Assembly (NCBI RefSeq): GCF_017939745.1
Contig: NZ_JAGKQQ010000001.1
Span: 7,641,299-7,705,298, forward strand
Direction: 5' to 3'
DNA from: Gemmata palustris
Lineage (GTDB): Bacteria; Planctomycetota; Planctomycetia; Gemmatales; Gemmataceae
Length of the DNA stretch: 64,000 nt
Positions 1 to 64,000 of the stretch are shown here, piece by piece. Both the position numbers and the translations under genes were made by a program. The notes under the pieces were generated by a model. The model was given only the letters and a program-made list of their open reading frames with translations, did no database searches and was not told the origin of the DNA. How positions within the stretch are numbered: the stretch's first letter is position 1; every line of letters begins with the position of its first letter.

Positions 1-2
1 CG

Positions 3-698
3 GTGCAAGACCTCAGCTTGCACGTCCCCGCGGGCGAACTGTTCGCCTTTCTGGGGCCGAACGGGGCCGGGAAGACGACCACCATCAAGATGCTCTGCGG
101 ACTGCTCTTCCCCACAACCGGGAGCGTGAGCATCGGCGGGTTCAATGTGCGTACCCAGGGCGACCACGCCCGCGCACTCGTCAGCTACGTGCCCGACCAG
201 CCGTTCCTTTATGAGAAACTGACCGGGCGCGAGTTCCTCCAGTTCACGGCCGATCTCTACGCGATGCCGGCGGCGAAAGTTGCGGAGAAAATCGAAGAGG
301 TGATCGAGCTGTTCCACCTCGACGAGTTCGTGGACGACCTCACCGAGCGCTACTCGCACGGGATGCGCCAGCGCACCGTGTTCGCCGCGGCGCTCGTTCA
401 CGATCCGAAGTTGCTGATCGCCGACGAACCGACCGTGGGTTTGGACCCGAAGAGCATCCGCGAACTCAAAGTGCTGCTCCGCAAGCTCGCGGCCGGAGGA
501 ATGACGGTGTTCCTCAGCACACACACACTGGACATCGCCCAGGAACTCGCCGACCGCATCGGGATCTTGGACCGCGGTCAGCTCCTCGGGTGCGGCACCA
601 TGAGCGATCTGCGCAAGCAAGCGAACCAGGACGGGAGTCTCGAAGACCTGTTCATGAAGATCACAGAAGAAACGCCGAATGAGGCCGCGCCGGTCTGA
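3..698 (+). CDS. ABC transporter ATP-binding protein (5' partial)
   Basis: This is the ATPase subunit of an ABC exporter; it would hydrolyse ATP at the cytoplasmic face of a membrane permease. The Walker A motif GPNGAGKTT is near residue 19, followed by a Q-loop region, the signature-like segment YSHGMRQR, Walker B LLIADEPTVGLDP and the switch histidine in LSTHTLD. The 231 residues visible begin very close to the Walker A motif, about 15-20 residues short of the usual N-terminus, so the true start probably lies upstream of the window and the first in-frame GTG is only the window edge. The ABC-2-like permease at 1319 is the likely partner, although a 620-base repeat-containing gap separates them. 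Confidence 0.9.
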   Translation: MQDLSLHVPAGELFAFLGPNGAGKTTTIKMLCGLLFPTTGSVSIGGFNVRTQGDHARALVSYVPDQPFLYEKLTGREFLQFTADLYAMPAAKVAEKIEEVIELFHLDEFVDDLTERYSHGMRQRTVFAAALVHDPKLLIADEPTVGLDPKSIRELKVLLRKLAAGGMTVFLSTHTLDIAQELADRIGILDRGQLLGCGTMSDLRKQANQDGSLEDLFMKITEETPNEAAPV

Positions 699-940
699 AC
701 TCTGTTTGCACCGAAACGAGAGATGCCACCGCCGAAGGTGTTGCGCCCATACCGCCGCGATTGCATCCACCAGTGCCATCGATTGAAGGCTGCGCGAGCC
801 GGAAACAGTAAGTGAAACTGCTTGATTTTTCCGTACACTAGTATACAATTGATTAATGGCGACTATGTAGGTCGACTTCCTCGTTTGAGGGGACACAGAT
901 GGGGCATCAGTGCCACCGTAATACGGAGGTCTCGTTTTGA

Positions 941-1044
941 ACGAGCCGCGACCGCAAGGGAGCGGGGCTGTAGCTCCCCGTGCGCTGAATTGCGCCCGCT
1001 AAAAATTGCCTAACGCCTCTCGCTCCCTTGCGGTCGCGGCTCGT
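941..1044. repeat. Long inverted repeat (24-bp perfect arms)
   Basis: Arms 941-964 and 1021-1044 are exact reverse complements; the arm begins acgagccgcgaccgcaaggg. The 56-base interior contains a smaller hairpin (agcgggg...ccccg). The form fits a REP/MITE-like non-autonomous palindromic element or a strong bidirectional hairpin. No transposase is nearby. Confidence 0.75.
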
Positions 1045-1096
1045 AATCTGAAATCGAGCTAAATGTGAGCCTGGAGTCGCAATTTTTGGGGTGATT

Positions 1097-1229
1097 GTTA
1101 GCGTTTGTTAGCCGTTTTTGGCTCGTCGCTAGAAGCGTGGAAATTACCAAGTGTTTGAAGTGTCAGTAGTTGGATCGTTTTCGCGGTCTATGGGATGGCG
1201 CAGGTCCAAAAATGTTAGTGTTTGTTAGC
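1097..1229 (+). promoter_or_regulatory. Paired tandem GTTAGC motifs upstream of the permease gene
   Basis: Site 1 at 1097-1112 reads GTTAGC-GTTT-GTTAGC and site 2 at 1214-1229 reads GTTAGT-GTTT-GTTAGC. Within each site the half-sites start 10 bp apart, about one helical turn, and the two sites start 117 bp apart. Site 2 ends about 90 bp before the downstream ATG. The same arrangement occurs upstream of the lipoprotein gene near 11.9 kb. A binding site for a direct-repeat-recognising regulator is the inference. Confidence 0.5.
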
Positions 1230-1318
1230 TCGGGCGGGGTGAAGTGAGTGGCGCAGGTCGCCTCGGAACTCCGAGAACCGGGGCCGTTGGTTCAAGAATG
1301 GGTTAGGGGAACCGAAAC

Positions 1319-3034
1319 ATGGGTGCTGAAATTCCCGCCGTCGCCGATCAGGGCGCGCTGTTTCGGCGCCTCCGCGCGCAACTGTTTCGTAACGGTCTGC
1401 GTGTGGCCCTCGAGAACGGCCGCGTGCGGTTGCTCACCATGATCGCCACGAGCGGGCTCGTGGCCGCGTTCACGTTCGCGGTGAGCCTGTACTTGTTCAA
1501 CCAGCTCGCGGTCAACAACATCCCGTTCAAGGGGGCCATTGTCGAAGCGCTCTTCGACCTGCTGTTCTTCACGCTCGGCACGATGCTCATCTTCTCGACC
1601 GGCATCATCCTCTACGCGAGCCTGTTCACCAGTCCAGAAGCGCGGTTCCTGCTCTGTTCGCCGGCCCGCGCGGACCAGATTTTTGCGATGAAGTTCCAGG
1701 CCGCGGTGATGTTCAGTTCGTGGGGGTTCGTGGTCCTCGGTGTGCCGATCTTCGTGGCCTACGGCATCATGTCGAGCGTACCGTGGTACTTCTACCCGCT
1801 CTTGCCCGCGTACCTGTTCGGCTACGTGCTCCTGCCCGGCTCCGTGTCCGCCGCCGGGTGCCTGTTACTCGTGCGGTACATGCCCCGGAACCGCAAACAG
1901 TTCTTCGCGCTCGTCGGACTGGTTCTCGCGCTCGCTCTCGTGATTTGGGGGTACCGGGTGGTGATGAGCTTGAGGCGATCACTCGTGACGAGTGGGCGGG
2001 AACTCGACGACCTCATCGGACAGTTCAGCTTGCTGCGGAGCAGTTTCTCGCCGAGTCACTGGATGACGAGCGGGGTGATGGCCGCGGCCCGCGGGAACCT
2101 GAACGCGGCACTGATCCCGCTCGCGCAGGTGTGGAGTAACGGGCTACTGTTCTTCGTTTTCGCGGCGTGGATCGCGCGGCGCATCTACCGGACCGCGTAT
2201 GATCGAATTTCGGCGTTCGGTCGCGGGAAGAAGATTTACGGCACCAGCCCGCTCGACCGAATGATGGAAACGCTCGTGTGGTACCTCGACAAGCGCACCC
2301 GCGTCCTCGTGGTGAAGGATTTTCGCACGTTCCGGCGCGACCCGACGCAGTGGGCCGTGCTCGCCATTTTCGCGGTGCTCATGCTGATCGGGGCGAGCAA
2401 CTTCCGCCAATACTATTCCGCCGACATCGGGATCATGGACAAGTACGCGATCAGCCTCATGAACCTCTGCGGGACCGCGATTCTGATGTGCGCCGGCTTG
2501 AGCCGGTTCATCTTCCCGCTGATCTCGCTGGAGGGGCGGAAGTTCTGGATTCTGGGCCTCACGCCGGTCAGTCGCGATCAGATTTTGTGGGGGAAGTTCG
2601 CGTTCGCCGCGACCGGGTCGCTGATCGTGGCCGAGACGCTCATTCTGGGGAGCGACTTGCTACTCACGCTCCCCGCGGAGGCGATACTGCTGCACGCGGT
2701 TGCGGTCGCGATAGTGGCAATCGGACTGAGCGCGCTGAACGTGGGGCTGGGCGCCTACCTGCCGACGTTCCGCGAAACGGACCCGTCGAAGATCGTGGTC
2801 GGGTTCGGCGGCACCGTGAACATGGTGACGGGCCTCGCGTTCCTCGTCACGGTGATAGGCGTGATGGTGGTGCCGTTCCACGTCACGCAACTCGCGAAAA
2901 GCGCGACGGGGGGCGCGGCGAAAATCAACCCGTGGGTGTTCGTGGGCATCCCGGTCGGGCTGATTATCGGCGCGCTCGCGATCGTACTGCCGCTCCGACA
3001 CGGGGCACGGTCGTTGCGCGAAATGGAGTTCTGA
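1319..3034 (+). CDS. ABC exporter permease (ABC-2/EcsB-like)
   Basis: This 571-residue polytopic membrane protein has about a dozen hydrophobic segments, for example around residues 40-65, 85-110, 135-160, 165-195 and 200-220, and a second cluster from about residue 345 to the C-terminus. A cytoplasmic soluble stretch lies near residues 285-335. The layout fits a full-length ABC-2 or EcsB-like exporter permease, and the ATPase ending at 698 is the natural partner. The start at MGAEIPAV follows a purine-rich stretch (ggttaggggaa) and keeps a short charged N-terminus before the first membrane segment. The substrate cannot be inferred. It converges with mogA, leaving only 25 bases between the stop codons. 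Confidence 0.75.
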   Translation: MGAEIPAVADQGALFRRLRAQLFRNGLRVALENGRVRLLTMIATSGLVAAFTFAVSLYLFNQLAVNNIPFKGAIVEALFDLLFFTLGTMLIFSTGIILYASLFTSPEARFLLCSPARADQIFAMKFQAAVMFSSWGFVVLGVPIFVAYGIMSSVPWYFYPLLPAYLFGYVLLPGSVSAAGCLLLVRYMPRNRKQFFALVGLVLALALVIWGYRVVMSLRRSLVTSGRELDDLIGQFSLLRSSFSPSHWMTSGVMAAARGNLNAALIPLAQVWSNGLLFFVFAAWIARRIYRTAYDRISAFGRGKKIYGTSPLDRMMETLVWYLDKRTRVLVVKDFRTFRRDPTQWAVLAIFAVLMLIGASNFRQYYSADIGIMDKYAISLMNLCGTAILMCAGLSRFIFPLISLEGRKFWILGLTPVSRDQILWGKFAFAATGSLIVAETLILGSDLLLTLPAEAILLHAVAVAIVAIGLSALNVGLGAYLPTFRETDPSKIVVGFGGTVNMVTGLAFLVTVIGVMVVPFHVTQLAKSATGGAAKINPWVFVGIPVGLIIGALAIVLPLRHGARSLREMEF

Positions 3035-3059
3035 TCCAACTGAACCGCGTAAGGTCGAA

Positions 3060-3581
3060 TCACACTTTGGGCCGGAACGCCTTCACCACGGCCTCATTCG
3101 TGGTCAAGAACGGCCCACCGATGAGGTCGACGCAGTAGGGGATCGCGGGCATCACCGCGAGCAGGCACTCGCGGATCGCGGTCGGCTTGCCGGGGAGGTT
3201 CACGATGAGCGTCTTTCCGCGAATGCCGGCCGTTTGTCGCGACAGGATTGCGGTGGGGACGGACTTCAGCGACACCTGGCGCATGAGTTCGCCGAAGCCC
3301 GGCAGTAGCTTTTCGCACACGGCTTCGGTCGCTTCGGGCGTCACGTCGCGTTTGGCCGGACCGGTGCCGCCGGTGGTGACGATGAGGCAACACCCCTCAT
3401 CATCACACATTGCCTTCAGGGTCGCTTCGATTTGTTCCTGCTCGTCCGGGATCACCATCGCGTGCGGCTGCCACTCGCACGAGAGGAACTCCGTGAGGCA
3501 CGCGCGGATCGCCGGTCCGCCTCGATCCTCGTACACGCCGTGACTGGCCCGATCGGAAACGGTGAGGATGCCGATACGCAT
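3060..3581 (-). CDS. mogA: Molybdopterin adenylyltransferase (MogA-type)
   Basis: The enzyme adenylylates molybdopterin before molybdate insertion in molybdenum cofactor synthesis, in the cytoplasm. The 173-residue protein is the usual MogA length. It starts MRIGILTVSDRAS, has the conserved TTGGTGPAKRDVTPEA segment near residues 70-85 (the MPT/nucleotide-binding loop), and ends with a NLPGKPTAIRECL region typical of MogA/MoaB proteins. No other moa/moe gene is adjacent, so it appears to be a single-gene unit. It diverges from the alcohol dehydrogenase at 3712 with about 130 bases between the starts. Confidence 0.9.
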   Translation of the reverse strand: MRIGILTVSDRASHGVYEDRGGPAIRACLTEFLSCEWQPHAMVIPDEQEQIEATLKAMCDDEGCCLIVTTGGTGPAKRDVTPEATEAVCEKLLPGFGELMRQVSLKSVPTAILSRQTAGIRGKTLIVNLPGKPTAIRECLLAVMPAIPYCVDLIGGPFLTTNEAVVKAFRPKV

Positions 3582-3711
3582 GGGAGGGGTTGGGTCAGGA
3601 TTCGGGGAAAGAACCGCGTGAGCGATCGCACGCGGTGTAGTATAACCGCCCGGTATTCAGCGGCATTCACCCTCGCGCCCCGAATTTCATCCTGAACCCC
3701 GAATCTTCATC

Positions 3712-4920
3712 ATGCGCACCTGGTCCTTCTCCTCCGCCGGCGCACTGTTCTTCGGACGCAACGCGGTCCAGTTCCACCTCCGCGAAGCATGCGAGCGGCT
3801 CGGCGCGAAGCGCGCGTTCATCGTAACGGATTCGATCTTGGTGAAAGTGGGCCTGCTCGCACAAACGACCGAGCCGCTCACCGCGGGAAGCGTGGCGTTC
3901 GCGCACTTCGACAAGATCACGCCGGAACCGGGCGTGGAACTCGTGCGCGAGTGCGTCGCGGCGGCGCGGGCCTTCGCTCCAGACGTGATTATTGGATTGG
4001 GCGGGGGGAGCAACATCGACACGGCCAAGCTCGTGTCGATGATCCTGGCCCACGGCGGCGACCCGCTCGATTACACCGGTGATTGCCGCGTACCGGGACC
4101 GGTCAAGCCGCTCATCTGCATCCCGACCACGGCCGGTACCGGGTCGGAAGTCTCCGCCGCGGCCGTGTTCACCGACACCGCGAACCACATCAAGGTGAGC
4201 TGCCTCAGCCCGTTCTTGCGACCCGCGTTCGCGATCGTCGATCCCCTGTTCACTGTGAGCTGCCCACCGAAAGTAACCGCCGATTCCGGCATCGACGCCC
4301 TCACGCACGCGATCGAGGGCTTCTGCGCGGTTCACAACGACGAGTTCCCGCTCCCGAGCGGCGAGAAGACCGTTTATCAGGGCAAGAACCCGATGGCCGA
4401 TCTGATGGCGGAAGAGGCTATTCAGCTCGTCGGCAAGTTCCTCCGACGCGCGGTGAAGGACGGGAACGATCTTGAAGCCCGCGACGGGATGGCACTGGCC
4501 GCGACCCTCGGTGGTCTCGCGTTCTCGAACGCAGGCGTCGCGCTGGTTCACGCGATGGAGTACCCGGTCGGCGGGGCGGTTCACGTTTCACACGGGGCCG
4601 GGAACGGACTGCTGTTGCCGTTCGTGATGCGGTTCAACTTGGAGAAGCGCGTGCGTGAAACCGTTCTGATTGGGGGCATGCTAGGCGTCTCAACTTTCTC
4701 CGGCAGTCACGCGAGCAATGCTGAGGCAACACTGCAAGCAATCGAGCAACTCCGTGCGGATATTGGCATTCCGCTCCGTCTGCGCGACATTGGTGTGACC
4801 GAAGACATGCTGCCCGGGTTCGCGTCGAAGGCGTTTGCCATCAAGCGGCTGATGCGCGTGAACCCGCGGATGCCGCAGAGCGAGGACGAAATCCTCGGCA
4901 TCTATCGGGCCGCGTTCTGA
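3712..4920 (+). CDS. Iron-containing alcohol dehydrogenase
   Basis: This 402-residue cytoplasmic oxidoreductase would interconvert alcohols and aldehydes or ketones with NAD(P). It shows the family GGGSNIDTAK dinucleotide-binding segment near residue 100, PTTAGTGSEVS near residue 140, and metal-ligand candidates in DALTHAIEGF, ALVHAMEYP and HVSHGAGNG. All four expected ligand positions (one Asp, three His) are present, so an active enzyme is likely. Substrate is unknown. The gene stands alone on the plus strand, followed after 58 bases by the glycosyltransferase-like pair. Confidence 0.9.
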   Translation: MRTWSFSSAGALFFGRNAVQFHLREACERLGAKRAFIVTDSILVKVGLLAQTTEPLTAGSVAFAHFDKITPEPGVELVRECVAAARAFAPDVIIGLGGGSNIDTAKLVSMILAHGGDPLDYTGDCRVPGPVKPLICIPTTAGTGSEVSAAAVFTDTANHIKVSCLSPFLRPAFAIVDPLFTVSCPPKVTADSGIDALTHAIEGFCAVHNDEFPLPSGEKTVYQGKNPMADLMAEEAIQLVGKFLRRAVKDGNDLEARDGMALAATLGGLAFSNAGVALVHAMEYPVGGAVHVSHGAGNGLLLPFVMRFNLEKRVRETVLIGGMLGVSTFSGSHASNAEATLQAIEQLRADIGIPLRLRDIGVTEDMLPGFASKAFAIKRLMRVNPRMPQSEDEILGIYRAAF

Positions 4921-4978
4921 CCGGTGTTACGGTCGAATTCCGTCGGCTGGCGCGCTCTGGTGTGTGCTAGATTCGCAC

Positions 4979-6370
4979 ATGACTGCGCGCGGGCCGGGTG
5001 CTGAGGGAACGACTGTGGGCCGGTGGCACGCAATTGCCGCCGTTGCTCCCGTGTTCGTGCTCACCCGCGTCGCGATCTTTTTTGCGGCCACGTCCGCCAC
5101 CGATTCTCAGGTGTATTACCAGTACGGCGTGGCCGCTCGCGTTTCGTCCGTGGGCACGCTCTTTCGCGAGTACGACGCCGAGTACCCTCAACTGGCCGTC
5201 CTATTTGCTGCGGGCGTCGGGTTCGTTGCGGACGCGCTGCCGCCTGGGGCGGAGCGAGTTATCGCGGCCCGACCGAGTTTCCCGTCGGACGTCGGCACCG
5301 CACGCTTCCAGGTCGCGCTCGGGCTGGTTCTCGGCGCGGTCGATATCGGCCTACTGATTCTGATCGCGCGCCTCGGGCGCGAGTTGCAGCCGAACGACCC
5401 GCGCACGCAAACATGGCGACTCGGGCTGTACGTCGCCGGGACCGCCGCACTTGGGCCGATTCTGTACGACCGGCTCGACCTCGTGGTCGGCGCCAGTGCG
5501 CTGATCGCGATTGTGGCTCTCGCATCGAGGCGGCCAATCGTCGCGTACACGATTCTGACTGCTGGCGTGGGGTTCAAACTGGTGCCAGCGGTGCTGCTGC
5601 CACTGCTTGTGGTGGCAGCCGCGGTGCGGCGCGAGGGGCGATTTTGGCCCGCGTTCGCGCGCGAAATTGTCATCGCGCTTGTGGTGTTCGCGCTGTGGCC
5701 GGTCCTGTCTGTGCTGTTTGGGGGCGGGGACCGGGCGTTCGTTTACATGAGGTATCACGCCGAGCGCGGGGTGGAATTGGGATCGGTCTACGCGGCCCCG
5801 CTTCTCGCTCAAGACACGAGCGTCGGATACGCCTTCGGCGGGTACGTGGTTCAGGGGCCGATCACGGATGGGGTCGCGAAGGCCGCACAGATTTTGACCA
5901 TCGCGGGCGTCGGGTTGGCACTTCTCTTGGCGGCTCGCGCGATTCGGCGGAGCGACCCCGCGGACCGCATTTCGGTCCTCGCCACCGGCTGTGTACTGGT
6001 GTGGCTCGCGTTCATTCTGACGAGCAAGGTCGGGTCGCCGCAGTATTTACTCTGGGTCGCGCCGCTGGTGCCGCTGCTCCCATTGCGCACCAGTGCCGAG
6101 CGCGTCTGGGCGGTCGGATTCGTTGGCGCCGGTCTGCTCGCGACGCTGACTTACCCGTACTTGTGGCCGGCGGTCCACGGCGCGCCCGTACCGAATCAAT
6201 CGGATACCTGGACCGGGCCGACTCCGCTCGGGTTCGCGCTACTGTTCGCCCGGTGGGGGATGGTCGCGGTGTTGACCGGCTGGCTGGCCCTCCGTTTGTG
6301 GCACTTCGACCGCACACCTGTCGTGTTCGCCGGTAGCGCTCCCCGCTCCGCAAGCGGAGGCAACCCGTGA
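4979..6370 (+). CDS. Polytopic membrane protein, GT87/DUF2029-like
   Basis: This protein of about 463 residues has around ten hydrophobic helices. An early motif, TDSQVYYQYG followed by FREYDAEYPQLAVL, resembles the lumenal Asp/Glu-bearing loop of polyprenyl-phosphate-dependent glycosyltransferases of the GT-C fold. A later DRLDLVVGA and GVGFKLVPA pattern is common in DUF2029/GT87 proteins. A transfer of mannose or another sugar from a lipid carrier outside the membrane is therefore plausible. ATG 4979 is preferred over the GTG at 4964. Its stop overlaps the next start by four bases (GTGA), so the two genes are translationally coupled. Confidence 0.7.
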   Translation: MTARGPGAEGTTVGRWHAIAAVAPVFVLTRVAIFFAATSATDSQVYYQYGVAARVSSVGTLFREYDAEYPQLAVLFAAGVGFVADALPPGAERVIAARPSFPSDVGTARFQVALGLVLGAVDIGLLILIARLGRELQPNDPRTQTWRLGLYVAGTAALGPILYDRLDLVVGASALIAIVALASRRPIVAYTILTAGVGFKLVPAVLLPLLVVAAAVRREGRFWPAFAREIVIALVVFALWPVLSVLFGGGDRAFVYMRYHAERGVELGSVYAAPLLAQDTSVGYAFGGYVVQGPITDGVAKAAQILTIAGVGLALLLAARAIRRSDPADRISVLATGCVLVWLAFILTSKVGSPQYLLWVAPLVPLLPLRTSAERVWAVGFVGAGLLATLTYPYLWPAVHGAPVPNQSDTWTGPTPLGFALLFARWGMVAVLTGWLALRLWHFDRTPVVFAGSAPRSASGGNP

Positions 6371-8019
6371 CAAGGAATCGGGCTTCCGCGCTGTTGGCGC
6401 TGGCCGTGGTCACGGGTCTCGTCGCGTGCTTCTGGTGTCGCGGGGAACGAGTTCTCGCGGCGAACGGCCCAACGTTCGACGAACCGGTCCACCTCGCGGC
6501 CGGCTATTCCTACTGGGCCACCGGCAGCTTCCGGCTCAACCCCGAACACCCGCCGCTCCTGAAACTGCTCTGGGCCGCGCCGCTGGTGTTCGGTGATCGC
6601 CCGCCGTACCCGCACGATGTCGCGCGCGAAACCAACAACGACCACTGGCACATCGGGAACGCCTTCCTCTTTCAATCGGGTCGCGCGCCGAACGAGTTGC
6701 TGAGCCCGGCCCGGCGCGTGAACCTCGCACTCGGGTGTGGGGTGGTTCTGTTGGTAGGGTGGTGGGCTTTTCGGCTGTGGAACTCGCGCATCTCGGGTAT
6801 CGGCGCGGTGGGGTTCGCGGTGTGCGATCCGAATCTGCTCGCGCTCTCGTGCATTCTTTCTACCGACATCGGACTAACGCTTTTCACAGTGCTGGCGTGT
6901 TATCTCGTGTGGGAGTACACCGCGGCGCCGTCGCGCGGGTTGCTCGTCGGTGCGGGCGTCGCGTTGGGGCTTGCGCTCGGGGCGAAGTTCTCGGCACTGG
7001 CGGTCGCTTTGGGGCTCGGCGCGGCCGGAATCGTGTTCGTGCTTCGGGGCGGAAGGCTTGCGCTACCAAATGCCCCGGCCGATGTTCCGCGCGGACGCGC
7101 CCTGGCTGAGTTCGCGTTTCGGCTGGGGGTAATCGCGCTCGTAACACTGGCCGCGACCTACGGCTTCGTTCACTTCGACCAGTGGGGGCGTGGGTTGAAG
7201 TTCCAACTCACGCGGGCCGATCACGGCGACGGGATGATGTACCTGAATGGTGAACTCTCTCGTAGCGGCTGGTACCACTACTTCCTCGTTCTTTTGCCCC
7301 TGAAGTTACCACTGGGGTTGTTCGTGGGTACGTTGCTCGTGGGCACCACCGGAAGATTGCTGCGGGCGCCGCGGATCGCATTCCTGCTCGTGCCCGCGGT
7401 CGTGTTCTTCGCGCTCGCATCGTACTCGCGGGTCGATCTCGGCATCCGTGTCGTGCTACCCGTTCTGCCGTTTCTGTACGTCTTTGCGGCAGGGTTAGCG
7501 AGTGGCGCTTGTTGCCGCGCGGCGGGAACCGCTCTCCTCGTACTTTGCTTGGCGTGGGCCGGCATTTCGGCCGCGCGCGGTGACCCGCACCCCATCGCGT
7601 ATTTCAACGAACTGGCCGGCGGGTCGCGCGGTGGACTTCGCTTCGTCGCAGATTCTAACGTGGATTGGGGGCAGGGGCTCCCGGCACTGAAAGCCTACCT
7701 TGATGCGAACGGGCCGGACGTCATTTACCTGTCGTACTTCGGCACCGATCGACTCGAGGCTTACGGCATCCGCTACCAACCGCTTCCCGCCTACGGGCGC
7801 GTGGGCGAACCCGGTGGCGAACTCGTTCCCGCGGACGCGCGCCACGTCGTTGTCGTGAGCGCGAACAACTTGCTCGGCATCTACCTGAACGACCCGGGTA
7901 CGTTCGCGTGGTTGCGCGATCGTGAACCGACTGCGATTCTCGCCGGGAGTTTGTACGTCTTTGATCTCACCAGCGATGTGGAGGCCGTCCAGCGCCTGCG
8001 TGTACTTCCCGCGAAATGA
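6367..8019 (+). CDS. PMT/ArnT-like glycosyltransferase family 39-type membrane protein
   Basis: This 550-residue polytopic protein starts at a GTG that overlaps the previous stop. The first periplasmic loop carries the GT-C hallmark FDEPVHLAAGYSYWATG, with an acidic pair and then NPEHPPLLK, as in protein O-mannosyltransferases and ArnT-like enzymes. About ten membrane helices follow. The C-terminal soluble part contains VADSNVDWGQGLPALKAYL, often seen in planctomycete GT39-like proteins. Its coupling to the preceding GT87-like gene suggests that both act on extracellular glycoconjugates. The acceptor is unknown. Confidence 0.75.
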   Translation: MTRNRASALLALAVVTGLVACFWCRGERVLAANGPTFDEPVHLAAGYSYWATGSFRLNPEHPPLLKLLWAAPLVFGDRPPYPHDVARETNNDHWHIGNAFLFQSGRAPNELLSPARRVNLALGCGVVLLVGWWAFRLWNSRISGIGAVGFAVCDPNLLALSCILSTDIGLTLFTVLACYLVWEYTAAPSRGLLVGAGVALGLALGAKFSALAVALGLGAAGIVFVLRGGRLALPNAPADVPRGRALAEFAFRLGVIALVTLAATYGFVHFDQWGRGLKFQLTRADHGDGMMYLNGELSRSGWYHYFLVLLPLKLPLGLFVGTLLVGTTGRLLRAPRIAFLLVPAVVFFALASYSRVDLGIRVVLPVLPFLYVFAAGLASGACCRAAGTALLVLCLAWAGISAARGDPHPIAYFNELAGGSRGGLRFVADSNVDWGQGLPALKAYLDANGPDVIYLSYFGTDRLEAYGIRYQPLPAYGRVGEPGGELVPADARHVVVVSANNLLGIYLNDPGTFAWLRDREPTAILAGSLYVFDLTSDVEAVQRLRVLPAK

Positions 8020-8112
8020 CGACGCGGGCGCCTTGCTTGTTCGGAATTGGTGCGAGGGCGGATGGCGGTGCGGTAACGCGCCCCCACCCTCGTGGGTAAG
8101 GGCGCCGGGCGG

Positions 8113-8886
8113 TCACTGCGGCTTCTTACCTTCGAGCGCCTTGATTTCGCGAATCCAGATGTTCCGGTACTTCACCGGGTTATTGTGGTTCTGGAGGCGA
8201 ATCGGCTGTTTCAGAGGGTGCTTCTCGTAGGCGGCCGGCTTGTCGTAGTTCGTGTTCCCCTGCAGCGCGAAGTGGTTCTGCACCGCGACGCCGTTGTGAA
8301 TCACGGTGACGTACCCCGGCGTGAGAACTTTCACGTCTTTTGCGCTTTCGTCGAACCGGGGTGCGGTGAAGAGGATGTCGTAGGTCTGCCACTCGCCCGG
8401 CTTCTTGCAGGCGTTCACCATCGGCGGCGTTTGCTTGTACAGGCTCCCGCACTGGCCGTCGAAGTACGTCTTGTTGTCGAACGAGTCGAGCACCTGCACC
8501 TCGTAGTGGTTCGCCAGGAACACGCCGCTGTTCCCGCGCCCCTGGCCGCTGCCGCTGACCTTCTCCGGCGTCGCGAACTCGACGTGCAACTGGTAGTCGC
8601 CGAACGAATCCTTCGTGACGATGTCCGATTTCTGAACGACCGCGTAGCCGTCCTTGATTTCCCACTTGTCGCCGTTGACCCACTTCGAGAGGTCTTTGCC
8701 GTCGAAGAGCACGGTCGCGTCGGAGGGCGGTTCGGCGTCCGTCTTACCGGGTGTGACCGGTGCCGGTTCCGGCCACACGATCCCGCTCTTGTACTCTTTC
8801 TGCCGCGCCGCGACCGCGGTCATCACGCCGAACGCGGCGACCGCCCCACCGACCGCTGCCAGAATCACCAAACGCTTACTCGCCAT
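8113..8886 (-). CDS. DUF1080 (3-keto-disaccharide hydrolase-like) exported protein
   Basis: This 257-residue protein begins with a hydrophobic segment (about residues 5-25, LVILAAVGGAVAAFGVMTAV) acting as signal or anchor. The rest fits the DUF1080 jelly-roll domain related to concanavalin-like glycosidases: LFDGKDLSKWVNG, then GDYQLHVEFATP, RGNSGVFLANHYEVQVLDS, and a C-terminal PIRLQNHNNPVKYRNIWIRE. This ending, with QxHxxPVxYRNIWI, is highly typical. Planctomycetes encode many copies, probably for extracellular carbohydrate turnover. It stands alone, facing the Tat remnant across 138 bases. Confidence 0.85.
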   Translation of the reverse strand: MASKRLVILAAVGGAVAAFGVMTAVAARQKEYKSGIVWPEPAPVTPGKTDAEPPSDATVLFDGKDLSKWVNGDKWEIKDGYAVVQKSDIVTKDSFGDYQLHVEFATPEKVSGSGQGRGNSGVFLANHYEVQVLDSFDNKTYFDGQCGSLYKQTPPMVNACKKPGEWQTYDILFTAPRFDESAKDVKVLTPGYVTVIHNGVAVQNHFALQGNTNYDKPAAYEKHPLKQPIRLQNHNNPVKYRNIWIREIKALEGKKPQ

Positions 8887-9024
8887 GAGAGGCTCCGAGT
8901 TGGAGGGAACACGCAGGAATTGTCGAACCGCGGGCGCGGGAACGCAACTGAGAAAGCGTTACTCCGCGGCTCTCCCGGGTGGTATTTTGGGAACCCGCTC
9001 CTTCCTTTCCCACGGGTGAATGAA

Positions 9025-9123
9025 ATGTCGAACGTCAATCGGCGCAGTTTTCTCGCTTCCGCAGCAGTCGCAACGGCTGCCGCGTCGCACCTCTCGGCCG
9101 CGGGTGCGCTTCACAGCGAATAA
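9025..9123 (+). pseudogene. Orphan twin-arginine signal peptide (truncated gene remnant)
   Basis: The reading frame encodes 32 residues, MSNVNRRSFLASAAVATAAA followed by SHLSAAGALHSE and a stop. It has a twin-arginine motif (NRRSFL), an Ala-rich hydrophobic core and an AxA-like cleavage region, and then ends. This is the N-terminus expected of Tat-exported planctomycete oxidoreductases or isomerases, but no mature domain follows in any frame before the SRAP gene at 9217. A deletion remnant is the simplest reading. Confidence 0.55.
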
Positions 9124-9216
9124 CCCGCCGCGCTCGCGAGTGCGGTTCGCCACCGACATCGGCCCGCCACCGGGCGCGCGGTATGCTCCTCGCCCTCGCA
9201 CCAACCCGGACGCCCC

Positions 9217-9900
9217 ATGCCCGCACGACTCGTCATCACCGCCGCCGAATCGGAACTCGCCGCTTTATTCGGCCTGCCACTCAGCGCGGCCAGCGCTCGG
9301 TCGTTGTCGAAGGCGCGGTACAACGTGGCGCCGTTGCACGACGTACCCGTTGTGCGAATGGCGAACGGTACACGCGAACTGGCGGACCTGCGGTGGGGAC
9401 TCGTTCCCCACTGGAACACCGACGCCGCACACGAGGGCTTCGTGAACGCCCGGTCTGAAACGGTTGCACAAAAGCCCTCATTTCGCAGCGCGTTTCGGGC
9501 GCGCCGGTGTTTGGTCCCCGCGAACGGTTTCTACGGCTGGAAGCCGGGCCTCAGACGCAAACAGCCGTACTACTTCCGCCCATCGGGGAACGGAGTGTTC
9601 GTGTGCGCGGGCATTTGGGACCGGTGGGACAGCCCCGGCGGGCCGGTCGAGACGGTCGCGGTGCTGACGATGCCCTCGAACGCACTGGTGAAGCCGATGG
9701 ACGAGCGGATGCCGGTCGTGGTGGGTGAAGAGCACTTCGCCGCGTGGCTCGATCCGAACGAGGCGAACCCCGAAAAACTACTCGCGCTCTTCACGCCCTA
9801 TCCGGCCGACCAAATGACGTGCTGGCCCATCAGTACCCGCGTGAACGATCCGGTCGAAGACGACGCGGACCTGCTCACACCCCTCGCTGGTCCGCTATAA
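9217..9900 (+). CDS. SRAP-domain (YedK/HMCES-like) protein lacking catalytic residues
   Basis: SRAP proteins form a thiazolidine crosslink with abasic sites in single-stranded DNA through the N-terminal Cys2. This 227-residue protein has the overall family pattern: YNVAP near residue 40, LRWGLVPHW, VNARSETV, CLVPANGFYGWK, ERMPVVV and STRVNDP near the end. The active-site positions are changed. The expected N-terminal MCGR reads MPAR, so Cys2 is Pro. The glutamate of the usual GFYEW reads Gly, and the histidine of the usual HDRMP reads Asp. The Asn of NAR is retained. DNA binding without crosslinking is a possible role. The start is fixed by alignment with the family N-terminus. Confidence 0.85.
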   Translation: MPARLVITAAESELAALFGLPLSAASARSLSKARYNVAPLHDVPVVRMANGTRELADLRWGLVPHWNTDAAHEGFVNARSETVAQKPSFRSAFRARRCLVPANGFYGWKPGLRRKQPYYFRPSGNGVFVCAGIWDRWDSPGGPVETVAVLTMPSNALVKPMDERMPVVVGEEHFAAWLDPNEANPEKLLALFTPYPADQMTCWPISTRVNDPVEDDADLLTPLAGPL

Positions 9901-9946
9901 CCAAATTCGGTTGCTTTCACGGTTTGTCGAGACATCAAGGAACCAA

Positions 9947-10258
9947 ATGATTCACGTTATTGCGACGATCACGCTTCAACCCGGTGTGCGGAAATCCTAC
10001 CTGGAAGTGTTCCAGTGGGTCACGCCGCTCGTTCGTGCGGAAACCGGGTGCATCGAGTACCAGGCCACGATCGATGTACCCACGACGCTCGCGGTGCAAG
10101 ACGGCCCGCACGACAACGTGGTGACGGTGGTCGAGAAGTGGGAGAGCGTCGAGGCTCTCTACGCGCACGGCGTTACTCCCCACATGACCGAGTACCGCGA
10201 GAAAGTGAAGAACTTCGTAACCGGCGTCAAACTCGTGGTATCGGAAGCCGCTTTCTGA
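9947..10258 (+). CDS. Antibiotic biosynthesis monooxygenase (ABM) domain protein
   Basis: This 103-residue single-domain protein has the ferredoxin-like ABM fold pattern: MIHVIATITLQPGVRKSYLE, then ETGCIEYQATID and VVTVVEKWESVEALYAH, ending with a Lys-rich helix and a last strand. Members act as small dimeric monooxygenases or quinol/aldehyde-modifying proteins. ATG 9947 is chosen because the family N-terminus begins there and an AAGGA ribosome site lies about 7 bases upstream. Confidence 0.85.
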   Translation: MIHVIATITLQPGVRKSYLEVFQWVTPLVRAETGCIEYQATIDVPTTLAVQDGPHDNVVTVVEKWESVEALYAHGVTPHMTEYREKVKNFVTGVKLVVSEAAF

Positions 10259-10283
10259 CAACGAATTGCAAACGTGGAGCCCA

Positions 10284-10429
10284 CACCCGGGGTTGAAACC
10301 CCGGGCTATTCCCGGTGACCCCTTTGGGGTCCGAAAACAACGAACGGTATTCACGCCCCAACGAGGTCAAATGCCTTTGTGACCCCGAATGGGGTCACCG
10401 GGAATAGCCCGGGGTTTCAACCCCGGGTG
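10284..10429. repeat. 39-bp perfect inverted repeat (REP-like cruciform)
   Basis: Arms 10284-10322 and 10391-10429 are exact reverse complements. Each arm itself contains a hairpin (cccgggg-ttgaa-ccccggg) and ends in a short palindrome around gacccc. The 68-base spacer shows no coding signal. Its position between convergent genes fits a bidirectional terminator or an extragenic palindromic element. It shares no sequence with the 941-1044 repeat. Confidence 0.8.
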
Positions 10430-10468
10430 CTTTGTGATCCCATTTGGGGCCACCCCGGGTTAGGTTCT

Positions 10469-11749
10469 TCACTTCTTCGCCGGAGTCATGTTCACCTCGG
10501 CGGTCTTGCCGGGGATGATTTCCACGGTCCGGCGCTCGTCGCCCAGGCGCACCTCGTACCGGCCCGCGCCGAGGTTCTTCACGATCGCCTTGCCGCCAAT
10601 CACCTCGACTTCGGTACGCACCACCTGAACCGAAATGCCCTCGAAGAGCCTCGCTTCCAGCGGCGGGCGCGCCGGTTCGTCGGCGGGCGCGATGAACACC
10701 TTGCCCGTGGCACCTTGCGGGGCCGTGACTTCGAGCCCGCCCGTCTTCGACACGTCGAGCGTAAAGTTTTCCGCCAGCGTGCCGGTCGCGGGGACATCGA
10801 CCCATTTCCACACCGCCGGCCCGCCCGTGATCGCGGCGGAGAGCAGATAGCGACCGGGCGCCAGCTTCACGTGCTCGTAGCGGAACGGGCGCGCCTTGCC
10901 GTCACCCGGGAGCAGCGTGCTGGACCGCGGCTTCTCGTTGTCGCTGGTCCAGCGGGCCTGCTCGATCGGCAGTGAATCGAACGCGAGCTGTAGTTCCTTG
11001 AACGTCACCGTGCCCGCGGGCAAAAAGGCCGCATACGCGACGCGCACCTCGGCACCCTGCGGCGCCCCGATCACGGCCACTTCGCCGGCGACGTAGGGGG
11101 CATCGTCCGGACCGGGCTTCTCCGTGTGCGGGCGGACGTAGTCCGCCGCAAATGTGCCCGCGAGGACCGTTTGGTCCTTGTCCGGCAAGCTGATGTAGAC
11201 CTTGCCGTTCACCTTTCCGTCTTTGCGCGCGCCGAGTTCGAGCGTCATCGCGTAGCCGGACGGGTGCAGGTGAATCGGCTGACCCTGTACTTCGAGCCAC
11301 ACCTCCGGCACGTTCGGTCCCGGTTCATCGCCGCCCTTCACCTTCCAGTTGCGGCCCAGCGCTTGCTGACCGGCCGGCGGTGCGAACTTGATTGATACCG
11401 AGCGCTCCGGCACCGGCGCACCGGGCTTCGTTAGGCGGAAGACCAACTCGTCGCTCGTGACCGAGACCTCCGGCGTCACATCGACGCCCGCAATGCTCCC
11501 GCGAACGGGCGCTGCGGGGGCGACCTGTTTGTCCGCGTCCAGTTCCCAGGGGATTTTCGGTGCCTGGGCTTTTGCCCCTTCGCCCACTGGGTTCTGTGCC
11601 ACTGGAGCGGTCGGCGGATCGCCCGGTTTCGGGTCGGGTTCCAGCATGCTCGTTGGCGCCGGCGGCGATTCCGGCTTGGAGCCACACCCCATTGTGACCA
11701 CGGGCGCGAAACACAACGCGATACCGAACATCATCCGTGATGTGGTCAT
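10469..11749 (-). CDS. Putative lipoprotein of unknown function
   Basis: The 426-residue product begins MTTSRMMFGIALCFAPVVTMGCG, a type II signal peptide with lipobox VTMGC, so it is expected to be lipid-anchored. ATG 11749 is chosen because an upstream in-frame start (11833) would bury the signal peptide. A Pro-rich linker occupies about residues 25-60. The remainder is beta-rich, with a PEGA/carboxypeptidase-regulatory-like C-terminus (GAGRYEVRLGDERRTVEIIPG). No catalytic motif is visible. The upstream region carries the paired GTTAGC motifs also seen before the ABC permease gene. Confidence 0.7.
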   Translation of the reverse strand: MTTSRMMFGIALCFAPVVTMGCGSKPESPPAPTSMLEPDPKPGDPPTAPVAQNPVGEGAKAQAPKIPWELDADKQVAPAAPVRGSIAGVDVTPEVSVTSDELVFRLTKPGAPVPERSVSIKFAPPAGQQALGRNWKVKGGDEPGPNVPEVWLEVQGQPIHLHPSGYAMTLELGARKDGKVNGKVYISLPDKDQTVLAGTFAADYVRPHTEKPGPDDAPYVAGEVAVIGAPQGAEVRVAYAAFLPAGTVTFKELQLAFDSLPIEQARWTSDNEKPRSSTLLPGDGKARPFRYEHVKLAPGRYLLSAAITGGPAVWKWVDVPATGTLAENFTLDVSKTGGLEVTAPQGATGKVFIAPADEPARPPLEARLFEGISVQVVRTEVEVIGGKAIVKNLGAGRYEVRLGDERRTVEIIPGKTAEVNMTPAKK

Positions 11750-11856
11750 GTTCTCATTTCTCCGCTCAAGTCGGGCTTCCGCACGTGGGCAGAGTAGACC
11801 CAGAATCGCCCCGGCGTGCAACACGAACAGCACCGGCGCTGCGGCGTCCCCGCTCG

Positions 11857-11990
11857 GCTAACAATTGCTAACATTCTGGGCCTTCGGGGTGCCGCTGCAC
11901 TGAACTGGAATGCGTTAGCTATTGTTGTCGCAATACTTATGACGCAGTTGCCTCGTCGCAGATCCGCGCGAATTGCTAACAATCGCTAAC
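11857..11990 (-). promoter_or_regulatory. Paired tandem GTTAGC motifs upstream of the lipoprotein gene
   Basis: On the minus strand the sites read GTTAGC-GATT-GTTAGC (11990-11975) and GTTAGC-AATT-GTTAGC (11872-11857), starting 118 bp apart. The gene-proximal site ends about 108 bp before the ATG at 11749. Half-site sequence, 10-bp periodicity, inter-site distance and distance to the start all match the 1097-1229 pair, which makes chance unlikely and a shared regulator plausible. Confidence 0.5.
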
Positions 11991-12211
11991 ATTTTGCCAT
12001 TTCTGGGCCGGCACAGGGCTCACTTTTCGCTCACTTACTTCAGTGCTCCCCTTGGGCCTCGAAGGAGTAAGCGCACTGTTGGGACACTTCCCACAACAGA
12101 ATTATACGCTAGTGGACAAGTGGATAGGTAGATTTCGAGACGTGACCGCGAAGATGTTACAAAAGCACTATTCCAGAATTGACGTTGCCCTGAATGATGT
12201 TTGAAGTCTGC

Positions 12212-12252
12212 AAAAAACAAGAACGCCCGCGGGGTCCGACCCGCGGGCGTTC
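12212..12252 (-). terminator. Intrinsic terminator downstream of clpX
   Basis: A 13-bp perfect GC-rich stem (12221-12233 with 12240-12252) and a 6-base loop are followed on the minus strand by a T-rich tract (ttgtttttt, 12220-12212). It lies 25 bases past the clpX stop, in the correct orientation. Confidence 0.85.
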
Positions 12253-12276
12253 TCCTGGCTCACCCTCCCCGAATGC

Positions 12277-13575
12277 TTACGCGCTCTTCTTGCCGGGCTT
12301 CTTCTCGCCCAGTTTGCGCTCGCCGCGGACCACTTCGGCCGTAATCACGTGCTTGCCCTTGTGTTCCATTTCGGGCAGGTCGTACATCACGTCGAGCATC
12401 ACGTCTTCCACGATGGCGCGCAGGCCGCGGGCACCGGTGTCGCGGGCCTTTGCCAGCCGCGCGATCTCTTTCAGTGCGTTGATTTCGAACTCGACTTCCG
12501 CGCCCTCCATCTCGAAGAGCTTCTGGTACTGCCGCACCAGCGCGTTCTTCGGTTCGGTGAGGATGCGGAGCATCGCTTCTTCGTCGAGCGGGTCGAGCGG
12601 CGCCAGCACCGGCAACCGGCCCACGAACTCGGGGATCATCCCGAACTCGATCAGGTCGTCGGCGGTGACCTGGCTCAGGAGCTCGCCCAGCGACTTCTCC
12701 TTTTGCTCCTTCTCGACCGCCCCGAAGCCGATCGACTTGCGGCCCAGGCGCCGCGAAATGATGTCCTCTAGGCCGACGAACGTGCCGCCGCAGATGAACA
12801 GGATGTTCGACGTATCGACCTGAATGTACTGCTGCTCCGGGTGCTTGCGCCCGCCCTGCGGCGGAACGTTCGACACGGTGCCCTCGAGCATCTTCAGGAG
12901 GGCCTGTTGCACGCCCTCGCCGGACACGTCGCGGGTGATCGAGACGTTCTGGCTCGTCTTCGCGATCTTGTCGATTTCGTCGATGTAGATGATGCCGCGC
13001 TGCGCCGCTTCGATGTCGAAGTCTGCGGCGTGGAGCAGCTTGAGGAGCAGGTTCTCGACGTCCTCGCCGACGTACCCGGCCTCGGTGAGCGTGGTCGCGT
13101 CGCCGATCGCGAACGGCACGTCGAGGATCTTCGCGAGGGTCCGGGCCAGGAGCGTTTTGCCGCTCCCGGTCGGGCCGACGAAGAGGATGTTGCTCTTCTC
13201 GATCTCGACCTCGTGCCGGCTGCCGGCGTCGAGGCTGAGGCGCTTGTAGTGGTTGTGGACCGCGACGGAGAGCACCTTCTTCGCGCGCTGCTGGCCGATC
13301 ACGTAGCCGTCGAGCTTCTCTTTAATGCTGCGCGGGGCCGGCGTGTTCGAGGTCGCGGTCTTCGGCCCGCCGCGGCGCTTCTTCTCCTGGTCGATGATCG
13401 ACTGGCACAGTTCGATGCACTCGCCGCAGATGTACACGTCGCCCGGCCCCTCGACGAGGGGGCCGACGTCGCGATGACTGCGGCGGCAAAACGAACAGTA
13501 CGCGTTGCGATTGCGGCCGGCGGTTCCGGGTGGGCGGCGTCCGCCAGAGTCACCGGTGGTGCGGTCCGAAGGCAT
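12277..13575 (-). CDS. clpX: ATP-dependent Clp protease ATP-binding subunit ClpX
   Basis: ClpX unfolds tagged proteins and feeds them to ClpP. The 432-residue protein has an N-terminal C4 zinc domain (CSFCRRSH...CGECIELC, about residues 28-56), Walker [16 protein letters not shown] near residue 133, Walker [11 protein letters not shown] near residue 195, the pore-type and sensor regions, and the arginine finger segment in the C-terminal small domain with [12 protein letters not shown]. Length and order of domains are normal. No clpP or tig is adjacent in the window, unlike in many bacteria. An intrinsic terminator follows directly. Confidence 0.97.
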
Positions 13576-13795
13576 TGGGCTCCCCGATCTGGTGGTGCCG
13601 GATGGATTGTTGTTTCATGGCGTGCGGAAGAGGTTCGGCCCCCGCACTGGTTCGGTCGTTCGCGAGAAGCCGTCCGCTCCTCGACTTCAGCCTAATCATA
13701 CCGCCGGGTAGGAGTCGAGTCGCGCGAGAACAGGAGAACAGGCGCAATCGCGCCGACTGGCCGGCTAGTGGTACGGGTTCTGCCCGTGGCGCCGG

Positions 13796-14215
13796 CTAGG
13801 GGCTTCCTGGGGCCGGGGGCGACTCGGGCGGTGCATCGGGCGGCGCTGGTGGGTCGGGTTTGACCTCGGGGGCGAACAGCGGGGGCACCACCAGTTTCGC
13901 CGGATCGGGGCGCCCGGTCGGATCGGGCGGCGGGGGGACCACCGGCGCGGGCGCGTTCTTCACCTTTTCGGCCACCTTACGCCGTAATTCCGTGTACTCC
14001 GCTTCCGTGATTTCGCCGTGCTCGTACATATCACGGTACGTGGTGAGCACGTCGGTGACGTCGTGCGCCGGGGCCGTGGCCCGCTTGCGCCACCGGTCCG
14101 TGAGCGAAATGGCAATCGCCCCGACGAGCATCGCGCCCACCAGGGCGGCAACGCCGTAAATGATTTCCGGTCGGCTCAGCGGATCATCTGCCGCGAGAAG
14201 GGAAAACGCCCACAT
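13796..14215 (-). CDS. Small membrane protein with SHOCT-like segment and Pro-rich tail
   Basis: The chosen start gives 139 residues, MWAFSLLAADDP..., with one membrane helix (about residues 18-38, IIYGVAALVGAMLVGAIAIS). A cytoplasmic segment contains TYRDMYEHGEITEAEYTELRRKV, which matches the short SHOCT-type helical motif. A Pro-rich C-terminal tail of about 55 residues follows. Function is unknown. An upstream in-frame start at 14290 would precede the helix with a Cys-rich stretch that does not look like protein. Confidence 0.6.
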   Translation of the reverse strand: MWAFSLLAADDPLSRPEIIYGVAALVGAMLVGAIAISLTDRWRKRATAPAHDVTDVLTTYRDMYEHGEITEAEYTELRRKVAEKVKNAPAPVVPPPPDPTGRPDPAKLVVPPLFAPEVKPDPPAPPDAPPESPPAPGSP

Positions 14216-14857
14216 GCAAATCGCCTCGCACCGACGACAACGGGCAATCTTTGCACAGTTTACCCCGCCAACCAAACCGCGACAATCCAAAGACTTGGGA
14301 ACATGGAGAAACGGGGCGCGGCAATGCGAACAGGTAGAAGAATCGGAAGGGGTAAGGAGTTAGGGCAGAGGGCAGAGGGCAGAGGGCAGAGAGCAGAGAG
14401 CAGAGAGCAGAGAGCAGAGAGCAGAGAGCAGAGAGCAGAGAGCAGAGGGCAGAGGGCAGAGGGCAGAGGGCAGAGGGCAGAGGGCAGAGGACAGAGGACA
14501 GAGGACAGAGGGGGTGTGTTGGTTTTGTAGCCCCGTGAGGGGCGGAGGCGAGTAGCCAGGGGTGAAGCGCTAGCGCAACCCCTGGTAGACAATACGCAAT
14601 CCCCGACGGCCCGTGCGCAAATGACCGAGCCCCGTAGGGGCGACAGACCCAAACGGAGGCTGTCGCCCCTACGGGGCTCGGTCCTATGTTGTTTACGATT
14701 CCAAGGGTTCGCGGAAGTTCGCCAGGGGTTGCGCTGCGCTCCACCCCTGGCTACGATCGGTCGCCCCATCCGGGGCTACAAAAACCAACACCACCGTTCT
14801 CTGCCCTCTGCTCTCTGTTTTCTGTCCTCTGCTCTCTGCTCTCTGCTCTTCTGGTTC
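14216..14857. other. Repeat-filled intergenic region
   Basis: This gap holds a heptanucleotide array, a large imperfect inverted repeat with a perfect central palindrome, and a reverse-oriented heptanucleotide array. No gene is supported here; long open frames through it are translations of the repeats. Confidence 0.7.
14363..14852. repeat. Composite inverted element with heptanucleotide-array tails
   Basis: From about 14363 to 14511 the unit agagggc/agagagc/aggacag repeats every 7 bases (about 21 copies). From about 14797 to 14852 the reverse-complement unit (ctctgcc, ctctgct, ctgtcct) recurs in about 8 copies. Between them, 14511-14580 and 14722-14796 form an imperfect inverted repeat sharing the segments gtagcccc and agccaggggt. 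The centre is a perfect 22-bp palindromic pair (14624-14645 with 14661-14682). The whole could fold as one very long hairpin. Confidence 0.75.
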
Positions 14858-15937
14858 CTACAGCGTTCCGCGGAAGCGCTTGATCTTCTCGCGGTACTTC
14901 TTCGTTTGGTCCTCGTCCATTTGGGCCTCGAAGATCTCGGCGAGGCGCGAGATCGCTTTGAACACCTCGTCCTTGTCCTGGTTCACCACCGTTTCCACGA
15001 AGAGGAACATCCACATCGCGTCGCGGGGTTTGCCGGCGGCGAGGTACAGTTCGCCCATCATCGAGAAACCGGTGGCGTGAACGGCCGGGTCTTTCGACTT
15101 GTCCATCTCGGCCTTGATCTTGTCGATGCCCTCTTGGTGCTTGCCGTTGCCGCCCTCTTTCGCGGCCAGTTGGTAAAGGACGAGCCGGTCCTTCTTGGCG
15201 CCGGCCGCGGTCTTGAGCAGTTCGTCCGCCGCGGTCACGGCCGCGGAGTACCCCTTACTGCGAATCCGAAAGTCGAGCCCCTGGAGGGCGGCTTCGAGTT
15301 TCGCATCGGGCGGAAGGTCCGCCACGCCCCGCAACTTCTCCCACGCGGCGGCCGCGTCGTCGTACTTTCGGCGCTCGATCTGGAGGCGCGTCATGGACCG
15401 GACCGCGGGCCACAGTTCCCACCCGAACGCGGTTTTGTAGGTGTCGTAGAACTCTTTCCAGTTGGAAATCGCGGTGTCGGAGGCTTTGTTCCAGGGTTCC
15501 CCCGGTTCGAGTTCGTCCGCGAGCTTTTGGCTAATGTTCGCCATTCGGAACTCCAGGTACCGCTTGCTCCGGTCCGCGATTCCCGGCTTGATGAGCGCCT
15601 TGTACCCCTCGTTGGCCTCCGCGTAGTCCTTCGCGGTCCTCTTGTCTTCCTTCGCTTTGGCCGCGTTGAAGGCGTTCCGCTCCACGCCCGGCAAATCGCC
15701 GATGGCGACTTTAACGATGTCGTCCGGCGCGAACGCATCGGTGGCCTTGTCGAGTTTCTCGCCGCTGAACACCTGGAACCCCGCGGGACCGGCCTTCAAC
15801 TGCCCCGAGTAGGACTTCGTGGTGCCGTCCTTGCGGTTGCGCACCTCGATCGTGTCCGGGACGGTCTGCGCGCTCACCGTGGCCACCAGCGTTACTAGCC
15901 CGAGCGCCGCCAGGCCGCGAGTTACATGCCGTTTCAT
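14858..15937 (-). CDS. Secreted TPR-like protein of unknown function
   Basis: This 359-residue protein starts with a Sec signal peptide (MKRHVTRGLAALGLVTLVATVSAQ, cleavage likely after VSA). A small beta-rich segment at residues 25-80 precedes a long alpha-helical body with TPR-like helix pairs, for example YDDAAAAWEKLRGVA, YSAAVTAADELLKTA and PAVHATGFSMMGELYLAAGK. No catalytic residues are apparent. A role as an outer-compartment scaffold is an inference from the fold type only. The 3' end abuts the inverted heptanucleotide element. Confidence 0.7.
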   Translation of the reverse strand: MKRHVTRGLAALGLVTLVATVSAQTVPDTIEVRNRKDGTTKSYSGQLKAGPAGFQVFSGEKLDKATDAFAPDDIVKVAIGDLPGVERNAFNAAKAKEDKRTAKDYAEANEGYKALIKPGIADRSKRYLEFRMANISQKLADELEPGEPWNKASDTAISNWKEFYDTYKTAFGWELWPAVRSMTRLQIERRKYDDAAAAWEKLRGVADLPPDAKLEAALQGLDFRIRSKGYSAAVTAADELLKTAAGAKKDRLVLYQLAAKEGGNGKHQEGIDKIKAEMDKSKDPAVHATGFSMMGELYLAAGKPRDAMWMFLFVETVVNQDKDEVFKAISRLAEIFEAQMDEDQTKKYREKIKRFRGTL

Positions 15938-16008
15938 GGAGATTGGTTCCAGAGTGTCGAGTCGGTTCAGCTTACTTCACCACGGTGCGCCCGGCTAGAA
16001 ATCGGCGC

Positions 16009-16773
16009 TCACACCCACCCGCCGGTGACGGGGAGCACCTGCCCGGTGATGTACCCGCTCTCCTCGGTCGCGAGGAACAGCACCGCGTTGGCGATGTCTT
16101 CCGGTTTACCCAGCCGCCCCGCGGGGATCTGCTTCAGGTACTCGGTCATCACCTCGGGCTTGATCTCGCCGAGCATCGGCGTCTGGATCACGCCGGGCGC
16201 GACCGCGTTCGCGGTGATTTGCCGGCGCGCGAGTTCCTTCGACAGCACGCGCGTGAGGCCGATCACCCCGGCTTTCGCGGCGGCGTAGTTGGTCTGCCCG
16301 TGGAACCCGACCAGCCCGGCCACCGATGCGACGTTCACGATGCGCCCGCCGTCGCGCATGACCTCCGCGCCGTACTTGCAGCAGTGGAACACGCCGTCGA
16401 GGTTCGTTTGAATGACCGCGTGCCACTCGTCGAGTGTCATCTTTTTCAGCGTGCGGTCCTTGATGATGCCCGCGTTGTTCACGAGCACGTCCAGTCCGCC
16501 GCACTGGTCCTTCACCTGCTTCATGAGTGCTTCGACTTGGGCCGCGTCGCGCACGTCGCCCGCGAAAACGTACACCGGCGGCTTGCTCGCCAGCGCGCGA
16601 AGTTCGGCCGCGAGCGCTTCGGCGTCCTCGCGGTTCGCGCCCGCGGGATCGTCCCAGAAGTGCAGCACGCACGTTGCGCCGGCCCGCGCGAACGCGGTCA
16701 GCACGCCCGCGCCGATCCCGCGCGAACTCCCGGTGACGAGAACCACTTTGCCGGAGAAGTTGTAAGTAATCAT
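16009..16773 (-). CDS. fabG: 3-oxoacyl-ACP reductase-type SDR (FabG)
   Basis: This NAD(P)H-dependent short-chain dehydrogenase of about 254 residues would reduce 3-oxoacyl-ACP in fatty acid synthesis or act on a similar substrate. It has the cofactor loop TGSSRGIG near residue 12, NNAG near residue 95, the catalytic Ser in NVASVAG, and YAAAK giving the catalytic Tyr and Lys, with a classical C-terminal VLPVTGGWV. The start at 16773 (MITYNFSGKVVLVTGS) fits the family N-terminus. No other fab genes adjoin it, so a paralogue with another substrate cannot be excluded. Confidence 0.85.
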   Translation of the reverse strand: MITYNFSGKVVLVTGSSRGIGAGVLTAFARAGATCVLHFWDDPAGANREDAEALAAELRALASKPPVYVFAGDVRDAAQVEALMKQVKDQCGGLDVLVNNAGIIKDRTLKKMTLDEWHAVIQTNLDGVFHCCKYGAEVMRDGGRIVNVASVAGLVGFHGQTNYAAAKAGVIGLTRVLSKELARRQITANAVAPGVIQTPMLGEIKPEVMTEYLKQIPAGRLGKPEDIANAVLFLATEESGYITGQVLPVTGGWV

Positions 16774-16900
16774 GCTCTCAACGCGGAACACGGAGTGCGG
16801 GCACGAAACGGAAGACACCTGTCGCCGGTCGCGCGCCGCGATACCCTACAGTGGTCGGTTGTATTCCGTGCTCCCCGGGACCGCACCCAAGTTCCGCATT

Positions 16901-17800
16901 ATGGCTACACGGCTCGCGCACTTCAGCGACATCCACCTGACCGCCCGCCCGCTCGGGTGGCGGCCCCGCGACGCGCTCAACAAGCGCACGACGGGTTGGG
17001 TGAACGTGAAACTGCTCGGGCGCGGTGCCCGGTTCGCGCACGCGAACGACGTAACGGCCGCGCTGCGCGCCGAGTTCGCCTCACGAGGCTTCGACCAGTT
17101 GGTCTTCTCCGGCGACGCGACCGCACTCGGCTTCCCCTCGGAAATGACCGAAGCCGCGACCCGGCTCGGCGTGGGCGACGCAACTTTACCGTCGGGAATC
17201 GCCGTTCCGGGGAACCACGACCTCTACATCCGCCGATCGGTCCGCGACCGGTTCTTTGAAACGCCCTTTGCGCCGTGGCAGCACGGCCAGCGGGTGAGTG
17301 CGGACCCGTACCCGTTCGCACAGAAGGTCGGGCACGTGTGGCTGATCGCGCTCAACTCCGCGAAGCCGAACGTGCTCTTCTGGGACGCGACCGGGCGCGT
17401 CGGAGTTCCGCAGCTCGACCGCTTTCGCGCGCTGTGTGCCACACTCTCCCCCGGCCCGCGCATCGTGGTGAGTCATTACCCCCTCTTAAAAGAGGGGCAC
17501 CAGGTCGAACCGCGCTGGCACCGGCTCCACGACTGGCGTGCGGCCCGCGACGCTGCGGCCGAGTGCGGCATCAGCCTCTGGTTGCACGGGCACCGGCACC
17601 ACTGGTACACACTGCCGACTGCGCCAAACCTGCCGTTCCCGACCATCTGCACGGGTAGTTCCACCCAAACGCGCCGCTGGGGGTACCACGACTACACCAT
17701 TGATGGCTGGCACCTGAAGGGGCAGCGTCGGGTGTACGATCCGGCGACGCGAGCGTTCGTGGATACGGACACGTTCGAGTTCGAGTTGCCGCGGGGCTGA
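16901..17800 (+). CDS. Calcineurin-type metallophosphoesterase
   Basis: The 299-residue protein has the dinuclear metal motifs of the calcineurin-like family in order: HFSDIHL (residues 7-13), a GDAT segment in place of GDxxD, GNHD near residue 105, a His in VVSHYPLL, and HGHRHHW near residue 230. These would bind two divalent metals for phosphoester cleavage. The substrate is not evident; single-domain relatives act on cyclic nucleotides or nucleotide-type phosphodiesters. MATRLAHFSDIHL is taken as the start because the motif lies right after it. Confidence 0.85.
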   Translation: MATRLAHFSDIHLTARPLGWRPRDALNKRTTGWVNVKLLGRGARFAHANDVTAALRAEFASRGFDQLVFSGDATALGFPSEMTEAATRLGVGDATLPSGIAVPGNHDLYIRRSVRDRFFETPFAPWQHGQRVSADPYPFAQKVGHVWLIALNSAKPNVLFWDATGRVGVPQLDRFRALCATLSPGPRIVVSHYPLLKEGHQVEPRWHRLHDWRAARDAAAECGISLWLHGHRHHWYTLPTAPNLPFPTICTGSSTQTRRWGYHDYTIDGWHLKGQRRVYDPATRAFVDTDTFEFELPRG

Positions 17801-18320
17801 TTGGGGAACCTAACCCCCAACCCCTTCCCTAGAAAGAAAGGGGAGCAGGCGCCGGAGGTCGGTGAGCGAACAGCGATGTAACTAGAGTTTGGTTTGCTAT
17901 TTGGTTCTGTTCCCCCTTCCTTCTTAGGGAAGGGGGTTAGGTTGTCTTTCCTCCCCCTTCCCTTTAGGGGGGGGCTTCCTTGCCCCCGCGCTCCGCCCGA
18001 CTACAACGCTTTCAACCGATTTCGGCCGGTTTAGCTCGCTGCTTTGCAGCAGGACGATGTTGCGTCGTCCGAGTGCTTACCACCCCATGCGTCTCGGGGA
18101 ACGCTGTTCCAGCACCGCTTTCAGGCCAACCCGCAATTGCACCTGGGCGGACTGGATCAACCCCGTCAATCGTGGTTCCGCCCAGGTGCAATTGCGGGTT
18201 GGCCTGGCGGTGCCGTGAGCGTTCCGCGAACTAGGTTAAGAAGTAGACCGGCGAATCGGTTACGTGAAAGCCCGCGGACGTTGTTCGCGGGCTTTCCGAT
18301 TTCCCCGGAGGCTCGCGACC
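17801..18320. other. Intergenic region with several inverted repeats
   Basis: No gene is seen. Near 17809-17832 and 17919-17941 the sequence cctaaccccc...ccttccct and its reverse complement form a long-range imperfect hairpin. A perfect 30-bp inverted repeat follows at 18122-18206. A GC hairpin (gaaagcccgcg / cgcgggctttc, 18266-18296) lies just before the ArsC-like gene and may act as a terminator. Confidence 0.6.
18122..18206. repeat. 30-bp perfect inverted repeat
   Basis: Arms 18122-18151 and 18177-18206 are exact reverse complements, starting caggccaacccgcaattgca. The 25-base loop is ctggatcaaccccgtcaatcg plus a few bases. Homology between the flanks extends imperfectly outward (gcaccgc and ggaacgct appear on both sides), so the full palindromic element is probably 150 bases or more. 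Confidence 0.7.
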
Positions 18321-18674
18321 ATGTCCAAGCAAATCGACTGGCTGTATCACCGAAAATCGTGCATCACCTGTAAGCGGGCGGAAGCGTCACGCGACGCCAT
18401 CGGCGTGGAAGTGAAGGAAACCGTGAACGCGACCAAAACCCGCTTCGATGCGGACGAGGCACTCGCGCTACTCGACGGGGTCGACACGCTCATTGCCATG
18501 AAGGGCCAGAAGGTCGAAACGTTCGACCTGAAGAACGATCGCCCCGACGACGCGATGCTGCTCGCCCGATTGATGGGACCGACGGGCAACCTGCGGGCGC
18601 CGACGGCCCGAATCGGTCGGACACTTGTGGTCGGGTTCAACGAGGAGGTTTACGCCCGCGTGTTCGGCGGCTGA
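18321..18674 (+). CDS. ArsC/Spx-like thioredoxin-fold protein
   Basis: The 117-residue protein begins MSKQIDWLYHRKSCITCKRA. The CITC pair near residue 15 sits at the position of the catalytic Cys in ArsC/YffB/Spx-type thioredoxin folds. The later RAPTARIGRTLVVGFNEE segment matches the cis-Pro region and last strands. Whether it reduces arsenate is unclear because no arsR or arsB is nearby. A ribosome site (ccggagg) lies about 9 bases upstream of the ATG. Confidence 0.65.
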   Translation: MSKQIDWLYHRKSCITCKRAEASRDAIGVEVKETVNATKTRFDADEALALLDGVDTLIAMKGQKVETFDLKNDRPDDAMLLARLMGPTGNLRAPTARIGRTLVVGFNEEVYARVFGG

Positions 18675-18790
18675 ATCCCACCCGGTGCCCAACGAATCTA
18701 ACCTCGGTGTGATTCTTAATCACTTCGAGGGGCATTGTGCGCTACAATTATCACCAGTTGGCTTCCTTACTCGAGGACGAGGCGAGCGCG

Positions 18791-19612
18791 ATGAACGTAC
18801 TGTGGGTGCTGGCGGCGCTGGGCATCAGTGCCGGCCGACGACAAGGCGGCGGCGTTCGAGAAGCACGCCGACATCGCGTACCGCACGGATAAAGACGCGA
18901 ACAAAGAACGACACGTCCTTGATGTGTACGTTCCGAAGGGCAAAAGGACTTCCCGACCGTGCTGTTCGTCCACGGCGGGAGTTGGAAGAGCGGTAACAAG
19001 AACATCTACGCCTCGCTCGGTCAGTCGCTCGCGAACGACGGCATCGGGTGCGTGATCTGCAACTACCGCCTGTCGCCCCAAGTGCAGCACCCGGGCCACA
19101 TTGAAGACGTGGCGAAGGCGTTCGCGTGGACCGCGGAGAACATTGCCAAGTACGGCGGCAAGAAGGATCAACTCTTCCTGTGCGGGCACTCCGCGGGTGG
19201 GCACCTCGTGTCGCTCCTCGTGACTGACCCGCAGTACCTGAAAGCGGAGAAACACGCGCCGGGCGAGGTGAGGGGCGTCGCGGCTCTGAGCGGCGTCTAC
19301 CAGATTGTTGCGGGCGAAAAGGTGTTCGATGTGCCGTTCGGCAAGGACGAGAAGGTGTGCAAGCTCGCGTCCCCGCTGGCGCACGCGGCCGGCAAGCACC
19401 CGCCGTTCTTCATTGCCTACGCGGACAACGACTTTCCGCGACTTGACAAGATGGCCGAGGACATGCACGCGGCACTGAAGAAGGCGGAGAGCCCGACCGA
19501 ACTCATCAAGTGCAAGGAACGCAACCACTACACGATCATCATACAGTTCGTGAACGACACGGACCCACTGAACAAGTCGTTCCGTGCGTTCGTGCAGAAG
19601 AACTGCAAGTAA
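18791..19612 (+). pseudogene. Alpha/beta-hydrolase (carboxylesterase), two frameshifts
   Basis: Three successive frames encode one protein. MNVLWVLAALGISA (signal peptide) runs from 18791. A frame change near 18830 leads to ADDKAAAFEKHADIAYRTDK and DVYVPKGK. A second near 18940, in an A-run (gggcaaaagg), leads to TVLFVHGGSWKSG onward. The reconstructed enzyme has the oxyanion HGGSW, nucleophile GHSAGGH, an acid candidate in YADND and His in ERNHYT, all intact. One extra base and one missing base would restore the frame, so sequencing error or recent inactivation are both possible. The expected product is a secreted esterase or lipase. Confidence 0.75.
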
Positions 19613-19849
19613 ACGGCGGTGGGCACACCGCCGCAGTGTGCTTCCGCTTTGTAGCGAGTCGGCACTTTGTGCGTATCAGCGCTCGCGAAATTGGAGTACG
19701 TGTTGGCGTCAATGATTCCAGACGTGTGGCCGGTTATCGATGAGGAGCGGACCTCGCGTCGCGTCGATAACCGGACCCTCTGCTCGCCTCGACCCTTTGA
19801 TACTTCCACCGATCCCGCGCCCGACACTTCTGCCCGCTCGTTGGATCAG

Positions 19850-21127
19850 TTACGGGAGCACGACACTCAGGCTGCCGATAATCGACTTGCCGTCCGAAGC
19901 CGGTTGAAACGTCACAGTAACAGTATAAGTGTCCGTTTTAAGCATGAACACGGACACTGTGCGCTGCTTCCCGTCGTCGGACATCCGCTCCGACACTACA
20001 TAGGGGCCGTTCGGACCGGTGCTGGCACTGATCAGGATTCCCGTTCCTTGTACTCGTGCGCCACCCCGCACAATTTGGCGTAGTGCTTCCACGTTTCCTC
20101 GAACGTAATCCCTCCGCCCGGAACGAGTACGCGGCAACGTTAGACTGTTTTGGTTCCCCGCCCATCTGGTGGTAATCAGTCACGTTCTTCAGTTGGGGTT
20201 TCCACAATTTGACCACGTCATCGGTTGTGAGTTTCTTCGGCTTGGCCGGCTCGTTCCGCGCCCCGCGTCGGGTTGCGGCGCGACCGCCGGCTTCTCCGCG
20301 ACCGGCTGTGGTTTCGGTGATTCAGACGGAGGTGCGCTATTGGGGCGTTCGGCGAACACCGTCCCGGCAATCGCGGCGAGCACTACCAGTCCGAACACGA
20401 GCGTCTTGCGCACGGTTAATCTCCCTTCGATGAGTTTGGCAAGCGGGCCGGGAATGGCGCCGCCCGTTGTGTATTTGGTCACCCATCCGCACGTTTTCGT
20501 GACCAGCTCGGTCGGCGCGCCCGTGCCGGCACGCGCGCTTCCGTGAATGCTCCGGAGAGCGTTGCGACCGCGAGTGCGATGCCGCTTGGTGAGGCGCGCG
20601 GCGAGCTTTTTGCGCCCGTTCGCGAGCCGGCTCGACAGCGTCCCTTCGGGCACGCCCAGCGCCGCGGCCGCTTCCTGTCGCGACGCGCCCGGAGATCACA
20701 CAGGACGATGGCCTCGCGGTAGTGGCTCGGTAGCGCGGCGAGTTCTTCGTCCAGAATCGGCGCCAGTTCCGTTTGTATCGGTGAAGGTTCGGGCACGCGG
20801 TTCGGGTAGCAGTGCCACCGGAACCTCGCGCCCGCCTCCGACGCGCGGCACGCCGGGCGCGCCACGACACCCGGAACGCGACCCCGTACAGCCAGTTCCA
20901 GAGCCGCTCCCCGTTCCGTACCGACGCGGCCTGCTGCGCGAGCACGAGGAACGTGGCCTGGAACGCATCTTCCGCGTCCTGGGGTGCCCGGTCACCCGCT
21001 TACACACGCCCAGCACGAGCGATCCGTGTCGGCGCACCAGTTCCTCGAACGCGGCGGTATCCTTGGTCGCGACGAAGCGCGCGAGCAGGTCCGCGTCGGG
21101 TGTGCCGGTGTACTCTAGTTGCCGCAA
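19850..21127 (-). pseudogene. ECF sigma factor with C-terminal extension, multiple frameshifts
   Basis: Pieces of one planctomycete-type ECF sigma factor appear in order but in different frames. Sigma region 2 is seen as DADLLARFVATKDTAAFEEL and LWNWLYGVAFRV. Region 4 is seen as ILDEELAALPSHYREAIVLC and PEGTLSSRLANGRKKLAARL. Then come a membrane helix (RKTLVFGLVVLAAIAGTVFA), a Pro-rich linker and a C-terminal beta-rich domain (SDDGKQRTVSVFMLKTDTYT). At least four indels are needed to join them. The intact gene would encode a membrane-tethered sigma factor like those at 30.6-34.2 kb. Confidence 0.7.
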
Positions 21128-21225
21128 GATCTCCGCCGGTCGCGCGCGCTCATCCGCTCCCTCCGACCGTATAGTCCCCGCCCGCGCCGGCGCGTCGCGC
21201 GAAAATCGTGGTTTTGCGCCCCGCT

Positions 21226-21916
21226 CTATTCCTTGCCGAGCACGAGATCAACGACCCAGCACCCGCGCACGTGTGGCCCTTCGCTGCGACAATGATCGAG
21301 GACGTCGGTGTTGTCGCACCCGGCGTCTTGAAGTGCGTCCGCCAGGATCGGCATCAACCCGAAGTCGTAGGCTTCGTAAATGCGACGTGCGTGCGAGACC
21401 GTGAGACTAGTTCGCCAAGCGGTGGAGAAGGAAACAGGACGGAACGGGTTACCGAAAATGTCGCGGAGCAGCGCGCACGCCAAAACACCGTTACACGAAG
21501 ACATCCGCTCAAATTTGCCGGCTACGGCCCCACCAAGTTGCAGCCCCGCGCGGCAATGGTCCACGGTGACCGCCAGATCTCCGGAAGAGGGCGGTAGATC
21601 CACCGCGCAAACGCCTCGAAGAAGTAATACGCCTCACCGCAGAGTTCGCCGGACCGGAGCCGATCTTCGGACCACAAGTCGATGCTATCTTGGATGTAGA
21701 GCCACCCGGCCTGCCATTCCGAATCATCGGGCCGTTCGTCTCTTCGCATGCCACCGAAGGCCGCGAATTGACCGGCAAACAAAAGTAACCTGCGCCGCAG
21801 TTGATGATCCCAGAAACGGCCGAACGGGTAACGCACAGTTCTGGGATCGAGTCTTCTACGGAGAAAATTAGTGCCTCCGTAGTGTTGTGACACGTCAGCC
21901 ATTCCGCTTCGGTCAT
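21226..21916 (-). pseudogene. GNPFRPV-family protein, frameshifted copy 1
   Basis: The N-terminus [16 protein letters not shown], the middle RYPFGRFWDHQLRRRLLLFA and the C-terminus DIFGNPFRPVSFS...LADALQDAGCDNTDVLDHCR...PHVRGCWVVDLVLGKE lie in three frames. Changes occur near 21875 and near 21570. The same architecture recurs at 23580 and 49875. This family is abundant in Gemmata-like genomes, and its function is unknown to me. Confidence 0.75.
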
Positions 21917-22095
21917 CGGCTACCCTCTGGAATCGCTTCCAGCATGACCGCTTCGGGCGCCCGGTGCAAGTCGGCGCCTCCGATCACTGGTAAACGAGCA
22001 CGGGCCGCCTCAGTGGGCGGCTCGTCGCGTGTTCGCGTGACCTGCGGTCGTTTATAACCAGTCAGTAGAGCCGCACCGTGTGCTGGTTGATGCTC

Positions 22096-22896
22096 TCATT
22101 CAACGGTGGATTCTCGGTACCGCTCCGGCGCGTACCGTGACGCGAGCAGCCCGGTCGCGGCTCCCAAGTCGATGTCCTGCACCAGGACACCTTCCTCTCC
22201 GTAAGGGAGGTGCGCTGGCACTCGCCCGACGGGGCGATCAGACTGGTGGCCGATTCCTGGTAGCGGAAGGCGTAGTTGACGCTGGCGAAGTAGATCGTGT
22301 TCTCCCGGCTGCGCATCATCATCGCTTTTTCGTAGTAGGGCGCGTCGGCCGCGCCCCACTGCGTCAGTTGCGGCCCCGCTTTGTCGCTCCCGGTGCAGTG
22401 CGGGTGGAAGACGATTTTGGCGCCACGCACCGCGGCCCATCTCACTGTTTCGGGGTACCGGAATCCCTCGTGGCAAATCGCCACCCCGAACTTGAGGCCG
22501 TTGACTTCAAAGAGTTGCCGGGTGTGCCCGGGTGCGTACAGCGGATCTTCGGTCGGGTCGAGTTGGTTCTTGGTCTGAACGCCCTGGACATCGCCGCTCG
22601 CGCCGATGACGACGGCCGCAATGTGTCGGCCCGCGCTGGTGTGCCACTCCGTGCCGAGGATCGTGGCCACCTTGTACGCCCGTGCCCACTCCGCGACGGC
22701 ACGGAGCACGCTCTTCTTGCGCCCGATCGAAGGGCGGGACTTCAAAGTCCAGTCCCCGCAGGCCCGGGAGGTAAGCCTCCGGGAAGCACACGACTTCCGC
22801 CCCTCGCCCCGCGGCTTCGGACATCGCCCGCTTGACCTTGTCCAAGCCCTCTTCAAGAGAGGATGCGACTCGGGGCGAAGCCAGCGCGATGAGCAT
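22096..22896 (-). pseudogene. Nitrilase/carbon-nitrogen hydrolase, frameshifted
   Basis: The N-terminus MLIALASPRVASSLEEGLDK...VVCFPEAYLPGLRG carries the catalytic Glu motif. A frame change near 22720 leads to VATILGTEWHTSAGR and GVAICHEGFRYPE with the catalytic Cys. A second near 22190 leads to VLVQDIDLGAATGLLASRYA, typical of the family end. The Glu-Lys-Cys triad therefore survives at sequence level. Amidase or nitrilase chemistry on a small substrate is expected if the gene is functional. Two single-base indels explain the breaks. Confidence 0.75.
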
Positions 22897-22951
22897 GGGG
22901 CGTCTCCGATTTAGGCACGTTCGCCTGTGGGCACACGTGCCCAGAGGTCTT

Positions 22952-23310
22952 TTAGGACACTCCGGCACGTCGGTGAGACCGGCGTTCGATATCGGGCACC
23001 TGAACTCGGATCGCTCCAGACGGTGACGTGAGAAGATTACCCGCCGCCGAAAAAGGTTTTCCAGCCGACCCGTAACGCCCCCACCAACCCGGGGCAATCG
23101 GCGGGTTCCCGGGGTCAACACCCCCGCTCCCATACAAGTGAAACAGGGCTTTTCCGCGCCCGAAACGTGACTCAGCACGCGCCCCTGACACGTCGGGCAG
23201 CGGAACGGTATCCATCCGCGGGGGCCGGGCTGGTACTCGTAGAACTTCGTCCCGTGGCAGAGCTCGCACTCCGGGTTCCCGTGACAGGGGCAACGAACGG
23301 ACGCAGCCAT
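22952..23310 (-). CDS. Small DnaJ-like Cys-rich protein (3' end uncertain)
   Basis: MAASVRCPCHGNPECELCHG begins a protein with repeated CxxC-type pairs: CPC, CELC, CPTC and CFTC, spaced like a DnaJ-type zinc finger (CHG, CQG, CMGAG). From ATG 23310 the frame stays open through the start of the downstream nitrilase, which is unusual. Another frame gives a natural-looking ending (PPIAPGWWGR... stop at 22952). A frameshift near 23110 is therefore likely, and the 3' coordinate is a guess. Function is unknown. Confidence 0.45.
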
Positions 23311-23579
23311 TGAAGAGGCCCTCTCAGTCGAAACTCGCGGCTCGGATATGCGCGTGTGGAAGCGACCGATAAGGGAAGAAAAGCACACTCAGTGCCGTAA
23401 CTGTTCCAGTGTCACAAGGCATGAATAGGAAATAATTTAGGTCAATGATCTAGCCGAAAACAAGCGAGACGAAAATCGTAACTCACGAAGTTTCGATGTG
23501 GATGTACGAAATTTCGTCGGACTCGCGGGTGCGGTATTAACGTTCGGGCAGTGGTACGTGCCGTTTCAGAAGGTAACTC

Positions 23580-24302
23580 ATGACCGAAGCGGAATGGCTA
23601 ACGGCGGACCTGTCAAATCTGTACGCACGTGCGCCGATCGGCACGGCGAACCGGGTTACCGCATCGGAAGTTTCGCTTGTTCGGCTGCGCCTGTTGTCGC
23701 CTGATCTGGTCCAGGTTGAGTGACGAACGGAGCCGACAGGTGATCGAGACCGCCGAGCGGTTCGCGGACGGGGAAGCCAAGAAGAGCGAGCTGGCGCGTG
23801 CGGATCGTGCGGCGGCCGAGGTCGCAGTGGCGCTCAAACTTCCCCGCGAGCCGAAGGGCTTGATCGCCAAAGGAAGCACCCGCCGCAACTGGCCGTGGAG
23901 ATGGCGGTCTGGGCGGGCCATGAGAGCATTCAAGATGTTGTGGAGATGACATCCATGACCGCAGAATGTTTGGTCAAAGTGTTGGGTAAGGCGCCTCATT
24001 CGATCGGCGGGCGCGATCCTCAAGCCGAATCGCTGCGTCGGTTGGACGCGGTGCTCCGCGAGATCTTCGGGAACCCGTTCCGCCCCGTGACGTTCTCTCC
24101 CTCGTGCGCACCGACACCGCGCTGCGCTCGCGGGGCAGATGTACGAGTCGCGGGATTTGGCGCGATGCCGATTCTGGCCGACGCGCTCCAGGATGCCGGG
24201 TGCGACAGCGCCGCCGTCCTCGATCACTGTCGCGGCGAAGGCCCGCACGTGCGCGGGTGCTGGGTCGCCGATCTCGTGTTGAGAAGGAGTAGGGGAAGCT
24301 GA
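23580..24302 (+). pseudogene. GNPFRPV-family protein, frameshifted copy 2
   Basis: [19 protein letters not shown] starts at 23580 and reaches a stop near 23722. The homologous continuation [24 protein letters not shown] lies in the next frame, and the C-terminus VLREIFGNPFRPVTFSPSC...LADALQDAGCDSAAVLDHCR in a third. A pair of compensating shifts disturbs the segment between 24110 and 24160. The segment [20 protein letters not shown] is the classical N-terminal part of this family. The final residues read VADLVLRRSRGS rather than VVDLVLGKE. Confidence 0.75.
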
Positions 24303-24308
24303 ATGAAA

Positions 24309-24343
24309 ACACCGCGCGGGTGGATGGTACCACCGCGCGGTGT
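24309..24343. terminator. Hairpin between convergent genes
   Basis: A GC-rich stem (acaccgcgcgg with ccgcgcggtgt, extended by tgg/cca, with one bulged G) sits between the stop codons of convergent genes. It follows a short A-run on one side but has no long T tract. A bidirectional terminator is likely. Confidence 0.55.
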
Positions 24344-24458
24344 CTACGTATCGTGCTTCAAAGCAAACCGATCGACGGTGTGACGCGAGAACTACCCCAC
24401 CCGTCCGTTACGGCGCCACGTTCGGTCCGTGGCACCGTAATAGGAATGGCCGGACTCG

Positions 24459-27400
24459 TTACTTTTCTCCTCCGGGTAGGAGCGGTACGGTGGGGAGCGC
24501 GATGGCGCGCGTGCCGGCGGCGAACACGGGCGTGACGGAGACCCGGAACGACTTGCGGTCCGGGTTCAACTGGTACGTGGCCCGGATGTCCGCGGCCCCC
24601 GACGAGATCCCGGCCTCGCGCGTCTCGGCCGGGGCCGACACCAGGGGCGCCGCGACCCCGCCCGAGCTCGTCACCGGGGCCGACAGCGCCGAGCCCGCGG
24701 TCCCGAACCCGCCACCCAGACCCGACTGGCCCGGGCCCGCCGGGTCCGCGCAGGTCGCCCCGGTGCCCACCTCCTCGGCCAGGGCACCAGGGCCGCGCGA
24801 GCCCCGGCCAGCTTCACCTCGACCCCGGGCCACCCACGGGCACGTCCACCAGGTCCACGGACTCCCGCGCGGTCCCCTGGAACCGGGTCACCTTGAGGCG
24901 CGCGCCCCCCAGCGGGCGCGAACGCCTGCTTCACGGACACCGTGTACGCACGGTGAACGCGCGCCGCCGCGTACACCTCGGACCGGTTGTTCCCCGGCTC
25001 CCCGAGCACGTCCCCTTGAGCACGCCCCCGCCCGTGGTGCGCGTGTGGGTCGCCGAGCACACGACCCGGTGGGCTCGCCCACCACCAGGTCCAGGTCCGC
25101 GCTCCCCTGCCACAGGAGCTCGATCACCCAGGTCCCGCTGGGTGCGCTCCGCGAGCGCCTCGCGCAGGGCCCCGGTGTCCTGGCCCGCGCCCCGGAGCCG
25201 GGCCTCGAGCCGGGGCAGGCGCTCGTGGGCCTGCTTGTGGTAGTCGATCCCGTCGCTCGCGTTCCAGTCGCGCCCGAGCAGCCCGTTCGCGGCCCACAGG
25301 ACCGCGTCGCTCCTCACGTCCGTGGCGAACTCCGCGTACGCCATCGCGTTGGTGCGGGGCCGGGTCCTCGGGGCTGCACTCGCGCGCTTGCAGAACGCCA
25401 TCGCCCGCGCGTGGTTCTTCAGGTCCGCCTCGGACTTCGCGGCCCGCAGGTACGCCTTGGCACTGGTCGGGTCCAGGTCGATCGGGGACACCGGGCGCTC
25501 GACCTCGGTCGGGCTCGCCCCGGCCGCCCGGAGCGCCACGGCCAGGGCCTCGTGGGCCCAGTCCTCGGTCGCGAGCCCCTTGCGCAGGTTCCCCTTGAGC
25601 ACCTCGGCCGCGTGCGCGTACTCGTGGAACTCCATGAGGAACTCGGCGCACGCCACGATGAGACCCGGGTCCGTCACGGTCCGGTCGATCGCGTGGCTCC
25701 ACATGGTGGCGCGGGTCGGTCCCGAGCTTCGGGCGGTCCCCGACCGGGTCCACCTTCGGGTTCACCAACCGGGGCGCCACCGCCGCGACCGCGTCACCCG
25801 GCGCGGCGGCGTTGTTGCCCCCGGTCCGATCACCACGCCCCGCCCCGGGGCGCGCCACGCCCGGCCCCTGGGCGTTGCCCTCGCCCGACTTCTTGAGCTT
25901 GATCGTGGCCGCCGAGTGGTACCGCGTGGTCCCGCACGATCAGGGCCCGGGCCGGGGGTAGTACCCGAGCGAGTTCAGCAACTCGGCGCGCACCGTCGGG
26001 ACGTCGTCGTCGCCCATCCCGGGCATGGGCCGGGAGTGGGGATGTTGGCCCACTCGCCCTTGGCCACGGTCTCGAAGATCAGCGCATGAGGAGCTGGCTC
26101 TGGTCCCCGCCCTGGAGCCCGAACTGGCCCCCGAGGTTCCCTGAACTGCCCGAGCTGGCCCCGGTGATCCCGGTGATCCCGCCCCGCTCCCCAGGTTCCC
26201 CTGGTTCCCGAGCTGCTGGCCCGCCCCGAACGGCCCCCCGCCCCCATCACGTTGAGCGGGTTCCCACCGGCCCCGCCCGCGACCCCGCCGAACGGGTTCC
26301 CGAACTGGCCCCGATGTTCTGCAGCCCGCCCCGAACAGGCTCGCCTGACCGAAGATCGCCAAACTCTGGTTCTGGAACTGTTGGTTCTGGAACAAGGTTC
26401 GTTGGTTAACGGATTGTGGGATGGGGATGGCGAGGTCGGCGACCGGGAACACCTGGGTCACCTTCTCCTCGAGGCGCCGCTGGAACGTGGTGACCTCGAT
26501 GTAGTCGGGGCGCACGATGAACGTGGCGTTCATGGACAGGAGCACGATGTCCAGGAAGTTCCCGAGCTTGAGCCCGCGCAACTGGGTGGCCGCGATCTTG
26601 GGCTTCTCCTCCTTGATCGTGGGCTGCTGCTCGGCCTTGAAGTACTCCTCCATGACCACGAACGACACGCTGTACCGCTTGGACAGCTCCGAGAGGAGCT
26701 CGAACAGCGGGATCTCGTTGATGTTCTTGTCCCCGAGGTCCACGCTCACGTTCTCGATCACGCTCTTGAGCTTCTTCTGGGTCTCGCTCGCGTTCGGGCC
26801 CAGGTTCGAGTTCAGGTACGCCTCGCGCCGGAGCCCGGTCAACTCGCGCCACACCGCGGCCGGGGGAAGTGCACCGGGGCTCGTCCGGGTACGGGATGTG
26901 CGACTTCTCGGTCTGCATCATGGCCTGCAGGAACCGGTCCTCGCGGATCCGCGTGAGCTCCTTCCACCGCGCAACTGGGTCGCCTGCTGCCCGATGATGT
27001 AGCTCGCGGTCGCGGTCGGGGGCACCGCCAGGCCCTTGCTCGTCTTCTCCTGCACCATGAGCTGGGCCTCCTGGTACGCCAACTCGTACCGCGCGTGCTG
27101 CATGAGCTGGCGGAACTGGTCGATCCGGTTCTTGTCGCTCGCCTGCGCGTCCGCGCCCCGGTCGAACTCGTTGAGGCGCTGCTTGGTCTTGCCAGGGCCT
27201 GGCGCTCGGCGTCGGCCTGGCGCTTGATCTCGGCCCCTTCACGAACACCCGCGCATGACCCCCTCGAGGTCCGCGACCAGCCGGGTCCGGGCCTCGGCCC
27301 CGAGCCCGTCGTACCCGAGGATCTCGTCGCGCTGGCGCTTCAGGTCCTGGTACGCGCCCTCGGGGTCCGTGCGCAGCACCTGGCGCGCGCGCCGGACCGT

Positions 27401-28942
27401 CGCGTCCGCGAGCACCCGGTACCGCTGCTCCTCGATCTGCGCCGGGCCGCGGCCTCCTTGAGCACGTCCCCGCGGCCCCGGCGCCTCCCGCCGGCGCGCC
27501 CGGGGGCACGGTGTCGCTCCCCTTGGGCTCCTGCAGGACGTCCCGGATCGCCTCGTTCGGGGTGATCTGCTTGGCCCGCACCTTCGCGCGCTCACGCGCT
27601 CGGCGAGCTGGGCCTTGGTGAGCTTCCCGGCCCGCATCCGGGCCACGAGCGCGGCCCCTGGGCCGCCTCCCGGTCGGTCGGGTCCACGTTAATGGCCGCG
27701 GCGTACAGCTTCTCGGCCTCGTCGAACCGGTCCACGCTCACGGCCCACGCGGCCTGGGTCAGGAACTCGTCCCGGTACAGCTTCACCTGGGTGCTCGCCA
27801 GGGCCAACGCCCGGTCCGACTGCAACATGGCCGGCGCGTCCTTGTGGGGCGCGTTCTTCCACTGGGCCACCATCAGGTTCAGGAAGAAGTGCTCCACGCG
27901 CGGGGCCGGGAGCCCCTGGGACAGGGTCAGCACCACGGGCTTACCGTTGACGAGCCCGTTCACGGTCGCGGTCACCGCGGTCGCCCCGGGCCGGGCCAGT
28001 TTGCCCATCACGAGGGTCGCCCGGTCGCCCCGGAGCGGGGGCAGCTTGGTCGGGTACGACTCGCCCACCTCGGGCCCGAACGCCCAGTCCACGGGCTTCA
28101 CCACGGGCACGTCGAGGGCCCCGTGAGCCGGGCCGCGAACTCCTTCTGGCCCGCGGGCTGGGCCAGGTCCTCCTGGACCCGGACCACGGCCCCGCCCGTG
28201 AGGGCCGCGAGCCCGTGCAGGTTCGGGGCGTCGAGGCGCAGGCCCAGGGGCACGGCGAAGAACGACACCCCGTCCCGGTCCATGCGGTTCCCCAGGGCCA
28301 GGCGGCTGGGCCTCGGTGACGCGCTCGAACGCGCTCCCCGTCCCCAGGTACACCACCACCTGGTGCCGCCCGCGGTCCGGGGCCAGGGTCCCGAGCCCCT
28401 TCTCGAGGCCCCCTTGAGGTCCGTGGCCCCGGCCCCGTACTCGACCTCGGTCAGGGCCCGCGCGGCCTCGGCCACGCGGCCCGCGGGCGCGGGCACGAAC
28501 CCGGGGTCAGGGCCCGGGTCGCGCCCGGGGTGCTCAGGGACCACACGCTCACCCGGTCCCCGGCCCCGAGGGCCGCGGCCAGCGCGGTGACCACCTGGCG
28601 CGCCTGCTGCAACGGGCGCCCGGCCTGGCTCGCGGACGTGTCCACCATCACCAGCACGTCGCGCGGGCGCGGGGCCGGGGGCGCCACGGCGGGCTGGACC
28701 TGCCACGCGAACAGGAGCTCCCCGTCGCGCGGCTGGTACGTGAGCACCGGGGTCCTGCCGAACGCGGTGGCGACCAGCTCGTCGGTGACCCGCCCCCCGT
28801 CGGGGCGCCCCGGCCCGGGCACCCCGGCCGGACCCGACCGGCTCGTCCGCAGGTCCCCGAACACCGTGCTCCCCAGCGCCGCGAGGGTCGCGGTCACCCC
28901 CAGCAGCACCGGCACCACACGCAACCGTTTCAGTAAGGTCAT
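24459..28942 (-). pseudogene. Large VWA/TPR/secretin-like exported protein, many frameshifts
   Basis: One ~1,490-residue protein can be traced from ATG 28942 to the stop at 24459 through at least a dozen frame changes. Order: an N-terminal membrane segment; a VWA domain with MIDAS DTSAS; TPR-like FDEAEKLYAAAINVDP; coiled-coil stretches around KRQRDEILGYDG and LMQHARYELAYQEAQLM; a secretin/STN-like segment (INEIPLFELLSELSKRYSVS); a Gly/Asn/Gln-rich stretch; further TPR (YAHAAEVLKGNLRKGLATED); and a DUF2135-like end (LLWQGSADLDLVVGEPTGS). Third codon positions are almost all G or C, more extreme than in neighbouring genes. Decay or base-calling loss in G/C runs are both possible. Confidence 0.65.
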
Positions 28943-29578
28943 TGCCCGTCGCTCCTACAGGTGAGGCGCCCGGCGAAGCCGGATATAAGGAGAAGAAAGA
29001 GCGCTGAGAAACGTACCTCGTCAACTAATCTTCGGGTTAGCAGCGGTTACAGGAGTCGAAACGCGACCAGCCCGACGCACTCAAAAAGAACACTCGCTCC
29101 AACCATCCGACAAGTTGGATGTGGAAGAATGCCGAAATGAGTTTGAAAGAGAACGAAGGTTACTAGGAATCGTAAGCAAGCGCCGTGCCGATCGCGTAAC
29201 GGGCATTCCGCATCCCATTTGATGGGTCGCAGCGATTCTGTGGCGATGTGTAGATAATTTAATATTTGTCAAATGATTGATGGGCGGCCAGAGTGGTCGT
29301 GTCCGACTCAGTGGAGGGGAGGTCGCAGTTCGTCGTCGCGTCGCTCGGTCGTTGGCGAATTTTACGATTGAGGAACAGGGCCGCGGCCCCAGAGTCGTGT
29401 GTCGTACCTCTTCGCGGCCCTGGTTTCCGATCGGGTCGAGGGCGTCGCCTCGAACGACCAGACTCACCCCGCCCTTTCACGGTGCCGGCTGTTCCCCTCC
29501 ACCTTGCGGCCGCTCCGCTACAACAACGCGACGCGGGCGCGATCCGGTCGCCCGCACCTTCATCGGGAAGTGCAAGAA
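28943..29578. other. Intergenic region without a supported gene
   Basis: Base composition is less GC-rich than the flanks (AT-rich near 29,250-29,285). A small hairpin, cccatttgatggg, lies near 29214. Divergent promoters for the VWA gene and the dehydrogenase could both lie here, but none is clear enough to call. Confidence 0.5.
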
Positions 29579-30568
29579 ATGCCCACGGTGCTGATCTCTC
29601 CGCGCGAGGTGGCCAAGTTTGCGGACAAGTTCCGCAACGTACTCGAAGGGGCCGGCCTCAGCGTCACCGTTCTTCCGCCGGCCGAAGTGAACATGCCGAC
29701 CGAGGACGAGTTGCTCGTCGCTCTCCACGGCGTTGATGCGGTCGTTGCGGGGTCCGAGCCGTACACGCCACGGGTTTTGGCGGCGAACCCGCAACTGCGC
29801 GTGATCGCTCGCGTCGGGGTCGGCTATGACGCGGTCGATCTGCCCGCGGCGACGGCCGGGGGGATCGCGGTTACCATCGCGCCGGGAACCAATCAGGGCT
29901 CGGTCGCCGAACACGCCTTCGCGCTCATGCTCGGGTTCACGCGGCACGTCCCCGCGCGCCACGCGGCGCTGGCTTCCGGCGGGTGGAACCGGCTGATGAG
30001 CACGCCCCTGCGTGGGCGCACACTCGGACTGGCGGGATTGGGGCGCATCGGGAAAGCGGTCGCGACTCGTGCGGCCGCGTTCGAGATGCGGGTGGTCGCT
30101 TATGATCCGCTCCCGGACACCGCGTTCTGCATCGCCCACGGGATCGAACTCGTGTCGTTCGACCGCTTGCTCACCGAGTCCGATTTCCTTTCGCTCCACT
30201 TGCCGCTCACCGCGGAGACGCGGCACGTCATCAACCGCACCACGCTGGCGCAAATGAAGCCGGGCGCGGTGCTGGTGAACACGTCGCGGGGCGGGTTGGT
30301 GTGTGAAGCCGATCTCGTCCCGGCGCTCCGCGACGGGCACCTGGGCGGGGCCGCACTGGACGTGTTCGAGGTGGAACCGACGCCGGCCGATAACCCGCTC
30401 CGCACGCTGCCGAACGTGGTGCTGACGCCGCACGCGGCGGGTGTGGACGTGCGATCGCTCGAAGACATGGCCCGGTCCGCGGCGGAAGCGATCGCGTCGC
30501 TGCGCCGCGGGGAGTGGCCGACGGAGAAAGTGGTGAATCCCGAGGTCCGGCCCGCGTTCCGCTGGTAA
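29579..30568 (+). CDS. D-isomer-specific 2-hydroxyacid dehydrogenase (SerA-like)
   Basis: This 329-residue NAD-dependent enzyme would oxidise a 2-hydroxyacid such as 3-phosphoglycerate or glyoxylate-type substrates. It shows the Rossmann motif LGLAGLGRIGKAVA near residue 145, the catalytic Arg in NTSRGGLV, Glu in the VFEVEPTPADNPL region and His in LTPHAAG. It lacks the C-terminal ACT/ASB domains of long SerA, so a short-form PGDH or related dehydrogenase is likely. ATG 29579 (MPTVLISPREVAKF) is used because upstream sequence does not read as protein. Confidence 0.85.
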   Translation: MPTVLISPREVAKFADKFRNVLEGAGLSVTVLPPAEVNMPTEDELLVALHGVDAVVAGSEPYTPRVLAANPQLRVIARVGVGYDAVDLPAATAGGIAVTIAPGTNQGSVAEHAFALMLGFTRHVPARHAALASGGWNRLMSTPLRGRTLGLAGLGRIGKAVATRAAAFEMRVVAYDPLPDTAFCIAHGIELVSFDRLLTESDFLSLHLPLTAETRHVINRTTLAQMKPGAVLVNTSRGGLVCEADLVPALRDGHLGGAALDVFEVEPTPADNPLRTLPNVVLTPHAAGVDVRSLEDMARSAAEAIASLRRGEWPTEKVVNPEVRPAFRW

Positions 30569-30573
30569 CGGCG

Positions 30574-32229
30574 CTATTTGCGCGGGCGGTTTCCGGTCGG
30601 AGCGTCTACGTCGAGCTTTTCGAGCAGCTTCGACATTTCCTGAAACAGTTCCGTATCGGCCCGGACGATCAACTGGTTCGTTCGGGCTTCGGCGGTGATC
30701 TCCGCGTTCGGGAACACTTTTTTCAGCACCGGCACCAGTTCTTCCGCGACCGCGTGTTTCAGCACGACCACTTTCAGCCCCGCACCCGCATTGGCGCCGC
30801 CCGGCTTTGGCCCCGTGCCGGGGGCTCCGCCTGGCAAGCCACTCATCGGTCCACCCGGTCCGGGGCCGATGAAGCCCGGCCCCGTGCCGCCACCGGGCAT
30901 CATCGGGCCACCACGGGGCGCTGGCCCCGAGCTGCCACCGATGGAGCCACCCGGCCCCATCATACCCGGGCCGCCCAGCGGACCACTAATCCCGGTGCCG
31001 CTGCCGAACGGCGCGTCGCCGCCCTTCCGCTTCTTGAAGACGAGCACCAGATCATTCTGTCCGAAGAGGTTGGACGAGCAGAACTCCCACCCGTCTTTAC
31101 CGTGCTGCGTGATTACCTTCTCGAAGCTCTTGCGGTCGTTGTTCACGTCCACGAACTTGTGGTCCCACACCGTTTTGGGAGCTACTGCCGGGCTACCAAG
31201 TCCCGGCATGCCGGGCATTCCGGGGCCAACCCCAGGAAACCCACTTGAGGCGCCCGGAGGTGATCCCGACCCGGGAGCACCTGCGCCCGGAGGTCCACCG
31301 GCTTCCACCCCAGGAGCACCGAGTCCCAGGGGGGCGCCACCGGGCGCGCCCGGAAATCCGCCGGCTCCCGGCCCGGGGCCACCCGGGATACCCCCGGGCT
31401 GTTGGGCGCCGACTTTCGACATCCAGACCGCGCCGCCCGTTAGCCCGAAGGCCAGGGCGACCACCCCGACGGCGGCCGTCAACTTCATGCGCATCGTCAC
31501 ACCCTCCGTAAGTCCACGCGCCAACACCGTCGCGGCACGCGAAGCCGCGATCGGGGAGGCGGGGAACGTTTTCACCGCGTTAAACAGTTTGGCCGGCAGC
31601 GCGCTCGCGAAGCCGGCGGTCAGTCCGATTCCCACCACGGCCGCGGGCGCGACCCCGCGCGCGGTGAGCCGGCTCAACAGGAACTGGCGGGCCTTGCAGA
31701 GCCGCCCCGACACCGAGCCGAGCGGCCAGCCGAGCCGAGTGGCCGCGTCCGATTGCGAAACGCCCTCGAGTTCGCACAACACGAACACGGTCCGTTCCGC
31801 TTCCGGGAGCCGCTGCACTTCTTCGTGAACGGTCGCGACGAGTGCGCCCCACGCCGCGTCCGACACCGACGGGCCGGCTTCCGAGTGGGCCGCGTTGCGC
31901 TCGCGCGCCCGCCGGCGGGCGAACTCCCGTTTCGCCCGCGTCGCGACGCGGATCGCGACCCCGTGGAGCCACGCCGGTATGGTGCGCCCGTTGCGGATGC
32001 GCGGGGCCGAATGCACGAGCGCGAGGAAGACCGCCTGGAATGCGTCCTCGGCATCGGCGTGGTGAGGGAGCATCTGGCGGCACACGGCCCACACGAGCGG
32101 CCCGTGCCGGCGCACGAGTTCCTCGAACGCGGCTTCGTCTCGCTCCCGAACGAACCGGGCGAGCAGGTCCGCGTCGGGGGTGAGGGCCTCGACCCGTCGG
32201 GTCACGGCGTGCAACAGCGTCTGTATCAT
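30574..32229 (-). CDS. ECF sigma factor fused to membrane helix, DUF4177-like and secretin-N-like domains
   Basis: The 551-residue protein starts with a full ECF sigma module: region 2 DADLLARFVRERDEAAFEEL and DAEDAFQAVFLALV (residues 20-80), and region 4 LPEAERTVFVLCELEGVSQSD with an SVSGRLCKARQFL recognition helix (residues 140-185). A membrane helix follows near residue 250. A long Gly/Pro-rich stretch then encloses a DUF4177-like unit (WDHKFVDVNNDRKSFEKVI...GKDGWEFCSS). The last ~65 residues (LKVVVLKHAVAEELVPVLKK...TNQLIVRADTELFQEM) match the NolW/secretin N-domain fold. A sigma factor anchored in the membrane with an outer sensing domain is inferred. It diverges from a second ECF fusion at 32463. 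Confidence 0.85.
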   Translation of the reverse strand: MIQTLLHAVTRRVEALTPDADLLARFVRERDEAAFEELVRRHGPLVWAVCRQMLPHHADAEDAFQAVFLALVHSAPRIRNGRTIPAWLHGVAIRVATRAKREFARRRARERNAAHSEAGPSVSDAAWGALVATVHEEVQRLPEAERTVFVLCELEGVSQSDAATRLGWPLGSVSGRLCKARQFLLSRLTARGVAPAAVVGIGLTAGFASALPAKLFNAVKTFPASPIAASRAATVLARGLTEGVTMRMKLTAAVGVVALAFGLTGGAVWMSKVGAQQPGGIPGGPGPGAGGFPGAPGGAPLGLGAPGVEAGGPPGAGAPGSGSPPGASSGFPGVGPGMPGMPGLGSPAVAPKTVWDHKFVDVNNDRKSFEKVITQHGKDGWEFCSSNLFGQNDLVLVFKKRKGGDAPFGSGTGISGPLGGPGMMGPGGSIGGSSGPAPRGGPMMPGGGTGPGFIGPGPGGPMSGLPGGAPGTGPKPGGANAGAGLKVVVLKHAVAEELVPVLKKVFPNAEITAEARTNQLIVRADTELFQEMSKLLEKLDVDAPTGNRPRK

Positions 32230-32462
32230 CGCGGATAAGTTCCCGCACTGCGGTGATTCCTACGGCTCACGAAGATTTATCTTCGCGCGCCCGCTTCCCG
32301 TTAGATAGGTGGCCAAACAATCGCTTATGGCGGTAGCATTTCCGCTCTCAAATCTCGGAGCACGATGCGCCCGTTTTCGGCCCGGCGGTCAAAATACCCG
32401 GAATTGTTCCGCCGTTCTTTGTTGGCGGGGAAACTACAAGCAGTGCGGACGAGGAACGAACG

Positions 32463-34247
32463 ATGCGGAAAGCTCAAACGAACCCGACCCTCCGGTACAT
32501 CCGAGGGCTGGCGCAGGCGACCGAAGACACCCGCGTCGCGGACCGAGAGCTTCTCGTTCGGATCGCCGAACGAGACGAAACCGCGACCGCAGCGCTGGTC
32601 CGCCGGCACGGGGCGATGGTTCTGGGAGTGTGCCTTCGTGTCCTCCGGCACCAGCAGGATGCCGAGGACGCATTCCAGGCGACGTTCGTCGCGTTGGCCC
32701 GCGCGGCCGCCTCGCTTCGCCCGCAAGAGTCGGTAGGCGGGTGGCTCCACAGCGTTGCTTACCGGACCGCCCAGAAGATGCGGGTCGCGGCCGCTCGCCG
32801 CCGGAAGCACGAAGAAAGGGCCGCGGATCGGGTGCCCGCGGACCCGTTCGACCAACTCACTGTGCGAGAAGCGAATGAAGTACTCGACGCGGAACTCGCC
32901 CGGCTCCCCGACAAGTTCCGCGTGCCGCTCGTTCTGTGCTATCTGGAAGGGCTCACGCGGGACGAAGCGGCCGCTCGGCTCGGGTGGTTGGAGAGCACAC
33001 TGAAAAGTCGATTGGAACAGGCCCGGGAACGGCTCGGCGCCCGCCTCTCGGCTCGCGGGCTGACACTATCCGGGGTGCTCGTCGCTGCACTCTTTACCGG
33101 TGGGTCGGCAACGGCCGTCACCCCCGCGCTCATGGCCTCAACAGTTGGTGCCGCAACAGCGCAGGTAGGAACACACTCGTCCGCTGTTTCGGCTCCTATC
33201 TCCGCTTTGGCGGAAGGAGTGAAAACAATGTCTGCGACCAAACTCAAGATCGTGACGACGGTCCTGCTCGGGATCGCGGCACTCGGCACCTGGGCGGGAA
33301 TCGGCCTTTCCTCGGCCACCCCCGAGGCGCCGGTGCAACGCGCCGCGGAAGACGCTCCGAAGCCCGATTCTCCCGCGCCGGAGAAGGGAGCGGGTAACGA
33401 TCTCGCCAAGATCGAGCGCACGATCGCGAAAGAGCCAAAGTACACGTCCAAGACACCCAAATATTGCCTGCTCGTATTCGGCCCCGATGCGAAGACCCGC
33501 GTTTGGCTCGTTCACGACGGCGACAACCTCTACGTCGACCGGAACGGGAACGGCGACCTCACGGAAGAGAACGATCGCGTCGTCGCGACGAACGACCCGG
33601 TTCGGTTCGACGATGCCTCGGAGAAAAACGAGACCCGCACCGGTACCCTCTTGCTGAAAGCTCCGTTCAAGCTCGGCACCATCACCGAGCGCGACGGGAA
33701 GACGAAGCACACTCTGTGGGTGGTCTACGCTGAAAAAGGTGAGGGCACGAGTGAGCAATACAGCGTCTGGGCCGAGATCGACCGGAAGTACATCCAGATG
33801 ACCGATCTGGGGTTCTGCTTCGGCGACCGGCCGAAGGACGCTCCGATCGTTCACTTGAACGGCTCGCTCGCACTTCATTCCTGGGTGCCCGACAGTGCTC
33901 TCCCGCGTGGTGACAAACCGGGGCAACTCACCGTCCGCGTTGGGACACCCGGGGTGGGCGAATACACGGAGGCGTGGCTGAACCCGTTCCGCGGTGTCCC
34001 CGACGACATTCACCCGATCGCGGACATCGAGTTCCCGAACAAACAGCCCGGAGGAAAATCGATCAAGGTCCAAATCCCGCTCACAAAGCGCGGGGCCGGA
34101 AATTGCTTGTTCTTTGATGAGCTGCCGGTCCCCGACGACGCGGGGGAGGGAAAGGCGAAAGTGACCGTTCATTTCAAGGACTGGCGGGGCGCGCAGGTGA
34201 AGCCGCTCACCTTTGAAGTGCCCATCGGACCACTGAAGAAACCCTGA
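32463..34247 (+). CDS. ECF sigma factor with membrane helix and extracytoplasmic C-terminal domain
   Basis: This 594-residue protein has ECF region 2 (residues 28-95, DRELLVRIAERDETATAALV and DAEDAFQATFVALA), region 4 (residues 145-195, ELARLPDKFRVPLVLCYLEG and STLKSRLEQARERLGA), and hydrophobic stretches near residues 200-235 and 265-285. A ~300-residue C-terminal domain contains an EF-hand-like DRNGNGDLTEEND segment near residue 360, which may bind calcium. The end is beta-rich (VTVHFKDWRGAQVKPLTFEV). Transcription control coupled to an outer-compartment signal is plausible. The start follows gaggaacga. About 230 bases separate it from the divergent sigma gene. Confidence 0.8.
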   Translation: MRKAQTNPTLRYIRGLAQATEDTRVADRELLVRIAERDETATAALVRRHGAMVLGVCLRVLRHQQDAEDAFQATFVALARAAASLRPQESVGGWLHSVAYRTAQKMRVAAARRRKHEERAADRVPADPFDQLTVREANEVLDAELARLPDKFRVPLVLCYLEGLTRDEAAARLGWLESTLKSRLEQARERLGARLSARGLTLSGVLVAALFTGGSATAVTPALMASTVGAATAQVGTHSSAVSAPISALAEGVKTMSATKLKIVTTVLLGIAALGTWAGIGLSSATPEAPVQRAAEDAPKPDSPAPEKGAGNDLAKIERTIAKEPKYTSKTPKYCLLVFGPDAKTRVWLVHDGDNLYVDRNGNGDLTEENDRVVATNDPVRFDDASEKNETRTGTLLLKAPFKLGTITERDGKTKHTLWVVYAEKGEGTSEQYSVWAEIDRKYIQMTDLGFCFGDRPKDAPIVHLNGSLALHSWVPDSALPRGDKPGQLTVRVGTPGVGEYTEAWLNPFRGVPDDIHPIADIEFPNKQPGGKSIKVQIPLTKRGAGNCLFFDELPVPDDAGEGKAKVTVHFKDWRGAQVKPLTFEVPIGPLKKP

Positions 34248-35008
34248 TTCTCAATTTTTGCTGTGACTTGTTTCAGTTGCGGGTTCGGTTGTGGATGTGA
34301 GATCGCGGACCGGTGAAAACGAAACCGCCCGCGTCGGGTGGTGGGCGATTGGGCGCCCGACGCGGGCAGCGTTCCGAGGGCGACCCGGAACGGAATATCG
34401 ATGATGTTGGGTTGTTCACATGAAACCCGGTCGTGGGCGCGACCGGGTTACTTTGGGCGAGGGCGACACTCGTGGGCGATCGGGCGATTGCGGTTGGGCG
34501 AACTCGGGCGAACTTTTGGGCGAACCAGGGCGATGGTGGGCGATGGTGGGCGATGGTGGGCGACTTCGGACAGCGGGCGAACCAAGTTTGGGCGAAATTG
34601 GGCGATTGTTTCTGGGCGATTCTGGGCGACGTGATGGTACTAAAGCACGAGCCGTACCGCTGACTAATTAATTTCAATAATTTGACGCAAATTGAATGAT
34701 AGTAGTGATTTGCAATTGGTGATGCGGAGAGGTGTGGCAAAATTGGGCGCTGAGAAAGCCGTCGTGGAATCCGACACGTGAGGAAAATGAGTCGGGCTTT
34801 CCGTCGGTGGCGATTTGACTCGTGGGGGTAGTGCGACGTAGTATGTGTTCAGACCGGCCGCGGTCTCCGAACTGATTGGGCGACAGTTCAGGGAATCGCG
34901 GCCGGTTCTTTCATTTCTACTGCTCACCGCAACCGCAATTCTTTCTCATCGAATCCCATAACAACCCGCTCGTTTGCTGACGTGTTCCGTCGCGGTATAG
35001 TGGCGGCT
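34248..35008. other. Long intergenic region with a GGGCGA array
   Basis: No gene is supported. Near the start is a 12-bp inverted repeat (34327-34338 with 34356-34367) that may terminate the sigma-fusion transcript. Then comes the GGGCGA array, listed separately. The rest (34,650-35,000) is less GC-rich and probably holds the promoter of the SDR gene. Confidence 0.55.
34454..34630 (+). repeat. Degenerate GGGCGA array (16 copies)
   Basis: The hexamer GGGCGA occurs 16 times in about 177 bases on the plus strand, usually as TGGGCGA, at spacings of 8-18 bases; three copies near 34,536-34,562 form perfect 10-base tandem repeats (tgggcgatgg). Isolated copies lie at 34342, 34388 and downstream at 34874. 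The spacing is irregular, so it is not a simple microsatellite. Open frames across it are not protein-like. Confidence 0.7.
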
Positions 35009-36403
35009 ATGTCTGATGTTCCCGCCATGCCCGACCCGCAACAACTCCGTGTTGCGCGGGACGTTTTGCACGCTCTTACCCGCGCGCCAGGTGCGTGGCC
35101 CTCGAACGACCCGATCCTGGCCGAACTCGTGCGTCTCGCTGCTCGTGTCGTTCAGCGCGACCGCAAACACCAGCGCACCACCGAGCGCCACCGCGACGCG
35201 GACCTACGCGATCAAGCCGAGATTCGTACCGGGGAACCACCCGCGTCTCTTCCGGGCCTGTCACGCGGCGTGACGTGCTACGTCTGCAAGCACCAGTTTG
35301 AACAGCTTCACCACTTTTACGATTCGCTGTGCCCGGTCTGTGCCGAACTGAACTTCGCCAAGCGGAACCAGACCGCCGACCTGCGCGGGCGCACGGCGCT
35401 GGTTACCGGCGGGCGAATCAAAGCGGGGTATCACACCGTTCTGAAGCTCTTGCGGGCCGGAGCGGATGTCGTCGCGACCACGCGGTTCCCGAAGGACGCG
35501 GCCCGCCGGTTCGCGACCGAGCCGGATGCGGAAGAGTGGGCCGGGCGGCTCCGGTTCGTGGGGTTGGATCTGCGTGCGCTGGCCGTGGTCGAGCGTTTTG
35601 CGGCCTCACTTGCTCGGCAGGTGGGGCGCCTCGACATCTTCGTGGCGAACGCCGCACAGACGGTTCGCCGCCCGCCCGCTTACTACCACACGCTTGTTGC
35701 GAGCGAACGGGAACCGCCTGCGAGTTTGCCCGCACTCGCGCGCGAAATGTTGGCCCCGGAAGCCAGTTCGGGCACACTGGTTCCTGCTTTGAGTGCGACA
35801 CCTTCGCGCGCGAACTGGCACGCGGAACTCGCGCTCCTTCCGCTCGTTGCCGGCGATGACGTCACCGAAGCGTTCCCGCCGGGACAACTCGCCCCCGACG
35901 GCGAACCACTGGACTTGCGAGGGGAAAACAGTTGGGGCTTGGCTCACGAGGACGTGAGTACCGTCGAGCTGGTCGAAGTTCACGCGGTGAACTGTCTCGC
36001 GCCGTTCTTACTTTTGCGGGCACTATGTCCTCTATTTCGCGCCGGACCGCCGCGCGACCGGTTCGCGGTGATGGTGTCCGCGGTAGAGGGGCAGTTCGCG
36101 AGCGAAAAGAACGGACGCCACCCTCACACGAACATGGCGAAGGCCGGGCTGAACATGATGGTTCGCACGTCCGCGCCGGAATTTGCGGCGGACCGCGTGT
36201 TCCTAACGGCGGTCGATCCGGGCTGGTTCTCGGTGCAATCGGCAGCGCCTGCGGCCGAGCGGTTTGCCGCGACCGGCGGGCGCGTTCCGCTCGATGCCAC
36301 CGACGCCGCAGCTCGTATCCTCGACCCGGTGTTCACCGGCATCGAGAGCGGGCAACCGGCGTCCGGCGTGCTGTTCAAGGATTACCGCCTCGTGCCCTGG
36401 TGA
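35009..36403 (+). CDS. SDR-fold oxidoreductase with N-terminal zinc ribbon
   Basis: The 464-residue protein has a helical N-terminus, then a C4 zinc-ribbon-like segment (CYVCKHQFEQL...CPVCAEL, about residues 88-112), then an SDR-type Rossmann domain. The cofactor loop reads TGGRIKAGYH instead of the usual TGxxxGxG, NAA replaces NNAG, and VMVSAVEG supplies a Ser. The expected YxxxK reads TNMAK, so the catalytic Tyr is Thr, with the Lys kept. Cofactor binding is likely but classical SDR chemistry is uncertain. ATG 35009 (MSDVPAMPD) is chosen over an upstream GTG. It overlaps the convergent TIGR02996 gene by 22 bases. Confidence 0.75.
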   Translation: MSDVPAMPDPQQLRVARDVLHALTRAPGAWPSNDPILAELVRLAARVVQRDRKHQRTTERHRDADLRDQAEIRTGEPPASLPGLSRGVTCYVCKHQFEQLHHFYDSLCPVCAELNFAKRNQTADLRGRTALVTGGRIKAGYHTVLKLLRAGADVVATTRFPKDAARRFATEPDAEEWAGRLRFVGLDLRALAVVERFAASLARQVGRLDIFVANAAQTVRRPPAYYHTLVASEREPPASLPALAREMLAPEASSGTLVPALSATPSRANWHAELALLPLVAGDDVTEAFPPGQLAPDGEPLDLRGENSWGLAHEDVSTVELVEVHAVNCLAPFLLLRALCPLFRAGPPRDRFAVMVSAVEGQFASEKNGRHPHTNMAKAGLNMMVRTSAPEFAADRVFLTAVDPGWFSVQSAAPAAERFAATGGRVPLDATDAAARILDPVFTGIESGQPASGVLFKDYRLVPW

Positions 36404-37227
36404 GGAATGGGCGAAAGAACTTCTCCCGTCAGGTCCGCGAATTCGAGACGCAGTGCGTCCCATTTACCGTGCGGGTCGATGACGTGGGCCTCCAGGCGCG
36501 CATCCTGAACCTGGTACTCGCGCCGGCCCACCCGTTGCGTGCGCGTCGTGTGAACGTTATTGCGGTACAACACAACTGGCGAAATCGCCCCCGCTCGCGC
36601 AAGTGCGAGGAGTTCCGATGTAAGTCTGTCGATTGTCACCGCGCGCAGGTCGAGGAGCGGAACCCGGGCGAACGGTTCCAGGCTCGCGACGCTCAGGGGC
36701 GGGTGGGTCCAATTTACTCCGGCGAACGAGACGACCTTGAGCCGGGACAAAGGTTCTGCCAGTTGGCGCGCGACCCGCGGTTCCCAATCTGTGACCGGCC
36801 ACGCCGCCAAACGCAGGTGCGCGACCGGGCCGAGCGCGAACATCAGGTCCGGGTGCGTCGTCAGTGCTTCTGCGGTGACGGTCGCACGCGCGATCATCCC
36901 GCGGTGGTAGTTCCAACCGCGAACGAGTCCGTGGCGCGCGTCCACCTTGCCCGGAAACTTGGCGCGCGTGAGGTACCGGTGAACGCGCCCGTTCCAGTCG
37001 CGCTTGTGTTTCCGGAGGCACGCGGCCTCTTGTTCGAGTAAGGTGGCGCGCTCCGGGTCGAAGGCGTCCAGGCGCGAGCGCCGGACCTGGAGGCGCACGA
37101 ACTCGGCGTGCGAGGCGGTCACCGCGTCGCCCTGCTCGTCGAGCCAGTCGGCATACGCGAGGCGGATCGTGTCTTCGTCGGGTTCGGCAATCGCGGCCCG
37201 AATGAATGCGCGTTCGTCGTCGGTCAT
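36382..37227 (-). CDS. TIGR02996 domain-containing protein
   Basis: The 281-residue protein begins MTDDERAFIRAAIAEPDEDT followed by IRLAYADWLDEQGD, the short TIGR02996 domain characteristic of Gemmata-like planctomycetes. The rest contains leucine-rich-like repeats (LAEPLSRLKVVSFAGVNWT, LEPFARVPLLDLRAVT), as in many family members. Function is unknown. The start is fixed by the domain beginning at its first Met. The gene lies between the convergent SDR gene and the left tRNA-like array. Confidence 0.85.
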   Translation of the reverse strand: MTDDERAFIRAAIAEPDEDTIRLAYADWLDEQGDAVTASHAEFVRLQVRRSRLDAFDPERATLLEQEAACLRKHKRDWNGRVHRYLTRAKFPGKVDARHGLVRGWNYHRGMIARATVTAEALTTHPDLMFALGPVAHLRLAAWPVTDWEPRVARQLAEPLSRLKVVSFAGVNWTHPPLSVASLEPFARVPLLDLRAVTIDRLTSELLALARAGAISPVVLYRNNVHTTRTQRVGRREYQVQDARLEAHVIDPHGKWDALRLEFADLTGEVLSPIPHQGTRR

Positions 37228-37287
37228 GAGTGGCCCTCCGCGCGAGTTCTTAAGGACGGACACATCGGACGGAGGTTCGGTTCAACG

Positions 37288-37359
37288 GCACCGGTCGTCT
37301 ACGGAGTAAGATACCGCCCCGTCAGGGCGGAGAAGACGGTGCAAGTCCGTCCCGGTGCG
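37288..37359 (+). tRNA. tRNA-like gene, Asp(GTC)-like, non-canonical D and T loops
   Basis: A 72-base cloverleaf can be drawn: acceptor GCACCGG with CCGGTGC (7 of 7 pairs), D stem GTCT/AGAT, anticodon stem CCGCC/GGCGG with loop CCGTCAG (anticodon GTC), variable AGAA, T stem GACGG/CCGTC, loop TGCAAGT, and G as base 73, the Asp-type discriminator. Departures from normal: the D loop ACGGAGTA is short and atypical, position 33 is C rather than T, and T55 is G. It may be a divergent functional tRNA or a tRNA-like element. Confidence 0.6.
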
Positions 37360-37361
37360 CT

Positions 37362-37400
37362 GCCCCGTTCGTTTAACGAGTAAGACGCCTGGTCTCATAA
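37362..37400 (+). tRNA. 5' half of a split tRNA-like gene, Met(CAT)-like
   Basis: GCCCCGT (acceptor 5' strand), TC, GTTT-AACGAGTA-AGAC (D arm) and then gcctggtctcataa run up to an anticodon loop CTCATAA (anticodon CAT). The sequence then departs from any tRNA. The matching 3' half is at 58556-58605. It follows the Asp-like unit by two bases, so both belong to one tandem array. Confidence 0.6.
37387..37400. repeat. attL candidate (14-bp direct repeat, left copy)
   Basis: The sequence gcctggtctcataa is identical to 58556-58569. Flanking bases differ on both sides (c/t here, a/a on the right). It covers the 5' anticodon stem and anticodon loop of the split tRNA-like gene, a known kind of integrase target. 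Confidence 0.7.
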
Positions 37401-37744
37401 TGCGGGGTGAGGTGTTTTCGTCATCGTCTGAAATGCGTGCGAAGTGCTGTGATTCGTGGGTTTTCGCTCGTTTCCCGAACATCTCTCGAAACGTCCAATA
37501 GTGCCCCTAAATGCACCTCAGCGGTAGTAATTACTACCGGCCTCCAGAGCAGCAAAACGAGTTGTCAAAGACCGTCAGCGTGGGTTTCCTTCCCACACAC
37601 GATAACCCCGCCGGTGAGTCGAACACCGAAGTGCAACCGATTCGGGTCTCCTGTTGGTCGCCTAATTCTGAAGGCCCATCAGTCTCGCCGCACGTCGCTT
37701 CCAGCTCCGCTGCTAGCCAGCGTCGCAGTGCGCGGCGCGGGATG
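37401..37744. other. Left end of the island, no supported gene
   Basis: Sequence just inside the left boundary shows no credible frame. The open frames here end in the receiver-domain remnant at 37745. Confidence 0.5.
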
Positions 37745-37998
37745 AGCCGGTGCCGTTCCAATGTAATCCTGATGGACCCGGGAATGCCCAGACTCAACGG
37801 GCTGGAAGCGATCCGCTGGATTGGAGGGCGCACATGGGGCAAAGGAACGATCATCATTGCGCAGACGAGCGGGGCCGGCAGAACGCCCGGATCGGTCGCA
37901 CGAGGCTTGGTGCGACGGTTACCTAGTCAAACCTGTGAATCGCTCCGATCTGTAGAAACTGCTAGCGGACCTGAGCGGGTCGCGTGCTCAGGTGGGGC
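37745..37998 (+). pseudogene. Response-regulator receiver domain remnant
   Basis: The translation NVILMDPGMPRLNGLEAIRW contains the phospho-acceptor Asp of a receiver domain. The end of a receiver domain, CDGYLVKPVNRSDL, follows in a different frame near 37909, including the conserved Lys-Pro, and is cut by a TAG in place of a codon before KLLADLSG. The N-terminal third is absent. It resembles the receiver domain of the hybrid kinase at 44.1 kb in the same island but is not identical. It overlaps the 3' end of glgC on the other strand. Confidence 0.6.
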
Positions 37999-39223
37999 CG
38001 TTCACGATCGTGTCCTTGGCAACGCAAGTGACCCCGCCCTCACTCACCCCGAACCCCCTCGACCGGTCCTCGTCCGCGTCACATCCGACACGGCCCCCCG
38101 GCAGAACCTGTACTCCCTTGTCCAGTATCGCCCGGCGCACCTCGGCACCGGGGCCGACCATCACCCGGTCGAACAGGATGCTGTCCTCAACGACGGCTCC
38201 CGCTCCGATGCGGCAATCGAACCCGATCACCGACCCGCGCACCCAACCGGCCGATACGGCTCCGTTCGCAAAGATGTTGTGCCGCGCGCCGGTGGACGGG
38301 CGATCCGGTGGTTCGGGTACGACGGCCACGCGCGGCGGCGGTGAACCGGGTTGAAAGCTGTAGATGGGCCAGGTCCGGTCGTACAGGTCCAGTCCGGGCG
38401 GGTCGGCCAGCAGGTCCATGTTCGCCTGGTAGTACGCGTCGACGGTGCCCACGTCCCGCCAGTACCCGTGTGCCCCGGTCCCGCGCCCCGAGAACGTGAA
38501 CGCGCGGATCGGCTCCCGGCCCATTATCTGGGGCAGGATGTGGTGCCCGAAGTCGTGCCCGGGGTCCGCGCACTCGGCGTTCTTGCGGAGCTCGTCGATC
38601 AGGAACCGGGCGGTGAACACGTAGATCCCCAGGGAGGCCAAGCAGTTCTCGTTGTCGCCGGGAACCGGCGTCGGCACCTCGGGCTTTTCCTGGAACCCGG
38701 TCACCCGTGCGTCGGGGTCCACCTCGACCACCCCGAACTGCCCGGCGGCTTCGGCCAAAGGAACCCGGAGCGTGGCCATTGTAGCCGGGCCGCCGTGCTC
38801 GCGGTGGAAGGTCAGCAGGCGCCGGTAGTCCATCTTGTACACGTGGTCGGCCGCCAGAACGAGGACGTATTCGGCCCCCGAGCGTTCGACGGAATACAGA
38901 TTTTGATAGACGGCGTTGGCCGTGCCGAGGTACCAATCCTCGGTCACTCGCTGCTGGGGCGGGGCGATGGTCAGCGACTGGCGGAACTCGGGGTGGAAGA
39001 ACCGGGACCACCCTTGGGTGACGTGGTGCTCCAAACTGAGCGACTTGTACTGGGTCAGCACGAGGATGTTGAACAGTCGGCTGTTGATGCAGTTGGACAG
39101 CGCAAAATCGACGATGCGGTACATGCCGGCGAACGGTACGGCGGGCTTGGCCCGGTCCCGGGTCAACGGTTCCAGACGGGTTCCCTTGCCCCCGGCCAAG
39201 AGAATCGTCAGCACGTCACTCAC
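37988..39223 (-). CDS. glgC: Glucose-1-phosphate adenylyltransferase
   Basis: The enzyme makes ADP-glucose from glucose-1-phosphate and ATP, the committed step of bacterial glycogen synthesis. The 411-residue protein has LLAGGKGTRLEPLTRDRAKP at the N-terminus (nucleotide binding), FALSNCINS, AADHVYKMDY (metal-binding Asp), FQEKPE, HGYWRDVGTVDAYYQANMDL (typical of GlgC), and a C-terminal left-handed beta-helix with regulatory-type residues. All key motifs appear intact. No other glycogen gene (glgA, glgB) adjoins it. It is the outermost cargo gene of the island on the left. Confidence 0.95.
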   Translation of the reverse strand: MSDVLTILLAGGKGTRLEPLTRDRAKPAVPFAGMYRIVDFALSNCINSRLFNILVLTQYKSLSLEHHVTQGWSRFFHPEFRQSLTIAPPQQRVTEDWYLGTANAVYQNLYSVERSGAEYVLVLAADHVYKMDYRRLLTFHREHGGPATMATLRVPLAEAAGQFGVVEVDPDARVTGFQEKPEVPTPVPGDNENCLASLGIYVFTARFLIDELRKNAECADPGHDFGHHILPQIMGREPIRAFTFSGRGTGAHGYWRDVGTVDAYYQANMDLLADPPGLDLYDRTWPIYSFQPGSPPPRVAVVPEPPDRPSTGARHNIFANGAVSAGWVRGSVIGFDCRIGAGAVVEDSILFDRVMVGPGAEVRRAILDKGVQVLPGGRVGCDADEDRSRGFGVSEGGVTCVAKDTIVNGPT

Positions 39224-39857
39224 AACATCCTCTTTTCCACCGGGCGACTTTACGACTTAGCAGGTGAAGGCGTGAAACGCGCCAGGGCTTCACTGCGCCG
39301 ATGACCCGAGCGCCCAGCGGAGCCATGCCCGTCAGCGGGTGTCGGCACCGTCCCGGAAGTCGTCGACGACCAGTACCGAAAGAGGGACCGAAGCGCCCGA
39401 AGTGTACGCGGTCGGGGACATTGATCTACTCGCATCGTCAGTCCGGATGAGCGGACGTTAGGTGCGAGGTACCGGCGGCATCTGGAGCGGGTAACATGTG
39501 GTTATTGTACCCGGGGCGTCGCGGGTCCGAGTGGGAGAATCTGCCGCATTCGTTCGGCGAACCGGTGGCGGCATCGCCTGCGGGATGTACATCTTGTGCG
39601 GTTGACCGAGCCGTCCGGCTGCCGTTCCGTGTGAAGCGACGGTGTCACTTCGGTTCAACATGCACCGCCAGTAAGCGGTATTCGACTATATCCACCCATC
39701 TGCGATTCGGGGCTCCCCATTTGCTACACTCCGGGCGACCCGCTCGAACTGTCTCGGCCCCTCATACAAGGAATGCCGCAGCCGGTACCGGGCGGGTCGC
39801 CACGCCGGCTAAGGACGAGGTCGGCGGTCGGGATGCAGATCGGTCCGGGGGATTCTG
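39224..39857. other. Intergenic region without a supported gene
   Basis: Between glgC and the TIGR03067-like gene nothing protein-like is seen in six frames beyond short spurious ORFs, and no strong hairpin was found. Confidence 0.5.
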
Positions 39858-40310
39858 ATGTACAACTTCATGCTCGCCACCGCAGTTGCGTGCTTCGCCG
39901 TGGTATCGCCGGCGTTTGCGGAAGACGCCAAGGGGCCGGACGCCAAGTGCCTCGACGGGGCGTGGACGGTGGTGTGCTACGAGAAGGGCGGCGAGGCCCA
40001 GACCGAGGCCAAGGGGATGACCGTCAAGGCCGAGAACGGCACCATCACGTGTTCGGGCAAGGACGGGAAACCGGCCCTGACCATGAAGGTCGTGATCGGT
40101 CAGAACGGCACCGTGCAGGTGACCGAAGTCGGTACCGACACGAGCGCACCGGCAACTCCGGCCCGCGCCGGGGTGTACGTGCTGACCAACGATTTCCTCG
40201 CCATCAGCTTGAACACGGAAGCGGCTCAGGCCGGTGCGGACAAGGCGACGACCGATGCCGCGAACAAGAAGCGGTGCAGCATCGTCCTGAAGCGCGACGG
40301 CGCGAAGTAG
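39858..40310 (+). CDS. Small secreted TIGR03067-like protein
   Basis: The 150-residue product begins MYNFMLATAVACFAVVSPAFA, a Sec signal peptide. The mature part, with LDGAWTVVCYEKGGEAQTEA and MTVKAENGTITCSGKDGK, follows the TIGR03067 pattern common in planctomycetes (a short beta-rich, probably lipocalin-like domain). Two Cys residues (CLDG, VVCYE) and a later TCSG could form disulfides. Function is unknown. Confidence 0.65.
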   Translation: MYNFMLATAVACFAVVSPAFAEDAKGPDAKCLDGAWTVVCYEKGGEAQTEAKGMTVKAENGTITCSGKDGKPALTMKVVIGQNGTVQVTEVGTDTSAPATPARAGVYVLTNDFLAISLNTEAAQAGADKATTDAANKKRCSIVLKRDGAK

Positions 40311-40417
40311 TCGAACGAGATCGGGTCGGAGCGGCTCGGGAAGTCCCCGGGCCGTTTTTCGTATCTTGGGGTGGGACCGGGTGTCTCTCGGACCCCAGTG
40401 TGCGTGAAGAGGTCGAT

Positions 40418-41296
40418 ATGGGACTGCGCGGAGTGTGGGCGGTGGTGTGGGAAGCCGGGGACGCGTGGCTGGACGACCGGGCTCCGCGGATCGCGGCGGC
40501 GCTCGCGTTCTTCACCGCTCTGTCTATGGCCCCGCTCCTGGTCATCGCGCTGTTGATCGCCGGGGCCGTGTACGGGGCCGAGGCGGCGCGGGGCGAGATC
40601 GCCGAGCGGCTGACCGGGCTGGTCGGGGAGCAGGCGGCCGCCGCGGTCGAGGTGATCGTGGCGAACGCGCGCGGCCCGGGCACCGGGGCCGTTGCCGTCG
40701 TGGTCAGCCTGATCACCCTGTTCATCGGGGCGACGGGCGTGTTCGTCGAGCTGCAGGAGGCACTGAACGACGTGTGGAAGGTGCGACCGAAGCCCGGCCG
40801 ACCGCTCCGCACCTTCGCCCGGGCGCGACTCACGTCGCTCGTGATGGGGATCGGGATCGGGGTCCTGATGCTAGCGTCCCTGGTCCTGACGACGGTGATC
40901 GAAGCGGTCGGGCAGTACGCCGCGAGTACGGTGGCGGGGACCGCGACGGTGGTGCAGGTGGTGAACCTGGTCGCCCTGTTCGGGGTCGAGGCCCTGCTGT
41001 TCGCCATGATCTTCAAGTTCTTACCCAACGCGAGGCTGGGGTGGCGCGACGTGGGGATGGGTGCCCTCCTCACCGCGGTCCTGTTCACCATCGGGAAGTT
41101 CCTGGTGGGCACGTACCTGCGGTACACGGGGTCGCTATCGGGGTTCGGTGCGGCGGGTTCGTTGATGGCTTTTTTGGTGTGGATCTACTTCTCGGCTATG
41201 GTGCTGGTGTTCGGGGCCGAGGTGACCAAGGTGACGGCCCGGCGCGCGGGTCGGGCCGTCGTGCCGACCGATAATGCCGAGGTGATTCGCGTCTGA
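40418..41296 (+). CDS. YihY/UPF0761 (BrkB-like) family membrane protein
   Basis: This 292-residue protein has about six membrane helices. The N-terminal DDRAPRIAAALAFFTALSMAPLL and later ELQEALNDVWKVRP and SLSGFGAAGSLMAFLVWIYF are hallmarks of the YihY/BrkB family, including the conserved polar GAAGS segment before the fifth helix. Its biochemical role is not settled; some relatives were first called ribonuclease BN by mistake. It follows the TIGR03067-like gene by 107 bases. Confidence 0.9.
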   Translation: MGLRGVWAVVWEAGDAWLDDRAPRIAAALAFFTALSMAPLLVIALLIAGAVYGAEAARGEIAERLTGLVGEQAAAAVEVIVANARGPGTGAVAVVVSLITLFIGATGVFVELQEALNDVWKVRPKPGRPLRTFARARLTSLVMGIGIGVLMLASLVLTTVIEAVGQYAASTVAGTATVVQVVNLVALFGVEALLFAMIFKFLPNARLGWRDVGMGALLTAVLFTIGKFLVGTYLRYTGSLSGFGAAGSLMAFLVWIYFSAMVLVFGAEVTKVTARRAGRAVVPTDNAEVIRV

Positions 41297-41529
41297 GGGC
41301 CCCCTCGGAGTCGAACGCGGGCGCGCGTCCGGGTCGTCCTCGGCCCGTCGCTGCGTCTCGCGCGAGCCGCGACCCGAGCGGCTGGGTCGCGCTTCTTCCA
41401 CTCGAATGTCGCGCCCTTGCCCGCCGTGGCCGCATAAAGCTCGCTCGATAGCGGCCCTCGAATCGAATACCCGCACATGATTCGGCCGGTACCAGACTTT
41501 AAATCCGTTCATCTTTCGGTCCTGATCGA

Positions 41530-42348
41530 TCACGCGCTCATCTCGGCAGCCAGTTTTGCGAGCGCCTCGTGCTCGATCTGGCGCACCCGTTCGCGGGTCA
41601 GGCCGAGGTGAATTCCGATCTCTCTGAGCGTTTTCGGTTCCTCGTCGTTCAGCCCGAACCGCATGCGCAGGACGCTCCCCTCGCGCGGGTCCATCTTGTC
41701 GAGCAGGTAGAGCACCTGCTTCAGGTCGTCCGATTTCCCCATCTCGGACTCGGGCGTATCGGCCCGGGAGTCCATGAGCATCTCTTCGATGCTCCACCCG
41801 GTCTCGCCCTGGTCCGCTTGCGCGCCCGTACTCGCCACACGGAGCGCTTTCTTGATGACGGCCAACTTCTTCTTCGGCAGGCCGAGGAACTTGGCGATCT
41901 CGTCCTGGGTGGGCGGGCGCCCGAGGTCGTCGCTGAGCTGGTTGGTGGCCCGGCGCCACTTGATGAGCAGTTCCGCCATGTACGCCGGGATGCGGATCGT
42001 CTTGGCGGTGTTCACGATCGCGCGCTTGATGCTCTGCTTGATCCAGTAGCTCGCGTAGGTCGAGAACCGCGTGTTCATCGAGGGCTCGAACCCCTCGACC
42101 GCGCGCAACAGGCCCATGTTCCCTTCGGACACGAGGTCGTCGAGGGCGAGGCCCTTACCGGTGTACCCCCGCGCAATGTTCACGACGAGGCGCAGGTTGG
42201 CGCGCACCATGTGGTCGCGGGCCGGGGCGTCGCCAGCCAACACGCGCGCCCCGAGCTCGCGCTCTTCGGGGGCCGAGAGCAGCGGCGTGTGATCGAGTTC
42301 GCCGAGGTACGCGGAGAACGCGGTGGGGGGACGTGCGGGAGTGCTCAC
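41530..42348 (-). CDS. Sigma-70 family (group 1/2) RNA polymerase sigma factor
   Basis: The 272-residue protein has sigma regions 1.2 to 4.2: AFSAYLGELDHTPLLSAPEE (1.2), NLRLVVNIARGYTGKGLALDDL and FSTYASYWIKQSIKRAI (2), a region 3 with IRIPAYMAELL, and region 4 LREIGIHLGLTRERVRQIEHEAL. Region 1.1 is missing, as in group 2 alternative sigma factors. GTG 42348 is preferred because an AAGGA-like site is just upstream and the longer frame (to 42498) has an unlike N-terminus. As island cargo it could redirect host transcription. Confidence 0.85.
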   Translation of the reverse strand: MSTPARPPTAFSAYLGELDHTPLLSAPEERELGARVLAGDAPARDHMVRANLRLVVNIARGYTGKGLALDDLVSEGNMGLLRAVEGFEPSMNTRFSTYASYWIKQSIKRAIVNTAKTIRIPAYMAELLIKWRRATNQLSDDLGRPPTQDEIAKFLGLPKKKLAVIKKALRVASTGAQADQGETGWSIEEMLMDSRADTPESEMGKSDDLKQVLYLLDKMDPREGSVLRMRFGLNDEEPKTLREIGIHLGLTRERVRQIEHEALAKLAAEMSA

Positions 42349-42588
42349 AGGGTTCCTTGAGGGGCGATCACGTATGCGGGAGTGCCGGTGCTGGGAATCG
42401 TACACCGTTCCTCGTCGAGCGGGACGCGAAATCGCCCTATTCGGGAGGTCCGAACGGAGCCACATTTCTTCCCTGCGGGCGCTTCCATTGCCCCGCAAGA
42501 ATCGGCGCGGCGAACGGGCACCGCACGCGCCCGATCACATCCTTCCGCCGGCCGGAGGTGCCGCCGAGTCGGTCCGACCCAATCGCTC

Positions 42589-42741
42589 TCACGAGTAGCC
42601 GTATCTCTTGATGCCCGGGGCGTCGGGCGTGGAGCACAACATCTGGCGGCCGCAACAGCACGGCCACCCCTCCCGGGCAAAGCGGGCCAGGTCGTCATAC
42701 GTGAACGGCCCGATCCGGCCGCACCGTTCACACAACGACAC
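42589..42741 (-). CDS. Small zinc-ribbon peptide (CxxCG...GWPxCC type)
   Basis: A 50-residue product, starting at GTG 42741, reads MSLCERCGRIGPFTYDDLAR then FAREGWPCCCGRQMLCSTPD and ends KRYGYS. The CxxCG and WPCCCG elements are shared with proteins at 48528 and 49622. It starts 12 bases after the stop of the sensor kinase at 42754, so it is probably the last gene of that operon. Function is unknown; zinc binding is inferred. Confidence 0.6.
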   Translation of the reverse strand: MSLCERCGRIGPFTYDDLARFAREGWPCCCGRQMLCSTPDAPGIKRYGYS

Positions 42742-42753
42742 GAACGGCGACGG

Positions 42754-44016
42754 TTACGGCCCTTCGCCAAGCGTCAATGGGTGGGGGGCAACGAGAGCCG
42801 CGGCGGCTCCCGTTGTGCAGGGGAGCAGGAGGCGAAAAGTGCTCCCGCGGTCCGGCGCGCTGCGCACTTCCAGGGTACCGCCGTGCCCGTGCGTGACGCC
42901 CTGGACCACGGCCAACCCGAGCCCCCGGCCGGTGAACTTCGTGGTGAAGAAGGGGTCGAAGGCCTTCTCGATGACGCTCGCGGACATCCCGCACCCCGAG
43001 TCCTCCACCTCCAGGAAAACGGCCATCCCGCTCGGGGCGCCGGCCGGAACCGGACCGGTGCGCACGGTAACGACGCCCCGGTCCGGCCCGAGGGCCTCCG
43101 AAGCGTTGGTGACCAGGTTCACGACGACCTGGCGGAGCTGGGTCGCGTCGCCCTCGATCGGCGGGAGGTCCGGCGCCAGTTCGTACCGGAGTTCGGTGCC
43201 GGCCGAGACCGCCGCACTCAGTCGCCCGCTCGTTTCCCGCACGAGTGTGGAAAGGTTCACGGGCTGGATCACGAACTGGCCCTTACCGGCGTAGGCCAGG
43301 ATCTGCCCCACGAGGTCCGTGGCCCGCTGCGCGTTCCCCGAGACGAACTCGAGCATCGTGGCCGCGGGCGAGTCGATCGGCAGCGCGTTTTGGACCAGCT
43401 CCGTGAACCCGAGAACCGGGGTCAGCATGTTGTTCAAGTCGTGGGCGAGTCCCCCCGCCAGGACGCCCAGGCTCTCCATTTTCTGCGCCTGAAACATTTG
43501 GGCCTGCAGCGCCTGGCGCTCCCGCTCGCCGCGCTCGATGGCGTCGATGAGCTCGTGCTGCCGCACCGACGAGACCATCAGGGCCTCGTTCATGGCCGTT
43601 GTCCGGTGCCGGAACGCCGCGACCTCGGTCGCGTCCGTGACCTGGATCACGACCCCGACCGGGATCTCGTCGGCCCCGAGGACGGCCCACATCGAGTACG
43701 ACCAGTGGGCCGGCACTACTTGGCGGTGTTCCTGCTCCGCCAGGCTCTCGGGTTCCCCCGTCCGGAACACGCGGTCGAGGAGCGGCAGGCACCCGTTCGC
43801 GCCCCCCTCGGGCACGGCCTCGGCGAACGGGTGACCGATGAGTTCGGCGGACGACTTCCCGGCGAGGCGCCCGAACGCGGGGTTGAAATAGCGCACGATG
43901 TGGGCGGCCCCTTCGACGGCCACCATCGGTTGGGGGGAGCGCTCGGAGAAGTACCGGCACAAGCGGGACAGCTCGAACGCATCCGCCCGGACGATCGGCA
44001 CCACATCGGGACCCAT
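42754..44016 (-). CDS. PAS-containing sensor histidine kinase
   Basis: The 420-residue soluble kinase has a PAS domain (about residues 15-130, VAVEGAAHIVRYFNPAFGRL), a linker coiled coil, then the HisKA box LAGGLAHDLNNMLTPVLGF (His near residue 200) and HATPase motifs VVNLVTNASEA (N), VEDSGCGM (G1) and GRGLGLAVVQG (G2). The HDLNN form of the H-box is typical of NtrB-like kinases. No membrane helix is present, so it senses an internal signal. The PAS part closely parallels that of the neighbouring hybrid kinase, indicating duplication. It is the third gene in the KaiC operon. Confidence 0.9.
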   Translation of the reverse strand: MGPDVVPIVRADAFELSRLCRYFSERSPQPMVAVEGAAHIVRYFNPAFGRLAGKSSAELIGHPFAEAVPEGGANGCLPLLDRVFRTGEPESLAEQEHRQVVPAHWSYSMWAVLGADEIPVGVVIQVTDATEVAAFRHRTTAMNEALMVSSVRQHELIDAIERGERERQALQAQMFQAQKMESLGVLAGGLAHDLNNMLTPVLGFTELVQNALPIDSPAATMLEFVSGNAQRATDLVGQILAYAGKGQFVIQPVNLSTLVRETSGRLSAAVSAGTELRYELAPDLPPIEGDATQLRQVVVNLVTNASEALGPDRGVVTVRTGPVPAGAPSGMAVFLEVEDSGCGMSASVIEKAFDPFFTTKFTGRGLGLAVVQGVTHGHGGTLEVRSAPDRGSTFRLLLPCTTGAAAALVAPHPLTLGEGP

Positions 44017-44093
44017 GACGTGCTCCGGGTTCGGGTCGCGCCCGCTCCCGGGCCTCGGGATTCATGACTCCAGGGCGAACTCCCGCGCTTCCG

Positions 44094-45719
44094 CTAGGGT
44101 CGGGGTAGTTCGGCAATCAGTTTCGTGAGCACATCCGGGGCCACCGGTTTGACCAGGTGCCGGTCGAACCCGGCCTCGTGCGTGCGCCGCCGGTCGTCCT
44201 CGGCCCCCCAACCGGTCAGGGCCGCCAGGAGCGGCGCCGCGCCCCACGGCTCCGCGCGGATGCGCCGGGCCGCCTCGTACCCGTTCACCCCGGGCATCCC
44301 GAGGTCCATCAGGACCAGTTCCGGGCGGAACTCCGCCGCCGCGCTCACGCCCGCGGCCCCGTCGCCGGCCGTTCGCACCTCGTGGCCCATCAGTTCGAGC
44401 ATCTCAGCGAGCGATTCGGCCGCGTCCCGGTTGTCGTCCACAACGAGAACCCGGCGCCCCGGGCCGCGCGGGCTCGGGGCCACCGCCGGCGCCGGCTCGG
44501 CCGCGGCGGGCTCCGCCAGGGGCAAGCGGACGACGAATTCGCAGCCCGTTCCCGGGCCGTCGCTGTGGGCCTCGACCCGGCCCCCGTGCAGTTCGACGAA
44601 CTCCTTGACCAGCGACAGCCCGATCCCCAGCCCGCCCTGTGCCCGGTGCCACACGGTGTCCACCTGCACGAAGACGTCGAAGATGTGGGGCAGGTGAACG
44701 GCGGAGATGCCGATCCCGGTGTCCCGGACCCGCACCACGACCCCGGCCCCGTCGCGCTCGGCCGACAGCCGGATGTGCCCGCCCCGCTCGCTGTACTTGG
44801 CGGCGTTGTTGAGCAGGTTCAGGAACACCTGGGCGAGCCGGGTCGGGTCGGCATCCAGGATCAGGGGCTCGGGCGGTAGGGCGCAGGTCAGTTCGTGCCC
44901 CTGGCGCTCGATCAGCGGGCGACTCGCCTCGGCGCTTTCCCGCACCACCGACGCGAGGTCCACCCGCTCCCGTCGGAGTTCCAGTTTGCCCGTGGCGATC
45001 CGGCTCACGTCGAGCAGGTCGCCCACCAGCCGCACCATCTGGTTCAACTGGCGCGCCATCATGTCCCCCGCGCGCGCCACCGCGCCCGGGTCCGTGCCGG
45101 CCAGTTTGAGGAGTTGCACCCCGTTACTCAGTGCCGCGAGCGGGTTGCGCAGTTCGTGGCTCAGAACCGCGAGGAAGTGGTCCCGCGCGCGGACCGCGCT
45201 CTGGTACCCGGCGCCGAGCGCTTCCGCGGCCCCCGTGAGCTCGTGCTGGCGCGCCGCGGAAACGAGCAGAACCTCGTTCATTGCGGCCGCTTGTTGGCGG
45301 TAGACCGCGGTCTCGGTCGAGTCCGTGACCTGGATCATGACCCCCGCGGGGCGCTCGTCGCCCCCGAGGATGGGCCAAACCGCATACGACCAGTACACGG
45401 GGCCGGGGAGGGTGTGACGGTGCTCTTGTTCGGCCAGGTTCTCGGGAACCCCGGTGCCGAAGACGCGGTCGAGCAGGGCGACGCACCCGTTCCCCGCGCC
45501 TTCCGGAACGGCCTCGGCGAACGGCCGCCCGATCAAATCGGTCCGCTCGCGCCCGACGAACCGGGCGAAGGCCGGGTTGACGTAAATCACGACGTGCGTG
45601 AGGCCCTCGACGGCGACCGTGGGTTGGGGGGAGCGCTCGGACAGGTACCGGCACAGGCGCCGGATCAGGGGCACGTGCCCCGCGGTGTCGAGTCCGAGTT
45701 CGACATCCATCGCGCTCAC
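44094..45719 (-). CDS. PAS hybrid histidine kinase with receiver domain
   Basis: This 541-residue soluble protein has a PAS domain (residues 20-135), HisKA box HFLAVLSHELRNPLAAL near residue 190, HATPase motifs FLNLLNNAAKYS, VRDTGIGI and GGLGIGLSLV, a Pro/Ala linker, and a C-terminal receiver (RVLVVDDNRDAAESL, phospho-acceptor in LVLMDLGMPG, Lys in HLVKPVAPD). The PAS region is nearly parallel to the kinase at 42754, which has no receiver. It starts one base after the KaiC stop, implying translational coupling. Confidence 0.92.
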   Translation of the reverse strand: MSAMDVELGLDTAGHVPLIRRLCRYLSERSPQPTVAVEGLTHVVIYVNPAFARFVGRERTDLIGRPFAEAVPEGAGNGCVALLDRVFGTGVPENLAEQEHRHTLPGPVYWSYAVWPILGGDERPAGVMIQVTDSTETAVYRQQAAAMNEVLLVSAARQHELTGAAEALGAGYQSAVRARDHFLAVLSHELRNPLAALSNGVQLLKLAGTDPGAVARAGDMMARQLNQMVRLVGDLLDVSRIATGKLELRRERVDLASVVRESAEASRPLIERQGHELTCALPPEPLILDADPTRLAQVFLNLLNNAAKYSERGGHIRLSAERDGAGVVVRVRDTGIGISAVHLPHIFDVFVQVDTVWHRAQGGLGIGLSLVKEFVELHGGRVEAHSDGPGTGCEFVVRLPLAEPAAAEPAPAVAPSPRGPGRRVLVVDDNRDAAESLAEMLELMGHEVRTAGDGAAGVSAAAEFRPELVLMDLGMPGVNGYEAARRIRAEPWGAAPLLAALTGWGAEDDRRRTHEAGFDRHLVKPVAPDVLTKLIAELPRP

Positions 45720-47210
45720 CTACTCTTTCGGGTCCGAGGTGGCGGGGGCGAGCGGTTCGGGCACCCCGGTAATCAGCCCGTGGTACCCGGTGAGCCGCGC
45801 GCCGATCTGTAGCCCCGTGGCCGTGACCTCGTACTCGCGGATGTCCTTGCTGTGCTCCCCGGCCCGCACCTTCACGACCACCAGCACCTTGCGGAGCTGG
45901 CCGGCGATCTCCACGTACCGCAGCCGGATGATGTCGTCGCTCAGGAACGAGATCGAGTACGGGCTCAGGGCCAGTTCGGTGAACGTCTCGGTCACCTCGA
46001 CGGTGCTCACGATCGTGACCCCGGTCCGCGTCAGGGCCCCGATCATCCGGTACAGGGACTCGCGGAAGTCGGCCCGGAACCCGGGGGCCAGGGCCATCTC
46101 GAACCCGGCCAGTGAGTCGATCACGAGCCGCTTGGCCCCGGTCCGCGCCACCGCGTCGAGGATCTCGCGCATGGTCTCGTCGACCGACAGGTCGAGCGGG
46201 CGCAGGTACACAATGGTCAACGTGCCGGCGGCCTGGGGCGCCTCGAAATCCATGCCCAGCGTGGCCGCCCGCCCCATGTATTCTTCCGGGCGCTCCTCGA
46301 AAATGGCGACGATCCCGGGCTCCCCGCGGCGCAGGCCCTCGGCGATGAACTGGGTCGCGATGATCGACTTGCCGGTGCCCGACGGCCCGGCCACCAGCAC
46401 GCTATCGCCCTCGGGGATCCCGCCCCCGAGCAACTCGTCCAGACCGGGCACGCCGGACGCGAGCCGGCGCCGCGCGCGGGCCGTGTCCCGGCGCCCGGTG
46501 AGCCCGAAGGTGCGCGGGAACGCCTGGATACCGGCGTCGGTGATCCGGAACGTGTGGAGCCCGGGCACGGACGCCTGCCCGCGGAGCTTCATCACCTGCA
46601 ACTTGCGCACGATCGAGTTCCGCTCGACCTGCTGGTACAGCCAGAGCAGGCCGTCGGACACGGTGAACACCGGGTTGTCGCGGACCTCCCCCTCGGTGTA
46701 CTCGCCGATCAGGAACGTGGTCGCCTGCCAGCTCGTCAGGTGGAGCGCCAGGCGCTGGACGAACCCCTGCAACTCGGCCTCACCGGTAACGCCCCCGGCC
46801 TTGCGCACCACGGTCCGGAACGAGTCCACGACCACGACGGCGGGGTGGGCCGCCTCGACCTCCTTGATGATCTCCGCCAGAACCGCGTCCAGGTCCCGTT
46901 CCAGAACGACCTGACTCAGGTTGACGAACCGGACCGCGGTGTTCAACTTGGTCGAGTCGAAGAACTGGAACTGCTGCTGGTACCGGAGCATCTTGAGCGC
47001 CGGCTCCCCCAAAACGGTGAAGTACAGGGCCGGGCGCTCGGGGGTCGCGTTGGCGAACACGATCTGGTGGGCGAGGGTCGTCTTCCCGCCCCCGGGGCTC
47101 CCGGCGATGATGTTGAACGAGTACTCGGGGAGCCCGCCGCCCAGGATCTCGTCCAGGCCCGGCACCCCGGTCGGCAGCTTGCGAATCGTCACTCGGTCTT
47201 CCGCACTCAT
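45720..47210 (-). CDS. KaiC-like two-domain RecA-fold ATPase
   Basis: The 496-residue protein has two tandem KaiC/RecA domains. The first has PTGVPGLDEILGGGLPEYS and Walker A GSPGGGKTT (near residue 40), with PAVVVVDSF as Walker B. The second has ASGVPGLDELLGGGIPEGDS and Walker A GPSGTGKSI (near residue 275), with KRLVIDSLAGFE. This is the double-domain layout of KaiC and KaiC-like proteins. No kaiA or kaiB is in the window. The start overlaps the upstream gene's stop by four bases, and its stop abuts the hybrid kinase, so all are in one operon. Confidence 0.9.
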   Translation of the reverse strand: MSAEDRVTIRKLPTGVPGLDEILGGGLPEYSFNIIAGSPGGGKTTLAHQIVFANATPERPALYFTVLGEPALKMLRYQQQFQFFDSTKLNTAVRFVNLSQVVLERDLDAVLAEIIKEVEAAHPAVVVVDSFRTVVRKAGGVTGEAELQGFVQRLALHLTSWQATTFLIGEYTEGEVRDNPVFTVSDGLLWLYQQVERNSIVRKLQVMKLRGQASVPGLHTFRITDAGIQAFPRTFGLTGRRDTARARRRLASGVPGLDELLGGGIPEGDSVLVAGPSGTGKSIIATQFIAEGLRRGEPGIVAIFEERPEEYMGRAATLGMDFEAPQAAGTLTIVYLRPLDLSVDETMREILDAVARTGAKRLVIDSLAGFEMALAPGFRADFRESLYRMIGALTRTGVTIVSTVEVTETFTELALSPYSISFLSDDIIRLRYVEIAGQLRKVLVVVKVRAGEHSKDIREYEVTATGLQIGARLTGYHGLITGVPEPLAPATSDPKE

Positions 47211-47632
47211 GGTTGCCCCCCACTTCCCGCGTCCGCTCCGGTCACGGGCGCGTCCGGCCAGGCGTCCCGCACGAGGCGCAGCGTGAGTGGTTCGCCGATG
47301 AAGGTCACTAGCAGTCCGAGTAAGTGGGTCACGATCGCGACGCCGGCCCCCGTATCGTGATCGTAGGGGAACCCTTCGAGACCCTCAAGCGCCCCGTCGG
47401 TGCGGACCCGCGCGGCGGCGAGTTCGGGCGCTTCGGCCGTCGCCAGCGCCAGCGCCCGTGACAGCAGGGAGCGGAACCCGGCGACCCCGGCCAGTCGCGC
47501 GAGCGCGGTCCGCAGCCGGTCGCAGACCCGGACCGCGCCGCCGAGGGGCGCGCCGGGCGACTCGGGGCGCGCCGCTTCGAGGGCGATGAGCCGCCGCGCG
47601 AGGTCGTGAATGGCTGGCGGGACCGTACTCAT
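47207..47632 (-). CDS. Hypothetical protein, first gene of the KaiC/kinase operon
   Basis: The 141-residue product (MSTVPPAIHDLARRLIALEA...) is mostly helical and Ala/Leu-rich, with VAIVTHLLGLLVTFIGEPLTL near the C-terminus. I do not recognise the family. Its stop overlaps the KaiC start (ATGA), so it is co-translated and probably a partner protein, either an adaptor or an input component. No membrane helix or catalytic motif is evident. Confidence 0.65.
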   Translation of the reverse strand: MSTVPPAIHDLARRLIALEAARPESPGAPLGGAVRVCDRLRTALARLAGVAGFRSLLSRALALATAEAPELAAARVRTDGALEGLEGFPYDHDTGAGVAIVTHLLGLLVTFIGEPLTLRLVRDAWPDAPVTGADAGSGGQP

Positions 47633-47967
47633 CGCGACCGTTTTGCGCGAGGTAGAGGGGCGACGAATAGCGAGTTTCGTTCGCGAGGAATTTTCGTCAA
47701 CCAAGTCGGCTTTTATTAGAATATTGAAACAGTCGCCCGCCGGACGACGAATCGGGGCACAAGCATCGAAACGGCCTCGGCTGCGTTGCATTGAGGCGGG
47801 TGCCACGAGATCGAACCAGACTATTTGGCAGCCACCGCTTCCGGTACGTTTCCCATCCCTGATCGGGGTTAAGGGGCACTGGAACCACGCTGGAGTTGGC
47901 CCACCCGTCCGACCTACGGGTGGGCGTTCCGGTCGAGTGGACTCGTCGCATCGGTCGGACGATTCTT
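47633..47967. other. Intergenic region with a terminator-like hairpin
   Basis: This region probably holds the promoter of the KaiC operon, transcribed leftwards. A perfect 10-bp GC stem (47899-47908 with 47916-47925) lies 43 bases past the stop of the stress-type gene at 47968 and likely terminates it. No gene is seen. Confidence 0.6.
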
Positions 47968-48300
47968 TTACATGCGGTCGTCTCGAACCTCGGTCGGCAC
48001 GTTTACCGATCCCCCGTGCCGCCCGAACGCGCTCAGCACGCCCGCGATGTCGTCGGTGTGAGAGCACACGGCGACCAACCAGCGCCCCGCGCGGAGCTCG
48101 CCCGCGTAGTACCCGACCTCTTCGGCCGTGAACCCGGCCGCCGACCATTCGTCCGCACATTCGGGCGGCACATCGGGGCCGGCCAGGAGCCGGACGTACT
48201 CCCACTCGTGCCCGTCTACGGACAGTTGCTCGGCGGCCCGCTCGGCGCGCTCGCGCAGGTCGAACACGGCCACGAGCACTCGGCTTCTCTTGGTTGACAT
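47968..48300 (-). CDS. Small stress-type protein of unknown function
   Basis: The 110-residue product begins MSTKRSRVLVAVFDLRERAE RAAEQL with a ferredoxin-like alternation (VLVAVFDLRERAERA...GRWLVAVCSHTDDIAG) resembling general-stress/YflT-like domains, which carry a repeated beta-alpha unit. The AUG at 48300 has a strong ribosome site (gaggacgg) just upstream. Function is not known. It lies between the KaiC operon and the zinc-ribbon genes, on the same strand as the former. Confidence 0.6.
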   Translation of the reverse strand: MSTKRSRVLVAVFDLRERAERAAEQLSVDGHEWEYVRLLAGPDVPPECADEWSAAGFTAEEVGYYAGELRAGRWLVAVCSHTDDIAGVLSAFGRHGGSVNVPTEVRDDRM

Positions 48301-48527
48301 ACCGTCCTCCTCGGAATCGCCAAACCGGGACCAGAATGTCCGGTCCGGCGCTTTGAACAGGGCGCCCACGCACATGGCAGGCCCGATCCACTTTTGCCGC
48401 CGGCCCGTTCCCGATTACCTCCGCGTCGTACCAACCTTGAGGAACAGGCGAATTGAGTAAGAAAAGGCCCAGGATGTGCATATGGGCGCGTGTTGCTCGT
48501 ATCCCCGGACCCGAACAGGCACGAACC

Positions 48528-48722
48528 ATGACGCCCGATCCCGAGTCGATTCCCCCGGTCGGCATCCTGAGATGCGCGACGTGCGGGAAGATCGTGGAGT
48601 GCTCGCTCGCGGAACTACACCAGTACATTAAGGGCGGGTGGCCCGTGTGCTGTTCCGAGGTGATGACCTCCGCCGCTGCGGGCAAGAAGCCGAAGCTCGA
48701 TCCCGATAAAGGGAAGGTGTGA
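48528..48722 (+). CDS. Small zinc-ribbon protein
   Basis: A 64-residue product, MTPDPESIPPVGILRCATCG followed by KIVECSLAELHQYIKGGWPV and CCSEVM. It shares the CxxCG...GWPxCC pattern with the proteins at 42589 and 49622. The first ATG consistent with the family length is used. Zinc binding is inferred. Confidence 0.6.
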   Translation: MTPDPESIPPVGILRCATCGKIVECSLAELHQYIKGGWPVCCSEVMTSAAAGKKPKLDPDKGKV

Positions 48723-48856
48723 AATGCGGCCCCGGTAACATCCCTTGCAGCGCCGCGTGATCGGGATACATTCCTCACGTCTCCGGATAGTTCCCAAATA
48801 ACGGCGGGTCAACCACGGGACCGCCGCCAAATCCGATCACCGTGTGGAGCATCACA

Positions 48857-49144
48857 ATGGCCGACCGGGTGTACGTGGTGGGCGCGTATGTGGCGAACGA
48901 CGACCCCGAACTACGGGTCCGCGCGTTCGTGCCCTTGACGACCGAGTACCGAACCCTGGATGAAGCGGTCGCCGCGACCGAGGCCGACTTCCGGGCGAGT
49001 GGCACCCCAACGGGCGACGTCACGTTCGTCGTGTACCGCTCGGGCGGCGGAGATGCAATTGTCGAGGTGAGCCGCGGCGGACCGTTCCTGACCGCCGGCT
49101 TTTACAAAGTCGCTCTCGTTGAAGTGGGAGAGGCCGAAGCCTAG
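48857..49144 (+). CDS. Hypothetical protein
   Basis: A 95-residue acidic product, MADRVYVVGAYVANDDPELR, with an alternating beta-alpha pattern (TLDEAVAATEADFRA, FVVYRSGGGDAIVEV). I do not recognise a family. It is followed by a GC-rich hairpin (49190-49215) that may terminate transcription. Confidence 0.5.
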   Translation: MADRVYVVGAYVANDDPELRVRAFVPLTTEYRTLDEAVAATEADFRASGTPTGDVTFVVYRSGGGDAIVEVSRGGPFLTAGFYKVALVEVGEAEA

Positions 49145-49621
49145 CCGCGGCGCCGCCTGGCACGTCACTCAACCGACTTATCACGATGCGGGCCGGGGAG
49201 ATCACTCCCCGGCCCGTGTCGTTGCATTAGAAGAAGTCGGCCGGGTTGCCCCTTATGCCCGGCCGTCGGGCAGAGGTCGGAACCGCTCCAAGGTGGGGGA
49301 GCGCTCCAACGGACGCGGTTGCGGCGGAATCGCACTGAGCCGCAGGGTACTCGCGCCGAACCCCATGACAGTGGCTGGCCATGAACGATTGAGCCCCTCA
49401 CCCCTGTCACCGGGCGGCCCGTGAGGGCAGTGAATAGTAGGCGGCGTCACGCGCGAAGATGGAACTGTTGGCCGGTAATCGAAAACTTGTCCTACCGCTA
49501 TTGTGCGGCGGCGCGGGGCTGTTACTTTTAACTCTCGCCCGTGAAGGGGACGTGCGATACAGCGCCGGTGTGTGGACCCCGCCGGCGCTGTTCTTTTCAT
49601 TCCTTTGCGCGGGAAGGTAAG
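49145..49621. other. Intergenic region with two terminator-like hairpins
   Basis: A 10-bp perfect stem at 49190-49199/49206-49215 lies 45 bases after the preceding stop. A second 10-bp perfect stem at 49559-49568/49582-49591, followed by tctttt, is a good rho-independent terminator on the plus strand, but no protein gene ends before it. A small RNA between about 49,430 and 49,600 would explain it; I found no gene. Confidence 0.5.
49559..49597 (+). terminator. Intrinsic terminator
   Basis: Stem acagcgccgg/ccggcgctgt with a 13-base loop, followed by TCTTTT. It is on the plus strand just before the zinc-ribbon gene at 49622. Confidence 0.7.
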
Positions 49622-49834
49622 ATGGCCCGACCAAGTGCCAATCGGAAGGCACCGGATCTCTTGGCACCGGATTGTCACTTGTGGTGCCCCAGGTGCGGGC
49701 ACCAGTGGCTCATCACCGACCAGGAGCGTCGGAATTACACACGGGCCACATGGCCGCAGTGCTGTGGGAGGAGAAGGTGCTGCCTACCGGTTCAAGGGCC
49801 GGGAATAAATCCGACCGGAACCGCAGCCGCTTAA
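49622..49834 (+). CDS. Small zinc-ribbon protein
   Basis: The 70-residue product begins MARPSANRKAPDLLAPDCHL with WCPRCGHQWLITDQERRNYT and RATWPQCCGRRR. It has the CxxCG...WPxCC pattern seen at 42589 and 48528. The C-terminus (PVQGPGINPTGTAAA) is compatible with the 42589 peptide (PDAPGIKRYGYS). A ribosome site (gggaagg) is about 6 bases upstream. Zinc binding is inferred. Confidence 0.6.
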   Translation: MARPSANRKAPDLLAPDCHLWCPRCGHQWLITDQERRNYTRATWPQCCGRRRCCLPVQGPGINPTGTAAA

Positions 49835-49874
49835 ACCTGTCGCGAGATCGCTGACTCGACCCCGTTCCCGCACG

Positions 49875-50540
49875 CTACCCCTTGCCCAGCACCAAGTCTA
49901 CGACCCAGCACCCGCGCACGTGCGGACCAGGACCGCGGCAGTGATCGAGCACGTCGGCGCTGTCGCACCCGGCGTCCTGGAGCGCGTCCGCCAGAATCGG
50001 CATCGCGCCGAAGTCGCGCGACTCGTACATCTGCGCCGCCAGCGCAACCGCGGTAGAGGTGCGACAGGAAGGGGAGAAAGTGACGGGACGGAACGGGTTC
50101 CCGAAGATGCAGCGAGCGATAACGGTAGTGGCACGTCGATACTCCTCTCCCCGCGCGTCGAACGCCCCGGGCGGACTAAATTCTTGATGCAGCGCGGCCC
50201 ACCGACCGTGTCCCGAAAGCGTCCGGGTAGCGGCTCGGACTACAATTCCAATGGGATCGTCCGGGCGGTTGATCTCAAAGTGGGTAGTGAGCTTCTGCCC
50301 TTCCATCTGCAAGTACCGGACTTCTTCGTCGAAGACCTCATCTTCAGCCAGACGCTCGGCCCTGTCGACGACCGCCCTGAGCAAATTGGACGGCCATACG
50401 TTCGACCATTGCCGACTGCACGCAACTGCCAGCAGCCTCAGTTTCCGCTCGGATCGACGTGGGAACTCCATCGTCCGGCTAATCCAAAAACGGTATGTCC
50501 CATTGTCCCATTCCTCGGCGAAACGCTGATCCTCGGTCAT
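49875..50540 (-). CDS. GNPFRPV-family protein (intact copy)
   Basis: This 221-residue protein begins MTEDQRFAEEWDNGTYRFWI, with ERKLRLLAVACSRQWSNVWP in the first half, and ends CIFGNPFRPVTFSPSCRTST...MPILADALQDAGCDSADVLD...PHVRGCWVVDLVLGKG. It is the only one of three paralogues in the window with an unbroken frame. The family is typical of Gemmata-like genomes; I know no assigned function. ATG 50540 is used because the preceding residues to 50666 are atypical. Confidence 0.8.
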   Translation of the reverse strand: MTEDQRFAEEWDNGTYRFWISRTMEFPRRSERKLRLLAVACSRQWSNVWPSNLLRAVVDRAERLAEDEVFDEEVRYLQMEGQKLTTHFEINRPDDPIGIVVRAATRTLSGHGRWAALHQEFSPPGAFDARGEEYRRATTVIARCIFGNPFRPVTFSPSCRTSTAVALAAQMYESRDFGAMPILADALQDAGCDSADVLDHCRGPGPHVRGCWVVDLVLGKG

Positions 50541-50684
50541 CGGTCGCTCCCTGAAACCGGTTCCAGCACGGCCGATCCGGCGGCCGATGCGAGCGCGAAC
50601 GCCACCTGACTGGCACCCGTCCACTTTCGCCGCGGTTTCCTTTTGGTACGCTCGGGAGGCGCTCACCCGAACGAGGTCAACAAC

Positions 50685-51005
50685 ATGCCCGAAGTTACCA
50701 TCCGCGTCTCAAGGTACATCGGCGACGGTATCGAAGAGCCCCACTACTACTACCGATCCGTGGGGCTCCGCGCGAAAGGCGTGTACCAGGAGCGCGACAC
50801 CGAGGAAATAACGGTGCAAGTGCCCGAGAGCGCGAAGTGCCACCGGAACGAGGGGGAAGACGACAAGTGGGAGATCACCCTTTTGGAGAACGGCCCGTGG
50901 ATCGGGGAGAGGTTCTTGCTCACGGCTCAGAATCTTTTCCACGTAGCGGCAACCACGCGACACGACTGCAAAATCCTTCGCAGCGTACTCCTGCCGCCCG
51001 CCTGA
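50685..51005 (+). CDS. Hypothetical protein
   Basis: The 106-residue product begins MPEVTIRVSRYIGDGIEEPH and contains several beta-strand-like stretches and two Cys residues (CHRNEGEDDKWEITLL, HDCKIL). I do not recognise a family. It is the first gene of the mobile-element core, convergent with the small-gene operon ending at 51038. Confidence 0.5.
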   Translation: MPEVTIRVSRYIGDGIEEPHYYYRSVGLRAKGVYQERDTEEITVQVPESAKCHRNEGEDDKWEITLLENGPWIGERFLLTAQNLFHVAATTRHDCKILRSVLLPPA

Positions 51006-51037
51006 AAGTGCGCTCAGGCGCTTCAGTGCCGTGCGGT

Positions 51038-51322
51038 TCACAGGAACTTCCTCAACGCGGGAGAGCACACGGGTCGGAGGATCGCGAGCACCCGGTCCAG
51101 GTCCGCGCCACTCATCCGCGTGAGGTCGAACGTTACGGCTCCGCACGCTCCGCACTGCGACCACGTTCCCTGCATCAATCGGTCCAACTCGGCCGCGTCC
51201 GCGGCGCTCAGCGGGCCGAGGGCGTCGCCACCATGCTCCCGATCGGCGCGCCGGGTACGGCACCTCGGGCACGGCAGTTCGCTCACGCGCTTCACCAACT
51301 TTGCGAGACGGCTCCGGTTCAC
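51038..51322 (-). CDS. Small zinc-ribbon protein, mobile-element operon
   Basis: A 94-residue product from GTG 51322 with two CxxC pairs (PCPRCRTRRAD...SQCGACGAVTFD), a central helix AADAAELDRLMQGTW, and a C-terminal Arg/Leu-rich helix. The start codon overlaps the stop of the upstream gene (GTGA), so translation is coupled. Function is unknown; zinc binding is likely. Confidence 0.55.
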   Translation of the reverse strand: MNRSRLAKLVKRVSELPCPRCRTRRADREHGGDALGPLSAADAAELDRLMQGTWSQCGACGAVTFDLTRMSGADLDRVLAILRPVCSPALRKFL

Positions 51323-51567
51323 GGCACGAGCTCCACACCGCGCGCATCGACCAGGACGCCGTCCGGCCCGCGGACGACCTCGACCTCTTCGATGACTTCG
51401 ATGCCGCACCCCAGCGCGCCACAGAGCGGGCACCGGTCGGCCTCGGTGATTTCGTAGGGCGCTCCGTAGCGCCGCTGGGTGCGAATTACGCAGGTCTGCC
51501 CGGGCACGCACCGGGGCGGTGCCGCGAGTACCCGATCGAGCCGGCCCGCGAGGTTCTTGATGCTCAC
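51319..51567 (-). CDS. Small zinc-ribbon protein, mobile-element operon
   Basis: The 82-residue product MSIKNLAGRLDRVLAAPPRC has a C4 candidate (CVIRTQ, RCPLCGALGCG) and an acidic C-terminus (VIEEVEVVRGPDGVLVDARG). Its GTG start overlaps the stop of the frameshifted gene upstream, and its stop overlaps the next start. It begins MSIK like the upstream gene product (MSIKAMVRR), suggesting duplication. Confidence 0.5.
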   Translation of the reverse strand: MSIKNLAGRLDRVLAAPPRCVPGQTCVIRTQRRYGAPYEITEADRCPLCGALGCGIEVIEEVEVVRGPDGVLVDARGVELVP

Positions 51568-51835
51568 AACGGGACTCCTGCGGGGTCGGCGACCTCAACG
51601 ATCTCTTCCACGAGTTCGAGCAGGTACTTGCCGCCGCACGTCGGGCACCGTGAGACGAGTTTGACCGGGGTTGCATCATCGACCCGGCCGCCGTCGTCGG
51701 CCCAGCGGTCCGCGTCCGGCTGATCGGACGGGTCGGACCAAGGCTTGCCGCTCGGGGTCGTCGCGCACGCGCACCACCCCGCGGGAGTTTGGTGACGAGT
51801 TGCTTCGCGCGCCGGACCATTGCTTTGATGCTCAT
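51564..51835 (-). pseudogene. Small zinc-ribbon protein, one frameshift
   Basis: ATG 51835 overlaps the preceding stop (ATGA) and encodes MSIKAMVRRAKQLVTKLP. The natural continuation, GKPWSDPSDQPDADRWADDG and LVSRCPTCGGKYLLELVEEI ending in VADPAGVPL, lies in another frame after the C-run near 51780. One missing base would restore it. The terminal stop overlaps the next start. Confidence 0.55.
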
Positions 51836-52224
51836 TGCTTTGCGATCCACTCGAGGCGCTGCTCCAGTTCCTCGAACTTGGCTTTGAGTTCCGCGATCTC
51901 CATCACCTTCAGCCCGTGGCTCAGGATCTCACTCGCAGCCCGCAGCTTGATGCCCTCGGTCTCGCTCCCCAATAGCTCGCGGAGCGTTTTGGCCGCGGCG
52001 CCCATCGCGTCGGCCAGTTCGCCACAGGCCCGGCCGATCATCTGGCCCCGGAGGTCCGCGACCATCGCCCGGAACTGCGGGTTCTGCATGCGGCGCCGGG
52101 TCGTTCGTTCCGCCACTCCGGTCGCTTCGGCGGCTTCCTTGAGCGTCTTCCCGGCTGCGATCTGCGCCGCCAGCGCCTCATCCGCCCCGGACCGGCCCTC
52201 ACGCTTGTTCTTGTCGCTCGCCAT
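51832..52224 (-). CDS. Phage-type HTH protein (terminase-small-subunit-like)
   Basis: The 130-residue protein has an N-terminal helix-turn-helix (AAGKTLKEAAEATGVAERTT RRRM, about residues 24-46) with a recognition helix ending in Arg-rich residues, then long helices ending in a coiled coil (VMEIAELKAKFEELEQRLEW). This layout is common in phage small terminase subunits and related DNA-binding proteins of planctomycete mobile elements. No large terminase is in the window, so a packaging role is doubtful; a regulatory role is equally possible. Confidence 0.6.
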   Translation of the reverse strand: MASDKNKREGRSGADEALAAQIAAGKTLKEAAEATGVAERTTRRRMQNPQFRAMVADLRGQMIGRACGELADAMGAAAKTLRELLGSETEGIKLRAASEILSHGLKVMEIAELKAKFEELEQRLEWIAKQ

Positions 52225-52442
52225 CAGCTGTCTTCCTTTCCGGCTGATGGCATTGCGTTTTCGGCCCCCGCGCGGTCGGCCGCGATAACGTCTTGTTCCA
52301 GCTCCAGCACCGACTTACCGGCCGCTGCGAGCACGGTGAGCATCAGCTGCACGTTGATCTCCGCACCGCGCGCGAGGTCCGCGACCAGCGACTCGTAAAC
52401 CCCGATTGTCGTCGCGATGGTGGTCAAGGCTGGTGCCCTCAT
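52224..52442 (-). CDS. Small helical protein, mobile-element operon
   Basis: The 72-residue product starts MRAPALTTIATTIGVYESLV; a GGGAGT site lies 8 bases upstream of the ATG. It is helical (ADLARGAEINVQLMLTVLAA) without a recognised motif. Its stop shares one base with the next gene's ATG. It may be a partner of the HTH protein. Confidence 0.45.
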   Translation of the reverse strand: MRAPALTTIATTIGVYESLVADLARGAEINVQLMLTVLAAAGKSVLELEQDVIAADRAGAENAMPSAGKEDS

Positions 52443-52528
52443 GGTGTCTACTCCCATCATCGGCGCGATCCCGGAATGCGCGAGGGGGAGAAGTGCCGGT
52501 TCGCAAAGTTCGGGTACAGATCTGCACC

Positions 52529-52732
52529 CTAATTTTTGGCCGGCTTCGGTGGACGGGGTGGGAGCTCGCGGAGCGGGCGCTCGAGGCCACTGCACCGGTA
52601 CCCGCATCGGTCGCACCGGCGGTACCGGACTACCATGTTCGCGGCCGGGCGCATGGTCTTGTACACGATCAGCGGCGCGCCCTTGCACGTCACGCACGTA
52701 AACGCCGCGGGCGGGGTCTCGGGTTCGGTCAC
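52529..52732 (-). CDS. Small zinc-ribbon protein
   Basis: The 67-residue product, GTG start, reads MTEPETPPAAFTCVTCKGAP with a second pair RRCDRCGYRCSG, so two CxxC knuckles about 30 residues apart and a Pro-rich end. The pattern suggests a zinc ribbon. It is 87 bases upstream of the 52442 start. Confidence 0.5.
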   Translation of the reverse strand: MTEPETPPAAFTCVTCKGAPLIVYKTMRPAANMVVRYRRCDRCGYRCSGLERPLRELPPRPPKPAKN

Positions 52733-52813
52733 GGTGGAATCTCGTCGGTATTGCTAGTCGGTGTTCGTCAGGATCGCGGCGGCCAGATAGTTCGCTGTCA
52801 CTGGCAGGACGAT

Positions 52814-52966
52814 TCAACCGGGTTCGCGCCCGCGGTCGGGGATCGAGCAGTTCGCCTCAGCACGGTTCGCGTACCGGCCGGCGCGGACCCAGCGGCCACT
52901 CGGGAGAAGTCGCCAAACCTGGAACAGCGTCGGTTGCGGGACTGTCTTGGCGGGTGTTGCGACCAC
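52814..52966 (-). CDS. Possible small protein
   Basis: A 50-residue frame from GTG 52966 reads MVATPAKTVPQPTLFQVWRL then LPSGRWVRAGRYANRAEANC, which looks protein-like. The start and ribosome site are weak. It lies just downstream of the primase-helicase gene. Confidence 0.35.
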   Translation of the reverse strand: MVATPAKTVPQPTLFQVWRLLPSGRWVRAGRYANRAEANCSIPDRGREPG

Positions 52967-53005
52967 AGTAATAATCTCGTTGCGATTTTTGTTAGAGCGA
53001 TTGCT

Positions 53006-53115
53006 GGCACGGGTTGGCACGCGTGCCGGACTAACACAGCGCCTATATGAGTCATTGAGTGAAAAGAGTTTCTTCCAATGGCTGCGTTGGATTGGCACGC
53101 GTGCCAACCCGTGCC
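53006..53115. repeat. Inverted 22-bp repeats with internal palindromes (iteron-like)
   Basis: The 22-base segment at 53006-53027 is the exact reverse complement of 53094-53115. Each contains the perfect palindrome ggcacgcgtgcc. The second copy lies inside the 3' end of the primase-helicase frame. Position beside the replication gene suggests an origin or an operator. Confidence 0.55.
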
Positions 53116-55690
53116 ACGTCTTCTTCTCCCCAGTCATCACGCGGGCGCAACCCGATTCCCCGGTACAATCTGACCCGCAGGCCATTCTTTCTTGGCTGTG
53201 TTAGAACGATGTGAGGCTTTGCGGCGCGGAGATCGCGCCCGAACAGGTTCTCGGCCCCGGGCTCCCGGTTGCGCTGGTCGTTCCAGTTCTTCCACGACTC
53301 GAACAATTCGGCAACGTGCACCTCGCATTCGGGGCCGACGGCACAGCGCTCGCGGATGAAGGCCCGAATGGGCGACGAGAGATCCTCGAGCTCGCGCTGG
53401 TAGTGGTCCGCAGCCTCGTTCCTTGTGAACGACATGCCCTGGCAGCGGAGTCTGACGAACCCGCGTGCGGCCCAGGCCAGGATCGAGGGCATTTCGGCCG
53501 CGATCTTCGCTTTCAATCCCTTGTCCTCTTTGCCGAGAAATGAGTTCGGTAGGCTCAGGACGTGGAACCGACTGGCGAGCGCCCCCGAGGCATCGGGCAG
53601 GCGTGGGATCTCGTTCGTGGCGAGAATGAACCGGACCTTTAGCCGCGTGGTGATACGCGGCTTGTTCTTCCGGTTCACCGTCTGCGGATCTTCGCCCGAG
53701 ATCGACAACAGACGTTCGACCACGTTCGCGAGATCAGTGCGGCCCGACAGACGCGCGTCGGGTACGACGGCGATGCGTTTACCTAGGAGCGATTCGAGGC
53801 CAAAGTTTTCGCCCAAACTGGCGAAAGTTGTGGACGCGACGTTGTACGCCCCCACCAGTTCCCCCAGCACGTGCAACACCGTCCCTTTGCCGCTCCGCGG
53901 CGGACCGACAAGCAGCAGGATTTTTTGGGCGCTCGTGTCGGCACTGAGTGCGTAACCGAGCCATTCCTGCAGCCCCAGGATCGAAGGGGAGTCGCCGTTG
54001 AACCATTCCTTGAGGCACTACATCCACAGGGTGGGTTCCGATTGTTCCTCGGCCGGCACAGTGAAGGGCAGCGCGTTGAAGGTGAATAGCCGCGGCGTTG
54101 GAGGCTCGAACGGTCCGCGGCCGGCCGCGATGTCACCGATCGTGAATAACCCGTTGGGTGCGGCCACTACTTCGGTCACGCGCTGGGATTCGTCGCCCCA
54201 CAACCAGAACGGCGCGTCGATCCCGCTGTCGGGATGATTAACCAAGCCGGACAGATTCACCCGCACGTCGCCTTTGGTCTTGCCCGTGACCGGGAAGATG
54301 GTCGGCGGCTTGAGTTCTTTTTTCCCGTCGGATGCCGCTTCCGCTGCGGCTTTACGAGCAGGCATGTCCGCGACGAACACTTCTCGACAATGGCGAGCAA
54401 TGCGCGCGTCCAGGTCCGAATCCGGGACCGGGCGCCACGCCGTCTCCCACGCGTGGTACTCGTCGCACCACTGAACGATCGTCGGGTGCCCTTCTGGGGT
54501 GCGTGACGCATCCACGAGCAGACGGGCGAGACGGAACGGGTCATTCCACTGCTCACCTTCTTCGGGCTTTGGGATGCAGACTTCGTGCGCGGCATCCTCC
54601 AGAGTGCTGCCAGCTGGAGCGGTTGCAGCATCAGCACGGTACGCGCTACCGACCGTCGGCCGGGCGCGCGGCTGGTAGGTATCTTTCGTGCTCGCAATCG
54701 CTTTGGCGATCGTCCGCGATCGGTATTCAGGGCGCGTGGTCCACTTCTTGCGCTCGCCCAGTTTGGACTGGTTGAACACAGACTCTATGCGGCCGGCGTC
54801 CTTATCGAACCAGAATGCGAGGTGGCAGCATAGGGCCAGGTCCGCATCGGATTGTGACTTGTAGGCACTGGCTTCGCCGTCGTAAAGCGCCCGGATCTTG
54901 GACCCGTTCTTCGGGTTCTCGAGCATGAGGCGGAGGACGTCACACCCCGCGGGTGGCACATGGGTGCCCGCGGTCGCGCGCCTGGATTCGGGTTTCGGCG
55001 CAGCGGGTTCAATATCAGGTGCGAGCAGTTCGGTAACAAGCCGTTCGCCCTCGGCCTGGCAATCAGCAACTGCTTCGCCCGCTAGTACCTCAGACGTGAC
55101 CGTGAAGAATCGCCCCCGCGTATAAATCTCGACATCAAGTACCGTGTTCTTGCCGCCCGTCTTGAGCCCCAGCGCATCAAGCGCCGAGGTGAGGTCGGCC
55201 CGGAAGAACAGCTTGTACCCGGTCCCGGTGGGCGAGCGCTCTGCGTAGGTCGGGAACCGCTCGAGCAGGGACCGGCCGAGTGCCGTCATCGAGCCTTGAT
55301 GAAAGCACCCGTCCACGTCCACACCGGACCATCCATCGCCGAGAAAGAAGCCGAGACCGGCGAAGCTGCGTTCACCAGTACCGCCGGCCGAGTCGGATGT
55401 GCCGCGATAGGCCGCAAGCGCGTCCGCAAAGGCGGCCCAAGTGGCCGGGTTAGTGGAGGACGCATTGCGCCCGTCGAGCTGGCGTGGAACTTTGGTCCAA
55501 CGGCCCTGCTTGGGGCTGCGATCCCAGGACCACACACACCAGCGCGCCGCCCGGCGCATCTCGGGGGGATGCCCTTGGGGTCGATGGGGAGCAGCTCCGG
55601 GCGCCCGGCCGTAAGGATACGCGCTTTAAGGTCACGGGCCGCCCGGCGGATCGTGTCATCGTCGCTGCCCGGAGTCGGTTCAACGGTCAT
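53052..55690 (-). CDS. Primase-polymerase/D5-type helicase, interrupted by an amber stop and a frameshift
   Basis: The gene encodes a mobile-element replication protein of about 880 residues. The N-terminus MTVEPTPGSDDDTIRRAARD runs to a run of six C near 55,566, where one base appears missing. The main frame then continues as a prim-pol-like domain (AGLGFFLGDGWSGVDVDGCF, TGTGYKLFFRADL) and a D5_N-like region. A TAG at 54018-54020 interrupts the frame, and coding resumes in the same frame with CLKEWFNGDSPSILGLQEWL and Walker A VGPPRSGKGTV, then a SF3-type helicase ending at 53052. No ATG, GTG or TTG lies between the TAG and the Walker motif, so reinitiation would lose the P-loop. Confidence 0.75.
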
Positions 55691-55852
55691 TACCGGCCTC
55701 CTGGGGCCATGCCCAGCCGGCAAGCGTCGGAGTGTCGGGTATCATGTAAGCACTCTCGGAAACCGTCAGTTTCGTACCTGGCGGTGGATGCTCGGTTGTC
55801 TTGGCGTGCTGGTCGGATTCAGATGACCCGCAGTGGGTCGTCGCATTTCACG

Positions 55853-56095
55853 TCACTTGTAAAACTCAATCACGTCGTTTTGCCGCTTCGTTCGTTTCAC
55901 TGCCTTGATTTCCGGTTGGGGCGTGCGCGCCAGCTCGAAGACCTCGAGCGCGGCCGTAGAGATGCGCCAGCGCGGGCGCTTCGATCGGGCGCCCCGCGAA
56001 ACGTTGACGGCCTTGAGTTCGGCAATCGCGATCCAGGCGAGGACGGTTGCCTGAGAGACACCGAAACGGCGCGCGACTTCGGAGACGGTCAGCAT
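55853..56095 (-). CDS. Excisionase/MerR-like HTH protein
   Basis: The 80-residue protein begins MLTVSEVARRFGVSQATVLA, the start of a winged HTH of the excisionase/MerR kind, followed by a basic stretch (RGARSKRPRWR). Such proteins direct excision with a tyrosine integrase, which is present at 57173. Its start overlaps the upstream gene's stop by a few bases. Confidence 0.65.
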   Translation of the reverse strand: MLTVSEVARRFGVSQATVLAWIAIAELKAVNVSRGARSKRPRWRISTAALEVFELARTPQPEIKAVKRTKRQNDVIEFYK

Positions 56096-56304
56096 GAGGC
56101 CGCCTCCGTCTTCTGATCGCGGATGTAGCCAGCGGCCAACAGCGCCGCACGAATGGCCGGCTCATCGGATTCAGCGAAAACGCGGAACCGATCGACCTTG
56201 ATGTGCGGCACTTGTCCCCGTTCCGCGAGCCGGAACAAGTGGTGCGGAGAAGCGCCAACTCTCAGGGCCGTCACACCCAACATGTGGAACTTGTTGCTGC
56301 TCAT
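56089..56304 (-). CDS. Small MerR-like DNA-binding protein
   Basis: The 71-residue product, MSSNKFHMLGVTALRVGASP, contains HHLFRLAERGQVPHIKVDRF, which resembles the helix-turn-helix plus wing of excisionase-family proteins. It overlaps the next gene (55853-56095). The pair may act together as recombination directionality factors or regulators. Confidence 0.55.
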   Translation of the reverse strand: MSSNKFHMLGVTALRVGASPHHLFRLAERGQVPHIKVDRFRVFAESDEPAIRAALLAAGYIRDQKTEAASC

Positions 56305-56413
56305 GAGCACTCCGGCGTGTGATGTGTGACATCGGACATGACCGGCTAATGGCACGCGGGGTAAAATGGGGGTGGTGAATGAAGAAGTCATTGGGTTCAA
56401 TGTGTGAAATTGC

Positions 56414-57187
56414 ATGAACATCAAGCGAAAATCGAATCGGACCGACGTTACACCACTCTGCGAAGTTGGGAAGGCGGTTCTCACCCGAGACTGGCTCGGA
56501 TTGAGCAGAATAGTGAACAAGAGTTATGGGAAGTGGTTGAACCGGGAGCAGCTAACGGCACTGGTCGCGGACAACGGTTACTCCGATGCCACAGAGGAAT
56601 GGGGGCCGTACCTCGATGGGCGAATGAGGGGCGATTGGCGGAGTGTAGGGGCCATCCAGCGGGGCCAGGTGTTTCAGAAGGCCCACTGCGATCCCCCGCA
56701 ACCGGTGCCCGCGAAACCGGCCGTTGCTGATGTCCCCAAAAGGGCGGTGAAAAAGCGCGTGAAGCGACCGTGCCGAGGGTGTGGCACGAGCCTTGCGAGC
56801 TGTCACCCCTCCAAGCTGACGTGTGGGCCCAAGTGCCGAATGATCGCTTACCGCAAAGGCGCATCATCGGCCTTTGGCCGGCGCAGGTGCTTGTTTTGCG
56901 CGAACTGGTTCTGGTCGAAACGCAAAGCTCAGTGGTGCTGTAACGCTTCGTGCTACGGAAAACTTCTCCGTCGTCGCGCCGCGGTGCTGAGACTTAAAAG
57001 TGACGGCCGTACTTGGCCGGAGATTGCGGCCAGGTACGATGTGAAGTTGCTTGTCCTAAAGAGATGGGCAGTAGGAGCCGTTAAACAACCCCTTAGCACC
57101 TCGTTGTACCAAATCTCGGGTTCACCTGAGAACCGGCACGGGCGACAAAAATGGGGTGCGAGACCCGCTGAACTACGCGACGGTTAA
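56414..57187 (+). CDS. Zinc-finger protein of a mobile element, possibly DNA-binding
   Basis: The 257-residue protein has a helical N-terminal half (KAVLTRDWLGLSRIVNKSYG), a Lys/Arg-rich linker, and two Cys-rich segments: CRGCGTSLASCHPSKLTCGPKCRMIAYRK cut by spacing, and CLFCANWFWSKRKAQWCC...CYGK. The second resembles TRASH/MYM-type fingers. The C-terminus has an HTH-like segment (TWPEIAARYDVKLLVLKRWA). It is divergent from the small MerR-like genes and overlaps the integrase 3' end by 15 bases. Function is not known to me. Confidence 0.6.
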   Translation: MNIKRKSNRTDVTPLCEVGKAVLTRDWLGLSRIVNKSYGKWLNREQLTALVADNGYSDATEEWGPYLDGRMRGDWRSVGAIQRGQVFQKAHCDPPQPVPAKPAVADVPKRAVKKRVKRPCRGCGTSLASCHPSKLTCGPKCRMIAYRKGASSAFGRRRCLFCANWFWSKRKAQWCCNASCYGKLLRRRAAVLRLKSDGRTWPEIAARYDVKLLVLKRWAVGAVKQPLSTSLYQISGSPENRHGRQKWGARPAELRDG

Positions 57188-58405
57188 AGCTCCAGGCCAG
57201 AGCCAGGCGCGCACGTGATCGGCCACGGCACGTAGGCGGGTATCGTCGATGCGCTCGCGGTACACACCGGCCATTGACGAATCAACGTGCCCCATCATGA
57301 GGTTGACGGCCACTTGGTCTTTTGAGTCGCCACCGATCGTCTCGAACGTGTGCCGCAGGGCGTAGAAATTCACGCCATCGCGCCGGATACCGAGGGTACT
57401 GAGGAGCGTCCCGAACTTGTCTTTGATCAAGTCGTAACGGTAGCCGGGCTTCTTTTGGACGACGAACGGGGTTCCGCGCGTCGTCAGAAACACCCGGTTC
57501 GCGTCCTTGGGAGAGGCGGGTTGACGCCGAACCATGATCGAGTCGCGAATCGCCGTGACGGTTTCCGGCCACAGCGGGCATCGGCGCGCGATCCCCGTTT
57601 TCGGCCTAGGGAAGTTGATCCAGCCCTTCTCCATGTCCACCGCGGTGAGAGTCAGCTCAGCGCAATCGGTGTTCCCGAACCCGCAGTTCACCCCGAGCAG
57701 GACCATCGCGCGCAACGTGGGGTCGGCCCGCACGAGCGCTTCGCCGTCGGCGCCCGGGATCATCTTCCCGTCGAGCATCGCCCGCAGATCCTCCCGCTCG
57801 AACATCTTCGACGGGCGCCCGGCGCGGTGCCGTCGTAGGACCGATTTGTCGGGTTTCACGAACTCCGGCCCGTACCGCACCGGGCGCTCGAGCAAAGCGG
57901 AGTCGTAACCGAACTTGAACACTGACTTCGCCCGCGTGATGCTGTTGCCCAACCGCACCGGCCCCCACCGCTTCGCCATCGTCGACCGGAGCTTGGAGAA
58001 ATCTTCGGCCGCGAGATCGTCGACCAGGCGGTTGGACCCGAAGGCCGCGACCAACAGATCGGTTATCAGCTTGTAGTCGTAGAAGAGGTTCGAGCTCAGT
58101 TCCCCGGCCTCGACCTTCCGGAGCTTCGCCGTGAGGAACGCGTTGGCTAGATCCTTGACGGTCAACCCGCCCGGCTTCACCCGCGGCGTGCGGCCCGAGT
58201 GCAGATCGTCCGCCACTGCCTTATACTTTTCCAGCGCGTCCTTCCAACCGTCCCCCTCGACGTGGACGAACTTCCCGTTCACGCGGCGCGCCCAGGCCCC
58301 GAAGTAGTGGATCTTCCCGCGGATCTTCTTTTGCCACGTCCCGGACGCGTGCGGTGTCAACGGGAAGTTGGCGTAGGGTTTCTTCGGTTTGCTGGTTTTG
58401 GGCAT
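57173..58405 (-). CDS. Tyrosine recombinase (site-specific integrase)
   Basis: The 410-residue protein has an N-terminal arm, a SAM-like core-binding region (about residues 95-190) and a catalytic domain. The C-terminal motifs are present: YALRHTFETIGG (Arg and His), then MMGHVDSSMAGVYRERI (His and nucleophile Tyr). The first Arg of the usual ARxSEL motif is not seen; the corresponding region reads NCGFGNTDCAEL, as I recall for planctomycete integrases. Reading leftwards from 58405, it lies 150 bases from the right att repeat, as expected for the element's own integrase. Confidence 0.85.
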   Translation of the reverse strand: MPKTSKPKKPYANFPLTPHASGTWQKKIRGKIHYFGAWARRVNGKFVHVEGDGWKDALEKYKAVADDLHSGRTPRVKPGGLTVKDLANAFLTAKLRKVEAGELSSNLFYDYKLITDLLVAAFGSNRLVDDLAAEDFSKLRSTMAKRWGPVRLGNSITRAKSVFKFGYDSALLERPVRYGPEFVKPDKSVLRRHRAGRPSKMFEREDLRAMLDGKMIPGADGEALVRADPTLRAMVLLGVNCGFGNTDCAELTLTAVDMEKGWINFPRPKTGIARRCPLWPETVTAIRDSIMVRRQPASPKDANRVFLTTRGTPFVVQKKPGYRYDLIKDKFGTLLSTLGIRRDGVNFYALRHTFETIGGDSKDQVAVNLMMGHVDSSMAGVYRERIDDTRLRAVADHVRAWLWPGALTVA

Positions 58406-58555
58406 GTATCACCATCCTCCGCGGCGCAATTGCCGAAACCTGTGTGCTGATGAATTGGTAGTGGCAGAAGTAGTAAAATGAGAATCGTATGGTTAGCGTG
58501 AGGAGCGAAAATTGCTGAAATATAAGCCAGTGCGACTGGTTTTCTCGTACAATAA
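58406..58555. other. Right end of the island, presumed attP arm region
   Basis: Moderately AT-rich non-coding sequence between the integrase start and the right att repeat. It probably holds the integrase promoter and arm-type binding sites. The 5' half of the tRNA-like gene is absent. Confidence 0.5.
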
Positions 58556-58569
58556 GCCTGGTCTCATAA
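58556..58569. repeat. attR candidate (14-bp direct repeat, right copy)
   Basis: Identical to 37387-37400 (gcctggtctcataa). The sequence to its right continues as a tRNA 3' half; the sequence to its left does not look like a tRNA. Confidence 0.7.
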
Positions 58570-58605
58570 ACCGCGGAGATGGGGGTGCAAGTCCCTCACG
58601 GGGAT
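58556..58605 (+). tRNA. 3' half of the split tRNA-like gene, Met(CAT)-like
   Basis: After the att core, the sequence gives ACCGCGG (3' anticodon stem, imperfect), AGAT, T stem GGGGG/CCCTC with loop TGCAAGT, and acceptor 3' strand ACGGGGA. ACGGGG pairs with CCCCGT of the 5' half at 37362-37368, six of seven pairs, leaving an unpaired first position as in initiator tRNA. T stem and loop match the neighbouring Ala-like unit. Confidence 0.6.
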
Positions 58606-58621
58606 CTGGATTTGATGTGTC

Positions 58622-58693
58622 GCACCGATCGTTTAGTGAGTAAGACGCCGCCTTTGCAAGTCGGAGACGGGGGTGCAAGTCCCTCTCGGTGCA
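58622..58693 (+). tRNA. tRNA-like gene, Ala(TGC)-like
   Basis: A 72-base cloverleaf: acceptor GCACCGA/TCGGTGC (7 of 7), D arm GTTT-AGTGAGTA-AGAC, anticodon stem CCGCC/GTCGG (one mismatch) with loop TTTGCAA (anticodon TGC), variable AGAC, T stem GGGGG/CCCTC with loop TGCAAGT, base 73 A. The Ala-specific G3-U70 pair is absent (A3-T70), as are the D-loop GG and T55. It follows the split gene after 16 bases. Confidence 0.55.
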
Positions 58694-58696
58694 TTC

Positions 58697-58770
58697 GCCC
58701 CGATCGTTTAACGAGTAAGACGCCGGCCTTCGGAGCCGGAGATGGCGGGTGCGAGTCCCGTCACGGGGCT
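58697..58770 (+). tRNA. tRNA-like gene, Arg(TCG)-like
   Basis: Acceptor GCCCCGA/ACGGGGC (six pairs, A7-A66 mismatch), D arm GTTT-AACGAGTA-AGAC, anticodon stem CCGGC/GCCGG with loop CTTCGGA (anticodon TCG), and a T stem of GGCGGG/CCCGTC with loop TGCGAGT. The T stem is one pair longer than usual, so length is about 73. It ends inside the 3' end of the HEAT gene (overlap about 10 bases). Spacing from the Ala-like unit is 3 bases. Confidence 0.5.
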
Positions 58771-59588
58771 TCCGATTGGCGCGGGTTACGGAGTTCGGTC
58801 AGCACGCGCTCGCACACGGCGGCGAGGCGTTTGGCGAACCGATGAGCAGTTTGGTTTTCCTCGGCCGGGAGTAGCGATTCCCACGCTCGCCGTAGTGCGT
58901 GGGCGGCGGGTAGCGACGCGATCGCCGCCCACGCGCCGGGCACGTCGTTCGTTCCGGGGTACGGGAGCAGCGAGCGCAGTAATTCTGCCGCCGGATCGCT
59001 CAGTACACGCAACCACACGTCGCGCGCAGCGCCGGCGACGTCGGTGTCCGCTTCGGCGCACTTTCGCACGATAATTGGCAGCAGTGGTAGCGCGGTGGCT
59101 GGTTCCCACCGCAACAATGCACGCAGTCCGGTGAGCCTCACTTTCGGGTGCGCATCGGCAAGACTCAGCGCGAGTAGCGGAAGTGCTTCCGCAGCGAACT
59201 CGGGCGCAACGTGCCCCAAAGTCGCTGCCGCACGAATGCGCTGGCGCTCGAAGTGGTGGCGGATGGCCGGGCCGTAGTCGCGTTCGGGTCGGATGCGCGG
59301 GCCGATAGCAGTTGCCGCCGCGAGCCGGACGTGCGGACTTGCATCTCGAAGCGTCAACGCGACGAGCGTAGTGTGAACGCTCCTATCGACATCGGCGAAC
59401 CGTCCCGCGACACCCGCTGCGACTTCGCGCACGCACCATACCGGGTCGCTGAGGGCGCTCAGAACGGCTGCGTGTACGGCGGTGCTGGCAAACGTTTCGG
59501 GTACGCGGAGTATGGCGCTGCGCCGAATTTCCGCGCTCGGGTCGCTCAATTCGGCCAGAAGTGATTCGAGTGACGTCCCCATATTCAC
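58761..59588 (-). CDS. HEAT-repeat protein
   Basis: The 275-residue protein (MNMGTSLESLLAELSDPSAE, or MGTS from ATG 59582) is a chain of HEAT-type helix pairs. Examples are VHAAVLSALSDPVWCVREVA, HTTLVALTLRDASPHVRLAA and LPLLALSLADAHPKVRLTGL. No catalytic motif is present; a scaffold function is likely. Its stop codon lies within the acceptor region of the Arg-like tRNA-like unit. Confidence 0.8.
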   Translation of the reverse strand: MNMGTSLESLLAELSDPSAEIRRSAILRVPETFASTAVHAAVLSALSDPVWCVREVAAGVAGRFADVDRSVHTTLVALTLRDASPHVRLAAATAIGPRIRPERDYGPAIRHHFERQRIRAAATLGHVAPEFAAEALPLLALSLADAHPKVRLTGLRALLRWEPATALPLLPIIVRKCAEADTDVAGAARDVWLRVLSDPAAELLRSLLPYPGTNDVPGAWAAIASLPAAHALRRAWESLLPAEENQTAHRFAKRLAAVCERVLTELRNPRQSEAP

Positions 59589-59693
59589 GCCCGTAAACAG
59601 GCGCGGAAGCCGAACGGATGATCCGTGCCGCTCCCGCGCTGGCGCTCTTTAGCTTACGGACAAGAAGGTGCGTGCTGGCGTTTAGCGCACGGG

Positions 59694-61520
59694 CTATTTC
59701 GGTCCCTTCTGGTGGAACCGGAAGTCGTCGAAATTAACGTGCCCCCACTGACCGGAGTAGTTGTCGACGATTCGGATGAAGATCTCCTTACCCTCCACGG
59801 TCTTCAAATCGACCCACACCCGGTTCATGTCTTCCACCTCGCCGCCGCTGCGGGCGCGGTAGAACGCGATCCCGGTTTCTTTGGCGACGAGTTCCACACC
59901 CAGGTCTTCGAGCGGCCCGCCGCCGACGAGGAAGCTGGCCCACGGGTGCGTGACTTTAAACGGCACGCTCGTGAGTGTGCCCGTCGGCGTATCCTGGAGC
60001 CGCTCGTACCCGCCGATCCAGAACTTGCCCTGGTGCCGGCTCTTCATCCCGAACCGGCGCGCGGCAACCGTGTCCCCCTGAATCGGCTGCTCCCGGAACG
60101 CCTCGCCCTCAGCCGTCCAGTCCTTAAGTGTGCCGTCCTCGAAGTCGAGGTTCAGCGGCTTGCCGTCCGCACCGAGCGGCAGCACCCCGGCGTCGGCCGG
60201 CGGTGGAACCACGTCCGGCAAACCGACGTTCGGGTTCGGGCGCTCCGCCCCGCGATTCGCATCGCTGCGCCCGCTCTTCGCGATGACCACGCCGACCACG
60301 ACGGTCAGCGCGAGTACCGCTGCCGCAATGCCGCCGACCATCAGGTACCGCTGTTTCCGTTTGGCCGCGCGAGCCGCGCCTTTCTTCTTCGAGTTGCGCC
60401 GGCCCTTTCCGCTGACCAGGCCCGTTAGCGTGGCCTGCATCTTTTCCGTCTGCGCCATGTCGGTCCCGGAAAGGCCCGCGACCACGCGCGCGGTGCCGGT
60501 GCTGGGGAGCCATTCACTCAGTGCGGTCACCACGTCGCCGGGGGACTGGTAGCGATCCTCCGGCTTCTTCGCGAGCATGCGCCCCAGAACGGTCGACAGC
60601 GCCGGCGGAACCGTTTTGTCCAGTGTGCTCAGGGCCGGGGCGTTTTTCATCTGGTGCTGAGCGAGCTTCTGGGTCGTGCTCCCCTGGAACGGCGGCTTGC
60701 CCGTTACCAGCGTGAAGAACGTGGCCCCGAGGCTGTAGATGTCGGCCCGGATGTCGATGCGCGGGGCGTTCATCGCCTGTTCGGGCGAGATGAAGTCGGG
60801 GGTGCCAACGACCGAGCCCTCGTCGAGCACTTCGGTGAGCTTGTCGCGCGCGCTCACCATCGAGCGCGCGAGGCCCATATCGAGGATCTTGATGACGCCG
60901 TCCGCGGTCAGCATCAGGTTCGCGGGCTTGATGTCGCGGTGAATGAAGCCCTTTTCGTAGGCGTGCTGGAGCCCGGCCGCGGCCTGCGAGATGTAATCTA
61001 CCCCGCGCGACAGACCCATCGCGCCGCCCTTCTGCAGCAGCGATTCGAGCGTGTCGCCCGGGACGAACTCCATGACGAGGAACCGCACCGTTCCGTGCTG
61101 CCCCACGTCGTGGATGCGAACGATGTTCGGGTGGTCCAGGGCCGCCGCGGCGCGCGCTTCCCGGAGGAACCGCTCCAGCGCGAGCTTGTCCATCGCCTTG
61201 TCGCCGTGGAGCACCTTCAGCGCGACCTTGCGGTTCAGGTCTTCGTGTTCGGCGAGGTAAACGGTGCCCATGCCGCCCTGCCCGAGCGGGCGCAGGATCT
61301 TGTATTGCCCGAGGCAGAACCCGCGGGACTTCCCGGCGAGGAGTTGCGTCGCTTGATAGGACGTCAGTAATTCAACTTTGACGAGCTTCTGGGCGCACTC
61401 GCGGGGATCGACGGGCAGATCGGAATCGTCCGGGAACAGTTCTTGGAACTTGGTGTCGTCGAGAACGCCACTCTTCCGAACGAGATCAAGGAATTCGTTC
61501 GCCGTCGCGGGCGGAGGCAT
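59694..61520 (-). CDS. Membrane Ser/Thr protein kinase (Hanks-type) with outer C-terminal domain
   Basis: The 608-residue protein has a short N-terminal helical module, then a kinase domain at about residues 75-335: glycine loop LGQGGMGTVYLAEH, VALKVL Lys, catalytic HRDIKPANLM, DMGLAR (in place of DFG), and GTPDFISPEQ. A basic linker and one membrane helix (about residues 395-420, VGGIAAAVLALTVVVGVVIA) follow, then an exported beta-rich C-terminal domain (DFEDGTLKDWTAEG...VNFDDFRF). The layout is that of planctomycete sensor kinases; no PASTA repeat is present. ATG 61520 is used because the upstream extension is not protein-like. Confidence 0.92.
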   Translation of the reverse strand: MPPPATANEFLDLVRKSGVLDDTKFQELFPDDSDLPVDPRECAQKLVKVELLTSYQATQLLAGKSRGFCLGQYKILRPLGQGGMGTVYLAEHEDLNRKVALKVLHGDKAMDKLALERFLREARAAAALDHPNIVRIHDVGQHGTVRFLVMEFVPGDTLESLLQKGGAMGLSRGVDYISQAAAGLQHAYEKGFIHRDIKPANLMLTADGVIKILDMGLARSMVSARDKLTEVLDEGSVVGTPDFISPEQAMNAPRIDIRADIYSLGATFFTLVTGKPPFQGSTTQKLAQHQMKNAPALSTLDKTVPPALSTVLGRMLAKKPEDRYQSPGDVVTALSEWLPSTGTARVVAGLSGTDMAQTEKMQATLTGLVSGKGRRNSKKKGAARAAKRKQRYLMVGGIAAAVLALTVVVGVVIAKSGRSDANRGAERPNPNVGLPDVVPPPADAGVLPLGADGKPLNLDFEDGTLKDWTAEGEAFREQPIQGDTVAARRFGMKSRHQGKFWIGGYERLQDTPTGTLTSVPFKVTHPWASFLVGGGPLEDLGVELVAKETGIAFYRARSGGEVEDMNRVWVDLKTVEGKEIFIRIVDNYSGQWGHVNFDDFRFHQKGPK

Positions 61521-61878
61521 AGAACACCAGACCTTGGGCGACGATGAGAGAGATAGGATTACAGCCACCGTAGAACACGATTTCCTCCGAAGCAGGAAAA
61601 CTCTTACTTCTTTGCACAAATGCCACAAGTACCTTCGTGCGAAGCTATTTCGGTATCGTTCTGGCACACGGGGCGGGCACAAAAGTGCGCGCGATCAACG
61701 ACACCAGCGGCCCGGGATGAGCGGCTGCCATTCTGGTGCCCTCACTTCTTTTGCCTTGGCTTTTCGTGCCGGTCGCGTCTGCGGTGTTGGAGCCGGGAAC
61801 GTCGAGCGGCCACAGTTGATCGCCTATGGGAGCGGGAACGGTGGCCCGCAGTAACGAATCCGAATACTGGAAGTGGTG
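61521..61878. other. Intergenic region, presumed promoter of the kinase gene
   Basis: No gene or strong hairpin is visible. It probably holds the kinase promoter on the minus strand. Confidence 0.45.
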
Positions 61879-62250
61879 TCAGTCTCTCGTGTCGGGCGAC
61901 GGTATCACTGTTGAAATAAGCTTGATAAATACAAGTCGCAGACGGCACGTTGGACAGAATTTATCTTGCCTGATTTGGGGCTTTTCGATTGTTTCTTTCC
62001 ACGACAATGCGTTTACGGGTAGACGCGCGCCGAGCCCGAGCCGGTACCCCCACCCATTTTGAACCATGAATTCTTCCAACTCGCAGGCGTTGCATAGAAC
62101 AATCGACTGGCCGGCGGCTAGTTGATATTCTCGAAATTCAGCCTTGCCCATTTGTTCCGCGGCCCCGTCCCACCCACCGCAAATGAAACACGGAGTCACC
62201 GCGCGGGATTCGAGGGCGGCATAGCATACGGGGCACTGCGATCGTCCCAT
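61879..62250 (-). CDS. Multi-zinc-ribbon protein of unknown function
   Basis: The 123-residue protein has four CxxC pairs: CPVC near residue 6, CFIC near residue 21, CNAC near residue 53 and CPTC near residue 98, forming two probable zinc sites. It begins MGRSQCPVCYAALESRAVTP and has an unremarkable helical middle. No family is recognised. It lies eight bases downstream of the GNAT gene and on the same strand, so they may be co-transcribed. Confidence 0.65.
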   Translation of the reverse strand: MGRSQCPVCYAALESRAVTPCFICGGWDGAAEQMGKAEFREYQLAAGQSIVLCNACELEEFMVQNGWGYRLGLGARLPVNALSWKETIEKPQIRQDKFCPTCRLRLVFIKLISTVIPSPDTRD

Positions 62251-62258
62251 TGGTCACC

Positions 62259-62765
62259 TCAGCCCGACGGCCGCAGCGTCAACTGCGTGTAAGTCACATC
62301 GAGCCAGCGGTCGAACTTGCGGCCCACTTCGCGGAAGGTGCCGATCAGCTCGAAACCGACCGCGTACTGCAGCGCGAGACTCGCCTGCTGGTCGCTGCTC
62401 GTTCCGCCGATGATGGTGTGCATTCCGGCCTTCTTCGCGCGCTCGATGAGATCGAGCAGCAGCGTGCGGCCGAGCCCGCGCCGGTGGTGCTCGTGGTGGA
62501 CGTACACCGATGCTTCCGCGGCCCAGGCGTACCCGCACCGCGACTTCCACGGCGACAGCGCGCCCCAGGCGATTATCTGCCCGTCCGCCTCGGCGACCGT
62601 GGCCGGATATTTTTCGGACCGCTCGCGCATCCACGCGGCCCGTTCCTCGGCCGTTTCGAGTTCGATCTGGTACGTGCAGGTGGAGTGCGTCACGTAGTAG
62701 TTGTAAATGGCGCGGATCGGTTCCGCGTCGGACGCGGTCGCCAGTCGGATCGTGAATTCTGCCAT
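62259..62765 (-). CDS. GNAT family N-acetyltransferase
   Basis: The 168-residue protein has the GNAT acetyl-CoA motif A (HHEHHRRGLGRTLLLDLIER, with the R-R-G-L-G core) and the typical N-terminal MAEFTIRLATASDAEPIRAI. A Tyr/Arg/Trp-rich end (FREVGRKFDRWLDVTYTQLT) resembles phosphinothricin-type acetyltransferases. A small amine-like substrate is expected; the name Pat is not used because the substrate cannot be read. Confidence 0.9.
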   Translation of the reverse strand: MAEFTIRLATASDAEPIRAIYNYYVTHSTCTYQIELETAEERAAWMRERSEKYPATVAEADGQIIAWGALSPWKSRCGYAWAAEASVYVHHEHHRRGLGRTLLLDLIERAKKAGMHTIIGGTSSDQQASLALQYAVGFELIGTFREVGRKFDRWLDVTYTQLTLRPSG

Positions 62766-62810
62766 CGGGCTACCTCATCCCATAACGAGCATCGCTGTGA
62801 TGTGCTCAGT

Positions 62811-63728
62811 TTATTCCGGGAACCCGTGCTGGCGGCGGTGGTACGGGCCGTCGTAGGCTTGCGTGGACTTCGACCACTCGAACCGGCCGTCGCTGGCGAC
62901 GGTCTTCACGCGGGCCAGGAGCGCTTCGGTTTCGGCCTTTTCCATCGGCTTGAAGGCGCGGGCGATGGCCACGTCCTGCATCAGTACCTTCATGGAATCG
63001 ATGCCCACCACCAGCGACGCGATCTCCTGCGAGAGCGCGAACCGGAGGCACTCGTCCACGGTCGCAACGCCCCCTGCGACGATGCGCCCGCCGTCCACCA
63101 TGTTCCCGCCGCCCAAGCTCTTCATCCCGATCGCGGCGACGTTCTTCTTCTTCAGTTCCGGGATCACCTCGTGAATGCTGCTGCGGTAGAAGTAGTCGCA
63201 CACGTTGACCGGGAGCTGGCACGTGTCCCAGTTGGTGTGCTTGCCGAGCATGTTCAGGAAGATGTGCGGCGCCTTGTGCCCGGTGAACCCGATGAACCGC
63301 ACCTTGCCGGCTTTCTGGGCTTCGAGGGCCACCGCGAGCGCGCCGCGCTCGACGACCCATTCGGGGTCGTTGTCGTAGTTGATCTCGTGGAACTGCCAGA
63401 GGTCGATCACGTCGGTTTGCAGCCGGCGGAGGCTGTCTTCGAGGTGTTGGCGGCTGGTGTCCGCGTCGCGCCCGCAGTTCTTCGTCATGAGGAAGACTTT
63501 TTGGCGTCGACCGCCCGTCGCGAGCGCCTTGCCCATGATCTCTTCGCTGCGGCCCTCGTGATAGTCCCACGCATTGTCGAAGAACGTGACGCCCTCATCG
63601 ATGGCGGCGTGCATGATGCGTTCGGCTTCGGTGTCGCCGATGGCCGGCTGCCCGATGTGCCACCCGCCGAGGCAGATAATGGACACGTTGGCGCCGGTCT
63701 TACCGAGTGGCCGCGTGGGGAGGGACAT
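62811..63728 (-). CDS. Aldo/keto reductase
   Basis: The 305-residue protein has the catalytic tetrad arranged as in the family: Asp in FFDNAWDYHEG with Tyr close by, Lys in FLMTKNCG, and His in LWQFHEI. The N-terminus (LGKTGANVSIICLGGWHIG) and GIDSMKVLMQDVAIA near the end are typical. ATG 63728 (MSLPTRPLGK) is used; a longer frame from 63776 adds an unlikely Pro-rich leader. The enzyme would use NADPH to reduce aldehydes or ketones. Confidence 0.9.
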   Translation of the reverse strand: MSLPTRPLGKTGANVSIICLGGWHIGQPAIGDTEAERIMHAAIDEGVTFFDNAWDYHEGRSEEIMGKALATGGRRQKVFLMTKNCGRDADTSRQHLEDSLRRLQTDVIDLWQFHEINYDNDPEWVVERGALAVALEAQKAGKVRFIGFTGHKAPHIFLNMLGKHTNWDTCQLPVNVCDYFYRSSIHEVIPELKKKNVAAIGMKSLGGGNMVDGGRIVAGGVATVDECLRFALSQEIASLVVGIDSMKVLMQDVAIARAFKPMEKAETEALLARVKTVASDGRFEWSKSTQAYDGPYHRRQHGFPE

Positions 63729-63812
63729 CGTGAGAGGCTCCGGGAACGGTGGGAGTGCGAAATCCGTTCCCGGCACAATACCGCGCCCGCGACTCGGGGC
63801 AACACTGACCGC

Positions 63813-64000
63813 TCAGGTCGCTGATTTGCTGCGCCACTTGGTGAGGAGTTGGCGAACTGCCTCGGCCTGCGGGCTTTCGATCGCGGTGAAGATACTGAGG
63901 GCGAGTTCTGCGAGTCTAACGGCTTCGTCTGATTGACTGAGTCGACACAGCATCAATTTCATGTCAAATGACGAATTTCCTTCGCTGCGTTGGTTTCCCA
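63813..64000 (-). CDS. 3' end of a gene, product unknown (partial)
   Basis: The minus strand is open from the window edge to a TGA at 63815-63813. The visible C-terminus includes MKLMLCRLSQSDEAVRLAEL and ESPQAEAVRQLLTKWRSKSA, a helical Leu-rich end without a recognised family. The start lies beyond the window. Confidence 0.5.
   Translation of the reverse strand, partial: GNQRSEGNSSFDMKLMLCRLSQSDEAVRLAELALSIFTAIESPQAEAVRQLLTKWRSKSAT

Follow-up and report, generated by a model that had tools for sequence, protein, structure and literature searches.

A tandem array of tRNA-like genes and the element within it

The window (that is, the whole stretch of DNA that was analysed, 64,000 nucleotides) contains four tandem tRNA-like units whose anticodons, read directly from the sequence, are in order GTC, CAT, TGC and TCG, with spacers of 2, 16 and 3 bases between consecutive units (Table 1). 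Direct reading bore out the original prediction of tRNA-like genes in tandem, one of them split, at a spacing of 2–16 bases, and found the D arm (GTTT-[sequence]-AGAC type) and T loop (TGCAAGT/TGCGAGT) to be as described there. ARAGORN called units 3 and 4 and no others, and against the Rfam tRNA model unit 3 scored 53.9 bits and a portion of unit 4 scored 31.4 bits, both above the threshold, with units 1 and 2 below it; model R1, derived from the array units themselves, gives unit 1 90.7 bits, although unit 1 belongs to the R1 training set. A promoter and terminator scan of positions 37100–37500 was uninformative, returning a single weak promoter-like site, within unit 2, and no terminator. 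The units would probably be transcribed as a single precursor and cut by ordinary tRNA enzymes.

Table 1. Features of the array, its inserted element and its neighbours (window positions)
Feature	Coordinates	Strand	Evidence or remarks
SDR-family gene, adjoining the TIGR02996-domain gene	34982..36403	+	Profile of occurrence in genus genomes
Left neighbour, TIGR02996-domain protein, divergent from array	36382..37263	-	Homologues adjoin array in G010, G015, G026
Unit 1, tRNA-like	37288..37359	+	Anticodon GTC (Asp); N33 = C; A18 G19 / G55 C56; base after acceptor stem G
Unit 2, 5' part	37362..37400	+	Anticodon CAT; anticodon loop interrupted by integrative element
14-bp direct repeat GCCTGGTCTCATAA, left copy (presumed att core)	37387..37400	+	Sequence read directly
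Integrative element, ~21 kb between repeats	37401..58555	.	Gene content; G010 occupied at same site
Tyrosine recombinase, right end of element	57173..58405	-	Phage_integrase, 6.5e-09
14-bp direct repeat GCCTGGTCTCATAA, right copy	58556..58569	+	Sequence read directly
Unit 2, 3' part	58556..58605	+	Anticodon arm to base after acceptor stem
Unit 3, tRNA-like	58622..58693	+	Anticodon TGC (Ala); A3-U70, not G3-U70; base after acceptor stem A
Unit 4, tRNA-like	58697..58770	+	Anticodon TCG (Arg); T stem readable as 6 bp; base after acceptor stem U
Right neighbour, HEAT-repeat protein	58761..59588	-	Homologues adjoin array in G010, G015, G026

Unit 2 is broken in the window genome (G000) by an insertion that has the features of a tRNA-targeting integrative element (that is, a tyrosine recombinase, direct repeats and a site within a tRNA-like gene). 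Its recombinase is 79% identical over 399 residues to that of an element in the relative G010, and the two genomes share the insertion site. The element of the window genome does not restore the 5' half of unit 2; that of G010 does, leaving an uninterrupted unit 2. We suggest that unit 2 may act as a landing site for tyrosine-recombinase elements. The shared site, together with an apparent second insertion in G010, speaks for a relic, in which duplicated tRNA genes, undergoing decay but homogenised by gene conversion, would serve mainly as attachment sites for integrative elements; the evidence of the following section makes this explanation an unlikely one.

Conservation of the array and its fold

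The array lies at the same chromosomal locus in three relatives, with homologous neighbours across all four genomes. Among the 19 genomes of the genus, the SDR-family gene (E <= 1e-100) and the array are present in exactly the same 4, and the pattern GAGTAAGAN{26,40}GGTGCRAGTCC occurs at 10 places in 4 of the 95 family genomes (reversed pattern, 0). Virus-borne copies of a window-type unit, sought in viral_contigs with the pattern CGAGTAAGAN{26,40}GGTGCRAGTCC, were not found. In 102 genomes of the order, an R1 search with stricter filters, by which weak matches are lost, gave new matches solely in G054, G097 and G098 (57.5–59.5 bits, a range that overlaps the weakest array unit at 59 bits); as these are tRNA-Glu with GG and U55, a wider spread of the array in the order was rejected.

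Covariation was assessed on alignment A2, from which R1 was also built and which holds 14 of 19 units (G015-5, G010-3a, G010-4b, the solitary G009-s and G010-s and the split unit 2 of the window genome are absent from it). In these, 10 of 21 stem pairs are doubly changed and 92.5% of 293 cells are paired, with a covariation score that 0 of 500 shuffles reached and that was far lower in slid versions. Both the compensatory stem changes among homologues and the conservation in relatives, on which the original prediction had staked its case, are thus present. Identity between G000 and G010 is 70/72 and 71/73 for the units against 77–89% for flanking genes, and between G000 and G026 63/72 and 60/71 against 68–74%; relative to G015 the advantage of unit 4 is small (60 matches in 73 aligned of 80 bases; flanks, 71–74%). 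Given the compensatory changes, the retention of A18-G19 in 19/19 units and an identity mostly above that of flanking genes, we propose that selection has acted on the fold, and the same three observations stand against the relic explanation. Some units do decay, as the damaged T arm of G010-3a and the disturbed anticodon arm of G015-5 indicate, and to this extent the relic explanation is favoured. Chance resemblance or an assembly artefact, to which the low Rfam scores of units 1 and 2 might point, deserves practically no credence and is refuted by the covarying copies that other genomes carry in the same gene neighbourhood. On comparative sequence evidence, the units are real genes with a tRNA fold, and four related genomes have retained them at a single chromosomal locus.

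Joint replacement of G18 and U55 by A18 and G55

The standard elbow (G18, G19, U55 and C56), whose anatomy is reviewed in PMC4810234, is not what the units carry. The 8-base D loop AACGAGTA places A-G at positions 18–19, so that G19 is present and G18 and U55 are the only replaced positions. G19 is kept and G18 is changed to A in 19/19 units, and G55 and C56 are found in 18/19 (the exception has a T-arm deletion); the T loop reads UGC[AG]A in 16/19, the exceptions being G010-3a, G015-1 (CGCAA) and G026-4 (UGCCA). The original prediction that G18-G19 and T55 had been lost therefore stands for G18 and U55, which are replaced jointly by A18 and G55, but not for G19, and its expectation that changes in the two contact partners go together is matched by this coupling. 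Because G19 and C56 are retained, a loss of the elbow is ruled out, and the contact looks exchanged (predicted A18 with G55) rather than lost; in the window genome, a supposed structural loss would become a structure-preserving exchange.

A candidate geometry is available. In the portion of PMC2258182 drawn on here, a UGNRA loop and an A from outside it form a composite GNRA tetraloop, as described for riboswitches, and the units have, in sequence terms, its ingredients (a U-G-N-R-A loop in 16/19 units and A18 in 19/19). We suggest that G55-C56-R57 of the UGCRA T loop and A18 of the D loop likely form such a tetraloop, by which the L shape would survive without pseudouridine 55, a residue termed universally conserved in excerpts of the elbow review, which also refer to study of the conserved 18–55 pair in translocation (PMC4810234).

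The coupling extends to many other tRNAs. Among 1,218 unique ARAGORN calls, AG without GG in the D loop was found in 357 of 399 G55 tRNAs versus 8 of 751 U55 tRNAs, figures to be read with 64 calls unparsable, a bias of ARAGORN's own, loci mostly chosen for holding a G55 tRNA, and related sequences that are not independent. The remaining G55 tRNAs had AGG (23), GG (9) or neither (10); AGG is ambiguous, as it also occurs in 74 of the 751 U55 tRNAs, and the eight U55 tRNAs with AG have the appearance of misread D arms. With a strict cloverleaf filter, AG without GG was present, among the matches listed, in 176/194 G55 versus 0/84 U55 tRNAs, and in a phylum pattern search 47/49 G55 matches had AG and 100/100 U55 control matches had GG (both by eye); these two pattern searches fixed the D stem GCTC as well as R57 and A58, constraints of which the ARAGORN count is free. 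Two looser counts, again among the matches listed, gave 87 AG, 9 GG and 6 other for G55 and 38 GG and 1 other for U55 in the earlier, and 74 AG, 5 GG and 11 other for G55 and 7 GG, 4 AG and 1 other for U55 in the second, whose rule prefers AG where AG precedes GG; several of the G55 exceptions are not tRNA-like in appearance.

By our own assignment from record titles (80 of 118), which may include misbinned or viral contigs, the coupling recurs in at least 33 lineage-anticodon combinations, including SAR11 tRNA-Phe. In ten SAR11 genomes the pattern revealed no convincing second tRNA-Phe with U55, and as these genomes were picked for a G55 match the result is limited to absence under that pattern. 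On seven array-bearing or G55-bearing planctomycete contigs, 91 of 118 parsed tRNAs combine AG without GG with G55 and 13 more combine AGG with G55; the type dominates some planctomycete tRNA arrays, and ordinary G18/U55 tRNAs are also present in those genomes. The coupled replacement is, from these counts, widespread among bacterial, archaeal and viral tRNAs. A literature search for A18 with G55 in tRNA gave no description, its sole match concerning mariner transposases.

We tentatively propose, at less than even odds, that the composite GNRA of A18 and G55 is a second natural tRNA elbow that has arisen on many occasions across bacteria, archaea and viruses, marking in some planctomycetes a parallel tRNA repertoire, perhaps a protected supply for the cell or for mobile elements, of which the window array would be a chromosomal offshoot. 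With no pseudouridine 55 and no G18 to methylate, such a set may escape enzymes, nucleases and toxins that read the standard elbow. If true, a natural and apparently repeated 18–55 replacement would be an alternative way to build the elbow and a sharp test of which of its features are read by the ribosome, RNase P, modification enzymes and tRNA-cutting defence enzymes; A18 with G55 also offers a simple rule for recognising genuine tRNAs despite poor scores in standard searches.

Identity, role and relation to known systems

The Asp, Met, Ala and Arg identities originally assigned hold for the anticodons; of the four bodies, three are nearest to tRNA-Glu. Within its own genome, tRNA-Glu is the nearest tRNA for units 2, 3 and 4 (the unit 2 sequence being that of G010), and for unit 1 it ranks fourth, tRNA-Val being nearest. 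The bodies have T8 C9, U11-A24 and a 4-base variable loop, which we take to be tRNA-Glu-like, and window-type units look tRNA-Glu-derived.

The units might instead take part in decoding as functional but redundant tRNAs, comparable to a small tRNA array, whose elbow works despite its unusual form; we rate this possibility as low as the relic. The same elbow occurs in otherwise ordinary-looking tRNAs, and most anticodon loops are well formed and cognate-like, a feature easier to reconcile with decoding than with a decoy. In 3/4 GTC units the acceptor stem is followed by G, the Asp discriminator (the fourth depends on acceptor reading). Several decoding rules are nevertheless broken. U33 is missing in 7/18 parsable units and kept in 11/18 (with G026-4 read again manually and G015-5 excluded), versus 3/47 missing in G55 tRNAs from named genomes; Ser and Leu anticodons sit on short-variable-loop bodies (three GCT units and one CAA unit, respectively); and the identity rules used (G3-U70 for the Ala unit, base 73 for the TCG, or Arg, units) are broken too, G3-U70 being absent from the Ala unit of the window genome and U73 standing in both TCG units. 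The window genome, moreover, has other tRNAs with all four array anticodons. Given the Glu-like bodies, anticodons that differ between species, the U33 losses and the misplaced Ser and Leu anticodons, the units are probably not mainstream decoders.

We favour, with a probability of roughly 0.6, an array of tRNA-fold genes with a swapped elbow (likely a composite GNRA), Glu-derived by duplication, to which we attach a spare or decoy role only as a low-confidence guess. The array would have grown by duplication of a tRNA-Glu-like gene, its anticodon arms would have changed over time, and the units might serve as tRNA-like spares or decoys, for example, against tRNA-cutting enzymes, a role suggested by anticodons that duplicate the genome's own and by the broken decoding rules.

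A role outside translation, as donors of aminoacyl groups in, for instance, the modification of peptides or of the cell envelope, would also account for units that look unfit for decoding, and the Glu-like body features could in principle permit charging; we nevertheless consider this improbable, the least likely of the roles weighed, as none of 22 different flank and element proteins scanned, a set covering part of the reading frames there, was named a synthetase or aminoacyl-tRNA transferase. The elbow type by itself is no sign of such a role, including one in the cell wall, given that the coupling recurs widely and fits the known composite GNRA motif. The analogy originally drawn with staphylococcal non-proteinogenic tRNA-Gly fits poorly, as UU or CU stands at 18–19 in those tRNAs according to the part of PMC4052509 drawn on, and many tRNAs that appear ordinary, including SAR11 tRNA-Phe, carry A18/G55.

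Among known systems, the canonical elongator tRNA (RF00005) shares with the units the cloverleaf, U8 and A14, G19 and C56, mostly U54 and A58, the stem lengths and tandem genes without encoded CCA, but has G18/U55, whereas the units have A18/G55, frequent loss of U33 and an anticodon–body mismatch. Staphylococcal tRNA-Gly is alike in that G18-G19 is altered and, in the excerpted account, in being thought to evade ordinary translation, but it serves one amino acid, whereas the array units have A-G and mixed anticodons (PMC4052509). Bacterial tRNA arrays, for which an antidefence role has been proposed, are alike in tight packing and in redundancy with the housekeeping set, and the sections of the two accounts drawn on (PMC5966550, PMC12803027) contain no mention of an A18/G55 elbow. 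As excerpted, an array unit is defined by at least 20 tRNA genes at no fewer than 2 per kb (PMC5966550); window-type arrays have four or five units (four in the window) and fall outside this definition, and the window array, unlike the published units as there described, sits in the chromosome between the same flanking genes in four genomes. The closest structural parallel is the UGNRA lonepair triloop, or composite GNRA, in which U54 G55 C56 R57 A58 fits and A18 is available as the partner of G; in the portion of the source drawn on (PMC2258182) the motif belongs to riboswitches, whereas in the array units it is predicted to form the tRNA elbow itself.

The tandem array and its conservation

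Direct reading of the window sequence confirmed the predicted tandem tRNA-like units, including the split one (four units, on the + strand), in a genome of 9.2 Mb and three contigs (G000). The left neighbour of the array carries the domain TIGR02996 (rpt_mate_G_obs), and in three relatives of the same genus (G010, G015 and G026) the array lies between homologues of this gene and of the HEAT-repeat gene of the window. The unit pattern gave 10 matches, all in one genus, in 4 of 95 family genomes, and its reversed control gave none in these 95; an SDR gene beside the array was found at E <= 1e-100 in 4 of the 19 genus genomes, precisely those that carry the array. A very similar tRNA-Arg occurs in Gemmata sp. 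IIL30, which together with the TIGR02996 domain would point to Gemmata or a near relative.

In an alignment of 14 units, 92.5% of 293 cells were paired (only 38–59% in slid versions), and the compensatory stem changes on which the original prediction hung were found: 10 of the 21 stem pairs had changed on both sides, with a covariation score reached by 0 of 500 shuffles. A model built from this alignment (R1) gave 19 matches in the genus at 59–93 bits, 14 of which belong to its training set and match by construction; the next genus matches, inspected in part, scored 54.2 bits or less, and three tRNA-Glu genes outside the genus scored 57.5–59.5 bits. Two of the 19 units are solitary and lie away from the array, one in G010 and one in a further genome of the genus (G009). 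The units are mostly more conserved than the flanking genes, both between G000 and G010 (70/72 and 71/73 versus 77–89%) and between G000 and G026 (63/72 and 60/71 versus 68–74%) or G015 (60/72 and 60/73 (of 80 bases) versus 71–74%; the HEAT gene gave no DNA match in this last comparison).

Unit 2 of the window is interrupted within its anticodon loop by a ~21-kb element with a 14-bp direct repeat at each end and a tyrosine recombinase gene at its right end, which leaves the unit unrestored. An element with a 79% identical integrase occupies the same place in G010, where a 5′ half at its right end renders unit 2 uninterrupted; G010 apparently has a second insertion, inside a unit-4 copy and flanked on either side by units. 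The cargo of the window element includes GlgC-like, BrkB-like, sigma-70 and KaiC-like ATPase genes, two histidine kinases and an NrS-1-polymerase-like gene. Elsewhere in the window, an ARAGORN call of tRNA-Ser(CGA) falls within an open frame, has no match in an Rfam search and is probably spurious.

Coordinates of the array, its element and other tRNA features
Feature	Location	Strand	Detail
Unit 1	window 37288-37359	+	anticodon GTC
Unit 2	window 37362-37400 and 58556-58605	+	anticodon CAT, split
Unit 3	window 58622-58693	+	anticodon TGC
Unit 4	window 58697-58770	+	anticodon TCG
Element	window 37401-58555		
tRNA-Ser(CGA) call	window 22680-22766	-	
tRNA array L035	G000:C1:4522000-4529500		18 ARAGORN genes in stretch
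tRNA array L036	G000:C1:7839500-7846500		13 ARAGORN genes in stretch
tRNA-Gly(TCC), G026 array	L093:5272-5343	-	AACAGCA; G55
tRNA-Leu(CAG), G026 array	L093:4211-4295	-	AATTAGGAG; G55

Coupling of A18 and G55

The original prediction held that G18–G19 and T55 were lost together. G18 and U55 are indeed replaced, by A and G, respectively; G19 and C56 are retained, because the D loop AACGAGTA (that is, A14 A15 C16 G17 A18 G19 U20 A21) reads A18 G19. All 19 listed units have A18–G19, and both other G55 tRNAs found in G000 are A-G.

Among 392 phylum genomes searched, 49 G55 tRNA matches were found in 28 genomes, 47 of them A-G by eye; a U55 control from nine genomes, also judged by eye, had GG in 100 of 100. 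Under a strict cloverleaf filter (four locus sets), A-G without GG occurred in 176 of 194 G55 tRNAs versus 0 of 84 U55 tRNAs. ARAGORN, applied to all loci, gave 357 AG, 23 AGG, 9 GG and 10 neither for G55 tRNAs, and 8, 74, 645 and 24, respectively, for U55 tRNAs; these counts contain related sequences, and the majority of loci were retrieved for their G55, so that Fisher values are not readable as probabilities. Among the matches listed, the coupling spans 33 lineage–anticodon combinations (lineages as we assigned them). Ten SAR11 genomes, all picked for a G55 match, had one G55 tRNA-Phe match apiece and yielded no second convincing tRNA-Phe; an additional U55 match in the SAR11 genome G493 does not resemble a tRNA. 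A18 is present in distinct tRNA-Phe (GAA) sequences of three SAR11 loci (L255, L257 and L298). Also among the matches listed, A18/G55 appears in tRNA-Ala and tRNA-Thr on contigs titled archaeal (L303, L304, L317, L322 and L332).

In two further tRNA arrays of G000, L035 and L036, many tRNAs have unusual bodies, with a short D arm or with a Leu anticodon but no long arm, and most keep GG and U55. The gene order of L035 is much like that of L093, a tRNA array of G026; the G000 counterpart of the L093 tRNA-Leu(CAG) has GG and U55, which may reflect a recent switch. In another planctomycete family, five contigs (L247–L251; genomes G292, G265, G250, G279 and G235) hold 14–38 ARAGORN tRNA genes each; most of these are A-G with G55, and ordinary tRNAs are present in the same genomes as well. 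Across seven fetched contigs, AG without GG accompanied G55 in 91 of 118 parsed tRNAs, and AGG in 13 more.

Origin and possible role of the units

Among 84 distinct tRNAs of G000, a tRNA-Glu is the closest to each of units 2 (G010 copy), 3 and 4; for unit 1 the closest is a tRNA-Val from another array, and tRNA-Glu ranks fourth. The units have in common U8 C9, U11–A24 and a 4-base variable loop, which we take to be tRNA-Glu traits.

U33 is absent from 7 of 18 units (versus 3 of 47 G55 tRNAs from named genomes), and anticodons shift at array position 1 (GTC in G000, G010 and G015; GCT in G026) and position 2 (CAT in G000, G010 and G026; CAA in G015). Ser and Leu anticodons are borne on short-variable-loop bodies, and all four window anticodons also occur on other tRNAs of the same genome. 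Given these features, we suggest, with low confidence, that the units may serve as spare or decoy tRNA-like RNAs rather than in mainstream decoding.

The swapped elbow and known elbows

No description of the A18/G55 swap was found in the part of the open-access literature that was covered. In the canonical elbow, base 18 inserts into the T loop between bases 57 and 58, where it contacts base 55, and base 19 pairs with base 56 (PMC4810234). A UGNRA loop in which the G contacts an outside A forms a composite GNRA tetraloop (PMC2258182). The UGCRA T loop of the units together with A18 fits this motif, and the two would form a composite GNRA tetraloop at the elbow, a geometry that we infer.
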